A DNA stretch of 64,000 bases from Owenia fusiformis. Taxonomy: Eukaryota > Annelida > Polychaeta > Sabellida > Oweniidae. Position 1 is the first letter of the stretch. Every line of letters begins with the position of its first letter. The stretch covers positions 1 through 64,000 of the forward strand of contig CAIIXF020000147.1 of NCBI GenBank assembly GCA_903813345.2. The letters run 5' to 3'. A program made the translations under genes and the position numbers. The notes beneath the pieces were generated by a model. The model was given only the letters and a program-made list of their open reading frames with translations. It was not told where the DNA came from and searched no databases. Positions 1-64,000 of the stretch are shown piece after piece.

Positions 1-1229
1 CTGTATACAAAATTTTGAATCAAATAATTAAAGTGTAGTGTCAGAATCGCAAAAATAAGTTAAAACTATAAATTTGACCTAGATTTTGACCTAGGCATTT
101 TGGTGACCAAATTGTGAAGCTAGCTAGCTTTTGAGGTCCCTTTCTTTTATAGGCTTTCATTATGTGAAGCTGTACTCAGTCTTTATCTCGTATTTTACAC
201 TTCAAAAAAATCTTTTTTTCCCATTGCCATAACATGGGGCACCAAATTTAGCGATTTTTGAGCTTTCAAAACAACATAACTTCCAAACCAAAAATTTGGT
301 TTGCAGATTCAGATTCCTGAGAAAATTCTACCCTTAATTCATAACTCATACGTTAAATTTGGAGAACTTTTTAGTTTGACCTACTTTTCGGACACCATAT
401 CTCAAAAGTGGGTCAAAATACTTTCTGACGGCAAAAGGCTAACACTATTAGCACACTCTTGGCTACATGTATACAAAATTTGGAAGAATATAATTAATCT
501 GTAGTGTCAGAATCGCAAAAATAAGGAAAAACTTTGAATTTGACCTAGATTTTGACCTAGGCATTTTGGTGTCCAAATTTTTATGAAAAGAAGGTCTTGT
601 GGTCCCTTTCTTTTATGGGCTTCCATTATGTTTAGCTGTGCTTAGTCTATATCTCGTATTTTACACTTCAAAAAAATATTTTTTCCCATTGAATTAACAT
701 GGGGCACCAAATTTAGCGATTTTTGAATTTTCAAAACGCCATAACTTCTGAACCGGAAGTCAGATCGAAATTTGGTTTTCAGATTCGGAATCCTGAGAAA
801 ATTTCCTATAAGACTGATATGCTGGACATTGGATTCGGAGAAAAAAATTTTGGACCTCGTTTTCGGACACTGATATCTCGAAATCGGTTTGAGATACCAA
901 AAAACTAAATCGATCGTAGGTTTTCTACTTTTTTATGAGGAACACAATGAAAAAAACCAGGATCAAAAATATTAAAGGACGACCGAGTTAATGGGAAAAA
1001 GTGACAAAGTACTGGATTTGACCTAGTTCTTGACTTTTGACCTAGATAAAAATTTGACCTAATTTCCCAGAAAGCCGGATACAGTCTTAAGTTAACCATG
1101 TAAGTTAGATTAAGTAAGCTGTTATAGTTGACGAGAAATTTGGTAAGGAGGAAGAAAAAAGAATAACTAGATTTGTGAAATTGAACAAGTTCAATTTAAG
1201 ACTCCAGATTTATTTGACCTAGATAGATC
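1..1229 (+). repeat. Composite repeat unit C0 (5' truncated by window edge)
   Basis: Two M monomers are recognisable by their shared landmarks: GTGTCAGAATCGCAAAAA near 38 and 501, GACCTAGG boxes, and the CAAAACGCCATAACTTC box near 735. The second monomer runs into a terminal module of subtype Tb from about 870. That subtype is marked by an ATATCTCGAAATCGG start and a GAGGAACACAATGAAAAAAA stretch near 937. The TGACCT cluster lies at about 1017-1062, with a degenerate DR1 at 1031-1043 (TGACTTTTGACCT). The unit ends with AATAACTAG and the H1 hairpin at 1178-1197 (AAATTGAAC / GTTCAATTT, loop AA). Short open frames at 301-504 and 723-908 lack ATG starts and are not conserved as frames, so no gene is called. 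Confidence 0.85.
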
Positions 1230-1460
1230 AGTAAAGAGCTGAGTAAGTAACTGAGTAATTAGCTGAGTAAGTACCTTAGTAGTAGTTGAGTAAGTAGCTG
1301 AGTAAGTAACTGAGTAAAAAGCTGAGTAGGTAGCTGAGTAAGTAGCTGAGTAAGTACCTGAGTTAGTAGCTGTTGCTAAGTAAGTAATAACTAATTAAGT
1401 AATTGAGTAAGTAGTCAAATAAGTAGCTGAGTAGGTAGAGAGGTAAAGTAGGGTATGCAG
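1230..1460 (+). repeat. S1 minisatellite, 12-bp GCTGAGTAAGTA unit
   Basis: Degenerate tandem copies of a 12-bp unit (GCTGAGTAAGTA, with variants such as ACTGAGTAATTA and GCTGAGTAGGTA). It follows the H1 hairpin of C0 and leads into a type-A leader, as all but two S1 arrays here do (those two lead into the shorter A' leader). The array is almost the same in content as those at 7148-7378 and 23453-23685. Confidence 0.9.
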
Positions 1461-3926
1461 GAATTTTTGAAAGTATATTTGATCAATCTGCATCGTGAAT
1501 ACTGGCAAGTGCGAATTTCAAACTTCAAAATGGCGTAGAATCTAAACCGGGAGTCGGATTGCAATTTTAATTTCAGATCCGGATTCCTGAGGAAATTCTA
1601 CCCCTAATTCATAACTCATACTTTAAAATTGGAGATTTTTTTATTTTGACCTACATTTTGGACACCATATCTCAAAAGTGGGTCAAAAAACTTATTGACG
1701 GCAAAATGTTACATTATTAGCACACTCTTTGCTACAAGTATACAAAATTTCGGAGAATATCATTGAAGTGTAGTGTCAGAATCGCAAAATAAAAAAAAAC
1801 TATGAATTTGACCTAGATTTTGAACTAGGTATTTTGGTGTCCAAACTTTGAAGGAAAGTAGCTTTTGAGGTCCCCTTCTTCTATGGGCTTTCATTATGTT
1901 TAGCTGTACTCATTCTTTATCTCGTATTTTTACACTTCAAAAAATTATTCGGTCCCATTGATTTAACATGGGGCACCAAATTTAGCGATTTTTGAGATCT
2001 CAAAACGCCATAACTTCAGAACAAGTAGTCGGATCGAAATTTGGTTTGCAGATCTAGATTTCTGAGAAAATTCTACCCTTAATTCATAACTCATACGTTA
2101 AATTTTGAAAACTTTTTACTTTGGCCTACTTTTTGGACACCATATCTCAAAAGTGGGTCAAAATACTTTCTGACGGCAAAACGCTAACACTATTAGCATA
2201 CTCTTTGCTACCTGTATGCAAAATTTTAAAGCAAATCATTTAAATATAGTGTCAGAATCGCAAAAATAAGGGAAAACTATAAATTTGACCTAGATTTTGA
2301 CCTAGGCATTTTGGTGTCCAAATTTTGGAGCTAAGTAGCCTTCGAGGTCCCCTTCTTTAATAGGCTTTCATTATATTAAGCTGTACTCAGTCTATATCTC
2401 GTATTTTACACTTCAAAAAAATCTTTTTTTCCCATTGACATAACATGGGGCAGCAAATTTAGCGATTTTTGAGCTTTCAAAACACCCTTACTTCCGAACA
2501 GGAGGTCGAATCAAAATTTGATTTGCAGATTCGGATTCCTGATAAAATTCTACCCCTTATTCATAACTCATACGTTACATTTGAAGATTTTTTATTTTGA
2601 CCTACTTTTGGGACACCATATCTCAAAAGTGGGTCAAAATACTTTTTGACGGCAAAAGGCTAACACTATTAGCACACTCTTGGCTACATGTATACACAAT
2701 TTCGAAGAATATAATTAAAGTGTAGTGTCAGAATCGCAAAAATAAGGAAAAGCTTTGAATTTGACCTAGATTTTGACCTAGGCATTTTGTTGTCCAAATT
2801 TTCAAGATTAGAAGGTTTTGAGGTCCCCTTCTTTTATGGGCTTCCATTATGTTTAGCTGTACTTAGTCTATATCTCGTATTTTACACTTCAAAAAAATAT
2901 TTTTTCCGATTGACAAAACATGGGGCACCAAATTTAGCGATTTTTGAGCTTTCAAAACGCCATAACTTCCGAACCGGAAGTCGGATCGAAATTTGGTTTG
3001 CAGATTCGGATTCCTGAGAAAATTCTATACTTAATTCATAACTCAAACGTCAAATTTTGAGAATTTTTTATTTTGACCTACTTTTCGGACACCATATCTC
3101 AAAAATGGGGCAAAATACTTTCTGACGGCAAAAGGCTAACACTATTAGCAGACTCTTAGCTACATGTATACAAAATTTCGAAGAATATAATTAATCTGTT
3201 GTGTCAGAATCGCAAAAATAAGGAAAAACTTTGAATTTGACCTAGATTTTGACCTAGGCATTTTGGTGTCCAAATTTTGAAGCTAGATGGCTTATGAGGT
3301 CCCCTTCTTTTAAAAGCTTTCATTATATTTAGCTGAACTCAGTCTATATTTCGTATTTTTCACTTCAAAAAAATCTTTTTTCCCATTGACTTAACATGGG
3401 CACCAAATTTAGCGATTTTTGAGCTTTCAAAACGCCATAACTTCCGAACGGGAAGTCGGATCAAAATTTGGTTTGCAGATTCGGATTCCTGAGAAAATTC
3501 TACCCTTATTTTATAGCTCATATGTTAAATTTGGAGACATTTTTGGTTTTGACCTACTTTCAGGACGCCATATCTCAAAATCGCTAAGAGTAATCAAAAA
3601 ACGGATGGCAAATTCTCGATTTGTTTTTTTCTAAGCTACATGTAGAAACTAAGATGAAGTAGTTACGACAAACAACAACGAAGATAATTGACAGAATGTT
3701 GATTTGACCTTGATTTGACCTAGTTCTTGACCCTTGACCTAGATAAAAATTTGACCTTATTTCCCATCATCCCAGGTACTGTCCCTAGTTGATCATGTAA
3801 GCAGCTTAAAGTAAATTCTTTTAGTTGGTGAGAAATCTGGGAAGGAGGAAGATTCTGAAAGAATAATAATAACTAGACATGTAAATTGAACAAGTTCAAT
3901 TCAAGACTCCAGATTTCAGACTTTTT
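1461..3926 (+). repeat. Composite repeat unit C1 (leader A, four M monomers, T module)
   Basis: Leader A (GATCAATCTGCATCGTGAAT near 1480) is followed by four M monomers with GTGTCAGAATCGC landmarks near 1768, 2248, 2722 and 3200, giving a period of about 477 bp. The terminal module is subtype Ta from about 3570, with the variant DR1 TGACCCTTGACCT at 3728-3740, then AATAATAACTAG and an H1 hairpin at 3883-3902 whose last base pair is mismatched. Positions 1578-1587 (TCCGGATTCC) are the uninterrupted counterpart of the site where the foldback transposon sits in C5. The unit is very close in sequence to C5 and to the first part of C9. No coding gene is seen. Confidence 0.85.
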
Positions 3927-3990
3927 TAAGCTGAGTCATCCAAATACTTGTAAGCTGAGTCATTCAGAATAAGCTGAGTCAGCTAGAATA
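3927..3990 (+). repeat. S2 short tandem array (CTGAGTCATCCAGAATAAG type)
   Basis: About three copies of a degenerate 19- to 28-bp unit built on AAGCTGAGTCAT(C/T)CAGAAT. It follows the H1 hairpin of C1 and precedes a type-B leader. Confidence 0.8.
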
Positions 3991-5526
3991 TAGATATTTA
4001 GACAACTCTTAAGAATGTTATCTTCGACTCCATTGGCTTAACATGGGGATATCATCATATCGACTTTTCGAGACTTCAAACCGCGTGCTATAACTATCTT
4101 ATCAGAAGTTGGATCGAAATTTGGTTTAAAGATTCTGATTCCTGAGAAAATTCTACCCTTAATTCATAACTTATACGTTAAATTTGGAGAAGTTTTTATT
4201 TTGACCTACTTTTCAGACACCATATCTCAAAAGTGGGTCAAAATACTTTCTGACGGCAGAAGGCTAACACTTTAAGCACACTCTTTGCTACCTTTGTAGA
4301 AAATTTCGAAGCAAATCATTAAAGTGTAATGTCAGAATCACAAAAATAAGGAAAAACTATGAATTTGACCTAGATTTTGACCTAGGCATTTTGGTGTCCA
4401 CATTTTAAAGCTAGATAGCCTTCGAGGTCCTCTTCTTTTATAGGCTTTCAGAATGTTAAGCTGTACTCAGTTTATATCTGGTATTTTACACTTCAAAAAA
4501 ATCTTTTTTCTCATTGACATAACATGGGGCACCAAATTTAGCGATTTTTGAGCTTTCAAAACGCCATAACTTCTGAACAAAAAGTCGGATTGAAATTTGG
4601 TTTGCAGATTCGGATTCCTGGGAAAATTCTACTCTTAATTCATAGCTCATATATTAAATTTGGAGAACTTTTTATTTTGACCTACTTTTCTGACACTATA
4701 TCTCAAAAGTGGGTCAAAATACTTTCTGACGGCAAAAAGCTAACACTATTAGCACACTCTTTGCTACCTGTATACAAAATTTTGAAGTAAATTATCAAAG
4801 TGTAGTGTCAGAATCGTAAAAATAAGGGAAAACTATGAATTTGACCTAGATTTTGACCGAGGCATTTTGGTGTCCAAATTTTGAAGCTATGTAGCTTTTG
4901 ATGTCGCCTTCTTTTATAAGCATTCATTATGTTAAGCTGTACCCAGTCTATATCTTGTATTTTACACTTCGAAAAAGTCTTTTTTCCCATTGACTTAACA
5001 TAGGCACCAAATTTAGCGATTTTGGAGCTTTCAAAACGCCATAACTTCCGAACTGGAAGTCTGATCCAAATTTGGTTTGCAGATTCGAATTCCTGAGATC
5101 ATTCTACACTTATTTCATAACTCACATGTTGAATTTGAAGAACTTTTTGTTCTGACCTACTTTCCGGACGCCATATCTCAAAATCAGTAAGAGTAATCAA
5201 AATTCTGATGTCATATCTTTGATTCGCCTTTTTCTAAGCTACACGATGAAAAAAAGATGAAGGAGTTACGAAGCATATTGACGAAGATATGATGAAGAAT
5301 GTTGAAAATGTAAGATTTGACCTAGTTCTTGACCTTTGACCTAGATAAAAATTTGACCTAATTTCCCAGAAAGCAGGATACAGTCTTTAGTCAACCATGT
5401 AAGTTGGATTAAGTAAGATGTTATAGTTGGAGAGGAAATCTGTTAGGAGGAAGAAGAAAAAAGAAAAAAAAGAATAACTAGATTGGTAAATTGAACAAAG
5501 TTCAATTTAAGACTCCAGATTGATTT
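3991..5526 (+). repeat. Composite repeat unit C2 (leader B, two M monomers, T module)
   Basis: Leader B is recognised by CCATTGGCTTAACATGGGGA near 4030 and ATCATCATATCGACTTTTCG, then a GGTTTAAAGATTC variant of the M box. M landmarks fall near 4326 and 4802. The Ta module starts near 5171 with a perfect DR1 (TGACCTTTGACCT) at 5330-5342. H1 is at 5488-5508 with a three-base loop. Short frames at 4548-4790 and 4808-4990 are by-products of the repeat. Confidence 0.85.
5330..5342 (-). promoter_or_regulatory. Perfect DR1-type nuclear-receptor motif (representative)
   Basis: On the minus strand this reads AGGTCA-A-AGGTCA, the textbook DR1 response element bound by RXR, HNF4 and COUP-TF type nuclear receptors in animals. 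It sits in the four-box cluster of the T module. The same exact 13-mer occurs at 6949, 19488, 21237, 23119, 25594, 26992, 28587, 30340, 60126 and 62807. One-base variants occur at 1031, 3728 and 17600. Whether any receptor binds is not shown, and the motif may be a chance property of the repeat. Confidence 0.4.
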
Positions 5527-5710
5527 ACTTGAGTAGGTAGCTGAGTAAGTAACTGAGTAGCAAGCTGAGTATGTAGATGATTAAGTAATTGAGTAAGTAG
5601 CTGAGTAGGTAGCTGAGAAGGAAGCTGAGTAAGCTGCTGAGTAAGTAGCTGAGTAGGTAGCCGAGAAATAGGTAGCAGAGTAGGTATGTAGGTAGGTAGG
5701 TAAGTAGGAA
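5527..5710 (+). repeat. S1 minisatellite, GCTGAGTAAGTA unit
   Basis: Degenerate 12-bp array with GAGTAGGTAGCT and GAGAAGGAAGCT variants, decaying at its 3' end into GTAGGTAGGTAAGTAGG. It is followed by a shorter leader form (GAATTTTTGACCG, called A' here), shared with C7. Confidence 0.9.
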
Positions 5711-6474
5711 TTTTTGACCGAAAGTCGGATTGAAATTTGGTTTGCAGATTCAGATTCCTGGGAAAATTCTACCCTTATTTCATAACTCATACATTAAATT
5801 TGGAGATTTTTTTTATTTTGACCCACTTTTAGGACGCCATATCTCAAAAATGGGTCAAAATACTTTCTGACAGCAAAAGGCTATCACTATTAGCACACTC
5901 TTTTCTACCTGTATACAAAATTTTGAAGCAAATCCTAAATGTGTAGTGCCAGAATCGCAAAAATAAGGAAAAACTATGAATATGACCTAGATTTTGACCT
6001 ATGGCATTTTGGTATCCAAATATTGAAACTAGGAAGCTTTTGGGGTCCCCTTCTTTTATAGGAATTCATTATCTTAAGCTGTACTCTGTCTATATCTCGT
6101 ATTTTACACTTCAAAAAAATCTTTTTTCCTTGACTTTCTATCAGGATACCATCAGATCGATTTTTCTCGAAATTTCAAAACGCCATAACTTCCGAACAGG
6201 GAGTCGGATCGAAATTTGGTTTGCAGATTCGGATTCCTGACAAAATTCTACCCCTTATTCATAATTCATACATTGAATTTGGAGAGTTTTTTGTTTTGAC
6301 CTACTTTCCAGACGCCATATTTCAAAATCAGTAAGAGTTATCAAAAAACGGATGGCACACTTATAAAAGGGCTGTTTATAAGCTACATGATGAAAAAAAG
6401 ATGAAGATGTTTCGATAAATAACGATGACGATAATTGATAGAATATTGAAAATGTAAGATTTGACCCAGTTCTA
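5711..6474 (+). repeat. Composite repeat unit C3 (short, T module truncated)
   Basis: Leader A' leads into one M monomer (landmark GTGCCAGAATCGC near 5944). At about 6127 the monomer switches to type-C leader sequence (TTGACTTTCTATCAGGATAC), an internal junction also found in C7 and C14. The terminal module (Ta, from about 6313) stops after GATTTGACCCAGTTCT at 6474. It therefore lacks the DR1, the (AAT)n/ACTAG site and the H1 hairpin, and it is fused directly to a purine array. This is the only unit without a hairpin end or a hairpin/satellite array. Confidence 0.8.
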
Positions 6475-6586
6475 GGATAGGATAGGATATAGAATAGGAA
6501 GGAAGGATAGGATAGGAAGGAAAGGATAGAAAGGAAGGATAGATAGGAAGGATATGATCAGAAAGGATAGGAAGGAAGGATGGATG
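6475..6586 (+). repeat. S3 purine-rich array (GGATAGGATAGAA type)
   Basis: Strongly strand-asymmetric tandem repeats of AGGATAGGATAG / GGAAGGATAG, almost pure purine on the + strand. The array ends in GGATGGATGA before a type-C leader. Confidence 0.9.
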
Positions 6587-7147
6587 ATTTTTTCTATATT
6601 TTCTTTGCTACTCTTGACTTTCTATCAGGATAACATCAGATCGATTTTTCTCGAAATTTTCAAAACGCCATAACTTTCGAACCGGTAGTCGGATCAGAAT
6701 TTGGTTTGCAGATTCAGATTCCTGAGAAAATTCTACACTTATTTCATAGCTCATATGTTAAATTTGGTTAACTTTTTAGTTTGACCTACTTTCCGGACGC
6801 CATATCTCAAAATCGGTAAGAATAATCAAAAAACGGATGACACACTCTCGATTTGTTTTTTTCTAAGCTACATGATGAAAAAAAGATGAAGGAGTAACGA
6901 TAAACAACAACGAAGATAATTGACAGAATGTCGATTTGACCTAGTTCTTGACCTTTGACCTAGATAAAAATTTGACCTAATTTCCCATGATCCCAGATAC
7001 ATTCCCTAGTTGATCATGTAAGCAGCTTAAAGTAAGCTCTTCTAGTTGGTGAGAAATCTGGGAAGGAGGAAGAATAACTAGATTTGTGAAATTGAACAAG
7101 TTCAATTTAAGACTCCAGATTTATTTGACCTAGATTGATCAGTAAAG
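6587..7147 (+). repeat. Composite repeat unit C4 (leader C and T only, no complete M monomer)
   Basis: Leader C (CTCTTGACTTTCTATCAGGA near 6610) runs through a single partial M segment straight into a Ta module near 6800. It is the shortest complete unit of the family. A perfect DR1 lies at 6949-6961 and H1 at 7089-7108. It shows that leader plus T is the minimum unit and that M monomers are the variable-number part. Confidence 0.85.
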
Positions 7148-7378
7148 AGCTGAGTAAGTAACTGAGTAATTAGCTGAGTAAGTACCTTAGTAGTCGTTGA
7201 GTAAGTAGCTGAGTAAGTAACTGAGTAAAAAGCTGAGTAGGTAGCTGAGTAAGTAGCTGAGTAAGTACCTGAGTTAGTAGCTGAGTAAGTTGCTAAGTAA
7301 GTAATAACTAATTAAGTAATTGAGTAAGTAGTCAAATAAGTAGCTGAGTAGGTAGAGAGGTAAAGTAGGGTATGCAGG
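7148..7378 (+). repeat. S1 minisatellite, GCTGAGTAAGTA unit
   Basis: 12-bp degenerate array nearly identical in order of variants to the one at 1230-1460, including the ACTAATTAAGTAATTGAG and GTCAAATAAGTAGC interruptions. This indicates that C1 and C5 were copied together with their 5' arrays. Confidence 0.9.
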
Positions 7379-7504
7379 AATTTTTGAAAGTATATTTGAT
7401 CAATCTGCATCGTGAATACTGGCAAGTGTGAATTTCAAACTTCAAAATGGCGTAGAATCTAAACCGGGGGTCGGATTGCAATTTTGATTTCAGATCCGGA
7501 TTCC
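7379..7504 (+). repeat. Composite repeat unit C5, 5' fragment (split by transposon)
   Basis: Leader A and the first M box, ending in CAGATCCGGATTCC at 7504. The unit resumes at 15450 on the other side of the inserted transposon. Sequence before the break matches C1 at about 1461-1587 almost base for base. Confidence 0.9.
7495..7504. repeat. Target-site duplication, left copy (10 bp)
   Basis: TCCGGATTCC abuts the first base of the left terminal inverted repeat and is repeated exactly at 15450-15459. The paralogous empty site at 1578-1587 has it once. Confidence 0.93.
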
Positions 7505-8928
7505 GGGTGTCTACAAAACTAAGACCTAAGACCTACAAAACTAAGACCCCCCACGTAATAAAACTAAGACCCTGTTATAAAACTAAGACCCCCCACGTTA
7601 TAAGACTAAGACCCTGTTATAAAACTAAGACCCCCCATGTAATAAAACTAAGACCCTGTTATAAAACTAAGACCCCCACGTTATAAAACTAAGACCCTGT
7701 TATAAAACTAAGACCACCCACGTAATAAAACTAAGACCCCCCCACGTTATAAAACTAAGACCCTGTTATAAAACTAAGACCCCCCACGTTATAAAACTAA
7801 GACCCTGTTATAAAACTAAGACCCCCCACGTTATAAAACTAAGACCCTGTTATAAAACTAAGACCCCCACGTAATAAAACTAAGACCCTGTTATAAAACT
7901 AAGACCCCCACGTTATAAAACTAAGACCCTCCACGTAATAAAACTAAGACCCTCCACGTAATAAAACTAAGACCCTGTTATAAAACTAAGACCGCCCACG
8001 TAATAAAACTAAGACCCCCCCCCACGTTATAAAACTAAGACCCTGTTATAAAACTAAGACCCCCCACGTTATAAAACTAAGACCCTGTTATAAAACTAAG
8101 ACCGCCCACGTAATAAAACTAAGACCCCCCCCCCACGTTATAAAACTAAGACCCTGTTATAAAACTAAGACCCCCCACGTTATAAAACTAAGACCCCCCA
8201 CGTTATAAAACTAAGACCCTGTTATAAAACTAAGACCCCCCACGTTATAAAACTAAGACCCTGTTATAAAACTAAGACCCCTCACGTTATAAAACTAAGA
8301 CCCCCCACGTAATAAAACTAAGACCCTGTTATAAAACTAAGACCCCCACGTTATAAAACTAAGACCCTCCACGTAATTAAACTAAGACCCTCCACGTAAT
8401 AAAACTAAGACCCTGTTATAAAACTAAGACCGCCCACGTAATAAAACTAAGACCCCCCACGTTATAAAACTAAGACCCTGTTATAAAACTAAGACCCCCC
8501 ACGTTATAAAACTAAGACCCTGTTATAAAACTAAGACCGCCCACGTAATAAAACTAAGACCCCCCCCCATGTTATAAAACTAAGACCCTGTTATAAAACT
8601 AAGACCCCCCACGTTATAAAACTAAGACCCTGTTATAAAACTAAGACCCCCCACGTTATAAAACTAAGACCCTATTATAAAACTAAGACCCCTCACGTTA
8701 TAAAACTAAGACCCCCCACGTAATAAAACTAAGACCCTGTTATAAAGCTAAGACCCCCCACGTTATAAAACTAAGACCCTGTTATAAAACTAAGACCCCC
8801 CCACGTAATAAAACTAAGACCCTGTTATAAAACTAAGACCCCCACGTTATAAAACTTAGACACTGTTACAAAACTAAGACCCCCACGTAATAAAACTAAG
8901 ACCCTGTTATAAAACTAAGACCCCCCCA
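7505..8928 (+). repeat. Left TIR, outer part: tandem AAAACTAAGACC array
   Basis: Roughly 70 copies of a 19-23 bp unit, TTATAAAACTAAGACCCTG alternating with AATAAAACTAAGACCCCCCACG. The constant core is AAAACTAAGACC; the linker is either CTGTTAT or C(n)ACGTTAT/CACGTAAT, with a C tract of 3 to 9 bases. The first 45 bases carry the degenerate motif TACAAAACTAAGACC twice, so the array seems to be an expansion of a subterminal motif. All C-rich on this strand. Confidence 0.95.
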
Positions 8929-9230
8929 GAATATTTTGAATTTTTCAGAAAATGTGTCCAACATATTGCTCTAAATGATAGGAGCTTTGAAATTTTGATT
9001 AAAAGAGCAGGTAAGGTATGGCAAGCCATTTTCAAAGGGCTATATCTTTAGTTCGAAGAATAAGTTAACCACAAAATCAAATGGTTCTGTTAGATCCATG
9101 TCTTATCTTCAATAAATGACATAAGGATGATAATCAAGTTGATTGAATTATCTCTTAAGCTGTCCCTAATCCACCCATCCTCACCAATTTTCCCTAATTC
9201 AGATGCAATTTTCACCAAAAGTGCAGGCCT
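8929..9230 (+). repeat. Left TIR, inner part
   Basis: Non-tandem sequence whose reverse complement recurs at about 13445-13843. Matching landmarks include TCAGAAAATGTG at 8947, ATGATAGGAGCTTTGAAA at 8976, GGCAAGCCATTTTCAAAGGG at 9019, ATGGTTCTGTTAGATCCATG near 9080 and CACCAATTTTCCCTAATTC near 9182. The match carries scattered substitutions and one block of about 90 bp present only on the right side, so the arms have diverged since insertion. Confidence 0.85.
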
Positions 9231-11280
9231 TTTTAATAATTTTTAGTGCAAAGTTGTATTGAACTTTAAGACATGATTTAAACTGTAAAGGGGAAAAGTT
9301 AATTGTAAACCTACTTTTTGATATTTTTTTCGTGATTTTTTCGTATTTTTTTCTGATATTTTAAAGCGCTTCATACTAATATTATACAATTACAAAATAG
9401 AGGGCAACTAAGTGCCATAAATAATTTGTTTCTTACAACACTCAGATAGTGACTTACTCAGCGTTATGGATTATAATCCTGTATTTAACCTTGTATTGTT
9501 TGTGTATAAAACAGTTGTGTCATTCACGTATAGCTATTTATATACTGAATAGTTCTTTGTAATTAAATGTGCCTGGTTTTGGCTATTCAACCTAGATTCT
9601 TTGTTATATTAGGGCAGGCTGAAATGAATAAGTGTGAAAATAAAATGAATTACAGGGTGAGGCAAAAATGTCATCCAAAGAAATGTTATTAACTCATTCA
9701 TCCAGTATGAGTTGAAATCATATTTAGTTAATTTTACCATGTAAGATCTTTTTGCATTTTACCATGTTTCATGGGTCCATTCCTCAAGGTCACAATTCTA
9801 TGGCCATTCTACAAATTTCAGCCTCGTCCCTTCAGGCAGACCTGCACTGGTTGGTTGAGGTTGTAAGTTCATGGTCACAGAAATTGTTCTCCTACTTGTT
9901 GTAGGGGTTGACATTATCTCAGAGATAGCCCGTAGTCATGAGATGAGGCTGGCATTTTGGACCATGTTTCGTTTTATAGCCATAAAATCCCGACTATTGG
10001 GGCAGGGCCAATTAAACTTAGTAAAATGAAAGAACATTAAACAAGGTTTTATTATGCGAAATAACATTTTAACAGATGCGGAATTAGTTTGGGCTACATT
10101 TTTGGCTCACTCGGTATTAGACTGCACTTTGATAGTATTTATGATGTCATATGTTGGGTAAAAGGCGATGATTTAACCTACTTTTGATGGCAAATTCATT
10201 TTAATATGAATGAAATAGTGGCAGGTACTATTTATATTTAATGAGCCATAAAATAGTAGGTTGATCTGACAGTTGTTAGTTGAATTCGCTATTACTACTT
10301 GTAATGGGGTTTCAAAGCCCGTGGTCACCTGTTTCTTCATCCTAGGTCAAATCGACTCAAGAATGGTGTTATATTAGATGCAGCATTTATTGATTTCTGG
10401 AATCACAGCACCCCTAAGCGTAATCATAATTCCGTCGATTGACCTACAGCATAGGCCTAGGGAAAAGTAGTAGGAAAGCAGGCATAAGTTTACTCTTTAC
10501 TTCTTTTACATAGACCTATGGCCTAAAGATAAGTTTGGGATCCCTTATTAAAACCAAAACTTCTATTTCTAATTACAGCCCCTAAAAGCAACAATCCCAA
10601 ACCAAGTGGCAGTCATTGAACCCAAAGGCATTTTTATGTGCCAACCTATAATGAGACCCCCTTTAGTGAATAACAACCAGGTAGTCATCTAAGGTATAAC
10701 AACATGTTCAGTTTGTAATTTTATAGAAGGTCACTGAATCCTCTAATCGTTCATTCAGTTACGGATAAACTATGAGTACTGGGTTTTATGAGAAATAATA
10801 GCAGAGGGGCTTGGCGTGAGGCTATTAGTTCTCATATGACCCATTTCGAATAGTTTATCTAACTTAAACTCCACACTGATTCTTATGAAGGGTAATTGAC
10901 CCATGATCCAAGTTTAGAAAAATTCTTTTGTATTAACTATGTGGTAAATGTCTGAATGTGTAGAGAAGTGGGTTGGTTTGATTGGTTCAGCTTCAATGCA
11001 CTGCATGGATCAGGCAAGGCACATTGAAAATTGTATTTATTTTGTGTTTACAATTCAACTATTGAGTGATTGAAAATGGTTTAATAAGAACAGCTTCGGT
11101 GCACTGCATGTGACAGTCAAGGTGTAAATATTGAGCCAAAGACTGTCAATCATATTTTGTGCCACACTGGTTTTAGATAGCTGCAGTGTCCATTCTTCAA
11201 AAACAATACAACAAGAATGCACTCCTCTTTCTTACTACTGTACATTCATATTCTTTAAGGTGAAAACGGTCTTAAATTGA

Positions 11281-11500
11281 CCAATTTTTCAAAAATTCAA
11301 ATCTGACTTTAAATTTTACAATTGACCTTCAATGACCTTCTCAAAGTAAAGAGGGTCTAAAAGGTTTTTTTCAACTTGCTTCGAATTGACCGAATTTTCA
11401 AAATCACCTACAAGTTCTCAGAAGTCAAATCTGACTTTTGAATTGACATTTGACCTCTCAAGTTCAAAAAGTTCAAAAAGGCATTTTTCAACTTGCTTCA
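11281..11500 (+). repeat. Diverged ~110-bp direct duplication
   Basis: Two related segments, about 11281-11391 and 11392-11500, each contain AAATCTGACTTT, an AATTGAC(C/A)TT stretch and end in TTTTCAACTTGCTTC. They lie in the transposon core and probably represent an old tandem duplication. Confidence 0.6.
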
Positions 11501-12196
11501 TATAATCATTTTCTTTTCAAGATTTGACTTGAACTACACGGTGGTGACATTTTGTAATGGCAATGCCTTAATCTACATGTTGTTATTTCATGATTTCTTT
11601 ACGAAGTATTGGCTTCGTACCTCATACCCATGTACGTGGGTGGTGATGCAGTTTTTGAAGGGTTCAATTTTTAAAGTTTTAAAAGATTATTCAATTTTAA
11701 TGCTATCTGAGGTATAAATACATTCATAGTATCCATAGATGTGAACTTCGTCTAGTGAAAGATAGATAGATACAGAGTCATAAAATAAAGCCAGAATTGT
11801 TAATTTTTTGTTTTTCATTGATTGTCAAAATAGCGCCATTCAAAGGATTTTTCAATAGAGAAAAATCCATTCTAAATAAGTTTTAAATATGTCAGGGTAT
11901 CATTTTATTTAATCACAGCATGATTAAAGATAATTGTAGTCTCAGGAATCGTAAATTCACGTTTTAGTGTAGATTGGTTCTATAGTGAACGAGCATTTCA
12001 ATTAGGCAATTTTTATCGAAATAGCAAAGGTAAACAATTTTGCAATTCTGGCCTTATTTATGACTAGAAAAATGTTGGATCTATAAGACATTCACGTAGG
12101 TCTACAAGTGCATTAATGCACCTACAATTCATATGATCAGAATAATCTGAAACGTTAGAATTGAACTCTTCAAAGAATGTATCATGCCCCAAGTAC

Positions 12197-12371
12197 GCCG
12201 GTGTGAAAGAAATGATGGTCCCCCAGGGATTATGGTCCCCTTTCTTAACGGCCCTTACTGGCCCTGATTGCGTATAAAATAATGAGGGAAAGAGTTGTAT
12301 TTAGGTCACCATATAAATCAATGGAGAGTAGGACTATAAGTTGATAGGACCTCCTACCCTTTTACACCGGC
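12197..12371. mobile_element. Possible small MITE-like insertion
   Basis: About 175 bp bounded by imperfect inverted ends, GCCGGTGTGAAAG at 12197-12209 and CTTTTACACCGGC at 12359-12371 (one mismatch). The bounded sequence is slightly richer in GC than its surroundings. No clean target-site duplication is visible: ACCCA-type similarity continues outside both ends but is imperfect. It could equally be part of a larger hairpin. Confidence 0.35.
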
Positions 12372-13444
12372 ACGTGGGTACAAGGTATAAGGTTTTTCAT
12401 ACAAAGCCCGAAGTATTGACTGAGAATATAGAGTGATCGAGTACGTGACAATATCATAATTACACAAGGCCATAATTACACAAGGCCATATACAAATTGT
12501 CAAAGGGTAAAACCCAACGCATTAAACTGTTTATTCCATAGAAATTCCAATCAGCAAAAACAATCCAATAAAATTTGAAATGAACAAAAAATGCAACAAA
12601 TGTTTGGCCAAACCATTGGAGAAAATTATTATTTGCATGTACTCCGTATACAGTGGTACCTGTATCAATGCCTACTACATATAACACTATTCGAAAGATC
12701 ATTTACAGCAAACTCCTTTTCATAAGGCACTTTCGAAACCCCCAATATGGTTGATGATAAAGAAAGATACACATGGGAAGAGTTAATTCAAATAAGATGG
12801 TATTGAATCATGTTTGTTGAAACATCGCAAATGTGTAATATTTCAAATATTCATTTACACTATACAATTCAAATATATAAACAAGTATTTCCTTTTATGT
12901 GTTTTACTAGGTGTTAAACATATTTATGTTTTACTGTACATACATGTACTTTACACGACCCAGTCATGTTGACATATCCTTGCTCATTTCTATAATACGC
13001 AATTATGCAACAATGAATACACAGAGTATCTAGCACTCACCCATGTAGAATATATCATGCCATCTATGGAACATATATAACTCTATCTATAAACATGATT
13101 GCATAAAATAGGGTACATCTAAATGTCGCTCTAAGTGACATCTTTTCATACACTTCACACTAAGGTCATGGCCTATGAGGTAAAAATGACAAATGGATTA
13201 TCAGATAATGCTTATCTCATTTAGATCATTTTTTTTCTTTTTGGAAATCAATCATGTGACATAGTTCAATTTTTTCATGCATTAATCTCATTAAAAAATT
13301 GCTACTTTTAGGTAAAAAATTCGGCCTAAAAAAGTTATTGTTTTTGGATTATCCTAATCCCAAAGTAATCAAGTTTTCCTTTTTAGAGGTAGATCATTCC
13401 TTACAATAAATTGTAATTTTGCCATAAAAGCTGAAATAAAATGC

Positions 13445-13843
13445 TGCATTTTTGGTGAAAATTGCGTCCGAATTAGGGAAAATTGGTGAAGATGGTTGGA
13501 TTAGGAACAGCTTAAGAGATAATCCATTCAACTTGATTATTATCCTACTGTCATTTATTGAAGACAAGACATGGATCTAACAGAACCATTTGTTTTTGTG
13601 GTTAAAGTATTCTTAGAATTAAAGATATAGCCCTTTGAAAATGGCTTGCCATATCTTACCTGCTCCTTTCTAGAAATAGTCTAGAGAAAAAATGAAAAAA
13701 AATGAAAAAAATTATTTGAAAAGAGGTCTATTTTCCTTTATCTGACCACAATTTTTGTTTCAGACAATTTTTCTTATTTTCAAAGCTCCTATCATTTGAA
13801 GCAATATATTGGGCACATTTTCTGAAAAAATCAAAATATTATG
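13445..13843 (-). repeat. Right TIR, inner part
   Basis: Inverted copy of about 8929-9230. Landmarks include GGGAAAATTGGTGAAGATGG near 13476, ATGGATCTAACAGAACCATT at 13571, CCTTTGAAAATGGCTTGCC at 13632, CAAAGCTCCTATCAT at 13781 and CACATTTTCTGA at 13814. A roughly 90-bp block (about 13675-13770, with repeated AAATGAAAAAAA) has no left counterpart. Confidence 0.85.
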
Positions 13844-14219
13844 TTCAGTGACCTTACCGATACCCTTACTTTTAACTTTTTTTCAGTCACATTTTCAGAG
13901 GGCTGAAAAACCATTTCAGCATGGTTAGGGTCATTTTGACATGACCATTGTGATCCTGGTCATGTAAATGATAAATGGGAGTAGTAAAAATGACTGAAGA
14001 TCAAAGCAGAACTCTGCTATCTTAGTTCAAAAAATCTAAAATCACATGGTTTTTTCATTTCCTGTTTGGTGTAAATTTCGAATAACTTCTCCAAGACCTT
14101 AAGCTAATCTTTATATCTATATCTATAAGACTATCTTTTGTAGAATCTGTATGTTACTGGGGAACACATGTGCCAGAGGCAAGACTACCTCGCGAGCAGA
14201 GCAAGGCACGATGATTGAT
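13844..14219. other. Right-arm-specific spacer inside the transposon
   Basis: About 375 bp between the inner and outer parts of the right TIR. On the left the two parts abut directly, so this is either an insertion on the right or a loss on the left. No gene or known repeat is recognised. It ends with a GC-richer stretch (ACCTCGCGAGCAGAGCAAGG near 14187) just before the tandem array. Confidence 0.7.
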
Positions 14220-15449
14220 TCTTAGTTTTATAACAGGGTCTTAGTTTTATAACAGGGTCTTAGTTTTACAACGTGGGGGGTCTTAGTTTTATAACAGGGT
14301 CTTAGTTTTATAACGTGGGGGGTCTTAGTTTTATAACAGGGTCTTAGTTTTATTACGTGGGGGGTCTTAGTTTTATAACAGGGTCTTAGTTTTATAACGT
14401 GGGGGGTCTTAGTTTTATAACAGGGTCTTAGTTTTATTACGTGGAGGGTCTTGGTTTTATAACAGGGTCTTAGTTTTATTACGTGGGGGGTCTTAGTTTT
14501 ATAACAGGGTCTTAGTTTTATTACGTGGGGGGTCTTAGTTTTATAACAGGGTCTTAGTTTTAAAACGTGGGGGGGTCTTAGTTTTATAACAGGGTCTTAG
14601 TTTTATTACGTGGAGGGTCTTAGTTTTATTACGTGGAGGGTCTTAGTTTTATAACAGGGTCTTAGTTTTATAACGTGGGGGGTCTTAGTTTTATAACAGG
14701 GTCTTAGTTTTATTACGTGGGGGTCTTAGTTTTATAACAGGGTCTTAGTTTTATAACGTGGGGGGTCTTAGTTTTATAACAGGGTCTTAGTTTTATTACG
14801 TGGGGGGTCTTAGTTTTATAACGTGAGGGGTCTTAGTTTTATAACAGGGTCTTAGTTTTATTACGTGGGGGGTCTTAGTTTTATAACAGGGTCTCAGTTT
14901 TATTACGTGGGGGGTCTTAGTTTTATTACGTGGGGGATCTTAGTTTTATAACAGGGTCTTAGTTTTAAAACGTGGGGGGGGGGGTCTTAGTTTTATAACA
15001 GGGTCTTAGTTTTATTACGTGGAGGGTCTTAGTTTTATTACGTGGAGGGTCTTAGTTTTATAACAGGGTCTTAGTTTTATAACGTGGGGGGTCTTAGTTT
15101 TATAACAGGGTCTTAGTTTTATTACGTGGGGGGTCTTAGTTTTATAACAGGGTCTTAGTTTTATAACGTGGGGGGTCTTAGTTTTATAACAGGGTCTTAG
15201 TTTAATTACGTGGGGGGTCTTAGTTTTATAACGTGAGGGGTCTTAGTTTTATAACAGGGTCTTAGTTTTATTACGTGGGGGGTCTTAGTTTTATAACAGG
15301 GTCTCAGTTTTATTACGTGGGGGGTCTTAGTTTTATAACAGGGTCTTAATTTTATTACGTGGGGGGTCTTAGTTTTATAACAGGGTCTTAGTTTTATTAC
15401 GTGGGGGTCTTAGTTTTGTAGGTCTTAGGTCTTAGTTTTGTAGACACCC
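14220..15449 (-). repeat. Right TIR, outer part: tandem GGTCTTAGTTTT array
   Basis: Roughly 60 copies of the reverse complement of the left array unit (GGTCTTAGTTTTATAACAGG alternating with GGTCTTAGTTTTATTACGTGG, with G runs of 3 to about 11). It closes with the degenerate TAGGTCTTAGGTCTTAG segment and the terminal GTAGACACCC at 15440-15449, an exact mirror of the left end. Confidence 0.95.
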
Positions 15450-15459
15450 TCCGGATTCC
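15450..15459. repeat. Target-site duplication, right copy (10 bp)
   Basis: TCCGGATTCC immediately follows the last base of the right TIR and repeats 7495-7504. After it the host unit continues as TGAGGAAATTC, exactly as in the empty paralogue at 1588. Confidence 0.93.
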
Positions 15460-17807
15460 TGAGGAAATTCTACCCCTAATTCATAACTCATACTTTAAAA
15501 TTGGAGAACTTTTTATTTTGACCTACATTTCGGACACCATATCTCAAAAGTGGGTCAAAAAACTTATTGACGACAAAATGTTAACATTATTAGCACAATC
15601 TTTGCTACAAGTATACAAAATTTCGGAGAATATCATTGAAGTGTAGTGTCAGAATCGCAAAATAAAAAAAAACTATGAATTTGACCTAGATTTTGAACTA
15701 AGTATTTTGGTGTCCAAACTTTTAAGGAAAGCAGCTTTTGAGGTCCCCTTCTTCTATGGGCTTTCATTATGTTTAGCTGTACTCATTCTATATCTCGTAT
15801 TTTTACACTTCAAAACATTATTCGGTCCCATTGATTTAACATGGGGCACCAAATTTAGCGATTTTTGAGATCTCAAAACGCCATAACTTCAGAACAAGTA
15901 GTCGGATCGAAATTTGGTTTGCAGATCTAGATTTCTGAGAAAATTCTACCCTTAATTCATAACTCATACGTTAAATTTGGAAATTTTTTTACTTTGGCCT
16001 ACTTTTCGGACACCATATCTCAAAAGTGGGTCAAAATAATCTCTGACGGCAAAACGCTAACACTATTAGCATACTCTTTGCTACCTGTATACAAAATTTT
16101 AAAGCAAATCATTTAAATATAGTGTCAGAATCGCAAAAATAAGGGAAAACTATAAATTTGACCTAGATTTTGACCTAGGCATTTTGGTGTCCAAATTTTG
16201 GAGCTAAGTAGCCTTCGAGGTCCCCTTCTTTAATAGGCTTTCATTATATTAAGCTGTACTCAGTCTATATCTCGTATTTTACACTTCAAAAAAATCTTTT
16301 TTCCCATTGACATAACATGGGGCAGCAAATTTAGCGATTTTTGAGCTTTCAAAACACCATAACTTCCGAACAGGAGGTCGAATCAAAATTTGATTTGCAG
16401 ATTCGGATTCCTGATAAAATTCTACCCCTTATTCATAACTCATACGTTACATTTGAAGATTTTTTTATTTTGACCTACTTTTGGGACACCATATCTCAAA
16501 AGTGGGTCAAAATACTTTTTGACGGCAAAAGGCTTACACTATTAGCACACTCTTGGCTACATGTATACACAATTTCGAAGAATATAATTAAAGTGTAGTG
16601 TCAGAATTGCAAAAATAAGGAAAAGCTTTGAATTTGACCTAGATTTTGACCTAGGCATTTTGTTGTCCAAATTTTCAAGATTAGAAGGTTTTGAGGTCCC
16701 CTTCTTTTATGGGCTTCCATTATGTTTAGCTGTACTTAGTCTATATCTCGTATTTTACACTTCAAAAAAATATTTTTTCCCATTGACATAACATGGGGCA
16801 CCAAATTTAGCGATTTTTGAGCTTTCAAAACGCCATAACTTCCGAACCGGAAGTCGGATTAAAATTTGGTTTGCAGATTCGGATTCCTGAGAAAACTCTA
16901 TACTTAATTCATAACTCAAACGTCAAATTTTGAGAATTTTTTATTTTGACCTACTTTTCGGACACCATATCTCAAAAATGGGGCAAAATACTTTCTGACG
17001 GCAAAAGGCTAACACTATTAGCAGACTCTTAACTACATGTATACAAAATTTCGAAGAATATAATTAATCTGTTGTGTCAGAATCGCAAAAATAAGGAAAA
17101 ACTTTGAATTTGACCTAGATTTTGACCTAGGCATTTTGGTGTCCAAATTTTGAAGCTAGATGGCTTATGAGGTCCCCTTCTTTTAAAAGCTTTCATTATA
17201 TTTAGCTGAACTCAGTCTATATTTCATATTTTTCACTTCAAAAAAATCTTTTTTCCCATTGACTTAACATGGGCACCAAATTAGCGATTTTTGAGCTTTC
17301 AAAACGCCATAACTTCCGAACGGGAAGTCGGATCAAAATTTGGTTTGCAGATTCGGATTCCTGAGAAAATTCTACCCTTATTTCATAGCTCATACGTTAA
17401 ATTTGGAGAACTTTTTGGTTTTGACCTACTTTCAGGACGCCATATCTCAAAATCGCTAAGAGTAATCAAAAAACGGATGGCACACTCTCGATTTGTTTTT
17501 TTCTAAGCTACATGTAGAAACTAAGATGAAGTAGTTACGACAAACAACAACGAAGATAATTGACAGAATGTTGATTTGACCTTGATTTGACCTAGTTCTT
17601 GACCCTTGACCTAGATAAAAATTTGACCTAATTTCCCATCATCCCAGGTACTGCCCCTAGTTGATCATGTTAGCAGCTTAAAGTAAATTCTTTTAGTTGG
17701 TGAGAAATCTGGGAAGGAGGAAGATTCTGAAAGAATAATAACTAGATTTGTGAAATTGAACAAGTTCAATTTAAGACTCCAGATTTATTTTACCTAGATA
17801 GATCAGT
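15450..17807 (+). repeat. Composite repeat unit C5, 3' fragment (four M monomers, T module)
   Basis: Resumes the interrupted unit. M landmarks fall near 15643, 16120, 16592 and 17070, matching C1 monomer for monomer, including the private TTTCAAGATTAGAAGG variant. The Ta module starts near 17441 with TGACCCTTGACCT at 17600-17612, the same one-base DR1 variant as C1. H1 is at 17753-17772. The frames at 16341-16598 and 17291-17506 start at TTG and recur only because the repeats are alike. Confidence 0.88.
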
Positions 17808-18042
17808 AAAGAGCTGAGTAAGTAACTGAGTAATTAGCTGAGTAAGTACCTTAGTAGTAGTTGAGTAAGTAGCTGAGTAAGTAACTGGGTAAAAAGCTGA
17901 GTAGGTAGCTGAGTAAGTAGCTGAGTAAGTACATGAGTTAGTAGCTGAGTGAGTAGCTAAGTAAGTAATAACTAATTAAGCAATTGAGTAAGTAGTCAAA
18001 TAAGTAGCTGAGTAGGTAGGGAGGTAAAGTAGGGTATGTAGG
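17808..18042 (+). repeat. S1 minisatellite, GCTGAGTAAGTA unit
   Basis: Degenerate 12-bp array, same order of variants as the arrays at 1230 and 7148 but with its own substitutions. Leads into leader A of C6. Confidence 0.9.
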
Positions 18043-19672
18043 AATTTTTGAAAGTTTATTTGATCAATCTGCATCGTGAATACTGGCAAGTGCGAATTTC
18101 AAACTTCAAAATGGCTTAACTGGGGGTAGGATTGCAATTTTAATTTCAGATCCGGATTCCTTAGGAAATTATGCCCCTAATTCATAACTCATACGTTAAA
18201 TTTGGAGAACTTTTTATTTTGACCTACATTTCGATCACCAGATCTCAAAAGTGGGCCTAAAAACTTCTTGACGGCAAAAAGTTAACATTATAAGCACACT
18301 CTTTGCTACATGTATACAAAATTTCGAAGAATATCATTGAAGTGTAGTGTCCGAATTGCAAAAATAAGAAAAAACTAAGAATTTGACCTAGATTTTGAAC
18401 TAGGTATTTTGGTGTCCAAATTTTGAAGGAAAGTAGCTTTTGAGGTCCCCTTCTTTTATGGGCTTTCATTATGTTTAGCTGTACTCATTCTATATCTTGT
18501 ATTTTTACACTTCAAAAAATTATTCGGTCCCATTGATTTAACATGGGGCACCAAATTTAGCGATTTTTGAGCTTTCAAAACATCATAACTTCTGAACAAG
18601 ATGTCGAATCGAAATTTGGTTTGCAGATTCGGATTCCTGATAAAATTCTACCCCTAATTCATAACTCATACGATAAATTTAGAATTTTTTTATTTTGACC
18701 TACTTTTTGGACACGCCATAACTTCCGAACCGGAAGTCGGATCGAAATATGGTTTGCAGATTCGGATTCCTGACAAAATTCTACCCCTGATTCATAACTC
18801 ATAAGTTAAATTTGAAGATTTTTTTATTTTGACCTACTTTTGGGACACCATATCTCAAAAGTGGGTCAAAATACTTCCTGACGGCAAAAGGCTAACACTA
18901 TTAGCACACTCTTGGCTACATGTATACACGGTTTCGAAGAATATAATTAAAGTGTAGTGTCAGAATCGCAAAAATAAGGAAAAACTTGACCTTGAATTTG
19001 ACCTAGATTTTGACCTTGGCATTTTTGTGTCCAAATTTTTAAGCTAGATGGCTTTTGAGGTCCCCTTCTTTTAAAAGCTTCCATTATATTTAGCTGAACT
19101 CAGTCTATATTTCGTATTTTTCACTTCAAAAAAATCTTTTTTCCCATTGACTTAACATGGGCACCAAATTTAGCGATTTTTGAGCTTTTAAAACGATATA
19201 ACTTCCGAACCGGAAGTTGGATCGAAATTTGATTTTCAGATTCGGAATCCTGAGAAAATTTCCTACAAGACTAGTAGCGTGGACATTGAATTGGGAGAAC
19301 TTTTTTTTGGACCTCGTTTTCGGACACTGATATCTCGAAATCGGTTTGAGATATCAAAAAACTAAATCGACCTGTTTTCCCCTACTTTTTTATGAGGAAC
19401 ACAATGAAAAAAACCCGGATTGAAAATATTGAAGGACGACCGAGAAAATTGAAAAAAGTGACAAAGTACTGGATTTGACCTAGTTCTTGACCTTTGACCT
19501 AGATAAAAATTTGACCTAATTTCCCAGAAAGCCAGATACATTCCCTAGTTGATCATGTAAGCAGCTTAAAGTAAGCTCTTCTAGTTGGTGAGAAATCTGG
19601 GAAGGAGGAAGAAGAATAATAACTAGATTTGTAAATTGAACAAAGTTCAATTTAAGACTCCAGATTGATTTA
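18043..19672 (+). repeat. Composite repeat unit C6
   Basis: Leader A with a short deletion (ATGGCTTAACTGGGGGTAGG near 18109), then M landmarks near 18350 and 18955. Around 18710 a GGACACGCCATAACTT junction joins the late part of one M monomer to the start of the next box, skipping roughly 300 bp. The Tb module starts near 19329, with a perfect DR1 at 19488-19500 and H1 at 19633-19653. Confidence 0.85.
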
Positions 19673-19894
19673 CTTGAGTAAAGAGCTGAGTAAGTAACTG
19701 AGTAGGAAGCTGAGTAAGTAGATGATTAAGTAATTGAGTAAGTAGCTGAGTAGGTAGCTGAGTAAGCAGCTGAGTAAGCAGCTGAGCAGGTAGCTGAGTA
19801 AGTAGCTGAGTAGGTAGCTGAGTAAGTAGCTGAGTAGGTAGCTGAGTAGGTAGCTAAGTAGGTAGCCGAGTAGGTAAGTAGGTAGGTAAGTAGG
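19673..19894 (+). repeat. S1 minisatellite, GCTGAGTAAGTA unit
   Basis: 12-bp array with many GAGTAGGTAGCT variants, ending in GTAGGTAGGTAAGTAGG like the array before C3. Both are followed by leader A'. Confidence 0.9.
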
Positions 19895-21435
19895 AATTTT
19901 TGACCGGAAGTCGGATTGAAATTTGGTTTGCAGATTTGGATTCCTGAGAAAATTCTACCCTTAATTCATAACTCATTTTATTTTGACCTACTTTACGGAC
20001 ACCATATCTCAAAAGTGGGTCAAAATACTCTCTGACGGCAAAAGGCTAACACTATTAGCACACTCTTTGCTACCTGTATACAAAATTTTGAAGCAAATCC
20101 TAAAAGTGTAGTGCCAGAATCGCAAAAATAAGGAAAAACTATGAATTTGACCTAGATTTTGACCTAGGCATTTTGGTGTCCAAATATTGAAACTAAGTAG
20201 CTTTTGAGGTCCCCTTCTTTTATAGGAATTCATTATCTTAAGCTGTACTCAATCTATTTTACACTTCAAAAAAATCGTTTTCCTTGACTTTCTATCAGGA
20301 TAACATCAGATCGATTTTTCTCGAAATTTCAAAACGCCATAACTTTCAAACCGGAAGTCGGATCGAAATTTGATTTAAAGATTCGGATTCCTGACAAAAT
20401 TCTACCCCTTATGCATAACTCATACGTTAAATTTGGCGAATTTTTATTTTGACCTACTTTTTGGACACGCCATAACTTTGGAACCGGAAGTCGGATCGAA
20501 ATTTGGTTTGCAGATTCGGATTCCTGATAAAATTCTACCTCTAATTCATAACTCATACGTTAAATTTGAAGAATTTTTTATTTTGACCTACTTTTGGGAC
20601 ACCATATCTCAAAAGTGGGTCAAAATACTTCCTGACGGCAAAAGGCTAATACTATTAGCACACTCTTGGCTACATGTATACACAATTTCGAAGAATATAA
20701 TTAAAGTGTAGTGTCAGAATCGCAAAAATAAGGAAAAACTTTGAATTTGACCTAGATTTTGACCTAGGCATTTTTGTGTCCAAATTTTTAAGCTAGATGG
20801 CTTTTGAGGTCCCCTTCTTTTAAAAGCTTCCATTATATTTAGCTGAACTCAGTCTAAATTTCGTATTTTTCACTTCAAAAAAATCTTTTTTCCCATTGAC
20901 TTAACATGGGCACCAAATTTAGCGATTTTTGAGCTTTCAAAACGATATAACTTCCGAACCGGAAGTCGGATCGAAATTTGGTTTTCAGATTCGGAATCCT
21001 GAAAAAATTTCCTACAAGACCAGTAGCGTGGACATTGAATTGGGAGAACTTTTTTTTGGACCTCGTTTTCGGACACTGATATCTCGAAATCGGTTTGAGA
21101 TATCAAAAAACTAAATCGACCTGTTTTCCCCTACTTTTTTATGAGGAACACAATGAAAAAAACCCGGATTATAAATATTGAAGGACGACCGAGAAAATTG
21201 AAAAAAGTGACAAAGTACTGGATTTGACCTAGTTCTTGACCTTTGACCTAGATAAAAATTTGACCTAATTTCCCATCATCCCAGATACATTCCCTAGTTG
21301 ATCATGTAAGTAGCTTAAAGTAAGTTCTTCTAGTTGGTGAGAAATCTTGTAAGGAGGAAGAGGAAGAAAGAAAAATAATAATAACTAGATTTTGGAAATT
21401 GAACGAGTTCAATTTCAGACTCCAGATCTAGACTT
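19895..21435 (+). repeat. Composite repeat unit C7
   Basis: Leader A', M landmarks near 20107 and 20708, an internal switch to type-C leader sequence near 20285, and the GGACACGCCATAACTT short-monomer junction near 20463. The Tb module starts near 21079, with a perfect DR1 at 21237-21249 and an H1 variant at 21396-21415 (loop GA). The overlapping frames at 20433, 20870 and 20929 lie on both strands and are repeat by-products. Confidence 0.85.
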
Positions 21436-21478
21436 TTTTTAGCCGAGTCATCCAGAATAAGCTAAGTCATCCAGAAAA
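21436..21478 (+). repeat. S2 short array
   Basis: Two degenerate copies of the GAGTCATCCAGAATAAGC unit between the H1 region of C7 and an S3 purine array. Confidence 0.75.
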
Positions 21479-21663
21479 AGATGGATGGATGGATGGATGG
21501 ATGGATGGATGAAAAGGGAAGGAAGGATACGATAGAATAGGAAGGAACGATAGGATAGAATAGGAAAGAAGGATAGAATAGAATAGGAAGGATAGGAAGG
21601 AGAGGATACGAAGCAAGGGTAGATAGGAAGGGAAGGATAGGATCAGAAAGGAAGGATGGATGC
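21479..21663 (+). repeat. S3 purine-rich array with GGAT tract
   Basis: Begins with a perfect GGAT tetranucleotide run, then GAAGGATAGGATAGAATAGG-type repeats, ending in GGAAGGATGGATGCA. Minus-strand frames through it read as low-complexity PSF/LPIL peptides and are not coding. Confidence 0.9.
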
Positions 21664-23452
21664 ATTTTTCAATATTTTCTTCTCTACTCTTGACTTTCTA
21701 TCAGGATACCATCAGATCGATTTTTCCTGAAATTTCAAAACGCCATAACTTCCGAACCGGAAGTCGGATCGAAATTTGATTTGCAGATTCGGAATCCTGA
21801 CAAAATTCTTCCCCTAATTCATAACTCATACGTTAAATTTGGCGAATTTTTATTTTGACCTACTTTTCGGACACGCCATAACTTCGGAACCGGAAGTCGA
21901 ATCGAAATTTAGTTAGCAGATTTGGTTTTCTGGGAAAATTCTATTCTTAATTCATAACTCAAACGTCAAATTTGAAGAACTTTTTATTTTGACCTACATT
22001 TCGGACACCATATCTCAAAAGTGGGTTAAAATACTTTCTGACGGCAAAAGGCTTACGCTATTAGCACACTCTTGGCTACATGTATACACAATTTCGAGGA
22101 ATATAATTAAAGTGTAGTGTCAGAATCGCAAAAATAAGGATAAACTATGAATTTGACCTAGATTTTGACCTAGGGATTTTGGTGTCCAAATTTTGAAATT
22201 AGGTAGCCTTCGAGGTTCCCTTCTTTCATAGGCTTTCATTATTTTAAGCTGTAATTAGTCTATATCTTGTATTTTACACTTCAAAAAAATCTTTTTTCCC
22301 ATTGACATAACATGGGGGACCAAATTTAGCGATTTTTGAGCTTTCAAAATGTCATAACTTCCGAACCAGAAGTCGGATTGAAATTTTGTTTGCAGATTCG
22401 GATTCCAGAGAAAATTCTATACTTAATTCATAACTCAAACGTCAAATTTTGAGAATTTTTTATTTTGACCTACTTTTCGGACACCATATCTCAAAAGTGG
22501 GGCAAAATACTTTCTGACGGCAAAAGGCTAACACTATTAGCACACTCTTGGCTACATGTATACAAAATTTCGAAGAATATAATTAATCTGTAGTGTCAGA
22601 ATCGCAAAAATAAGAAAAAACTTTGAATTTGACCTAGATTCTGACCTAGGCATTTTGATGTCCAAATTTTAGAGCTAGATGGCTTTTGAGGTCCCCTTCT
22701 TTTAAAAGCTTTCATTATATTTAGCTGAACTCAGTCTATATTTCGTATTTTTCACTTCAAAAAAATCTTTTTTCCCATTGACTTAACATGGGCACCAAAT
22801 TTAGCGATTTTTGAGCTTTCAAAACGCCATAACTTCCGAACCGGAAGTCAGATTCGAATTTGGTTTTCAGATTCGGAATCCTGAGAAAATTTCCCATAAG
22901 ACTAATATCCTGGATATTTGATTCGAAGAACTTTTTTTTGGACCTCGTTTTCGGACACTGATATCTCGAAATCGGTTTGAGATATCAAAAAACTAAATCG
23001 ACCCTAGGTTTTCTACTTTTTTATAAGGAACACAATGAAAAAAACCCGGATCGAAAATATTGAAGGACGACCGAGAAAATCGAAAAAAGTGACAAAGTAC
23101 TGGATTTGACCTAGTTCTTGACCTTTGACCTAGATAAAAATTTGACCCAATTTCCGAGGAACTAGATTCTGGACCTAAATTGACCAAATGACTGACTTTA
23201 CTGAACATTTTATGGTTATTGAGAAAACTGGTTTAGAATAATAATAATAAGAAGAAGAAGAAGAAGAAGAAGAATAAGAAAACTGACGAGAACAATAGAC
23301 TCCAGATTTTCAATCTGGAGTCTAATAATAAGAAAACTGGCAAAAGCAATAGACTCCAGATTTTCATCTGGAGTCTAATAATAACTAGATTTGTGAAATT
23401 GAACAAGTTCAATTTAAGACTCCAGATTTATTTGACCTAGATAGATCAGTAA
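21664..23452 (+). repeat. Composite repeat unit C8 (T module carries an H2 hairpin insert)
   Basis: Leader C near 21690, a short-monomer junction near 21871, and M landmarks near 22115 and 22590. The Tb module starts near 22960 with a perfect DR1 at 23119-23131. Between the (AAT)n tract and the ACTAG-H1 end (H1 at 23396-23415) lies a (GAA)n tract and two H2 hairpins, annotated separately. C8 therefore shows the hairpin minisatellite inserted inside an otherwise ordinary T end. Confidence 0.85.
23238..23377 (+). repeat. (AAT)n/(GAA)n tract and H2 hairpin minisatellite, two units
   Basis: AAT and GAA microsatellite (about 23238-23280) followed by two units of about 54 bp, each AAAACTG(A/G)C(G/A)A..CAA plus a hairpin. 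The hairpins are 23296-23324 (TAGACTCCAGATT / AATCTGGAGTCTA, loop TTC) and 23350-23377 (loop TTTC). Each is followed by ATAATAA. The second returns to the ordinary ACTAG-H1 end of T. Unit bodies resemble the GAGAAAACTGG tip of T. Confidence 0.9.
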
Positions 23453-23685
23453 AGAGCTGAGTAAGTAACTGAGTAATTAGCTGAGTAAGTACCTTAGTAG
23501 TAGTTGAGTAAGTAGCTGAGTAAGTAACTGAGTAAAAAGCTGAGTAGGTAGCTGAGTAAGTAGCTGAGTAAGTACCTGAGTTAGTAGCTGAGTAAGTTGC
23601 TAAGGAAGTAATAACTAATTAAGTAATTGAGTAAGTAGTCAAATAAGTAGCTGAGTAGGTAGAGAGGTAAAGTAGGGTATGCAGG
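23453..23685 (+). repeat. S1 minisatellite, GCTGAGTAAGTA unit
   Basis: Third near-copy of the arrays at 1230 and 7148, with the same interruptions. Leads into leader A of C9. Confidence 0.9.
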
Positions 23686-25789
23686 AAGTTTTGAAAGTAT
23701 ATTTGATCAATCTGCATCGTGAATACTGGCAAGTGCGAATTTCAAACTTCAAAATGGCGGGGGTCGGATTGCAATTTTAATTTCAGATCCAGATTCCTGA
23801 GGAGATTCTACCCCTAATTCATAACTCATACTTTAAAATTGGAGAACTTTTTATTTTGACCTACATTTCGGACACCATATCTCAAAAGTGGGTCAAAAAA
23901 CTTATTGACGGCAAAATGTTAACATTATTAGCACACTCTTTGCTACAAGTTTACAAAATTTCGGAGAATATCATTGAAGTGTAGTGTCAGAATCGCAAAA
24001 TAAAAAAACTATGAATTTGACCTAGGTTTTGAACTAGGTATTTTGGTGTCCAAACTTTGAAGGAAAGTAGCTTTTGAGGTCCCCTTCTTCTATGGGCTTT
24101 CATTATGTTTAGCTGTACTCATTCTATATCTCGTATTTTTATACTTCAAAAAATTATTCGGTCCCATTGATTTAACATTGGGCACCAAATTTAGCGATTT
24201 TTGAGATTTCAAAACGCCATAACTTCAGAACAAGTAGTCGGATCGAAATTTGGTTTGCAGATCTAGATTTCTGAGAAAATTCTACCCTTAATTCATAACT
24301 CATACGTTAAATTTGGAAAACTTTTAACTTTGGCCTACTTTTCGGACACCATATCTCAAAAGTGGGTCAAAATACTTTCTGACGGCAAAACGCTAACACT
24401 ATTAGCATACTCTTTGCTACCTGTATACAAAATTTTAAAGCAAATCATTTAAATATAGTGTCAGAATCGCAAAAATAAGGGAAAACTATAAATTTGACCT
24501 AGATTTTGACCTAGGCATTTTGGTGTCCAAATTTTGGAGCTAAGTAGCCTTCGAGGTCCCCTTCTTTAATAGGCTTTCATTATATTAAGCTGTACTCAGT
24601 CTATATCTCGTATTTTACACTTCAAAAAAATCTTTTTTCCCATTGACATAACATGGGGCACCAAATTTAGCGATTTTTGAGCTTTCAAAACACCATAACT
24701 TCCGAACAGGAGGTCGAATCAAAATTTGATTTGCAGATTCGGATTCCTGATAAAATTCTACCCCTTATTCATAACTCATACGTTACATTTGAAGATTTTT
24801 TTATTTTGACCTACTTTTGGGACACCATATCTCAAAAGTGGGTCAAAATACTTTTTGACGGCAAAAGGCTAACACTATTAGCACACTCTTGGCTACATGT
24901 ATACACAATTTCGAAGAATATAATTAAAGTGTAGTGTCAGAATCGCAAAAATAAGGAAAAGCTTTGAATTTGACCTAGATTTTGACCTAGGCATTTTGTT
25001 GTCCAAATTTTCAAGATTAGAAGGTTTTGAGGTCCCCTTCTTTTATGGGCTTCCATTATGTTTAGCTGTACTTAGTCTATATCTCGTATTTTACACTTCA
25101 AAAAATATTTTTTCCCATTGACATAACATGGGGCACCAAATTTAGCGATTTTTGAGCTTTCAAAACGCCATAACTTCAGAACCGGAAGTCGGATCGAAAT
25201 TTGGTTTGCAGATTTGGATTCCAGAGAAAATTCCATCCTTAATTCATAGCTCATACGTTAAATTTGGAAACTTTTTATTTTGACCTACTTTTCGGACACG
25301 CCATAACTTCCAAACGGGAAGTCGGATCAAAATTTGGTTTGCAGATTCGGATTCCTGAGAAAATTCTACCCTTATTTCATAGCTCATATGTTAAATTTGG
25401 AGAACTTTTTGGTTTTGACCTACTTTCAGGACGCCATATCTCAAAATCGCTAAGAGTAATCAAAAAACGGATGGCACACACTCGATTTGTTTTTTTCTAA
25501 GCTACATGTAGAAACTAAGAGGAAGTAGTTACGACAAACAACAACGAAGATAATTGACAGAATGTTGATTTGACCTAAATTTGACCTAGTTCTTGACCTT
25601 TGACCTAGATAAAAATTTGACCTAATTTCCCATCATCCCAGATACATTCCCTAGTTAATCATGTAAGCAGCTTAAAGTAAGCTCTTCTAGTATGCGAGAA
25701 ATCTGGGAAGGAGGAAGAGGAAGAAAGAATAATAACTAGACTTTGGAAATTGAACGAAGTTCAATTTCAGACTCCAGATCTAGACTTTT
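23686..25789 (+). repeat. Composite repeat unit C9
   Basis: Leader A and three M monomers (landmarks near 23985, 24458, 24931) that track C1 and C5 closely up to about 25140. It then jumps at a GGACACGCCATAACTT junction near 25294 to the last M box, so one monomer is missing relative to C1/C5. Its counterpart of the transposon target (TCCAGATTCC near 23788) has one mismatch. The Ta module starts near 25434, with a perfect DR1 at 25594-25606 and H1 at 25747-25767 (loop GAA). Confidence 0.85.
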
Positions 25790-25829
25790 TTAAGCCCAGT
25801 CATCTTAAATAAGCCGAGTCATCCAGAAT
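25790..25829 (+). repeat. S2 short array
   Basis: Two degenerate GAGTCATC(C/T)(A/T)(G/A)AATAAG copies, directly followed by an S3 array. Confidence 0.7.
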
Positions 25830-26012
25830 AAGATGGATGGATAACATAGGAAGGTAGGATAGGATAGAATGGGAAGGATCGATAGGATAGAATAAGAAAG
25901 AAGGATAGGACAGAATAGGAAGAAAGGATATGATAGGAGAGGATAGGAAGGAAAGGATACGAATGAAGGAAAGATAGGAAGGATAGGATAGGATCAGATT
26001 GGAAGGATGGAT
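25830..26012 (+). repeat. S3 purine-rich array
   Basis: GATGGATGG start, then AGGATAGGATAGAATGGGAA-type repeats, ending in GGAAGGATGGATGAA before leader C of C10. Confidence 0.9.
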
Positions 26013-27182
26013 GAATTTTTCAATATTTTCTTCTCTACTCTTGACTTTCTATCAGGATATCATCAGATCGATTTTCCGAAACTTCAAAACGCCATAACTT
26101 CCGAACCGGAAGTCGGATATAAATTTGATTTAAAGATTCGGATTCCTGACAAAATTCTACCCCTAATTCATAACTCATACATTAAATTTGGCGAATTTTT
26201 ATTTTGACCTACTTTTTGGACACGCCATAACTTCGGAACCGGAAGTCGGATCGAAATTTGGTTTGCAGATTCGGATTTCTGAGAAAATTCTATTCTTAAT
26301 TCATAACTCAAACGTTAAATTTGGAGAACTTTTTATTTTGACCTACTTTTCGGACACCATATCTCAAAAGTGGGGCAAAATACTTTCTGACGGCAAAAGG
26401 CTAACACTATAAGCACACTCTTGGCTACATGTATACAAAATTTTGAAGAATATAATTAATCTGTAGTGTCAGAATCGCAAAAATAAGGAAAAACTTTGAA
26501 TTTGACCTAGATTTTGACCTAGGCATTTTGGTGTCCAAATTTTAAAGCTAGATGGCTTTTGAGGTCCCATTCTTTTAAAGGCTTTCATTATATTTAGCTG
26601 AACTCAGTCTATATTTCGTATTTTTCACTTCAATAAAATCTTTTTTCCCATTGACTTAACATGGGCTCCAAATTTAGCGATTTTTGAGCTTTCAAAACGC
26701 CATAACTTCAGAACCGGAAGTCCGATCCAAATTTCGTTTTCAGATTCGGAATCCTGAGAAAATTTCCTATAAGACCAATATCCTGGACATTTGATTCGGA
26801 GAACTTTTTTTTGGACCTCGTTTTCGGACACTGATATCTCGAAATCGGTTTGAGATATCAAAAAACTAAATCGACCCTAGGTTTCCTACTTTTTTATAAG
26901 GAACACAATGAAAAAAACCTGAATCAAAAATATTGAAGGACGACCGAGAAAATCAAAAAAAGTGACAAAGTACTGGATTTGACCTAGTTCTTGACCTTTG
27001 ACCTAGATAAAAATTTGACCCAATTTCCCACCAACTAGAGACTGAACCTAAACAAACTGTATTATGGTCTTTACTGGATACCTTATAGTTATTGAGAAAA
27101 CTCAAAAAGAAAAATAAGAATAATAACTAGACATGTAAATTGAACAAGTTCAATTTAAGACTCCAGATTTAATACTTTTTTT
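26013..27182 (+). repeat. Composite repeat unit C10
   Basis: Leader C near 26040, a short-monomer junction near 26222, and one M monomer (landmark near 26463). The Tb module starts near 26832, with a perfect DR1 at 26992-27004 and H1 at 27137-27156. Between the TGACCT cluster and H1 the text matches C12 (CCAACTAGA, GTATTATGGTCTTTACTGGA), so C10 and C12 share a T lineage. Confidence 0.85.
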
Positions 27183-27247
27183 TAAGCTGAGTCATCCAGA
27201 ATACTTGTAAGCTGAGTCATCCAGAATAAGCTGATCGAGTCAGCTAG
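27183..27247 (+). repeat. S2 short array
   Basis: Three units of the AAGCTGAGTCATCCAGAATA type, the last altered to GCTGATCGAGTCAGC. The same alteration is seen at 60363, linking the units that follow (C11 and C14). Confidence 0.8.
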
Positions 27248-28768
27248 AATTTAGACATTTAGACAACTCTCAATTTTTTATCTTCGACTCCATTGGCTTA
27301 ACATGGGGATATCATCATATCGACTTTTCGAGACTTCAAACCGCTATAACTATCTAACCAGAAGTTAGATTGAAATTTGGTTTAAAGATTCGGACTCCTG
27401 AGAAAATTCTACCCTTAATTCATAACTCATATGTAAAATTTGGAGAATTTTTTATTTTGACCTACTTTTCGGACACCATATCTCAAAAGTGGGTCAAAAT
27501 ACTCTCTGACGGCAAAAGGCTAACACTATTAGCCCACTCTTTGCTACCTGTATACAAAATTTTGAAGCAAATCCTAAAAGTGTAGTGCCAGAATCGCAAA
27601 AATAAGGAAAAACTATGTATTTGACCTAGATTTTGACCTAGGGATTTTGGTGTCCAAATTTTAAAGCTAGATAGCCTTCCAGGTCCCCTTCTTTTATAGA
27701 CTTTCAGAATCTTAAGCTGTACTGAGTCCTTATCTGGTATTTTACACTTCAAAAAAATCTTTTTTCTCATTGACATAACATGGGGCACCAAAATTAGCGA
27801 TTTTTGAGCTTTCAAAACGCCATAACTTCCCAACGAAAAGTCGGATTGAAATTTGGTTTGCAGATTCCGATTCCTGAGAAAATTCTACCCTTAACTCATA
27901 GCTCATATGTTAAATTATGAGAACTTTTTATTTTGACCTACTTTTCGGACACCATATCTCAAAAGTGGGTCAAAATACTTTCTGACGGCAAAAGGCTAAC
28001 ACTATAAGTACACTCTTTGCTACCTGTATACAAAATTTTGAAGCAAATTATTAAAGTGTAGTGTCAGAATCGTAAAAATAAGGAAAAACTATGAATTTGA
28101 CCTAGATTTTGACCTAGGCATTTTGGTGTCCAAATTCTGAAGCTAGGTAGCTTTTGAGGTCCCCTTCTTTTATAGGCATTCATTATGTTAAGCTGTGCTC
28201 AGTCTATAACTTGTATTTTACACTTCGAAAAAGTCTTTTTTCCCATTGGCTTAACATGGGCACCAAATTTAGCGATTTTTGAGATTTCAAAACGCAATAA
28301 CTTCCGAACCGGAAGTCGGATCGAAATTTTGTTTGCAGATTCGGATTCCTGAGATAATTCTACACTTATATGATGATTCACACGTTGAATTTGGAGAACT
28401 TTTTATGTTCTGACCTACTTTTCGGACACCATATCTCAAAATCGGTAAGAGTAATCAAAAAACGGTTTACCATTCGTAATAAGCTTTTTCTAAGGAACAT
28501 GATGAAAAAAACCCGGAGTGAAAATACCGAAGGACGACTGAGAAAACTTGTAAAATAGTGAAAAACCACGATTTGACCTAGTTCTTGACCTTTGACCTAG
28601 ATAAAAAGTTGACCTAATTTCCCAGAAACTAGGCCTCATTACCTAGTTGACTGTGTTAGCAGATTTAAGTAAGTCCTTCTAGTTACCGAGAAAACGTGAC
28701 AAGAGAGAAAGAATAATAACTAGACTTTGGAAATTGAACGAAGTTCAATTTCAGACTCCAGATCTAGA
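27248..28768 (+). repeat. Composite repeat unit C11
   Basis: Leader B near 27290-27350, M landmarks near 27580 and 28056. The Tc module (from about 28429, marked by TTTACCATTCGTAATAAGC and GGACGACTGAGAAAACTTG) has a perfect DR1 at 28587-28599 and H1 at 28732-28752. A 116-codon minus-strand frame at 27483-27833 is the longest outside the satellite. It spans the M/M junction, has no recognisable motif and is interrupted in sister monomers. Confidence 0.85.
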
Positions 28769-28833
28769 CTTTTTTTGGCCGAGTCATCCAGAATAAGCCG
28801 AGTCATCCAAAATAAGCTGAGTCATCCAGAAAA
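28769..28833 (+). repeat. S2 short array
   Basis: Three clean copies of the 19-bp GAGTCATCC(A)(G/A)AATAAGC unit before an S3 array. Confidence 0.8.
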
Positions 28834-29015
28834 AGATGGATGGATGAAAAAGGAAGGAAGGATAGGCTAGAATAGGAAGGAACGATAGGATAGAATAGGA
28901 AAGAATGATAGAATAGAATATGAAGAAGGAATAGAATAGGAAGGATAGGAAGGAGAGGATACGAAGGAAAGGTAGATAAGAAGGATACGATAGGATCACA
29001 AAGGAAGGATGGATG
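28834..29015 (+). repeat. S3 purine-rich array
   Basis: GATGGATGG start, then AGGATAGAATAGGAAGGA-type repeats with AGAATATGAAGAAGG variants, ending in GGAAGGATGGATGCA. Nearly the same order as 21479-21663. Confidence 0.9.
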
Positions 29016-30469
29016 CATTTTTCAATATTTTCTTCTCTACTCTTGACTTTCTATCAGGATACCATCAGATCGATTTTTCTCGAAATTTCAAAATGCCATA
29101 ACTTTCGAACCAGAAGTCGGATCGAAATTTGGTTTGCAGACTCGGATTCCTGAGAAAATTTTACCCTTAATTCATAACTCATATGTTAAATTTGGAGAAC
29201 TTTTTATTTTGACCTACTTTTCGGACACCATATCTCAAAAGTGGGTAGAAATACTTTCTGACGGCAAAAGGCTAACACTATTAGCACACCTTTTCCTACC
29301 TTTATACAAAATTTTGAAGCAAATAATTTAAACATAGTGTCAGAATCGCAAAAATAAGGAAAAACTATGAATTTGACCTAGATTTTGACCTTTGGATTTT
29401 GGTGTCCAAATTTTGAAGTTAGGTAGCCTTCGAGGTCCCCTTCTTTCATAGGCTTTCATTATTTTAAGCTGTACTTAGTCTATATCTCGAATTTTACACT
29501 TCAAAAAAATCTTTTTTCCCATTGACATAACATGGGGCTCCAAATTTAGCGATTTTTGAGCTTTCAAAATGTCATAACTTCCAAACAGGAAGTCGGATCG
29601 AAATTTGATTTGCAGATTCGGATTCCTGAGAAAATTCTATACTTAATTCATAACTCAAACGTTAAGTTTGGAGAATTTTTTATTTTGACCTACTTTTCGG
29701 ACACCATATCTCAAAAGTGGGGCAAAATACTTTCTGACGGCAAAAGGCTAACACTATTAGCACACTCTTGGCTACATGTATACAAAATTTCGAAGAATAT
29801 AATTAATCTGTAGTGTCAGAATCGCAAAAATAAGGAAAAACTTTGAATTTGACCTAGATTTTGACCTAGGCATTTTGGTGTCCAAATTTTTATGAAAAGA
29901 AGGTTTTTAGGTCCCTTTCTTTTATGGGCTTCCATTATGTTTAGCTGTGCTTAGTCTGTATCTCGTATTTTACACTTCAAAAATTTTTTTTTTCCCATTG
30001 AATTAACATGGGGCACCAAATTTAGCGATTTTTGAATTTTCAAAACGCCATAACTTCTGAACCGGAAGTCAGATCGAAATTTGGTTTTCAGATTCGGAAT
30101 CCTGAGAAAATCTCCTATAAGACTGACATCCTGGACATTGGATTCGGAGAATTTTTTTTTGGACCTCGTTTTCGGACACTGATATCTCGAAATCGGTTTG
30201 AGATACCAAAAAACTAAATCGACCCTAGATTTTCTACTTTTTTATGAGGAACACAATGAAAAAAACCCGGATCAAAAATATTGAAGGACGACCGAGAAAA
30301 TCGAAAAAAGTGACAAAGTACTGGATTTGACCTAGTTCTTGACCTTTGACCTAGAAAAAAATTTGACCCAATTTCCCACCAACTAGATACTGAACCTAAA
30401 TGAACTGTATAATGGTCTTTACTGGATACCTTATAGTTATTGAAAAAACTCTTAAAGAAAAATAATAAG
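29016..30469 (+). repeat. Composite repeat unit C12 (leads into the hairpin and 714-bp arrays)
   Basis: Leader C near 29035, M landmarks near 29335 and 29812. The Tb module starts near 30180 with a perfect DR1 at 30340-30352 and the tip TATTGAAAAAACTCTTAAAG near 30440. Its AATAATAAG tract at 30461 opens into the H2 hairpin array instead of reaching ACTAG-H1. The missing ACTAG-H1 end reappears at 58599, after the satellite, so the satellite sits inside this T module. The second M and start of T match C0 (723-1000) closely. Confidence 0.85.
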
Positions 30470-30753
30470 AAGAAGAAGAAGAATACTGGCAAAAACAATA
30501 GACTCCAGATTGACATCTGGAGTCTAATAATAAGAAAACCGGCAAAAGCAATAGACTCCAGATTTTCAATCTGGAGTCTAATAATAAGAAGAAGAAGAAT
30601 AAGAATACTGGCAAAAACAATAGACTCCAGATTGACATCTGGAGTCTAATAATAAGAATACTGGCAAAAACAATAGACTCCAGATTGACATCTGGAGTCT
30701 AATAAGAAAACTGACGAAAACAATAGACTCCAGATTTCATCTGGAGTCTAATA
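30470..30753 (+). repeat. H2 hairpin minisatellite, five units
   Basis: (AAG)n tract followed by five tandem units of 50-69 bp, each AA(A/T)AC(T/C)GGCAAAA(A/G)CAA plus a near-perfect hairpin: 30499-30526, 30552-30580, 30621-30648, 30674-30701 and 30724-30750. Arms are TAGACTCCAGAT and ATCTGGAGTCTA. Loops vary (TGAC, TTC or TTTTCAA-type), while arms do not. The length variation is due to (AAT)/(AAG) linkers. The last hairpin is joined by ATA to the first base of the 714-bp satellite. Confidence 0.93.
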
Positions 30754-31467
30754 ATAGGATTTGGCCATACGCGTATAGAGGGAAATGGCTCTAGGGACGC
30801 TTTGAGGGCCTATAATGGTCGATTGAAGGACAGGGAATCTAGGGAGGTAGTTGGGGAGAATGTCTGGCTCGTGCTTCGCGGATCCGTCGAGGTCAAAAAA
30901 TAGTCCTTCAAAAAATAGGCCTTCCAGACGTCTATATAGAGCTTTCGACGTAGATTCGAGCAGCGTACGCGTCGTTCTACATTCCGCAATCGTTAGTTTG
31001 AGGAAGGGAATCGTTGTTTACGAAATGCTCTAGTCATCGTTCGGGCCTATTTTCTTTCAAATGTCTGTTGTTCGCAGAGATACGTATACCAAGTGTATTC
31101 GTGCCGTCTAGATATACGGCAACGGTGGCCCGTACGCGAACTTCAAACGCGTATATCTCGATAACTAATGGTCGGATTTCAATTTGGTTCACTGTTTTTT
31201 TAATGCTCGGAAAACTGTCTTTCCGACCAGCTAGTTCTCCTCCGATTCTGACTTCTTAAGGAGGCTCGAGAGGCCGAAATAGCGGAAATGCAGATTTCGA
31301 CCTAGATTTCGACCTTTGACCCAGATAAGGATTTGACCTAATTTCCGAGCAACTACGCCTAGCCCCCTAACAACGTGCATGAGTAGATTTATCCAAATAT
31401 CTCTCGTTGATGAGAACGTGTGGTTAGAAAGATTTTTGCTTTTGCACATACAAAAGCAAAAATCATA
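30754..31467 (+). repeat. Reference 714-bp monomer (copy 1) with internal landmarks
   Basis: Offsets 1-400 hold the CpG-rich half: ACGCGT three times, a CTATATAGAG TATA-like element near 30940, and a local duplication of AAAAAATAG(G)(T/C)CTTC near 30895-30927. Around 31156-31190 ATATCTCGATAACTAATGG / TCGGATTTCAATTTGGTT resembles the M box (CCATAACTTCCG / TCGGATCGAAATTTGGTT). From about 31255 the sequence follows the T module: AGGAGGCTCGAGAGGCCGAA, then four GACC(T/C) boxes with a DR1-like CGACCTTTGACCC at 31310-31322, AATTTCCGAGCAACTA, and GATGAGAACGTGTGGTTAG. It ends with a perfect hairpin. About 49 CpG dinucleotides were counted by hand. Confidence 0.9.
31431..31464. other. H3 hairpin closing each 714-bp monomer
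   Basis: Perfect inverted repeat, arms GATTTTTGCTTTTG and CAAAAGCAAAAATC (14 bp), loop CACATA. It is the last feature of every monomer, three bases before the next one begins. It occupies the same place as H2 in the minisatellite units and H1 near the end of T modules, but its sequence is unrelated. In copy 12 (39288-39291) one T of the left arm is missing, giving a bulge. Confidence 0.93.
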
Positions 31468-34400
31468 ATAGGATTTGGCCATACGCGTATAGAGGGAAAT
31501 GGCTCTAGGGACGCTTTGAGGGCCTATAATGGTCGATTGAAGGACAGGGAATCTAGGGAGGTAGTTGGGGAGAATGTCTGGCTCGTGCTTCGCGGATCCG
31601 TCGAGGTCAAAAAATAGTCCTTCAAAAAATAGGCCTTCCAGACGTCTATATAGAGCTTTCGACGTAGATTCGAGCAGCGTACGCGTCGTTCTACATTCCG
31701 CAATCGTTAGTTTGAGGAAGGGAATCGTTGTTTACGAAATGCTCTAGTCATCGTTCGGGCCTATTTTCTTTCAAATGTCTGTTGTTCGCAGAGATACGTA
31801 TACCAAGTGTATTCGTGCCGTCTAGATATACGGCAACGGTGGCCCGTACGCGAACTTCAAACGCGTATATCTCGATAACTAATGGTCGGATTTCAATTTG
31901 GTTCACTGTTTTTTTAATGCTCGGAAAACTGTCTTTCCGACCAGCTAGTTCTCCTCCGATTCTGACTTCTTAAGGAGGCTCGAGAGGCCGAAATAGCGGA
32001 AATGCAGATTTCGACCTAGATTTCGACCTTTGACCCAGATAAGGATTTGACCTAATTTCCGAGCAACTACGCCTAGCCCCCTAACAACGTGCATGAGTAG
32101 ATTTATCCAAATATCTCTCGTTGATGAGAACGTGTGGTTAGAAAGATTTTTGCTTTTGCACATACAAAAGCAAAAATCATAATAGGATTTGGCCATACGC
32201 GTATAGAGGGAAATGGCTCTAGGGACGCTTTGAGGGCCTATAATGGTCGATTGAAGGACAGGGAATCTAGGGAGGTAGTTGGGGAGAATGTCTGGCTCGT
32301 GCTTCGCGGATCCGTCGAGGTCAAAAAATAGTCCTTCAAAAAATAGGCCTTCCAGACGTCTATATAGAGCTTTCGACGTAGATTCGAGCAGCGTACGCGT
32401 CGTTCTACATTCCGCAATCGTTAGTTTGAGGAAGGGAATCGTTGTTTACGAAATGCTCTAGTCATCGTTCGGGCCTATTTTCTTTCAAATGTCTGTTGTT
32501 CGCAGAGATACGTATACCAAGTGTATTCGTGCCGTCTAGATATACGGCAACGGTGGCCCGTACGCGAACTTCAAACGCGTATATCTCGATAACTAATGGT
32601 CGGATTTCAATTTGGTTCACTGTTTTTTTAATGCTCGGAAAACTGTCTTTCCGACCAGCTAGTTCTCCTCCGATTCTGACTTCTTAAGGAGGCTCGAGAG
32701 GCCGAAATAGCGGAAATGCAGATTTCGACCTAGATTTCGACCTTTGACCCAGATAAGGATTTGACCTAATTTCCGAGCAACTACGCCTAGCCCCCTAACA
32801 ACGTGCATGAGTAGATTTATCCAAATATCTCTCGTTGATGAGAACGTGTGGTTAGAAAGATTTTTGCTTTTGCACATACAAAAGCAAAAATCATAATAGG
32901 ATTTGGCCATACGCGTATAGAGGGAAATGGCTCTAGGGACGCTTTGAGGGCCTATAATGGTCGATTGAAGGACAGGGAATCTAGGGAGGTAGTTGGGGAG
33001 AATGTCTGGCTCGTGCTTCGCGGATCCGTCGAGGTCAAAAAATAGTCCTTCAAAAAATAGGCCTTCCAGACGTCTATATAGAGCTTTCGACGTAGATTCG
33101 AGCAGCGTACGCGTCGTTCTACATTCCGCAATCGTTAGTTTGAGGAAGGGAATCGTTGTTTACGAAATGCTCTAGTCATCGTTCGGGCCTATTTTCTTTC
33201 AAATGTCTGTTGTTCGCAGAGATACGTATACCAAGTGTATTCGTGCCGTCTAGATATACGGCAACGGTGGCCCGTACGCGAACTTCAAACGCGTATATCT
33301 CGATAACTAATGGTCGGATTTCAATTTGGTTCACTGTTTTTTTAATGCTCGGAAAACTGTCTTTCCGACCAGCTAGTTCTCCTCCGATTCTGACTTCTTA
33401 AGGAGGCTCGAGAGGCCGAAATAGCGGAAATGCAGATTTCGACCTAGATTTCGACCTTTGACCCAGATAAGGATTTGACCTAATTTCCGAGCAACTACGC
33501 CTAGCCCCCTAACAACGTGCATGAGTAGATTTATCCAAATATCTCTCGTTGATGAGAACGTGTGGTTAGAAAGATTTTTGCTTTTGCACATACAAAAGCA
33601 AAAATCATAATAGGATTTGGCCATACGCGTATAGAGGGAAATGGCTCTAGGGACGCTTTGAGGGCCTATAATGGTCGATTGAAGGACAGGGAATCTAGGG
33701 AGGTAGTTGGGGAGAATGTCTGGCTCGTGCTTCGCGGATCCGTCGAGGTCAAAAAATAGTCCTTCAAAAAATAGGCCTTCCAGACGTCTATATAGAGCTT
33801 TCGACGTAGATTCGAGCAGCGTACGCGTCGTTCTACATTCCGCAATCGTTAGTTTGAGGAAGGGAATCGTTGTTTACGAAATGCTCTAGTCATCGTTCGG
33901 GCCTATTTTCTTTCAAATGTCTGTTGTTCGCAGAGATACGTATACCAAGTGTATTCGTGCCGTCTAGATATACGGCAACGGTGGCCCGTACGCGAACTTC
34001 AAACGCGTATATCTCGATAACTAATGGTCGGATTTCAATTTGGTTCACTGTTTTTTTAATGCTCGGAAAACTGTCTTTCCGACCAGCTAGTTCTCCTCCG
34101 ATTCTGACTTCTTAAGGAGGCTCGAGAGGCCGAAATAGCGGAAATGCAGATTTCGACCTAGATTTCGACCTTTGACCCAGATAAGGATTTGACCTAATTT
34201 CCGAGCAACTACGCCTAGCCCCCTAACAACGTGCATGAGTAGATTTATCCAAATATCTCTCGTTGATGAGAACGTGTGGTTAGAAAGATTTTTGCTTTTG
34301 CACATACAAAAGCAAAAATCATAATAGGATTTGGCCATACGCGTATAGAGGGAAATGGCTCTAGGGACGCTTTGAGGGCCTATAATGGTCGATTGAAGGA

Positions 34401-36946
34401 CAGGGAATCTAGGGAGGTAGTTGGGGAGAATGTCTGGCTCGTGCTTCGCGGATCCGTCGAGGTCAAAAAATAGTCCTTCAAAAAATAGGCCTTCCAGACG
34501 TCTATATAGAGCTTTCGACGTAGATTCGAGCAGCGTACGCGTCGTTCTACATTCCGCAATCGTTAGTTTGAGGAAGGGAATCGTTGTTTACGAAATGCTC
34601 TAGTCATCGTTCGGGCCTATTTTCTTTCAAATGTCTGTTGTTCGCAGAGATACGTATACCAAGTGTATTCGTGCCGTCTAGATATACGGCAACGGTGGCC
34701 CGTACGCGAACTTCAAACGCGTATATCTCGATAACTAATGGTCGGATTTCAATTTGGTTCACTGTTTTTTTAATGCTCGGAAAACTGTCTTTCCGACCAG
34801 CTAGTTCTCCTCCGATTCTGACTTCTTAAGGAGGCTCGAGAGGCCGAAATAGCGGAAATGCAGATTTCGACCTAGATTTCGACCTTTGACCCAGATAAGG
34901 ATTTGACCTAATTTCCGAGCAACTACGCCTAGCCCCCTAACAACGTGCATGAGTAGATTTATCCAAATATCTCTCGTTGATGAGAACGTGTGGTTAGAAA
35001 GATTTTTGCTTTTGCACATACAAAAGCAAAAATCATAATAGGATTTGGCCATACGCGTATAGAGGGAAATGGCTCTAGGGACGCTTTGAGGGCCTATAAT
35101 GGTCGATTGAAGGACAGGGAATCTAGGGAGGTAGTTGGGGAGAATGTCTGGCTCGTGCTTCGCGGATCCGTCGAGGTCAAAAAATAGTCCTTCAAAAAAT
35201 AGGCCTTCCAGACGTCTATATAGAGCTTTCGACGTAGATTCGAGCAGCGTACGCGTCGTTCTACATTCCGCAATCGTTAGTTTGAGGAAGGGAATCGTTG
35301 TTTACGAAATGCTCTAGTCATCGTTCGGGCCTATTTTCTTTCAAATGTCTGTTGTTCGCAGAGATACGTATACCAAGTGTATTCGTGCCGTCTAGATATA
35401 CGGCAACGGTGGCCCGTACGCGAACTTCAAACGCGTATATCTCGATAACTAATGGTCGGATTTCAATTTGGTTCACTGTTTTTTTAATGCTCGGAAAACT
35501 GTCTTTCCGACCAGCTAGTTCTCCTCCGATTCTGACTTCTTAAGGAGGCTCGAGAGGCCGAAATAGCGGAAATGCAGATTTCGACCTAGATTTCGACCTT
35601 TGACCCAGATAAGGATTTGACCTAATTTCCGAGCAACTACGCCTAGCCCCCTAACAACGTGCATGAGTAGATTTATCCAAATATCTCTCGTTGATGAGAA
35701 CGTGTGGTTAGAAAGATTTTTGCTTTTGCACATACAAAAGCAAAAATCATAATAGGATTTGGCCATACGCGTATAGAGGGAAATGGCTCTAGGGACGCTT
35801 TGAGGGCCTATAATGGTCGATTGAAGGACAGGGAATCTAGGGAGGTAGTTGGGGAGAATGTCTGGCTCGTGCTTCGCGGATCCGTCGAGGTCAAAAAATA
35901 GTCCTTCAAAAAATAGGCCTTCCAGACGTCTATATAGAGCTTTCGACGTAGATTCGAGCAGCGTACGCGTCGTTCTACATTCCGCAATCGTTAGTTTGAG
36001 GAAGGGAATCGTTGTTTACGAAATGCTCTAGTCATCGTTCGGGCCTATTTTCTTTCAAATGTCTGTTGTTCGCAGAGATACGTATACCAAGTGTATTCGT
36101 GCCGTCTAGATATACGGCAACGGTGGCCCGTACGCGAACTTCAAACGCGTATATCTCGATAACTAATGGTCGGATTTCAATTTGGTTCACTGTTTTTTTA
36201 ATGCTCGGAAAACTGTCTTTCCGACCAGCTAGTTCTCCTCCGATTCTGACTTCTTAAGGAGGCTCGAGAGGCCGAAATAGCGGAAATGCAGATTTCGACC
36301 TAGATTTCGACCTTTGACCCAGATAAGGATTTGACCTAATTTCCGAGCAACTACGCCTAGCCCCCTAACAACGTGCATGAGTAGATTTATCCAAATATCT
36401 CTCGTTGATGAGAACGTGTGGTTAGAAAGATTTTTGCTTTTGCACATACAAAAGCAAAAATCATAATAGGATTTGGCCATACGCGTATAGAGGGAAATGG
36501 CTCTAGGGACGCTTTGAGGGCCTATAATGGTCGATTGAAGGACAGGGAATCTAGGGAGGTAGTTGGGGAGAATGTCTGGCTCGTGCTTCGCGGATCCGTC
36601 GAGGTCAAAAAATAGTCCTTCAAAAAATAGGCCTTCCAGACGTCTATATAGAGCTTTCGACGTAGATTCGAGCAGCGTACGCGTCGTTCTACATTCCGCA
36701 ATCGTTAGTTTGAGGAAGGGAATCGTTGTTTACGAAATGCTCTAGTCATCGTTCGGGCCTATTTTCTTTCAAATGTCTGTTGTTCGCAGAGATACGTATA
36801 CCAAGTGTATTCGTGCCGTCTAGATATACGGCAACGGTGGCCCGTACGCGAACTTCAAACGCGTATATCTCGATAACTAATGGTCGGATTTCAATTTGGT
36901 TCACTGTTTTTTTAATGCTCGGAAAACTGTCTTTCCGACCAGCTAG

Positions 36947-36949
36947 TTT
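36947..36949 (+). other. Satellite variant: +T in copy 9
   Basis: AGCTAGTTTCTCC instead of AGCTAGTTCTCC. The extra T joins two minus-strand frames into one of 149 codons (36746-37195). The same change occurs in copy 21. Confidence 0.9.
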
Positions 36950-39287
36950 CTCCTCCGATTCTGACTTCTTAAGGAGGCTCGAGAGGCCGAAATAGCGGAA
37001 ATGCAGATTTCGACCTAGATTTCGACCTTTGACCCAGATAAGGATTTGACCTAATTTCCGAGCAACTACGCCTAGCCCCCTAACAACGTGCATGAGTAGA
37101 TTTATCCAAATATCTCTCGTTGATGAGAACGTGTGGTTAGAAAGATTTTTGCTTTTGCACATACAAAAGCAAAAATCATAATAGGATTTGGCCATACGCG
37201 TATAGAGGGAAATGGCTCTAGGGACGCTTTGAGGGCCTATAATGGTCGATTGAAGGACAGGGAATCTAGGGAGGTAGTTGGGGAGAATGTCTGGCTCGTG
37301 CTTCGCGGATCCGTCGAGGTCAAAAAATAGTCCTTCAAAAAATAGGCCTTCCAGACGTCTATATAGAGCTTTCGACGTAGATTCGAGCAGCGTACGCGTC
37401 GTTCTACATTCCGCAATCGTTAGTTTGAGGAAGGGAATCGTTGTTTACGAAATGCTCTAGTCATCGTTCGGGCCTATTTTCTTTCAAATGTCTGTTGTTC
37501 GCAGAGATACGTATACCAAGTGTATTCGTGCCGTCTAGATATACGGCAACGGTGGCCCGTACGCGAACTTCAAACGCGTATATCTCGATAACTAATGGTC
37601 GGATTTCAATTTGGTTCACTGTTTTTTTAATGCTCGGAAAACTGTCTTTCCGACCAGCTAGTTCTCCTCCGATTCTGACTTCTTAAGGAGGCTCGAGAGG
37701 CCGAAATAGCGGAAATGCAGATTTCGACCTAGATTTCGACCTTTGACCCAGATAAGGATTTGACCTAATTTCCGAGCAACTACGCCTAGCCCCCTAACAA
37801 CGTGCATGAGTAGATTTATCCAAATATCTCTCGTTGATGAGAACGTGTGGTTAGAAAGATTTTTGCTTTTGCACATACAAAAGCAAAAATCATAATAGGA
37901 TTTGGCCATACGCGTATAGAGGGAAATGGCTCTAGGGACGCTTTGAGGGCCTATAATGGTCGATTGAAGGACAGGGAATCTAGGGAGGTAGTTGGGGAGA
38001 ATGTCTGGCTCGTGCTTCGCGGATCCGTCGAGGTCAAAAAATAGTCCTTCAAAAAATAGGCCTTCCAGACGTCTATATAGAGCTTTCGACGTAGATTCGA
38101 GCAGCGTACGCGTCGTTCTACATTCCGCAATCGTTAGTTTGAGGAAGGGAATCGTTGTTTACGAAATGCTCTAGTCATCGTTCGGGCCTATTTTCTTTCA
38201 AATGTCTGTTGTTCGCAGAGATACGTATACCAAGTGTATTCGTGCCGTCTAGATATACGGCAACGGTGGCCCGTACGCGAACTTCAAACGCGTATATCTC
38301 GATAACTAATGGTCGGATTTCAATTTGGTTCACTGTTTTTTTAATGCTCGGAAAACTGTCTTTCCGACCAGCTAGTTCTCCTCCGATTCTGACTTCTTAA
38401 GGAGGCTCGAGAGGCCGAAATAGCGGAAATGCAGATTTCGACCTAGATTTCGACCTTTGACCCAGATAAGGATTTGACCTAATTTCCGAGCAACTACGCC
38501 TAGCCCCCTAACAACGTGCATGAGTAGATTTATCCAAATATCTCTCGTTGATGAGAACGTGTGGTTAGAAAGATTTTTGCTTTTGCACATACAAAAGCAA
38601 AAATCATAATAGGATTTGGCCATACGCGTATAGAGGGAAATGGCTCTAGGGACGCTTTGAGGGCCTATAATGGTCGATTGAAGGACAGGGAATCTAGGGA
38701 GGTAGTTGGGGAGAATGTCTGGCTCGTGCTTCGCGGATCCGTCGAGGTCAAAAAATAGTCCTTCAAAAAATAGGCCTTCCAGACGTCTATATAGAGCTTT
38801 CGACGTAGATTCGAGCAGCGTACGCGTCGTTCTACATTCCGCAATCGTTAGTTTGAGGAAGGGAATCGTTGTTTACGAAATGCTCTAGTCATCGTTCGGG
38901 CCTATTTTCTTTCAAATGTCTGTTGTTCGCAGAGATACGTATACCAAGTGTATTCGTGCCGTCTAGATATACGGCAACGGTGGCCCGTACGCGAACTTCA
39001 AACGCGTATATCTCGATAACTAATGGTCGGATTTCAATTTGGTTCACTGTTTTTTTAATGCTCGGAAAACTGTCTTTCCGACCAGCTAGTTCTCCTCCGA
39101 TTCTGACTTCTTAAGGAGGCTCGAGAGGCCGAAATAGCGGAAATGCAGATTTCGACCTAGATTTCGACCTTTGACCCAGATAAGGATTTGACCTAATTTC
39201 CGAGCAACTACGCCTAGCCCCCTAACAACGTGCATGAGTAGATTTATCCAAATATCTCTCGTTGATGAGAACGTGTGGTTAGAAAGA

Positions 39288-39291
39288 TTTT
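39288..39291 (+). other. Satellite variant: -T in copy 12 (hairpin arm)
   Basis: GATTTTGC instead of GATTTTTGC, placing a one-base bulge in the H3 hairpin. Only this copy shows it. Confidence 0.9.
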
Positions 39292-42200
39292 GCTTTTGCA
39301 CATACAAAAGCAAAAATCATAATAGGATTTGGCCATACGCGTATAGAGGGAAATGGCTCTAGGGACGCTTTGAGGGCCTATAATGGTCGATTGAAGGACA
39401 GGGAATCTAGGGAGGTAGTTGGGGAGAATGTCTGGCTCGTGCTTCGCGGATCCGTCGAGGTCAAAAAATAGTCCTTCAAAAAATAGGCCTTCCAGACGTC
39501 TATATAGAGCTTTCGACGTAGATTCGAGCAGCGTACGCGTCGTTCTACATTCCGCAATCGTTAGTTTGAGGAAGGGAATCGTTGTTTACGAAATGCTCTA
39601 GTCATCGTTCGGGCCTATTTTCTTTCAAATGTCTGTTGTTCGCAGAGATACGTATACCAAGTGTATTCGTGCCGTCTAGATATACGGCAACGGTGGCCCG
39701 TACGCGAACTTCAAACGCGTATATCTCGATAACTAATGGTCGGATTTCAATTTGGTTCACTGTTTTTTTAATGCTCGGAAAACTGTCTTTCCGACCAGCT
39801 AGTTCTCCTCCGATTCTGACTTCTTAAGGAGGCTCGAGAGGCCGAAATAGCGGAAATGCAGATTTCGACCTAGATTTCGACCTTTGACCCAGATAAGGAT
39901 TTGACCTAATTTCCGAGCAACTACGCCTAGCCCCCTAACAACGTGCATGAGTAGATTTATCCAAATATCTCTCGTTGATGAGAACGTGTGGTTAGAAAGA
40001 TTTTTGCTTTTGCACATACAAAAGCAAAAATCATAATAGGATTTGGCCATACGCGTATAGAGGGAAATGGCTCTAGGGACGCTTTGAGGGCCTATAATGG
40101 TCGATTGAAGGACAGGGAATCTAGGGAGGTAGTTGGGGAGAATGTCTGGCTCGTGCTTCGCGGATCCGTCGAGGTCAAAAAATAGTCCTTCAAAAAATAG
40201 GCCTTCCAGACGTCTATATAGAGCTTTCGACGTAGATTCGAGCAGCGTACGCGTCGTTCTACATTCCGCAATCGTTAGTTTGAGGAAGGGAATCGTTGTT
40301 TACGAAATGCTCTAGTCATCGTTCGGGCCTATTTTCTTTCAAATGTCTGTTGTTCGCAGAGATACGTATACCAAGTGTATTCGTGCCGTCTAGATATACG
40401 GCAACGGTGGCCCGTACGCGAACTTCAAACGCGTATATCTCGATAACTAATGGTCGGATTTCAATTTGGTTCACTGTTTTTTTAATGCTCGGAAAACTGT
40501 CTTTCCGACCAGCTAGTTCTCCTCCGATTCTGACTTCTTAAGGAGGCTCGAGAGGCCGAAATAGCGGAAATGCAGATTTCGACCTAGATTTCGACCTTTG
40601 ACCCAGATAAGGATTTGACCTAATTTCCGAGCAACTACGCCTAGCCCCCTAACAACGTGCATGAGTAGATTTATCCAAATATCTCTCGTTGATGAGAACG
40701 TGTGGTTAGAAAGATTTTTGCTTTTGCACATACAAAAGCAAAAATCATAATAGGATTTGGCCATACGCGTATAGAGGGAAATGGCTCTAGGGACGCTTTG
40801 AGGGCCTATAATGGTCGATTGAAGGACAGGGAATCTAGGGAGGTAGTTGGGGAGAATGTCTGGCTCGTGCTTCGCGGATCCGTCGAGGTCAAAAAATAGT
40901 CCTTCAAAAAATAGGCCTTCCAGACGTCTATATAGAGCTTTCGACGTAGATTCGAGCAGCGTACGCGTCGTTCTACATTCCGCAATCGTTAGTTTGAGGA
41001 AGGGAATCGTTGTTTACGAAATGCTCTAGTCATCGTTCGGGCCTATTTTCTTTCAAATGTCTGTTGTTCGCAGAGATACGTATACCAAGTGTATTCGTGC
41101 CGTCTAGATATACGGCAACGGTGGCCCGTACGCGAACTTCAAACGCGTATATCTCGATAACTAATGGTCGGATTTCAATTTGGTTCACTGTTTTTTTAAT
41201 GCTCGGAAAACTGTCTTTCCGACCAGCTAGTTCTCCTCCGATTCTGACTTCTTAAGGAGGCTCGAGAGGCCGAAATAGCGGAAATGCAGATTTCGACCTA
41301 GATTTCGACCTTTGACCCAGATAAGGATTTGACCTAATTTCCGAGCAACTACGCCTAGCCCCCTAACAACGTGCATGAGTAGATTTATCCAAATATCTCT
41401 CGTTGATGAGAACGTGTGGTTAGAAAGATTTTTGCTTTTGCACATACAAAAGCAAAAATCATAATAGGATTTGGCCATACGCGTATAGAGGGAAATGGCT
41501 CTAGGGACGCTTTGAGGGCCTATAATGGTCGATTGAAGGACAGGGAATCTAGGGAGGTAGTTGGGGAGAATGTCTGGCTCGTGCTTCGCGGATCCGTCGA
41601 GGTCAAAAAATAGTCCTTCAAAAAATAGGCCTTCCAGACGTCTATATAGAGCTTTCGACGTAGATTCGAGCAGCGTACGCGTCGTTCTACATTCCGCAAT
41701 CGTTAGTTTGAGGAAGGGAATCGTTGTTTACGAAATGCTCTAGTCATCGTTCGGGCCTATTTTCTTTCAAATGTCTGTTGTTCGCAGAGATACGTATACC
41801 AAGTGTATTCGTGCCGTCTAGATATACGGCAACGGTGGCCCGTACGCGAACTTCAAACGCGTATATCTCGATAACTAATGGTCGGATTTCAATTTGGTTC
41901 ACTGTTTTTTTAATGCTCGGAAAACTGTCTTTCCGACCAGCTAGTTCTCCTCCGATTCTGACTTCTTAAGGAGGCTCGAGAGGCCGAAATAGCGGAAATG
42001 CAGATTTCGACCTAGATTTCGACCTTTGACCCAGATAAGGATTTGACCTAATTTCCGAGCAACTACGCCTAGCCCCCTAACAACGTGCATGAGTAGATTT
42101 ATCCAAATATCTCTCGTTGATGAGAACGTGTGGTTAGAAAGATTTTTGCTTTTGCACATACAAAAGCAAAAATCATAATAGGATTTGGCCATACGCGTAT

Positions 42201-43332
42201 AGAGGGAAATGGCTCTAGGGACGCTTTGAGGGCCTATAATGGTCGATTGAAGGACAGGGAATCTAGGGAGGTAGTTGGGGAGAATGTCTGGCTCGTGCTT
42301 CGCGGATCCGTCGAGGTCAAAAAATAGTCCTTCAAAAAATAGGCCTTCCAGACGTCTATATAGAGCTTTCGACGTAGATTCGAGCAGCGTACGCGTCGTT
42401 CTACATTCCGCAATCGTTAGTTTGAGGAAGGGAATCGTTGTTTACGAAATGCTCTAGTCATCGTTCGGGCCTATTTTCTTTCAAATGTCTGTTGTTCGCA
42501 GAGATACGTATACCAAGTGTATTCGTGCCGTCTAGATATACGGCAACGGTGGCCCGTACGCGAACTTCAAACGCGTATATCTCGATAACTAATGGTCGGA
42601 TTTCAATTTGGTTCACTGTTTTTTTAATGCTCGGAAAACTGTCTTTCCGACCAGCTAGTTCTCCTCCGATTCTGACTTCTTAAGGAGGCTCGAGAGGCCG
42701 AAATAGCGGAAATGCAGATTTCGACCTAGATTTCGACCTTTGACCCAGATAAGGATTTGACCTAATTTCCGAGCAACTACGCCTAGCCCCCTAACAACGT
42801 GCATGAGTAGATTTATCCAAATATCTCTCGTTGATGAGAACGTGTGGTTAGAAAGATTTTTGCTTTTGCACATACAAAAGCAAAAATCATAATAGGATTT
42901 GGCCATACGCGTATAGAGGGAAATGGCTCTAGGGACGCTTTGAGGGCCTATAATGGTCGATTGAAGGACAGGGAATCTAGGGAGGTAGTTGGGGAGAATG
43001 TCTGGCTCGTGCTTCGCGGATCCGTCGAGGTCAAAAAATAGTCCTTCAAAAAATAGGCCTTCCAGACGTCTATATAGAGCTTTCGACGTAGATTCGAGCA
43101 GCGTACGCGTCGTTCTACATTCCGCAATCGTTAGTTTGAGGAAGGGAATCGTTGTTTACGAAATGCTCTAGTCATCGTTCGGGCCTATTTTCTTTCAAAT
43201 GTCTGTTGTTCGCAGAGATACGTATACCAAGTGTATTCGTGCCGTCTAGATATACGGCAACGGTGGCCCGTACGCGAACTTCAAACGCGTATATCTCGAT
43301 AACTAATGGTCGGATTTCAATTTGGTTCACTG

Positions 43333-43338
43333 TTTTTT
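43333..43338 (+). other. Satellite variant: -T in copy 18
   Basis: T run of six instead of seven before AATGCTCGG. The same change occurs in copy 24. Confidence 0.9.
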
Positions 43339-45513
43339 AATGCTCGGAAAACTGTCTTTCCGACCAGCTAGTTCTCCTCCGATTCTGACTTCTTAAGGAG
43401 GCTCGAGAGGCCGAAATAGCGGAAATGCAGATTTCGACCTAGATTTCGACCTTTGACCCAGATAAGGATTTGACCTAATTTCCGAGCAACTACGCCTAGC
43501 CCCCTAACAACGTGCATGAGTAGATTTATCCAAATATCTCTCGTTGATGAGAACGTGTGGTTAGAAAGATTTTTGCTTTTGCACATACAAAAGCAAAAAT
43601 CATAATAGGATTTGGCCATACGCGTATAGAGGGAAATGGCTCTAGGGACGCTTTGAGGGCCTATAATGGTCGATTGAAGGACAGGGAATCTAGGGAGGTA
43701 GTTGGGGAGAATGTCTGGCTCGTGCTTCGCGGATCCGTCGAGGTCAAAAAATAGTCCTTCAAAAAATAGGCCTTCCAGACGTCTATATAGAGCTTTCGAC
43801 GTAGATTCGAGCAGCGTACGCGTCGTTCTACATTCCGCAATCGTTAGTTTGAGGAAGGGAATCGTTGTTTACGAAATGCTCTAGTCATCGTTCGGGCCTA
43901 TTTTCTTTCAAATGTCTGTTGTTCGCAGAGATACGTATACCAAGTGTATTCGTGCCGTCTAGATATACGGCAACGGTGGCCCGTACGCGAACTTCAAACG
44001 CGTATATCTCGATAACTAATGGTCGGATTTCAATTTGGTTCACTGTTTTTTTAATGCTCGGAAAACTGTCTTTCCGACCAGCTAGTTCTCCTCCGATTCT
44101 GACTTCTTAAGGAGGCTCGAGAGGCCGAAATAGCGGAAATGCAGATTTCGACCTAGATTTCGACCTTTGACCCAGATAAGGATTTGACCTAATTTCCGAG
44201 CAACTACGCCTAGCCCCCTAACAACGTGCATGAGTAGATTTATCCAAATATCTCTCGTTGATGAGAACGTGTGGTTAGAAAGATTTTTGCTTTTGCACAT
44301 ACAAAAGCAAAAATCATAATAGGATTTGGCCATACGCGTATAGAGGGAAATGGCTCTAGGGACGCTTTGAGGGCCTATAATGGTCGATTGAAGGACAGGG
44401 AATCTAGGGAGGTAGTTGGGGAGAATGTCTGGCTCGTGCTTCGCGGATCCGTCGAGGTCAAAAAATAGTCCTTCAAAAAATAGGCCTTCCAGACGTCTAT
44501 ATAGAGCTTTCGACGTAGATTCGAGCAGCGTACGCGTCGTTCTACATTCCGCAATCGTTAGTTTGAGGAAGGGAATCGTTGTTTACGAAATGCTCTAGTC
44601 ATCGTTCGGGCCTATTTTCTTTCAAATGTCTGTTGTTCGCAGAGATACGTATACCAAGTGTATTCGTGCCGTCTAGATATACGGCAACGGTGGCCCGTAC
44701 GCGAACTTCAAACGCGTATATCTCGATAACTAATGGTCGGATTTCAATTTGGTTCACTGTTTTTTTAATGCTCGGAAAACTGTCTTTCCGACCAGCTAGT
44801 TCTCCTCCGATTCTGACTTCTTAAGGAGGCTCGAGAGGCCGAAATAGCGGAAATGCAGATTTCGACCTAGATTTCGACCTTTGACCCAGATAAGGATTTG
44901 ACCTAATTTCCGAGCAACTACGCCTAGCCCCCTAACAACGTGCATGAGTAGATTTATCCAAATATCTCTCGTTGATGAGAACGTGTGGTTAGAAAGATTT
45001 TTGCTTTTGCACATACAAAAGCAAAAATCATAATAGGATTTGGCCATACGCGTATAGAGGGAAATGGCTCTAGGGACGCTTTGAGGGCCTATAATGGTCG
45101 ATTGAAGGACAGGGAATCTAGGGAGGTAGTTGGGGAGAATGTCTGGCTCGTGCTTCGCGGATCCGTCGAGGTCAAAAAATAGTCCTTCAAAAAATAGGCC
45201 TTCCAGACGTCTATATAGAGCTTTCGACGTAGATTCGAGCAGCGTACGCGTCGTTCTACATTCCGCAATCGTTAGTTTGAGGAAGGGAATCGTTGTTTAC
45301 GAAATGCTCTAGTCATCGTTCGGGCCTATTTTCTTTCAAATGTCTGTTGTTCGCAGAGATACGTATACCAAGTGTATTCGTGCCGTCTAGATATACGGCA
45401 ACGGTGGCCCGTACGCGAACTTCAAACGCGTATATCTCGATAACTAATGGTCGGATTTCAATTTGGTTCACTGTTTTTTTAATGCTCGGAAAACTGTCTT
45501 TCCGACCAGCTAG

Positions 45514-45516
45514 TTT
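45514..45516 (+). other. Satellite variant: +T in copy 21
   Basis: Same extra T as copy 9, twelve monomers later; again creates a 149-codon minus-strand frame (45313-45762). Confidence 0.9.
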
Positions 45517-47616
45517 CTCCTCCGATTCTGACTTCTTAAGGAGGCTCGAGAGGCCGAAATAGCGGAAATGCAGATTTCGACCTAGATTTCGACCTTTGAC
45601 CCAGATAAGGATTTGACCTAATTTCCGAGCAACTACGCCTAGCCCCCTAACAACGTGCATGAGTAGATTTATCCAAATATCTCTCGTTGATGAGAACGTG
45701 TGGTTAGAAAGATTTTTGCTTTTGCACATACAAAAGCAAAAATCATAATAGGATTTGGCCATACGCGTATAGAGGGAAATGGCTCTAGGGACGCTTTGAG
45801 GGCCTATAATGGTCGATTGAAGGACAGGGAATCTAGGGAGGTAGTTGGGGAGAATGTCTGGCTCGTGCTTCGCGGATCCGTCGAGGTCAAAAAATAGTCC
45901 TTCAAAAAATAGGCCTTCCAGACGTCTATATAGAGCTTTCGACGTAGATTCGAGCAGCGTACGCGTCGTTCTACATTCCGCAATCGTTAGTTTGAGGAAG
46001 GGAATCGTTGTTTACGAAATGCTCTAGTCATCGTTCGGGCCTATTTTCTTTCAAATGTCTGTTGTTCGCAGAGATACGTATACCAAGTGTATTCGTGCCG
46101 TCTAGATATACGGCAACGGTGGCCCGTACGCGAACTTCAAACGCGTATATCTCGATAACTAATGGTCGGATTTCAATTTGGTTCACTGTTTTTTTAATGC
46201 TCGGAAAACTGTCTTTCCGACCAGCTAGTTCTCCTCCGATTCTGACTTCTTAAGGAGGCTCGAGAGGCCGAAATAGCGGAAATGCAGATTTCGACCTAGA
46301 TTTCGACCTTTGACCCAGATAAGGATTTGACCTAATTTCCGAGCAACTACGCCTAGCCCCCTAACAACGTGCATGAGTAGATTTATCCAAATATCTCTCG
46401 TTGATGAGAACGTGTGGTTAGAAAGATTTTTGCTTTTGCACATACAAAAGCAAAAATCATAATAGGATTTGGCCATACGCGTATAGAGGGAAATGGCTCT
46501 AGGGACGCTTTGAGGGCCTATAATGGTCGATTGAAGGACAGGGAATCTAGGGAGGTAGTTGGGGAGAATGTCTGGCTCGTGCTTCGCGGATCCGTCGAGG
46601 TCAAAAAATAGTCCTTCAAAAAATAGGCCTTCCAGACGTCTATATAGAGCTTTCGACGTAGATTCGAGCAGCGTACGCGTCGTTCTACATTCCGCAATCG
46701 TTAGTTTGAGGAAGGGAATCGTTGTTTACGAAATGCTCTAGTCATCGTTCGGGCCTATTTTCTTTCAAATGTCTGTTGTTCGCAGAGATACGTATACCAA
46801 GTGTATTCGTGCCGTCTAGATATACGGCAACGGTGGCCCGTACGCGAACTTCAAACGCGTATATCTCGATAACTAATGGTCGGATTTCAATTTGGTTCAC
46901 TGTTTTTTTAATGCTCGGAAAACTGTCTTTCCGACCAGCTAGTTCTCCTCCGATTCTGACTTCTTAAGGAGGCTCGAGAGGCCGAAATAGCGGAAATGCA
47001 GATTTCGACCTAGATTTCGACCTTTGACCCAGATAAGGATTTGACCTAATTTCCGAGCAACTACGCCTAGCCCCCTAACAACGTGCATGAGTAGATTTAT
47101 CCAAATATCTCTCGTTGATGAGAACGTGTGGTTAGAAAGATTTTTGCTTTTGCACATACAAAAGCAAAAATCATAATAGGATTTGGCCATACGCGTATAG
47201 AGGGAAATGGCTCTAGGGACGCTTTGAGGGCCTATAATGGTCGATTGAAGGACAGGGAATCTAGGGAGGTAGTTGGGGAGAATGTCTGGCTCGTGCTTCG
47301 CGGATCCGTCGAGGTCAAAAAATAGTCCTTCAAAAAATAGGCCTTCCAGACGTCTATATAGAGCTTTCGACGTAGATTCGAGCAGCGTACGCGTCGTTCT
47401 ACATTCCGCAATCGTTAGTTTGAGGAAGGGAATCGTTGTTTACGAAATGCTCTAGTCATCGTTCGGGCCTATTTTCTTTCAAATGTCTGTTGTTCGCAGA
47501 GATACGTATACCAAGTGTATTCGTGCCGTCTAGATATACGGCAACGGTGGCCCGTACGCGAACTTCAAACGCGTATATCTCGATAACTAATGGTCGGATT
47601 TCAATTTGGTTCACTG

Positions 47617-47622
47617 TTTTTT
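47617..47622 (+). other. Satellite variant: -T in copy 24
   Basis: T run of six instead of seven, as in copy 18, six monomers earlier. Confidence 0.9.
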
Positions 47623-50600
47623 AATGCTCGGAAAACTGTCTTTCCGACCAGCTAGTTCTCCTCCGATTCTGACTTCTTAAGGAGGCTCGAGAGGCCGAAA
47701 TAGCGGAAATGCAGATTTCGACCTAGATTTCGACCTTTGACCCAGATAAGGATTTGACCTAATTTCCGAGCAACTACGCCTAGCCCCCTAACAACGTGCA
47801 TGAGTAGATTTATCCAAATATCTCTCGTTGATGAGAACGTGTGGTTAGAAAGATTTTTGCTTTTGCACATACAAAAGCAAAAATCATAATAGGATTTGGC
47901 CATACGCGTATAGAGGGAAATGGCTCTAGGGACGCTTTGAGGGCCTATAATGGTCGATTGAAGGACAGGGAATCTAGGGAGGTAGTTGGGGAGAATGTCT
48001 GGCTCGTGCTTCGCGGATCCGTCGAGGTCAAAAAATAGTCCTTCAAAAAATAGGCCTTCCAGACGTCTATATAGAGCTTTCGACGTAGATTCGAGCAGCG
48101 TACGCGTCGTTCTACATTCCGCAATCGTTAGTTTGAGGAAGGGAATCGTTGTTTACGAAATGCTCTAGTCATCGTTCGGGCCTATTTTCTTTCAAATGTC
48201 TGTTGTTCGCAGAGATACGTATACCAAGTGTATTCGTGCCGTCTAGATATACGGCAACGGTGGCCCGTACGCGAACTTCAAACGCGTATATCTCGATAAC
48301 TAATGGTCGGATTTCAATTTGGTTCACTGTTTTTTTAATGCTCGGAAAACTGTCTTTCCGACCAGCTAGTTCTCCTCCGATTCTGACTTCTTAAGGAGGC
48401 TCGAGAGGCCGAAATAGCGGAAATGCAGATTTCGACCTAGATTTCGACCTTTGACCCAGATAAGGATTTGACCTAATTTCCGAGCAACTACGCCTAGCCC
48501 CCTAACAACGTGCATGAGTAGATTTATCCAAATATCTCTCGTTGATGAGAACGTGTGGTTAGAAAGATTTTTGCTTTTGCACATACAAAAGCAAAAATCA
48601 TAATAGGATTTGGCCATACGCGTATAGAGGGAAATGGCTCTAGGGACGCTTTGAGGGCCTATAATGGTCGATTGAAGGACAGGGAATCTAGGGAGGTAGT
48701 TGGGGAGAATGTCTGGCTCGTGCTTCGCGGATCCGTCGAGGTCAAAAAATAGTCCTTCAAAAAATAGGCCTTCCAGACGTCTATATAGAGCTTTCGACGT
48801 AGATTCGAGCAGCGTACGCGTCGTTCTACATTCCGCAATCGTTAGTTTGAGGAAGGGAATCGTTGTTTACGAAATGCTCTAGTCATCGTTCGGGCCTATT
48901 TTCTTTCAAATGTCTGTTGTTCGCAGAGATACGTATACCAAGTGTATTCGTGCCGTCTAGATATACGGCAACGGTGGCCCGTACGCGAACTTCAAACGCG
49001 TATATCTCGATAACTAATGGTCGGATTTCAATTTGGTTCACTGTTTTTTTAATGCTCGGAAAACTGTCTTTCCGACCAGCTAGTTCTCCTCCGATTCTGA
49101 CTTCTTAAGGAGGCTCGAGAGGCCGAAATAGCGGAAATGCAGATTTCGACCTAGATTTCGACCTTTGACCCAGATAAGGATTTGACCTAATTTCCGAGCA
49201 ACTACGCCTAGCCCCCTAACAACGTGCATGAGTAGATTTATCCAAATATCTCTCGTTGATGAGAACGTGTGGTTAGAAAGATTTTTGCTTTTGCACATAC
49301 AAAAGCAAAAATCATAATAGGATTTGGCCATACGCGTATAGAGGGAAATGGCTCTAGGGACGCTTTGAGGGCCTATAATGGTCGATTGAAGGACAGGGAA
49401 TCTAGGGAGGTAGTTGGGGAGAATGTCTGGCTCGTGCTTCGCGGATCCGTCGAGGTCAAAAAATAGTCCTTCAAAAAATAGGCCTTCCAGACGTCTATAT
49501 AGAGCTTTCGACGTAGATTCGAGCAGCGTACGCGTCGTTCTACATTCCGCAATCGTTAGTTTGAGGAAGGGAATCGTTGTTTACGAAATGCTCTAGTCAT
49601 CGTTCGGGCCTATTTTCTTTCAAATGTCTGTTGTTCGCAGAGATACGTATACCAAGTGTATTCGTGCCGTCTAGATATACGGCAACGGTGGCCCGTACGC
49701 GAACTTCAAACGCGTATATCTCGATAACTAATGGTCGGATTTCAATTTGGTTCACTGTTTTTTTAATGCTCGGAAAACTGTCTTTCCGACCAGCTAGTTC
49801 TCCTCCGATTCTGACTTCTTAAGGAGGCTCGAGAGGCCGAAATAGCGGAAATGCAGATTTCGACCTAGATTTCGACCTTTGACCCAGATAAGGATTTGAC
49901 CTAATTTCCGAGCAACTACGCCTAGCCCCCTAACAACGTGCATGAGTAGATTTATCCAAATATCTCTCGTTGATGAGAACGTGTGGTTAGAAAGATTTTT
50001 GCTTTTGCACATACAAAAGCAAAAATCATAATAGGATTTGGCCATACGCGTATAGAGGGAAATGGCTCTAGGGACGCTTTGAGGGCCTATAATGGTCGAT
50101 TGAAGGACAGGGAATCTAGGGAGGTAGTTGGGGAGAATGTCTGGCTCGTGCTTCGCGGATCCGTCGAGGTCAAAAAATAGTCCTTCAAAAAATAGGCCTT
50201 CCAGACGTCTATATAGAGCTTTCGACGTAGATTCGAGCAGCGTACGCGTCGTTCTACATTCCGCAATCGTTAGTTTGAGGAAGGGAATCGTTGTTTACGA
50301 AATGCTCTAGTCATCGTTCGGGCCTATTTTCTTTCAAATGTCTGTTGTTCGCAGAGATACGTATACCAAGTGTATTCGTGCCGTCTAGATATACGGCAAC
50401 GGTGGCCCGTACGCGAACTTCAAACGCGTATATCTCGATAACTAATGGTCGGATTTCAATTTGGTTCACTGTTTTTTTAATGCTCGGAAAACTGTCTTTC
50501 CGACCAGCTAGTTCTCCTCCGATTCTGACTTCTTAAGGAGGCTCGAGAGGCCGAAATAGCGGAAATGCAGATTTCGACCTAGATTTCGACCTTTGACCCA

Positions 50601-53600
50601 GATAAGGATTTGACCTAATTTCCGAGCAACTACGCCTAGCCCCCTAACAACGTGCATGAGTAGATTTATCCAAATATCTCTCGTTGATGAGAACGTGTGG
50701 TTAGAAAGATTTTTGCTTTTGCACATACAAAAGCAAAAATCATAATAGGATTTGGCCATACGCGTATAGAGGGAAATGGCTCTAGGGACGCTTTGAGGGC
50801 CTATAATGGTCGATTGAAGGACAGGGAATCTAGGGAGGTAGTTGGGGAGAATGTCTGGCTCGTGCTTCGCGGATCCGTCGAGGTCAAAAAATAGTCCTTC
50901 AAAAAATAGGCCTTCCAGACGTCTATATAGAGCTTTCGACGTAGATTCGAGCAGCGTACGCGTCGTTCTACATTCCGCAATCGTTAGTTTGAGGAAGGGA
51001 ATCGTTGTTTACGAAATGCTCTAGTCATCGTTCGGGCCTATTTTCTTTCAAATGTCTGTTGTTCGCAGAGATACGTATACCAAGTGTATTCGTGCCGTCT
51101 AGATATACGGCAACGGTGGCCCGTACGCGAACTTCAAACGCGTATATCTCGATAACTAATGGTCGGATTTCAATTTGGTTCACTGTTTTTTTAATGCTCG
51201 GAAAACTGTCTTTCCGACCAGCTAGTTCTCCTCCGATTCTGACTTCTTAAGGAGGCTCGAGAGGCCGAAATAGCGGAAATGCAGATTTCGACCTAGATTT
51301 CGACCTTTGACCCAGATAAGGATTTGACCTAATTTCCGAGCAACTACGCCTAGCCCCCTAACAACGTGCATGAGTAGATTTATCCAAATATCTCTCGTTG
51401 ATGAGAACGTGTGGTTAGAAAGATTTTTGCTTTTGCACATACAAAAGCAAAAATCATAATAGGATTTGGCCATACGCGTATAGAGGGAAATGGCTCTAGG
51501 GACGCTTTGAGGGCCTATAATGGTCGATTGAAGGACAGGGAATCTAGGGAGGTAGTTGGGGAGAATGTCTGGCTCGTGCTTCGCGGATCCGTCGAGGTCA
51601 AAAAATAGTCCTTCAAAAAATAGGCCTTCCAGACGTCTATATAGAGCTTTCGACGTAGATTCGAGCAGCGTACGCGTCGTTCTACATTCCGCAATCGTTA
51701 GTTTGAGGAAGGGAATCGTTGTTTACGAAATGCTCTAGTCATCGTTCGGGCCTATTTTCTTTCAAATGTCTGTTGTTCGCAGAGATACGTATACCAAGTG
51801 TATTCGTGCCGTCTAGATATACGGCAACGGTGGCCCGTACGCGAACTTCAAACGCGTATATCTCGATAACTAATGGTCGGATTTCAATTTGGTTCACTGT
51901 TTTTTTAATGCTCGGAAAACTGTCTTTCCGACCAGCTAGTTCTCCTCCGATTCTGACTTCTTAAGGAGGCTCGAGAGGCCGAAATAGCGGAAATGCAGAT
52001 TTCGACCTAGATTTCGACCTTTGACCCAGATAAGGATTTGACCTAATTTCCGAGCAACTACGCCTAGCCCCCTAACAACGTGCATGAGTAGATTTATCCA
52101 AATATCTCTCGTTGATGAGAACGTGTGGTTAGAAAGATTTTTGCTTTTGCACATACAAAAGCAAAAATCATAATAGGATTTGGCCATACGCGTATAGAGG
52201 GAAATGGCTCTAGGGACGCTTTGAGGGCCTATAATGGTCGATTGAAGGACAGGGAATCTAGGGAGGTAGTTGGGGAGAATGTCTGGCTCGTGCTTCGCGG
52301 ATCCGTCGAGGTCAAAAAATAGTCCTTCAAAAAATAGGCCTTCCAGACGTCTATATAGAGCTTTCGACGTAGATTCGAGCAGCGTACGCGTCGTTCTACA
52401 TTCCGCAATCGTTAGTTTGAGGAAGGGAATCGTTGTTTACGAAATGCTCTAGTCATCGTTCGGGCCTATTTTCTTTCAAATGTCTGTTGTTCGCAGAGAT
52501 ACGTATACCAAGTGTATTCGTGCCGTCTAGATATACGGCAACGGTGGCCCGTACGCGAACTTCAAACGCGTATATCTCGATAACTAATGGTCGGATTTCA
52601 ATTTGGTTCACTGTTTTTTTAATGCTCGGAAAACTGTCTTTCCGACCAGCTAGTTCTCCTCCGATTCTGACTTCTTAAGGAGGCTCGAGAGGCCGAAATA
52701 GCGGAAATGCAGATTTCGACCTAGATTTCGACCTTTGACCCAGATAAGGATTTGACCTAATTTCCGAGCAACTACGCCTAGCCCCCTAACAACGTGCATG
52801 AGTAGATTTATCCAAATATCTCTCGTTGATGAGAACGTGTGGTTAGAAAGATTTTTGCTTTTGCACATACAAAAGCAAAAATCATAATAGGATTTGGCCA
52901 TACGCGTATAGAGGGAAATGGCTCTAGGGACGCTTTGAGGGCCTATAATGGTCGATTGAAGGACAGGGAATCTAGGGAGGTAGTTGGGGAGAATGTCTGG
53001 CTCGTGCTTCGCGGATCCGTCGAGGTCAAAAAATAGTCCTTCAAAAAATAGGCCTTCCAGACGTCTATATAGAGCTTTCGACGTAGATTCGAGCAGCGTA
53101 CGCGTCGTTCTACATTCCGCAATCGTTAGTTTGAGGAAGGGAATCGTTGTTTACGAAATGCTCTAGTCATCGTTCGGGCCTATTTTCTTTCAAATGTCTG
53201 TTGTTCGCAGAGATACGTATACCAAGTGTATTCGTGCCGTCTAGATATACGGCAACGGTGGCCCGTACGCGAACTTCAAACGCGTATATCTCGATAACTA
53301 ATGGTCGGATTTCAATTTGGTTCACTGTTTTTTTAATGCTCGGAAAACTGTCTTTCCGACCAGCTAGTTCTCCTCCGATTCTGACTTCTTAAGGAGGCTC
53401 GAGAGGCCGAAATAGCGGAAATGCAGATTTCGACCTAGATTTCGACCTTTGACCCAGATAAGGATTTGACCTAATTTCCGAGCAACTACGCCTAGCCCCC
53501 TAACAACGTGCATGAGTAGATTTATCCAAATATCTCTCGTTGATGAGAACGTGTGGTTAGAAAGATTTTTGCTTTTGCACATACAAAAGCAAAAATCATA

Positions 53601-56600
53601 ATAGGATTTGGCCATACGCGTATAGAGGGAAATGGCTCTAGGGACGCTTTGAGGGCCTATAATGGTCGATTGAAGGACAGGGAATCTAGGGAGGTAGTTG
53701 GGGAGAATGTCTGGCTCGTGCTTCGCGGATCCGTCGAGGTCAAAAAATAGTCCTTCAAAAAATAGGCCTTCCAGACGTCTATATAGAGCTTTCGACGTAG
53801 ATTCGAGCAGCGTACGCGTCGTTCTACATTCCGCAATCGTTAGTTTGAGGAAGGGAATCGTTGTTTACGAAATGCTCTAGTCATCGTTCGGGCCTATTTT
53901 CTTTCAAATGTCTGTTGTTCGCAGAGATACGTATACCAAGTGTATTCGTGCCGTCTAGATATACGGCAACGGTGGCCCGTACGCGAACTTCAAACGCGTA
54001 TATCTCGATAACTAATGGTCGGATTTCAATTTGGTTCACTGTTTTTTTAATGCTCGGAAAACTGTCTTTCCGACCAGCTAGTTCTCCTCCGATTCTGACT
54101 TCTTAAGGAGGCTCGAGAGGCCGAAATAGCGGAAATGCAGATTTCGACCTAGATTTCGACCTTTGACCCAGATAAGGATTTGACCTAATTTCCGAGCAAC
54201 TACGCCTAGCCCCCTAACAACGTGCATGAGTAGATTTATCCAAATATCTCTCGTTGATGAGAACGTGTGGTTAGAAAGATTTTTGCTTTTGCACATACAA
54301 AAGCAAAAATCATAATAGGATTTGGCCATACGCGTATAGAGGGAAATGGCTCTAGGGACGCTTTGAGGGCCTATAATGGTCGATTGAAGGACAGGGAATC
54401 TAGGGAGGTAGTTGGGGAGAATGTCTGGCTCGTGCTTCGCGGATCCGTCGAGGTCAAAAAATAGTCCTTCAAAAAATAGGCCTTCCAGACGTCTATATAG
54501 AGCTTTCGACGTAGATTCGAGCAGCGTACGCGTCGTTCTACATTCCGCAATCGTTAGTTTGAGGAAGGGAATCGTTGTTTACGAAATGCTCTAGTCATCG
54601 TTCGGGCCTATTTTCTTTCAAATGTCTGTTGTTCGCAGAGATACGTATACCAAGTGTATTCGTGCCGTCTAGATATACGGCAACGGTGGCCCGTACGCGA
54701 ACTTCAAACGCGTATATCTCGATAACTAATGGTCGGATTTCAATTTGGTTCACTGTTTTTTTAATGCTCGGAAAACTGTCTTTCCGACCAGCTAGTTCTC
54801 CTCCGATTCTGACTTCTTAAGGAGGCTCGAGAGGCCGAAATAGCGGAAATGCAGATTTCGACCTAGATTTCGACCTTTGACCCAGATAAGGATTTGACCT
54901 AATTTCCGAGCAACTACGCCTAGCCCCCTAACAACGTGCATGAGTAGATTTATCCAAATATCTCTCGTTGATGAGAACGTGTGGTTAGAAAGATTTTTGC
55001 TTTTGCACATACAAAAGCAAAAATCATAATAGGATTTGGCCATACGCGTATAGAGGGAAATGGCTCTAGGGACGCTTTGAGGGCCTATAATGGTCGATTG
55101 AAGGACAGGGAATCTAGGGAGGTAGTTGGGGAGAATGTCTGGCTCGTGCTTCGCGGATCCGTCGAGGTCAAAAAATAGTCCTTCAAAAAATAGGCCTTCC
55201 AGACGTCTATATAGAGCTTTCGACGTAGATTCGAGCAGCGTACGCGTCGTTCTACATTCCGCAATCGTTAGTTTGAGGAAGGGAATCGTTGTTTACGAAA
55301 TGCTCTAGTCATCGTTCGGGCCTATTTTCTTTCAAATGTCTGTTGTTCGCAGAGATACGTATACCAAGTGTATTCGTGCCGTCTAGATATACGGCAACGG
55401 TGGCCCGTACGCGAACTTCAAACGCGTATATCTCGATAACTAATGGTCGGATTTCAATTTGGTTCACTGTTTTTTTAATGCTCGGAAAACTGTCTTTCCG
55501 ACCAGCTAGTTCTCCTCCGATTCTGACTTCTTAAGGAGGCTCGAGAGGCCGAAATAGCGGAAATGCAGATTTCGACCTAGATTTCGACCTTTGACCCAGA
55601 TAAGGATTTGACCTAATTTCCGAGCAACTACGCCTAGCCCCCTAACAACGTGCATGAGTAGATTTATCCAAATATCTCTCGTTGATGAGAACGTGTGGTT
55701 AGAAAGATTTTTGCTTTTGCACATACAAAAGCAAAAATCATAATAGGATTTGGCCATACGCGTATAGAGGGAAATGGCTCTAGGGACGCTTTGAGGGCCT
55801 ATAATGGTCGATTGAAGGACAGGGAATCTAGGGAGGTAGTTGGGGAGAATGTCTGGCTCGTGCTTCGCGGATCCGTCGAGGTCAAAAAATAGTCCTTCAA
55901 AAAATAGGCCTTCCAGACGTCTATATAGAGCTTTCGACGTAGATTCGAGCAGCGTACGCGTCGTTCTACATTCCGCAATCGTTAGTTTGAGGAAGGGAAT
56001 CGTTGTTTACGAAATGCTCTAGTCATCGTTCGGGCCTATTTTCTTTCAAATGTCTGTTGTTCGCAGAGATACGTATACCAAGTGTATTCGTGCCGTCTAG
56101 ATATACGGCAACGGTGGCCCGTACGCGAACTTCAAACGCGTATATCTCGATAACTAATGGTCGGATTTCAATTTGGTTCACTGTTTTTTTAATGCTCGGA
56201 AAACTGTCTTTCCGACCAGCTAGTTCTCCTCCGATTCTGACTTCTTAAGGAGGCTCGAGAGGCCGAAATAGCGGAAATGCAGATTTCGACCTAGATTTCG
56301 ACCTTTGACCCAGATAAGGATTTGACCTAATTTCCGAGCAACTACGCCTAGCCCCCTAACAACGTGCATGAGTAGATTTATCCAAATATCTCTCGTTGAT
56401 GAGAACGTGTGGTTAGAAAGATTTTTGCTTTTGCACATACAAAAGCAAAAATCATAATAGGATTTGGCCATACGCGTATAGAGGGAAATGGCTCTAGGGA
56501 CGCTTTGAGGGCCTATAATGGTCGATTGAAGGACAGGGAATCTAGGGAGGTAGTTGGGGAGAATGTCTGGCTCGTGCTTCGCGGATCCGTCGAGGTCAAA

Positions 56601-58598
56601 AAATAGTCCTTCAAAAAATAGGCCTTCCAGACGTCTATATAGAGCTTTCGACGTAGATTCGAGCAGCGTACGCGTCGTTCTACATTCCGCAATCGTTAGT
56701 TTGAGGAAGGGAATCGTTGTTTACGAAATGCTCTAGTCATCGTTCGGGCCTATTTTCTTTCAAATGTCTGTTGTTCGCAGAGATACGTATACCAAGTGTA
56801 TTCGTGCCGTCTAGATATACGGCAACGGTGGCCCGTACGCGAACTTCAAACGCGTATATCTCGATAACTAATGGTCGGATTTCAATTTGGTTCACTGTTT
56901 TTTTAATGCTCGGAAAACTGTCTTTCCGACCAGCTAGTTCTCCTCCGATTCTGACTTCTTAAGGAGGCTCGAGAGGCCGAAATAGCGGAAATGCAGATTT
57001 CGACCTAGATTTCGACCTTTGACCCAGATAAGGATTTGACCTAATTTCCGAGCAACTACGCCTAGCCCCCTAACAACGTGCATGAGTAGATTTATCCAAA
57101 TATCTCTCGTTGATGAGAACGTGTGGTTAGAAAGATTTTTGCTTTTGCACATACAAAAGCAAAAATCATAATAGGATTTGGCCATACGCGTATAGAGGGA
57201 AATGGCTCTAGGGACGCTTTGAGGGCCTATAATGGTCGATTGAAGGACAGGGAATCTAGGGAGGTAGTTGGGGAGAATGTCTGGCTCGTGCTTCGCGGAT
57301 CCGTCGAGGTCAAAAAATAGTCCTTCAAAAAATAGGCCTTCCAGACGTCTATATAGAGCTTTCGACGTAGATTCGAGCAGCGTACGCGTCGTTCTACATT
57401 CCGCAATCGTTAGTTTGAGGAAGGGAATCGTTGTTTACGAAATGCTCTAGTCATCGTTCGGGCCTATTTTCTTTCAAATGTCTGTTGTTCGCAGAGATAC
57501 GTATACCAAGTGTATTCGTGCCGTCTAGATATACGGCAACGGTGGCCCGTACGCGAACTTCAAACGCGTATATCTCGATAACTAATGGTCGGATTTCAAT
57601 TTGGTTCACTGTTTTTTTAATGCTCGGAAAACTGTCTTTCCGACCAGCTAGTTCTCCTCCGATTCTGACTTCTTAAGGAGGCTCGAGAGGCCGAAATAGC
57701 GGAAATGCAGATTTCGACCTAGATTTCGACCTTTGACCCAGATAAGGATTTGACCTAATTTCCGAGCAACTACGCCTAGCCCCCTAACAACGTGCATGAG
57801 TAGATTTATCCAAATATCTCTCGTTGATGAGAACGTGTGGTTAGAAAGATTTTTGCTTTTGCACATACAAAAGCAAAAATCATAATAGGATTTGGCCATA
57901 CGCGTATAGAGGGAAATGGCTCTAGGGACGCTTTGAGGGCCTATAATGGTCGATTGAAGGACAGGGAATCTAGGGAGGTAGTTGGGGAGAATGTCTGGCT
58001 CGTGCTTCGCGGATCCGTCGAGGTCAAAAAATAGTCCTTCAAAAAATAGGCCTTCCAGACGTCTATATAGAGCTTTCGACGTAGATTCGAGCAGCGTACG
58101 CGTCGTTCTACATTCCGCAATCGTTAGTTTGAGGAAGGGAATCGTTGTTTACGAAATGCTCTAGTCATCGTTCGGGCCTATTTTCTTTCAAATGTCTGTT
58201 GTTCGCAGAGATACGTATACCAAGTGTATTCGTGCCGTCTAGATATACGGCAACGGTGGCCCGTACGCGAACTTCAAACGCGTATATCTCGATAACTAAT
58301 GGTCGGATTTCAATTTGGTTCACTGTTTTTTTAATGCTCGGAAAACTGTCTTTCCGACCAGCTAGTTCTCCTCCGATTCTGACTTCTTAAGGAGGCTCGA
58401 GAGGCCGAAATAGCGGAAATGCAGATTTCGACCTAGATTTCGACCTTTGACCCAGATAAGGATTTGACCTAATTTCCGAGCAACTACGCCTAGCCCCCTA
58501 ACAACGTGCATGAGTAGATTTATCCAAATATCTCTCGTTGATGAGAACGTGTGGTTAGAAAGATTTTTGCTTTTGCACATACAAAAGCAAAAATCATA

Positions 58599-58649
58599 CT
58601 AGACATGTAAATTGAACAAGTTCAATTTAAGACTCCAGATTTAAACTTT
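58599..58649 (+). repeat. Resumed T-module end: CTAG and H1 hairpin after the satellite
   Basis: CTAGACATGT then H1 at 58609-58628 (AAATTGAAC / GTTCAATTT) and AAGACTCCAGAT. This is the exact 3' end that unit C12 lacks before 30470. It shows that the hairpin and satellite arrays interrupt a T module between its (AAT)n tract and its CTAG-H1 end. Confidence 0.88.
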
Positions 58650-58715
58650 GTTTAAGCTGAGTCATCCAGAACTTGTAAGCTGAGTCATTCAAAATAAGCT
58701 GAGTCAGCTAGAATA
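58650..58715 (+). repeat. S2 short array
   Basis: Three AAGCTGAGTCATCCAGAA-type units ending in GCTGAGTCAGCTAGAATATA, followed by leader B. Confidence 0.8.
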
Positions 58716-60317
58716 TAGACATTTAGACAACTTTTAAGAAGGCTATCTTCGACTCTATTAGCTTAACATGGGGATATCATCATATCGACTTTTCGAGACT
58801 TCAAACCGCTATACCTATCTAACCAGAAGTAAGTTCGAAATTTGATTTAAAGATTCTGATTCCTGAGAAAATTCTACCCTTAATTCATAACTCATACATT
58901 AAATTTGGAGAATTTTTTATTTTGACCTACATTTCGGACACCATATCTCAAAAGTGGGTCAAAAAACTTTCTGACGGCAGAAGGCTAACACTATAAGCAC
59001 ACTCTTTGCTACCTGTATACAAAATTTTTAAGCAAATCCTTAAAGTGTAATGTCAGAATCGCAAAAATAAGGAAAAACTATGAATTTGACCTAGATTTTT
59101 TATAGGCTTTCAGAATATTAAGCTGTACTCAGTCTATATCTGGTATTTTACACTTCAAAAAATCCTTTTTCTCATTGACATAACATGGGGCACCAAATTT
59201 AGCGACTTTTGAGCTTTCAAAACGCCATAACTTTAGAACCGGAAGTCGGATCGAAATTTAATTTGCAGATTCAGATTCCTGACAAAATTTTACCCCTAAT
59301 TCATAACTCATACGTTAAATTTGGAAATTTTTTATTTTGACCTACTTTTTGGACACGTCATAACTTCCGAACCGGAAGTCGGATCGAAATTAAGTTTGCA
59401 GATTCGGATTCCTGAGAAAATTCTACCCTTAATTCATAACTCATACGTTGGATCTGGAGAACTTTTTATTTTGACCTACTTTACGGACACCATATCTCAA
59501 AAGTGGGTAAAAATACTTTCTGACGGCAAAAGGCTAACACTATGAGCACACTCTTTGCTACCTGTATACAAAATTTTGAAGCAAATTATTAAAGTGTAGT
59601 GTCAGAATCGTAAAAATAAGGAAAAACTATGAATTTGACCTAGATTTTGACCTAGGCATTTTGGTGTCCAAATTTTGAAGCTATGTAGCTTTTGAGGTCC
59701 CCTTGTTTTATAAGCATTCATTATGTTAAGCTGTACTCAGTCTACATCTTGTATTTTACACTTCGAAAAAGTCTTTTTTCCCATTGACTTAACATAGGCA
59801 CCAAATTTACCGATTTTTGAGATTTCAAAAGGCTATAACTTCCGAACCGGATGTCGGATCAAATTTTTGTTTGCAGATTCGGATTCCTGAGATAATTCTA
59901 CACTTATTTGATAACTCACACGTTGACTTTGGAGAACTTTTTATGTTCTGACCTACTTTTTGGACGCCATATCTCAAAATCGGTAAGAGTAATCAAAAAA
60001 CGATTTGCCTTACGGAATTAGCTTTTTTTCTAAGGAACATGATGAAAAAAACCCGGAGCAAAAATACCGAAGGACGACTGAGAAAACTTGTAAAATAGTG
60101 AAAACACACGATTTGACCTAGTTCTTGACCTTTGACCTAGATAAACATTTGACCTAATTTCCCAGAAACTAGGTCTCATTACCCAGCTGACTATGTTAGC
60201 AGATTTTAGTAAGTCCTTCTAGTTGCTGAGAAAACTGGCAAAGAAAGAATAATAATAATAACTAGACATGTAAATTGAACAAGTTCAATTTAAGACTCCA
60301 GATTTAATTCTTTTTTT
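58716..60317 (+). repeat. Composite repeat unit C13
   Basis: Leader B near 58755-58810, M landmarks near 59046 and 59590. The first monomer has an internal loss (GACCTAGATTTTTTATAGGC near 59089), and there is a short-monomer junction near 59351. The Tc module starts near 59967, with a perfect DR1 at 60126-60138, (AAT)n ACTAG and H1 at 60272-60291. This is the clean, uninterrupted version of the site that holds the arrays in C12 and C14. Confidence 0.85.
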
Positions 60318-60382
60318 AAGCTGAGTCATCCAGAATACTTGTAAGCTGAGTCATCCAGAATAAGCTGATCGAGTCAGCTAGA
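60318..60382 (+). repeat. S2 short array
   Basis: Three units, the last with the GCTGATCGAGTCAGC alteration shared with 27183-27247. Followed by leader B. Confidence 0.8.
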
Positions 60383-62935
60383 ATTTAGACATTTAGACAA
60401 CTCTCCATTTTTTATCTTCGACTCCATTGGCTTAACATGGGGATATCATCATATCGACTTTTCGAGACTTCAAACCGCTATAACTATCTAACCAGAAGTT
60501 AGATTGTATTTTGGTTTAAAGATTCGGACTCCTGAGAAAATTCTACTCTTAATTCATAACTCATACATTAAATTTGGAGATTTTTTTATTTTGACCTACT
60601 TTTTGGACACCATATCTCAAAAGTGGGTCAAAATACTTTCTGACGGCAAAAGGCTATCACTATAAGCACACTCTTTGCTACCTGTATACAAAATTTCGAA
60701 GCAAATCATTAAAGTGTAATGTCAGAATCGCAAAAATAAGGAAAATTATGAATTTGCCCTAGATTTTGACCTTGGCATTTTGGTGTCCAAATTTTAAAGC
60801 TAGATAGCCTTCGAGGTCCCCTTCTTTTAAAGGCTTTCAGAATGTTAAGCTGTACTCAGTCTATATCTGGTATTTTAGACTTCAAAAAAATCTTTTTCCC
60901 TATTGACATAACATGGGGCACCAAATTTAGCAATTTTTGAGCTTTCAAAACGCTATAACTTTCAAACAGAAAGTCGGATCGAAATTTGGTTTGCAGATAC
61001 AGATTCCTCAGAAAATTCTATCCTTATTTCATAACTCATATGCTAAATTCGGAGAACTTTTATTTTGACCTACTTTTCGGACACCATATCTCAAAAGTGG
61101 GTCAAAATACTCTCTGACGGCAAAAGGCTAACACTATTAGCACACTCTTTGCTACCTGTATACAAAATTTTGAAGCAAATCCTAAAAGTGTAGTGCCAGA
61201 ATCGTAAAAATAAGGAAAAACTATGAATTTGACCTAGATTTTGACCTAGGCATTTTGGTGTCCAAATATTGAAACTAGGTAGCTTTTGAGGTCCCCTTCT
61301 TTTATAGGAATTCATTATCTTAAGCTGTACTCAATCTATATCTCGTATTTTACACTTCAAAAAAATCTTTTTTCCTTGACTTTCTATCAGGATAACATCA
61401 GATCGATTTTTCTCGAAATTTCAAAACGCCATAACTTTCAAACCGGAAGTCGGATCGAAATTTGAATTAAAGATTCGGATTCCTGACAAAATTCTACCCC
61501 TTATTCATAACTCATACGTTAAATTTGGCGAATTTTTATTTTGACCTACTTTTCGGACACGCCATAACTTTGGAACCGGAAGTCGGATCGAAATTTGGTT
61601 TGCAGATTCGGATTCCTGAGAAAATTCTACTCTTAATTCATAACTCATATGTAAAATTTGGAGAATTTTTTATTTTGACCTACTTTTTCGGACACCATAT
61701 CTCCAAAGTGGGTCAAAATACTCTCTGACGGCAAAGGCTAACACTATAAGCCCACTCTTTGCTACCTGTATACAAAATTTTGAAGCAAATCCTAAAAGTG
61801 TAGTGCCAGAATCGCAAAAATAAGGAAAAACTATGTATTTGACCTAGATTTTGACCTAGGGATTTTGGTGTCCAAATTTTAAAGCTAGATAGCCTTCGAG
61901 GTCCCCTTCTTTTATAGACTTTCAGAATCTTAAGCTGTACTCAGTCTTTATCTGGTATTTTACACTTCAAAAAAATCTTTTTTCTCATTGACATAACATG
62001 GGGCACCAAAATTAGCGATTTTTGAGCTTTCAAAACGCCATAACTTCCCAACGAAAAGTCGGATTGAAATTTGGTTTGCAGATTCGGATTCCTGAGAAAA
62101 TTCTACCCTTAATTCATAACTCATAAGTTAAATTATGAGAAATTTTTAAATTTGACCTACTTTACGGACACCATATCTCAAAAGTGGGTCAAAATACTTT
62201 CTGACGGCAAAAGGCTCTCACTATTAGCACACTCTTTGCTACCTGTATACAAAATTTTGAAGCAAATCCTAAAAGTGTAGTGCCAGAATCGCAAAAATAA
62301 GGAAAAACTATGAATTTGACCTAGATTTTGACCTAGGCATTTTGGTGTTCAAATTTCGAAGCTATGTAGCTTTTGAGGTCCCCTTCTTTTATAGGCATTC
62401 AATATGTTAAGCTGAACTCAGTCTATATCTTGTATTTTACACTTCGAAAAAGCCTTTTTTCCCATTGACTTAACATGGGCACCAAATTTAGCGATTTTTG
62501 AGATTTCAAAACGCTATAACTTCCGAACCGGTAGTCGGATCAAAATTTTGTTTGCAGATTCGGATTCCTGAGATAATTCTACACTTATTTGATAATTCAC
62601 ACGTTGAATTTGGAGAAATTTTTATGTTCTGACCTACTTTTCGGACGCCATATCTCAAAATCGGTAAGAGTAATCAAAAAACGGTTTGCCTTACGGAATT
62701 AGCTTTTTTTCTAAGGAACATGATGAAAAAAACCCGGAGCGAAAATACCAAAGGACGACTGAGAAAACTTGTGAAATAGCAAAAAGAGACGATTTGACCT
62801 AGTTCTTGACCTTTGACCTAGATAAACATTTGACCTAATTTCCCAGAAACTAGAACTCATTACCTAGTTGACTATGTTAGCAGATTTTAGGAAGTCCCTC
62901 TAGTTGCTGAGAAAACGCGGAAAGAAAGAATAATA
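60383..62935 (+). repeat. Composite repeat unit C14 (leads into the second satellite array)
   Basis: Leader B, four M monomers (landmarks near 60715, 61188, 61797, 62277), an internal switch to type-C leader near 61375 and a short-monomer junction near 61556. The Tc module starts near 62647 with a perfect DR1 at 62807-62819. As in C12, the T end opens at its (AAT)n tract into H2 hairpins and then a 714-bp array. Confidence 0.85.
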
Positions 62936-63056
62936 ATAATAATAATAATAATAAGAAAACTGGCAAAAGCAATAGACTCCAGATTTTCAATCTGGAGTCT
63001 AATAATAAGAAAACTGGCAAAAGCAATAGACTCCAGATTTTCAATCTGGAGTCTAA
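62930..63056 (+). repeat. (AAT)n microsatellite and H2 hairpin minisatellite, two units
   Basis: About eight AAT repeats, then two identical 54-bp units (AAGAAAACTGGCAAAAGCAA plus hairpin) with perfect hairpins at 62973-63001 and 63027-63055 (arms TAGACTCCAGATT / AATCTGGAGTCTA, loop TTC). The second is joined by a single A to the first 714-bp monomer. Confidence 0.92.
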
Positions 63057-64000
63057 ATAGGATTTGGCCATACGCGTATAGAGGGAAATGGCTCTAGGGA
63101 CGCTTTGAGGGCCTATAATGGTCGATTGAAGGACAGGGAATCTAGGGAGGTAGTTGGGGAGAATGTCTGGCTCGTGCTTCGCGGATCCGTCGAGGTCAAA
63201 AAATAGTCCTTCAAAAAATAGGCCTTCCAGACGTCTATATAGAGCTTTCGACGTAGATTCGAGCAGCGTACGCGTCGTTCTACATTCCGCAATCGTTAGT
63301 TTGAGGAAGGGAATCGTTGTTTACGAAATGCTCTAGTCATCGTTCGGGCCTATTTTCTTTCAAATGTCTGTTGTTCGCAGAGATACGTATACCAAGTGTA
63401 TTCGTGCCGTCTAGATATACGGCAACGGTGGCCCGTACGCGAACTTCAAACGCGTATATCTCGATAACTAATGGTCGGATTTCAATTTGGTTCACTGTTT
63501 TTTTAATGCTCGGAAAACTGTCTTTCCGACCAGCTAGTTCTCCTCCGATTCTGACTTCTTAAGGAGGCTCGAGAGGCCGAAATAGCGGAAATGCAGATTT
63601 CGACCTAGATTTCGACCTTTGACCCAGATAAGGATTTGACCTAATTTCCGAGCAACTACGCCTAGCCCCCTAACAACGTGCATGAGTAGATTTATCCAAA
63701 TATCTCTCGTTGATGAGAACGTGTGGTTAGAAAGATTTTTGCTTTTGCACATACAAAAGCAAAAATCATAATAGGATTTGGCCATACGCGTATAGAGGGA
63801 AATGGCTCTAGGGACGCTTTGAGGGCCTATAATGGTCGATTGAAGGACAGGGAATCTAGGGAGGTAGTTGGGGAGAATGTCTGGCTCGTGCTTCGCGGAT
63901 CCGTCGAGGTCAAAAAATAGTCCTTCAAAAAATAGGCCTTCCAGACGTCTATATAGAGCTTTCGACGTAGATTCGAGCAGCGTACGCGTCGTTCTACATT
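63057..64000 (+). repeat. Second 714-bp satellite array (continues beyond window)
   Basis: One complete monomer (63057-63770) and the first 230 bases of another, both matching the consensus of the large array with no difference noticed. Same orientation, same starting base and same preceding H2 hairpin context as the first array. Confidence 0.95.

What the first reader, a model, noticed from the sequence alone, without database searches (positions are those of the whole stretch)
30470..58640. Hairpin-terminated cassettes stacked in tandem at one site inside a repeat module
Seen directly: in C13 the T module reads (AAT)n-ACTAG-H1 without interruption. In C8, C12 and C14 the same position is opened at the (AAT)n tract and filled with 2, 5 or 2 H2-hairpin units, and in C12 and C14 also with 714-bp monomers. 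In C8 and C12 the ACTAG-H1 or CTAG-H1 end resumes afterwards; C14 runs off the window. Every inserted unit ends in a hairpin followed by ATAATAA or ATA, so each insertion recreates the site. Inference: a 3'-hairpin-defined unit is copied and stacked at its own terminus. This is reminiscent of the 3' hairpin terminators of Helitron/Helentron rolling-circle transposons, whose non-autonomous forms can form tandem arrays. Canonical TC...CTRR ends are not evident, so this could be a distinct type.
Basis: partly seen in the sequence, partly recalled or inferred. Interest (0 to 1): 0.85.

Follow-up and report, generated by a model that had tools for sequence, protein, structure and literature searches.

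The report
Self-nested non-autonomous Helitron2/Helentron transposon arrays
The repeats are copies of a protein-less rolling-circle transposon that keeps inserting into a short AAT repeat just inside its own end, so that bodies pile up like nested dolls and their displaced hairpin ends collect in a stack; the element type is known, but the stack keeps an unusually readable record of the nesting.

Summary
In detail: C8, C12 and C14 carry 2, 5 and 2 H2 hairpin units, C12 and C14 also 714-bp monomers, where C13 reads (AAT)n-ACTAG-H1. The modules are non-autonomous Helitron2/Helentron (HINE) elements lying on the minus strand: H2 is the 5' hairpin terminus, H1 plus CTAG the 3' terminus. A 12-bp inverted repeat lies at both ends, and paralogous empty sites of two insertions show insertion at TWA-TT-A without a longer duplication. 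H2 units are best read as displaced 5' ends of nested elements, not inserted cassettes: each new copy lands in the (AAT)n about 50 bp inside the 5' end of an older copy. Stacks match the bodies of their own array (0 of 2000 random draws as good) in mirrored order (8 of 5000 order shuffles as good; one stack against; a stricter test was weak). A giant relative encoding OTU, Rep, PIF1 helicase and endonuclease carries a related tail, (AAT)n and, in one copy, a different hairpin; its other end was not resolved. Self-insertion giving multiple 5' termini is already in print for Fusarium Helitrons. The near-identical 714-bp array is only partly explained.

The parts
21383..23384 (-). Module C8: non-autonomous element body with H1+CTAG 3' end at its low-coordinate side, and two stacked 5' hairpin termini (H2) at its high-coordinate side
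23237..23248 (.). (AAT)4 microsatellite of C8, just inside the 5' terminus: the proposed landing site for nested insertion
23296..23377 (-). C8 stack: two 5' terminal hairpins (AGACTCCAGATT-loop-AATCTGGAGTCT, 12-13 bp stems)
28718..30463 (-). Module C12 body (tail type that elsewhere pairs with the TTGACA-loop H2)
30499..30750 (-). C12 stack: five 5' terminal hairpins; by eye the types fit mirrored bodies C12, C11, C10 and C8 but not C9; mirrored and forward order tie in the formal test
30757..58595 (-). 39 tandem monomers of about 714 bp, each with hairpin H3 (14-bp stem, 11 in one) and ATAATA or, in the last, ATA; 51-85 bp of the monomer (within about positions 526-609) are 81-87% identical to module tails
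58597..60259 (-). Module C13, uninterrupted (AAT)4 tail followed by the next 3' end (AACTAG-H1)
58599..58629 (-). 3' terminus of C13: CTAG, spacer, H1 palindrome TAAATTGAAC/GTTCAATTTA; AGACTCCAGATT (3' inverted repeat) follows directly
60260..62952 (-). Module C14 body with (AAT)8 at 62929-62952
62973..63055 (-). C14 stack: two 5' terminal hairpins
63060..64000 (-). Start of a second 714-bp array; its last hairpin in the contig is at C147:72349-72380, beyond the window
1165..30463 (-). Further head-to-tail modules of the same element (3' ends at 1165, 3871, 5476, 7076, 17740, 19621, 21383, 23383, 25734, 27125, 28718)

Best explanation
The window is an array of non-autonomous Helitron2/Helentron-type (HINE) elements on the minus strand. 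Element, 5' to 3' on that strand: T(T)AGACTCCAGATT-loop-AATCTGGAGTCTA hairpin (H2), a short spacer, an (ATT)n microsatellite, a body of ~476-bp central repeats, simple-repeat tracts, the inverted copy AATCTGGAGTCT, the H1 palindrome and CTAG. It is presumably mobilised in trans by a Rep/helicase/endonuclease protein (inferred) and inserts at TWA-TT-A sites without a longer target duplication (shown for two insertions by empty sites, consistent in 19 flank pairs). Its own (ATT)n tract, about 50 bp inside the 5' end, is such a site, so new copies repeatedly land there in the same orientation (inferred). Each landing pushes the older copy's 5' hairpin outwards. The result is head-to-tail bodies that keep their 3' ends but seem to lack 5' ends, with the missing 5' hairpins stacked at one side in mirrored order (supported statistically). 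Landings at inner junctions give internal stacks, as in C8 and C12. The 714-bp array was probably amplified later from a related hairpin-ended fragment by rolling-circle copying or unequal exchange (inferred).
For: 20 of 20 examined C1 loci chosen for carrying H2 have module sequence upstream (12; L069 only a diverged tail and remnant); in the 12 other DNA follows. 20 of 20 sampled H1 loci start at AACTA[GA]A, 18 of them in non-module flank. 19 two-ended insertions: base before AACTAG is T in 18; after GTCTAA comes T in 19, then A/T/G 14/4/1, then A in 19. Empty sites: 40 of 40 scored candidates span the joined flanks of two insertions; 12 fetched, all with one AA where occupied sites have AA at both sides. 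Counts: 12 of 13 single-body insertions carry one H2 (L008 two); 7 closed arrays of 12 assembled give bodies/H2 3/3, 4/4, 2/2, 3/4, 4/3, 4/2, 5/4. 13 stacks match their own bodies: 0 of 2000 pool draws as good; order 8 of 5000 shuffles as good; mirrored better in 9, worse in 1, tied in 3. Seven truly adjacent pairs of window bodies are 82-92% identical, so not one concatemer. Ends match published Helitron2/HINE passages. Relative with ORF of 3146 aa: OTU, Helitron_like_N, PIF1, Exo_endo_phos, same kind of tail and (AAT)n in three copies, hairpin in one.
Against: Counts are not always equal (15.98M: 4 bodies, 2 H2; 31.60M: 3 bodies, 4 H2), and one interval of 27.10M (3.5 kb) might hold two bodies. 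Stack 23.42M prefers forward order in the full test. In the stricter test that leaves out the adjacent body, order alone was weak: 210 of 2000 shuffles as good. The body-to-H2 link rests on 44 usable of 45 training pairs that I took from contig C1, the 714 loci and the window. A second element at 33.08M is truncated and has no H2. Transposition and the direction of replication were not shown. No Rep-encoding copy with the exact H1/H2 ends was found; the two C1 Rep loci lie 82 kb and 170 kb from the nearest H1 site of the capped C1 list.
Confidence: 0.87

Rival explanations
1. Rolling-circle read-through: a circular or end-bypassing intermediate makes a tandem concatemer in one event, with truncated inner copies (the model published for plant centromeric Helitrons and cited for bat and Bombyx arrays).
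For: Head-to-tail order with inner copies lacking one terminus is what such models predict (passages of PMC12628747 and PMC4067079). The 714-bp array, 34 of 39 measured units identical, fits it well.
Against: Truly adjacent module bodies in the window are 82-92% identical by best BLAST match (seven pairs) and of different tail types; a stack holds roughly one 5' end per body, matched by subtype to that array's bodies.
Confidence: 0.07
2. Hairpin cassette stacking as first read: a ~54-bp hairpin unit is itself mobile and is copied into the (AAT)n site.
For: H2 units occur in runs of up to 7 with (AAT)n between them; L008 has one body and two identical H2 units; L069 has three H2 after a mere remnant of a module.
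Against: No H2 among the 20 examined C1 loci was free of module sequence; stack subtypes follow the bodies of the same array; single-body insertions nearly always have one H2. A composite with two 5' ends, as proposed for Fusarium, explains L008.
Confidence: 0.03
3. Ordinary satellite dynamics: slippage and unequal exchange between AAT tracts and hairpin repeats duplicate and delete H2 units without transposition.
For: AAT runs vary in length; count mismatches and repeated identical H2 neighbours (three TTTCA units at 32.78M) suggest some local duplication and loss.
Against: Does not explain dispersed copies with empty sites, nor composition and mirrored order. Probably a secondary process.
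Confidence: 0.03

Closest known systems
HINE / DINE-1-like elements (non-autonomous Helentrons), e.g. HINE-Mo of a predatory mite (PMC4067079, passages) and Cg_HINE of the Pacific oyster (PMC7492417, passages)
   Same: Palindromic inverted repeat 1-2 nt from the 5' end, its copy near the 3' end next to a 3' palindrome, microsatellite near the 5' end, central satellite-like repeats, insertion at a TT dinucleotide without clear target duplication
   Different: Longer and stricter target here (TWA-TT-A rather than oligo-T), 3' end CTAG, 3' repeat 31-33 nt from the end (38-60 in the mite), and extensive self-nesting in the 5' microsatellite
Helitron2 group (PMC3627910, passages) and proto-Helentron (PMC4067079, passages)
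   Same: Asymmetric inverted repeats, hairpins at both ends; proto-Helentron of Phytophthora has 5' TT and 3' CTAG and inserts between A and T, which also fits here
   Different: No exactly matching Rep-encoding copy found here
FoHeli elements of Fusarium oxysporum (PMC5148889, passages)
   Same: 5' hairpin starting T[C/A]AG (FoHeli2), target TNAT^T, multiple short 5' termini with one 3' terminus, explained there by self-insertion
   Different: There a few cases; here arrays from 2 bodies up to the 14 modules of the window, with a readable, mirrored stack
Tandem Helitron arrays of plant centromeres (Xiong, Dooner and Du 2016, seen only as described in PMC12628747)
   Same: Tandem arrays with several 5' ends
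   Different: Explained there by rolling-circle amplification; here the bodies are diverged and the module junctions keep a 3' end

Membership tests
HINE (non-autonomous Helentron) | Identical inverted repeats of at least 11 bp near both ends | tested here: met
   AGACTCCAGATT (12 bp) in H2 and next to H1; 704+822 exact H1+repeat sites in the genome
HINE (non-autonomous Helentron) | Palindrome near the 3' end | tested here: met
   H1, 10-bp stem, 9-10 nt from the end; outer pair T-A in some modules and G-C in others, G opposite A in others again
HINE (non-autonomous Helentron) | Insertion at a TT dinucleotide, no target site modification | tested here: met
   Two insertions with paralogous empty sites, 12 fetched of 40; whether a 2-bp TT duplication occurs cannot be told
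HINE (non-autonomous Helentron) | Microsatellite and central tandem repeats, no long ORF | tested here: met
   (AAT)n and 476-bp repeats; ORFs were listed only for window 7000-17000, none of 90 aa or more
HINE (non-autonomous Helentron) | Autonomous partner with Rep-helicase-endonuclease and the same ends | tested here: inconclusive
   Relative with the domains and a similar 5' end but another hairpin; its 3' end unresolved
Helitron2 | 5' repeat 0-2 bp from the end forming a hairpin; 3' repeat about 20-30 bp from the end, just upstream of a 3' hairpin | tested here: met
   compared with passages of PMC3627910; here the 3' distance is 31-33 nt, slightly more
Canonical Helitron (Helitron1) | 5' TC | tested here: not met
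   5' end reads T(T)AGAC in the 19 two-ended insertions
Canonical Helitron (Helitron1) | 3' CTRR with a hairpin about 10 nt upstream of the end | tested here: met
   CTAG in 19 of the 20 starts (in L031 the plus strand reads CTAA, so the minus strand ends TTAG); H1 hairpin 5-6 nt further in

The most novel reading that the evidence does not exclude
The microsatellite just inside the 5' end is a selected self-landing pad: it spares host genes by directing new copies into old ones, and each nested copy leaves a composite with several 5' ends that can itself move, so the stacked hairpins are a natural recorder of insertion order across many loci in one genome, shared by at least one more family (TAGGAGGCC hairpin, 418 sites, also in runs).
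Probability: 0.3. Interest if true: 0.6.

Novelty: new member of a known kind. Interest (0 to 1): 0.42.

Why it matters
It gives a sequence-level test between two explanations for tandem Helitron arrays. Here nesting, not rolling-circle concatemerisation, best accounts for the module arrays, because displaced 5' ends can still be found and matched to the bodies. It also shows how a dispersed element can seed satellite-like arrays through a target site that it carries itself.

Tried and rejected
LINE/SINE origin for the H2-(AAT)n units: considered first, dropped because the two element ends carry one inverted repeat and a palindrome, and the empty sites lack a long duplication. Integron-like cassette recombination: an idea from the anatomy only, not tested; dropped once H2 proved to be an element end. 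A 3-bp TWA target duplication: four of 19 insertions have TTA and one TGA after the H2 end, while all 19 have AA before the H1 end, so it is not supported. Looking for the partner: the first three Rep loci read (14-15 kb each, ends not covered) showed no AGACTCCAGATT or H1 palindrome; the C6/C10 Helentron pair (99.5% identical over 8.3 kb) has another palindrome, TATGTCACCACC. The giant C1 element's low-coordinate end could not be settled: C1 and C6/C73 flanks differ, the latter two share flank.

Rows left out of counts: of 12 assembled C1 arrays, five are not closed at both ends or are truncated (24.61M, 32.78M, 32.81M, 33.08M second element, 33.36M) and are not in the body/H2 tally, though 24.61M, 32.78M and 33.36M are in the stack test; the full order test leaves out 33.08M and uses only the bodies nearest each stack; one of 45 training pairs had no tail; L069 was not used for training because its tail was not recognised (one search shows a diverged module tail and a remnant); L072 ends in an H2 that has lost one arm and was not used.

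Full report
1. Observation. C8, C12 and C14 have 2, 5 and 2 H2 hairpins; the 39 monomers of the C12 array run from 30757 to 58595. Of 39 measured monomer intervals in the window (38 in the first array, one in the second), 34 are one identical 714-bp sequence and the rest 713 or 715 bp. The genome (498 Mb, 525 contigs) holds 942+1747 matches to the H2 pattern against 51+75 for the backwards control, and 704+822 against 0+0 for H1 plus the inverted repeat.

2. H2 is an element end. I took 12 C1 loci because they carry H2. All 12 have the module body upstream, then (AAT)n or a similar tract, then one to five H2 units, then DNA that by eye is not module. Eight further H2 loci (L064-L071) also have module sequence upstream; in L069 it is only a diverged tail and a remnant of a next copy. 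Of 20 sampled H1 loci, all begin at AACTA[GA]A; 18 have other DNA before it and two (L022, L031) a module tail. So the modules are dispersed elements, bounded by CTAG-H1 and by H2.

3. Insertion site. For 19 insertions read at both ends, T precedes AACTAG in 18 of 19; after GTCTAA come T in 19, then A/T/G in 14/4/1, then A in 19. Joined host flanks of 13 insertions (one only partly) were searched; two hit other repeats of the genome, and all 40 scored candidates cover the join (12 and 28). Twelve were fetched. Each has one AA where the occupied site has AA on both sides. On the minus strand this reads TWA-TT-A: insertion within or next to TT, with at most a 2-bp duplication. The other joins gave no listed match, which is no evidence, because only the best candidates are scored.

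4. Orientation and class. On the minus strand the element begins T(T)AGACTCCAGATT-loop-AATCTGGAGTCTA and ends AATCTGGAGTCT - H1 palindrome - 5-6 nt - CTAG. Passages of PMC3627910 define Helitron2 by an 8-15 bp repeat 0-2 bp from the 5' end that pairs with following bases into a 5' hairpin, and a 3' copy just upstream of the 3' hairpin. Passages of PMC4067079 give a similar plan for HINE elements, insertion at TT without modification, and a proto-Helentron with 5' TT and 3' CTAG. PMC5148889 (passages) reports target TNAT^T for FoHeli1/2. PMC7492417 (passages) adds a microsatellite and central repeats for oyster HINEs. The element here fits these, apart from small differences in distances. The direction is inferred from this anatomy, not shown by experiment.

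5. Nesting. If a new copy lands in the (AAT)n of an older one, the older 5' hairpin is pushed out, so hairpins should equal bodies in number and mirror them in order. Of 13 single-body insertions read at both ends, 12 carry one H2 and L008 carries two (body number judged in part by the H1-H2 distance). Of 12 assembled C1 arrays, seven are closed at both ends and give bodies/H2 of 3/3 (3.94M), 4/4 (23.42M), 2/2 (3.45M), 3/4 (31.60M), 4/3 (21.19M), 4/2 (15.98M) and 5/4 (27.10M, one of the four internal, and one 3.5-kb interval that might hold two bodies). H2 subtypes go with the sequence of the adjacent body tail (44 usable of 45 pairs). With each array held out of its own training, 13 stacks match their own array's bodies better than any of 2000 random draws, and mirrored order is matched or exceeded in 8 of 5000 order shuffles; mirrored beats forward in 9 stacks, ties in 3, loses in 1 (23.42M). 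Without the adjacent body the order signal is weak, 210 of 2000, although there mirrored is better in 6 stacks, tied in 7 and worse in none. In the window the C8 stack fits bodies C8 and C7, and the C12 stack fits C12, C11, C10 and C8 but not C9 by inspection; in the formal test the C12 stack ties.

6. Not a single concatemer. Ten of the window's 14 bodies, compared by best BLAST match, are 80-97% identical (mean 86.5 over 45 pairs); the seven pairs among them that are truly adjacent are 82-92% (the call's list also prints two pairs that are not adjacent). One rolling-circle event would give near-identical bodies. Self-insertion yielding several short 5' termini with one 3' end is already described in Fusarium, with a proposed mechanism (PMC5148889, passages), and the same process would explain L008. 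Searches for nested Helitron or Helentron arrays and for Helentron hairpin and tandem papers returned no paper that, in the passages I read, describes a mirrored stack; I saw passages of eight papers (PMC7492417, PMC4067079, PMC2374699, PMC12628747, PMC4344730, PMC3627910, PMC5148889, PMC8268682) and listings of the rest, so this is weak evidence of absence.

7. The 714-bp unit. It shares 51-85 bp at 81-87% with module tails, carries its own hairpin, and in ten arrays follows an H2 unit (eight loci and the two of the window). In seven arrays whose last hairpin H3 is intact, the CTAG end of another module follows; in the other three (L043, L044, L046) H3 was not recognised, but an H1 follows. 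Flanking modules differ in subtype. I saw no second inverted repeat in the unit. I think it is a 5' fragment of a related element, amplified as a circle or by unequal exchange; why it lies between two modules each time is not explained.

8. Autonomous relative. Pfam Helitron_like_N has 58 matches in the genome, 31 of them in open frames of at least 2,500 aa, and none in 14 control genomes. One copy on C1 has an ORF of 3146 aa with OTU, Helitron_like_N, PIF1 and Exo_endo_phos domains, found in three pieces; Rep, helicase and endonuclease are the published Helentron set. About 10 kb beyond the ORF it reads into repeats 69-73% identical to the module repeats over 132-192 bp, a similar tail, (AAT)n and a TAGGAGGCCCC hairpin followed by TAATAATA. 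Two other copies (C6, C500) contain the same tail and (AAT)n, there followed by more repeat sequence instead of the hairpin. The hairpin occurs at 418 sites, often in runs (only the first 100 lines, all on C1, were listed), so another family seems to stack too. The frame runs against the 5'-3' direction, as reported for some Helitron2 elements. That the tail belongs to the Rep element, rather than to an element nested in it, is likely but not proven, and the 3' end is open.

9. Verdict. A new member of a known kind, with an unusually legible record of self-nesting.

Noticed in passing
window 7508-15448: A different element interrupts module C5: inverted ends GGTGTCTACAAAACTAAGACC with long inverted arrays of an AAAACTAAGACCCC... 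repeat (7537-8926 and 14220-15417) around about 5 kb without ORFs of 90 aa.
   Followed up: partly
window 11369-11569: Inside that insert, short similarity to sequence beyond the Helentron ORF on C6 (70 bp at 77% and 30 bp at 90%), including GGTGGTGACATTTTG.
   Followed up: partly
C6:5171500-5190500 and C10:10901100-10916500 (L040, L041, L093-L095): Two Helentron copies 99.5% identical over 8.3 kb with ORFs of about 2,500 aa and a TATGTCACCACC palindrome at one end: probably recent activity.
   Followed up: partly
genome, e.g. C1:20765733-20765932, C1:43330219-43330404: Second hairpin family TAGGAGGCC..GGCCTCCTA, 418 sites, in runs spaced about 50-60 bp; one lies about 90 bp from an H2 stack (C1:26661060).
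   Followed up: partly
L096:6876-8999: N-terminal part of the giant Rep ORF matches OTU cysteine protease and, weakly, a herpesvirus tegument protein model.
   Followed up: no
window modules, e.g. 23455-23662, 21495-21661: Near the 3' end several modules carry one of two simple repeats, AGCTGAGTAAGT or GGATAGGATAGAATAGGAAGGAA, which may mark subfamilies.
   Followed up: no
C1:33089150-33090535 and on (L062, L078): A second element at 33.08M keeps its 3' ends but is cut off after about 450 bp of its last body, without an H2 end.
   Followed up: partly
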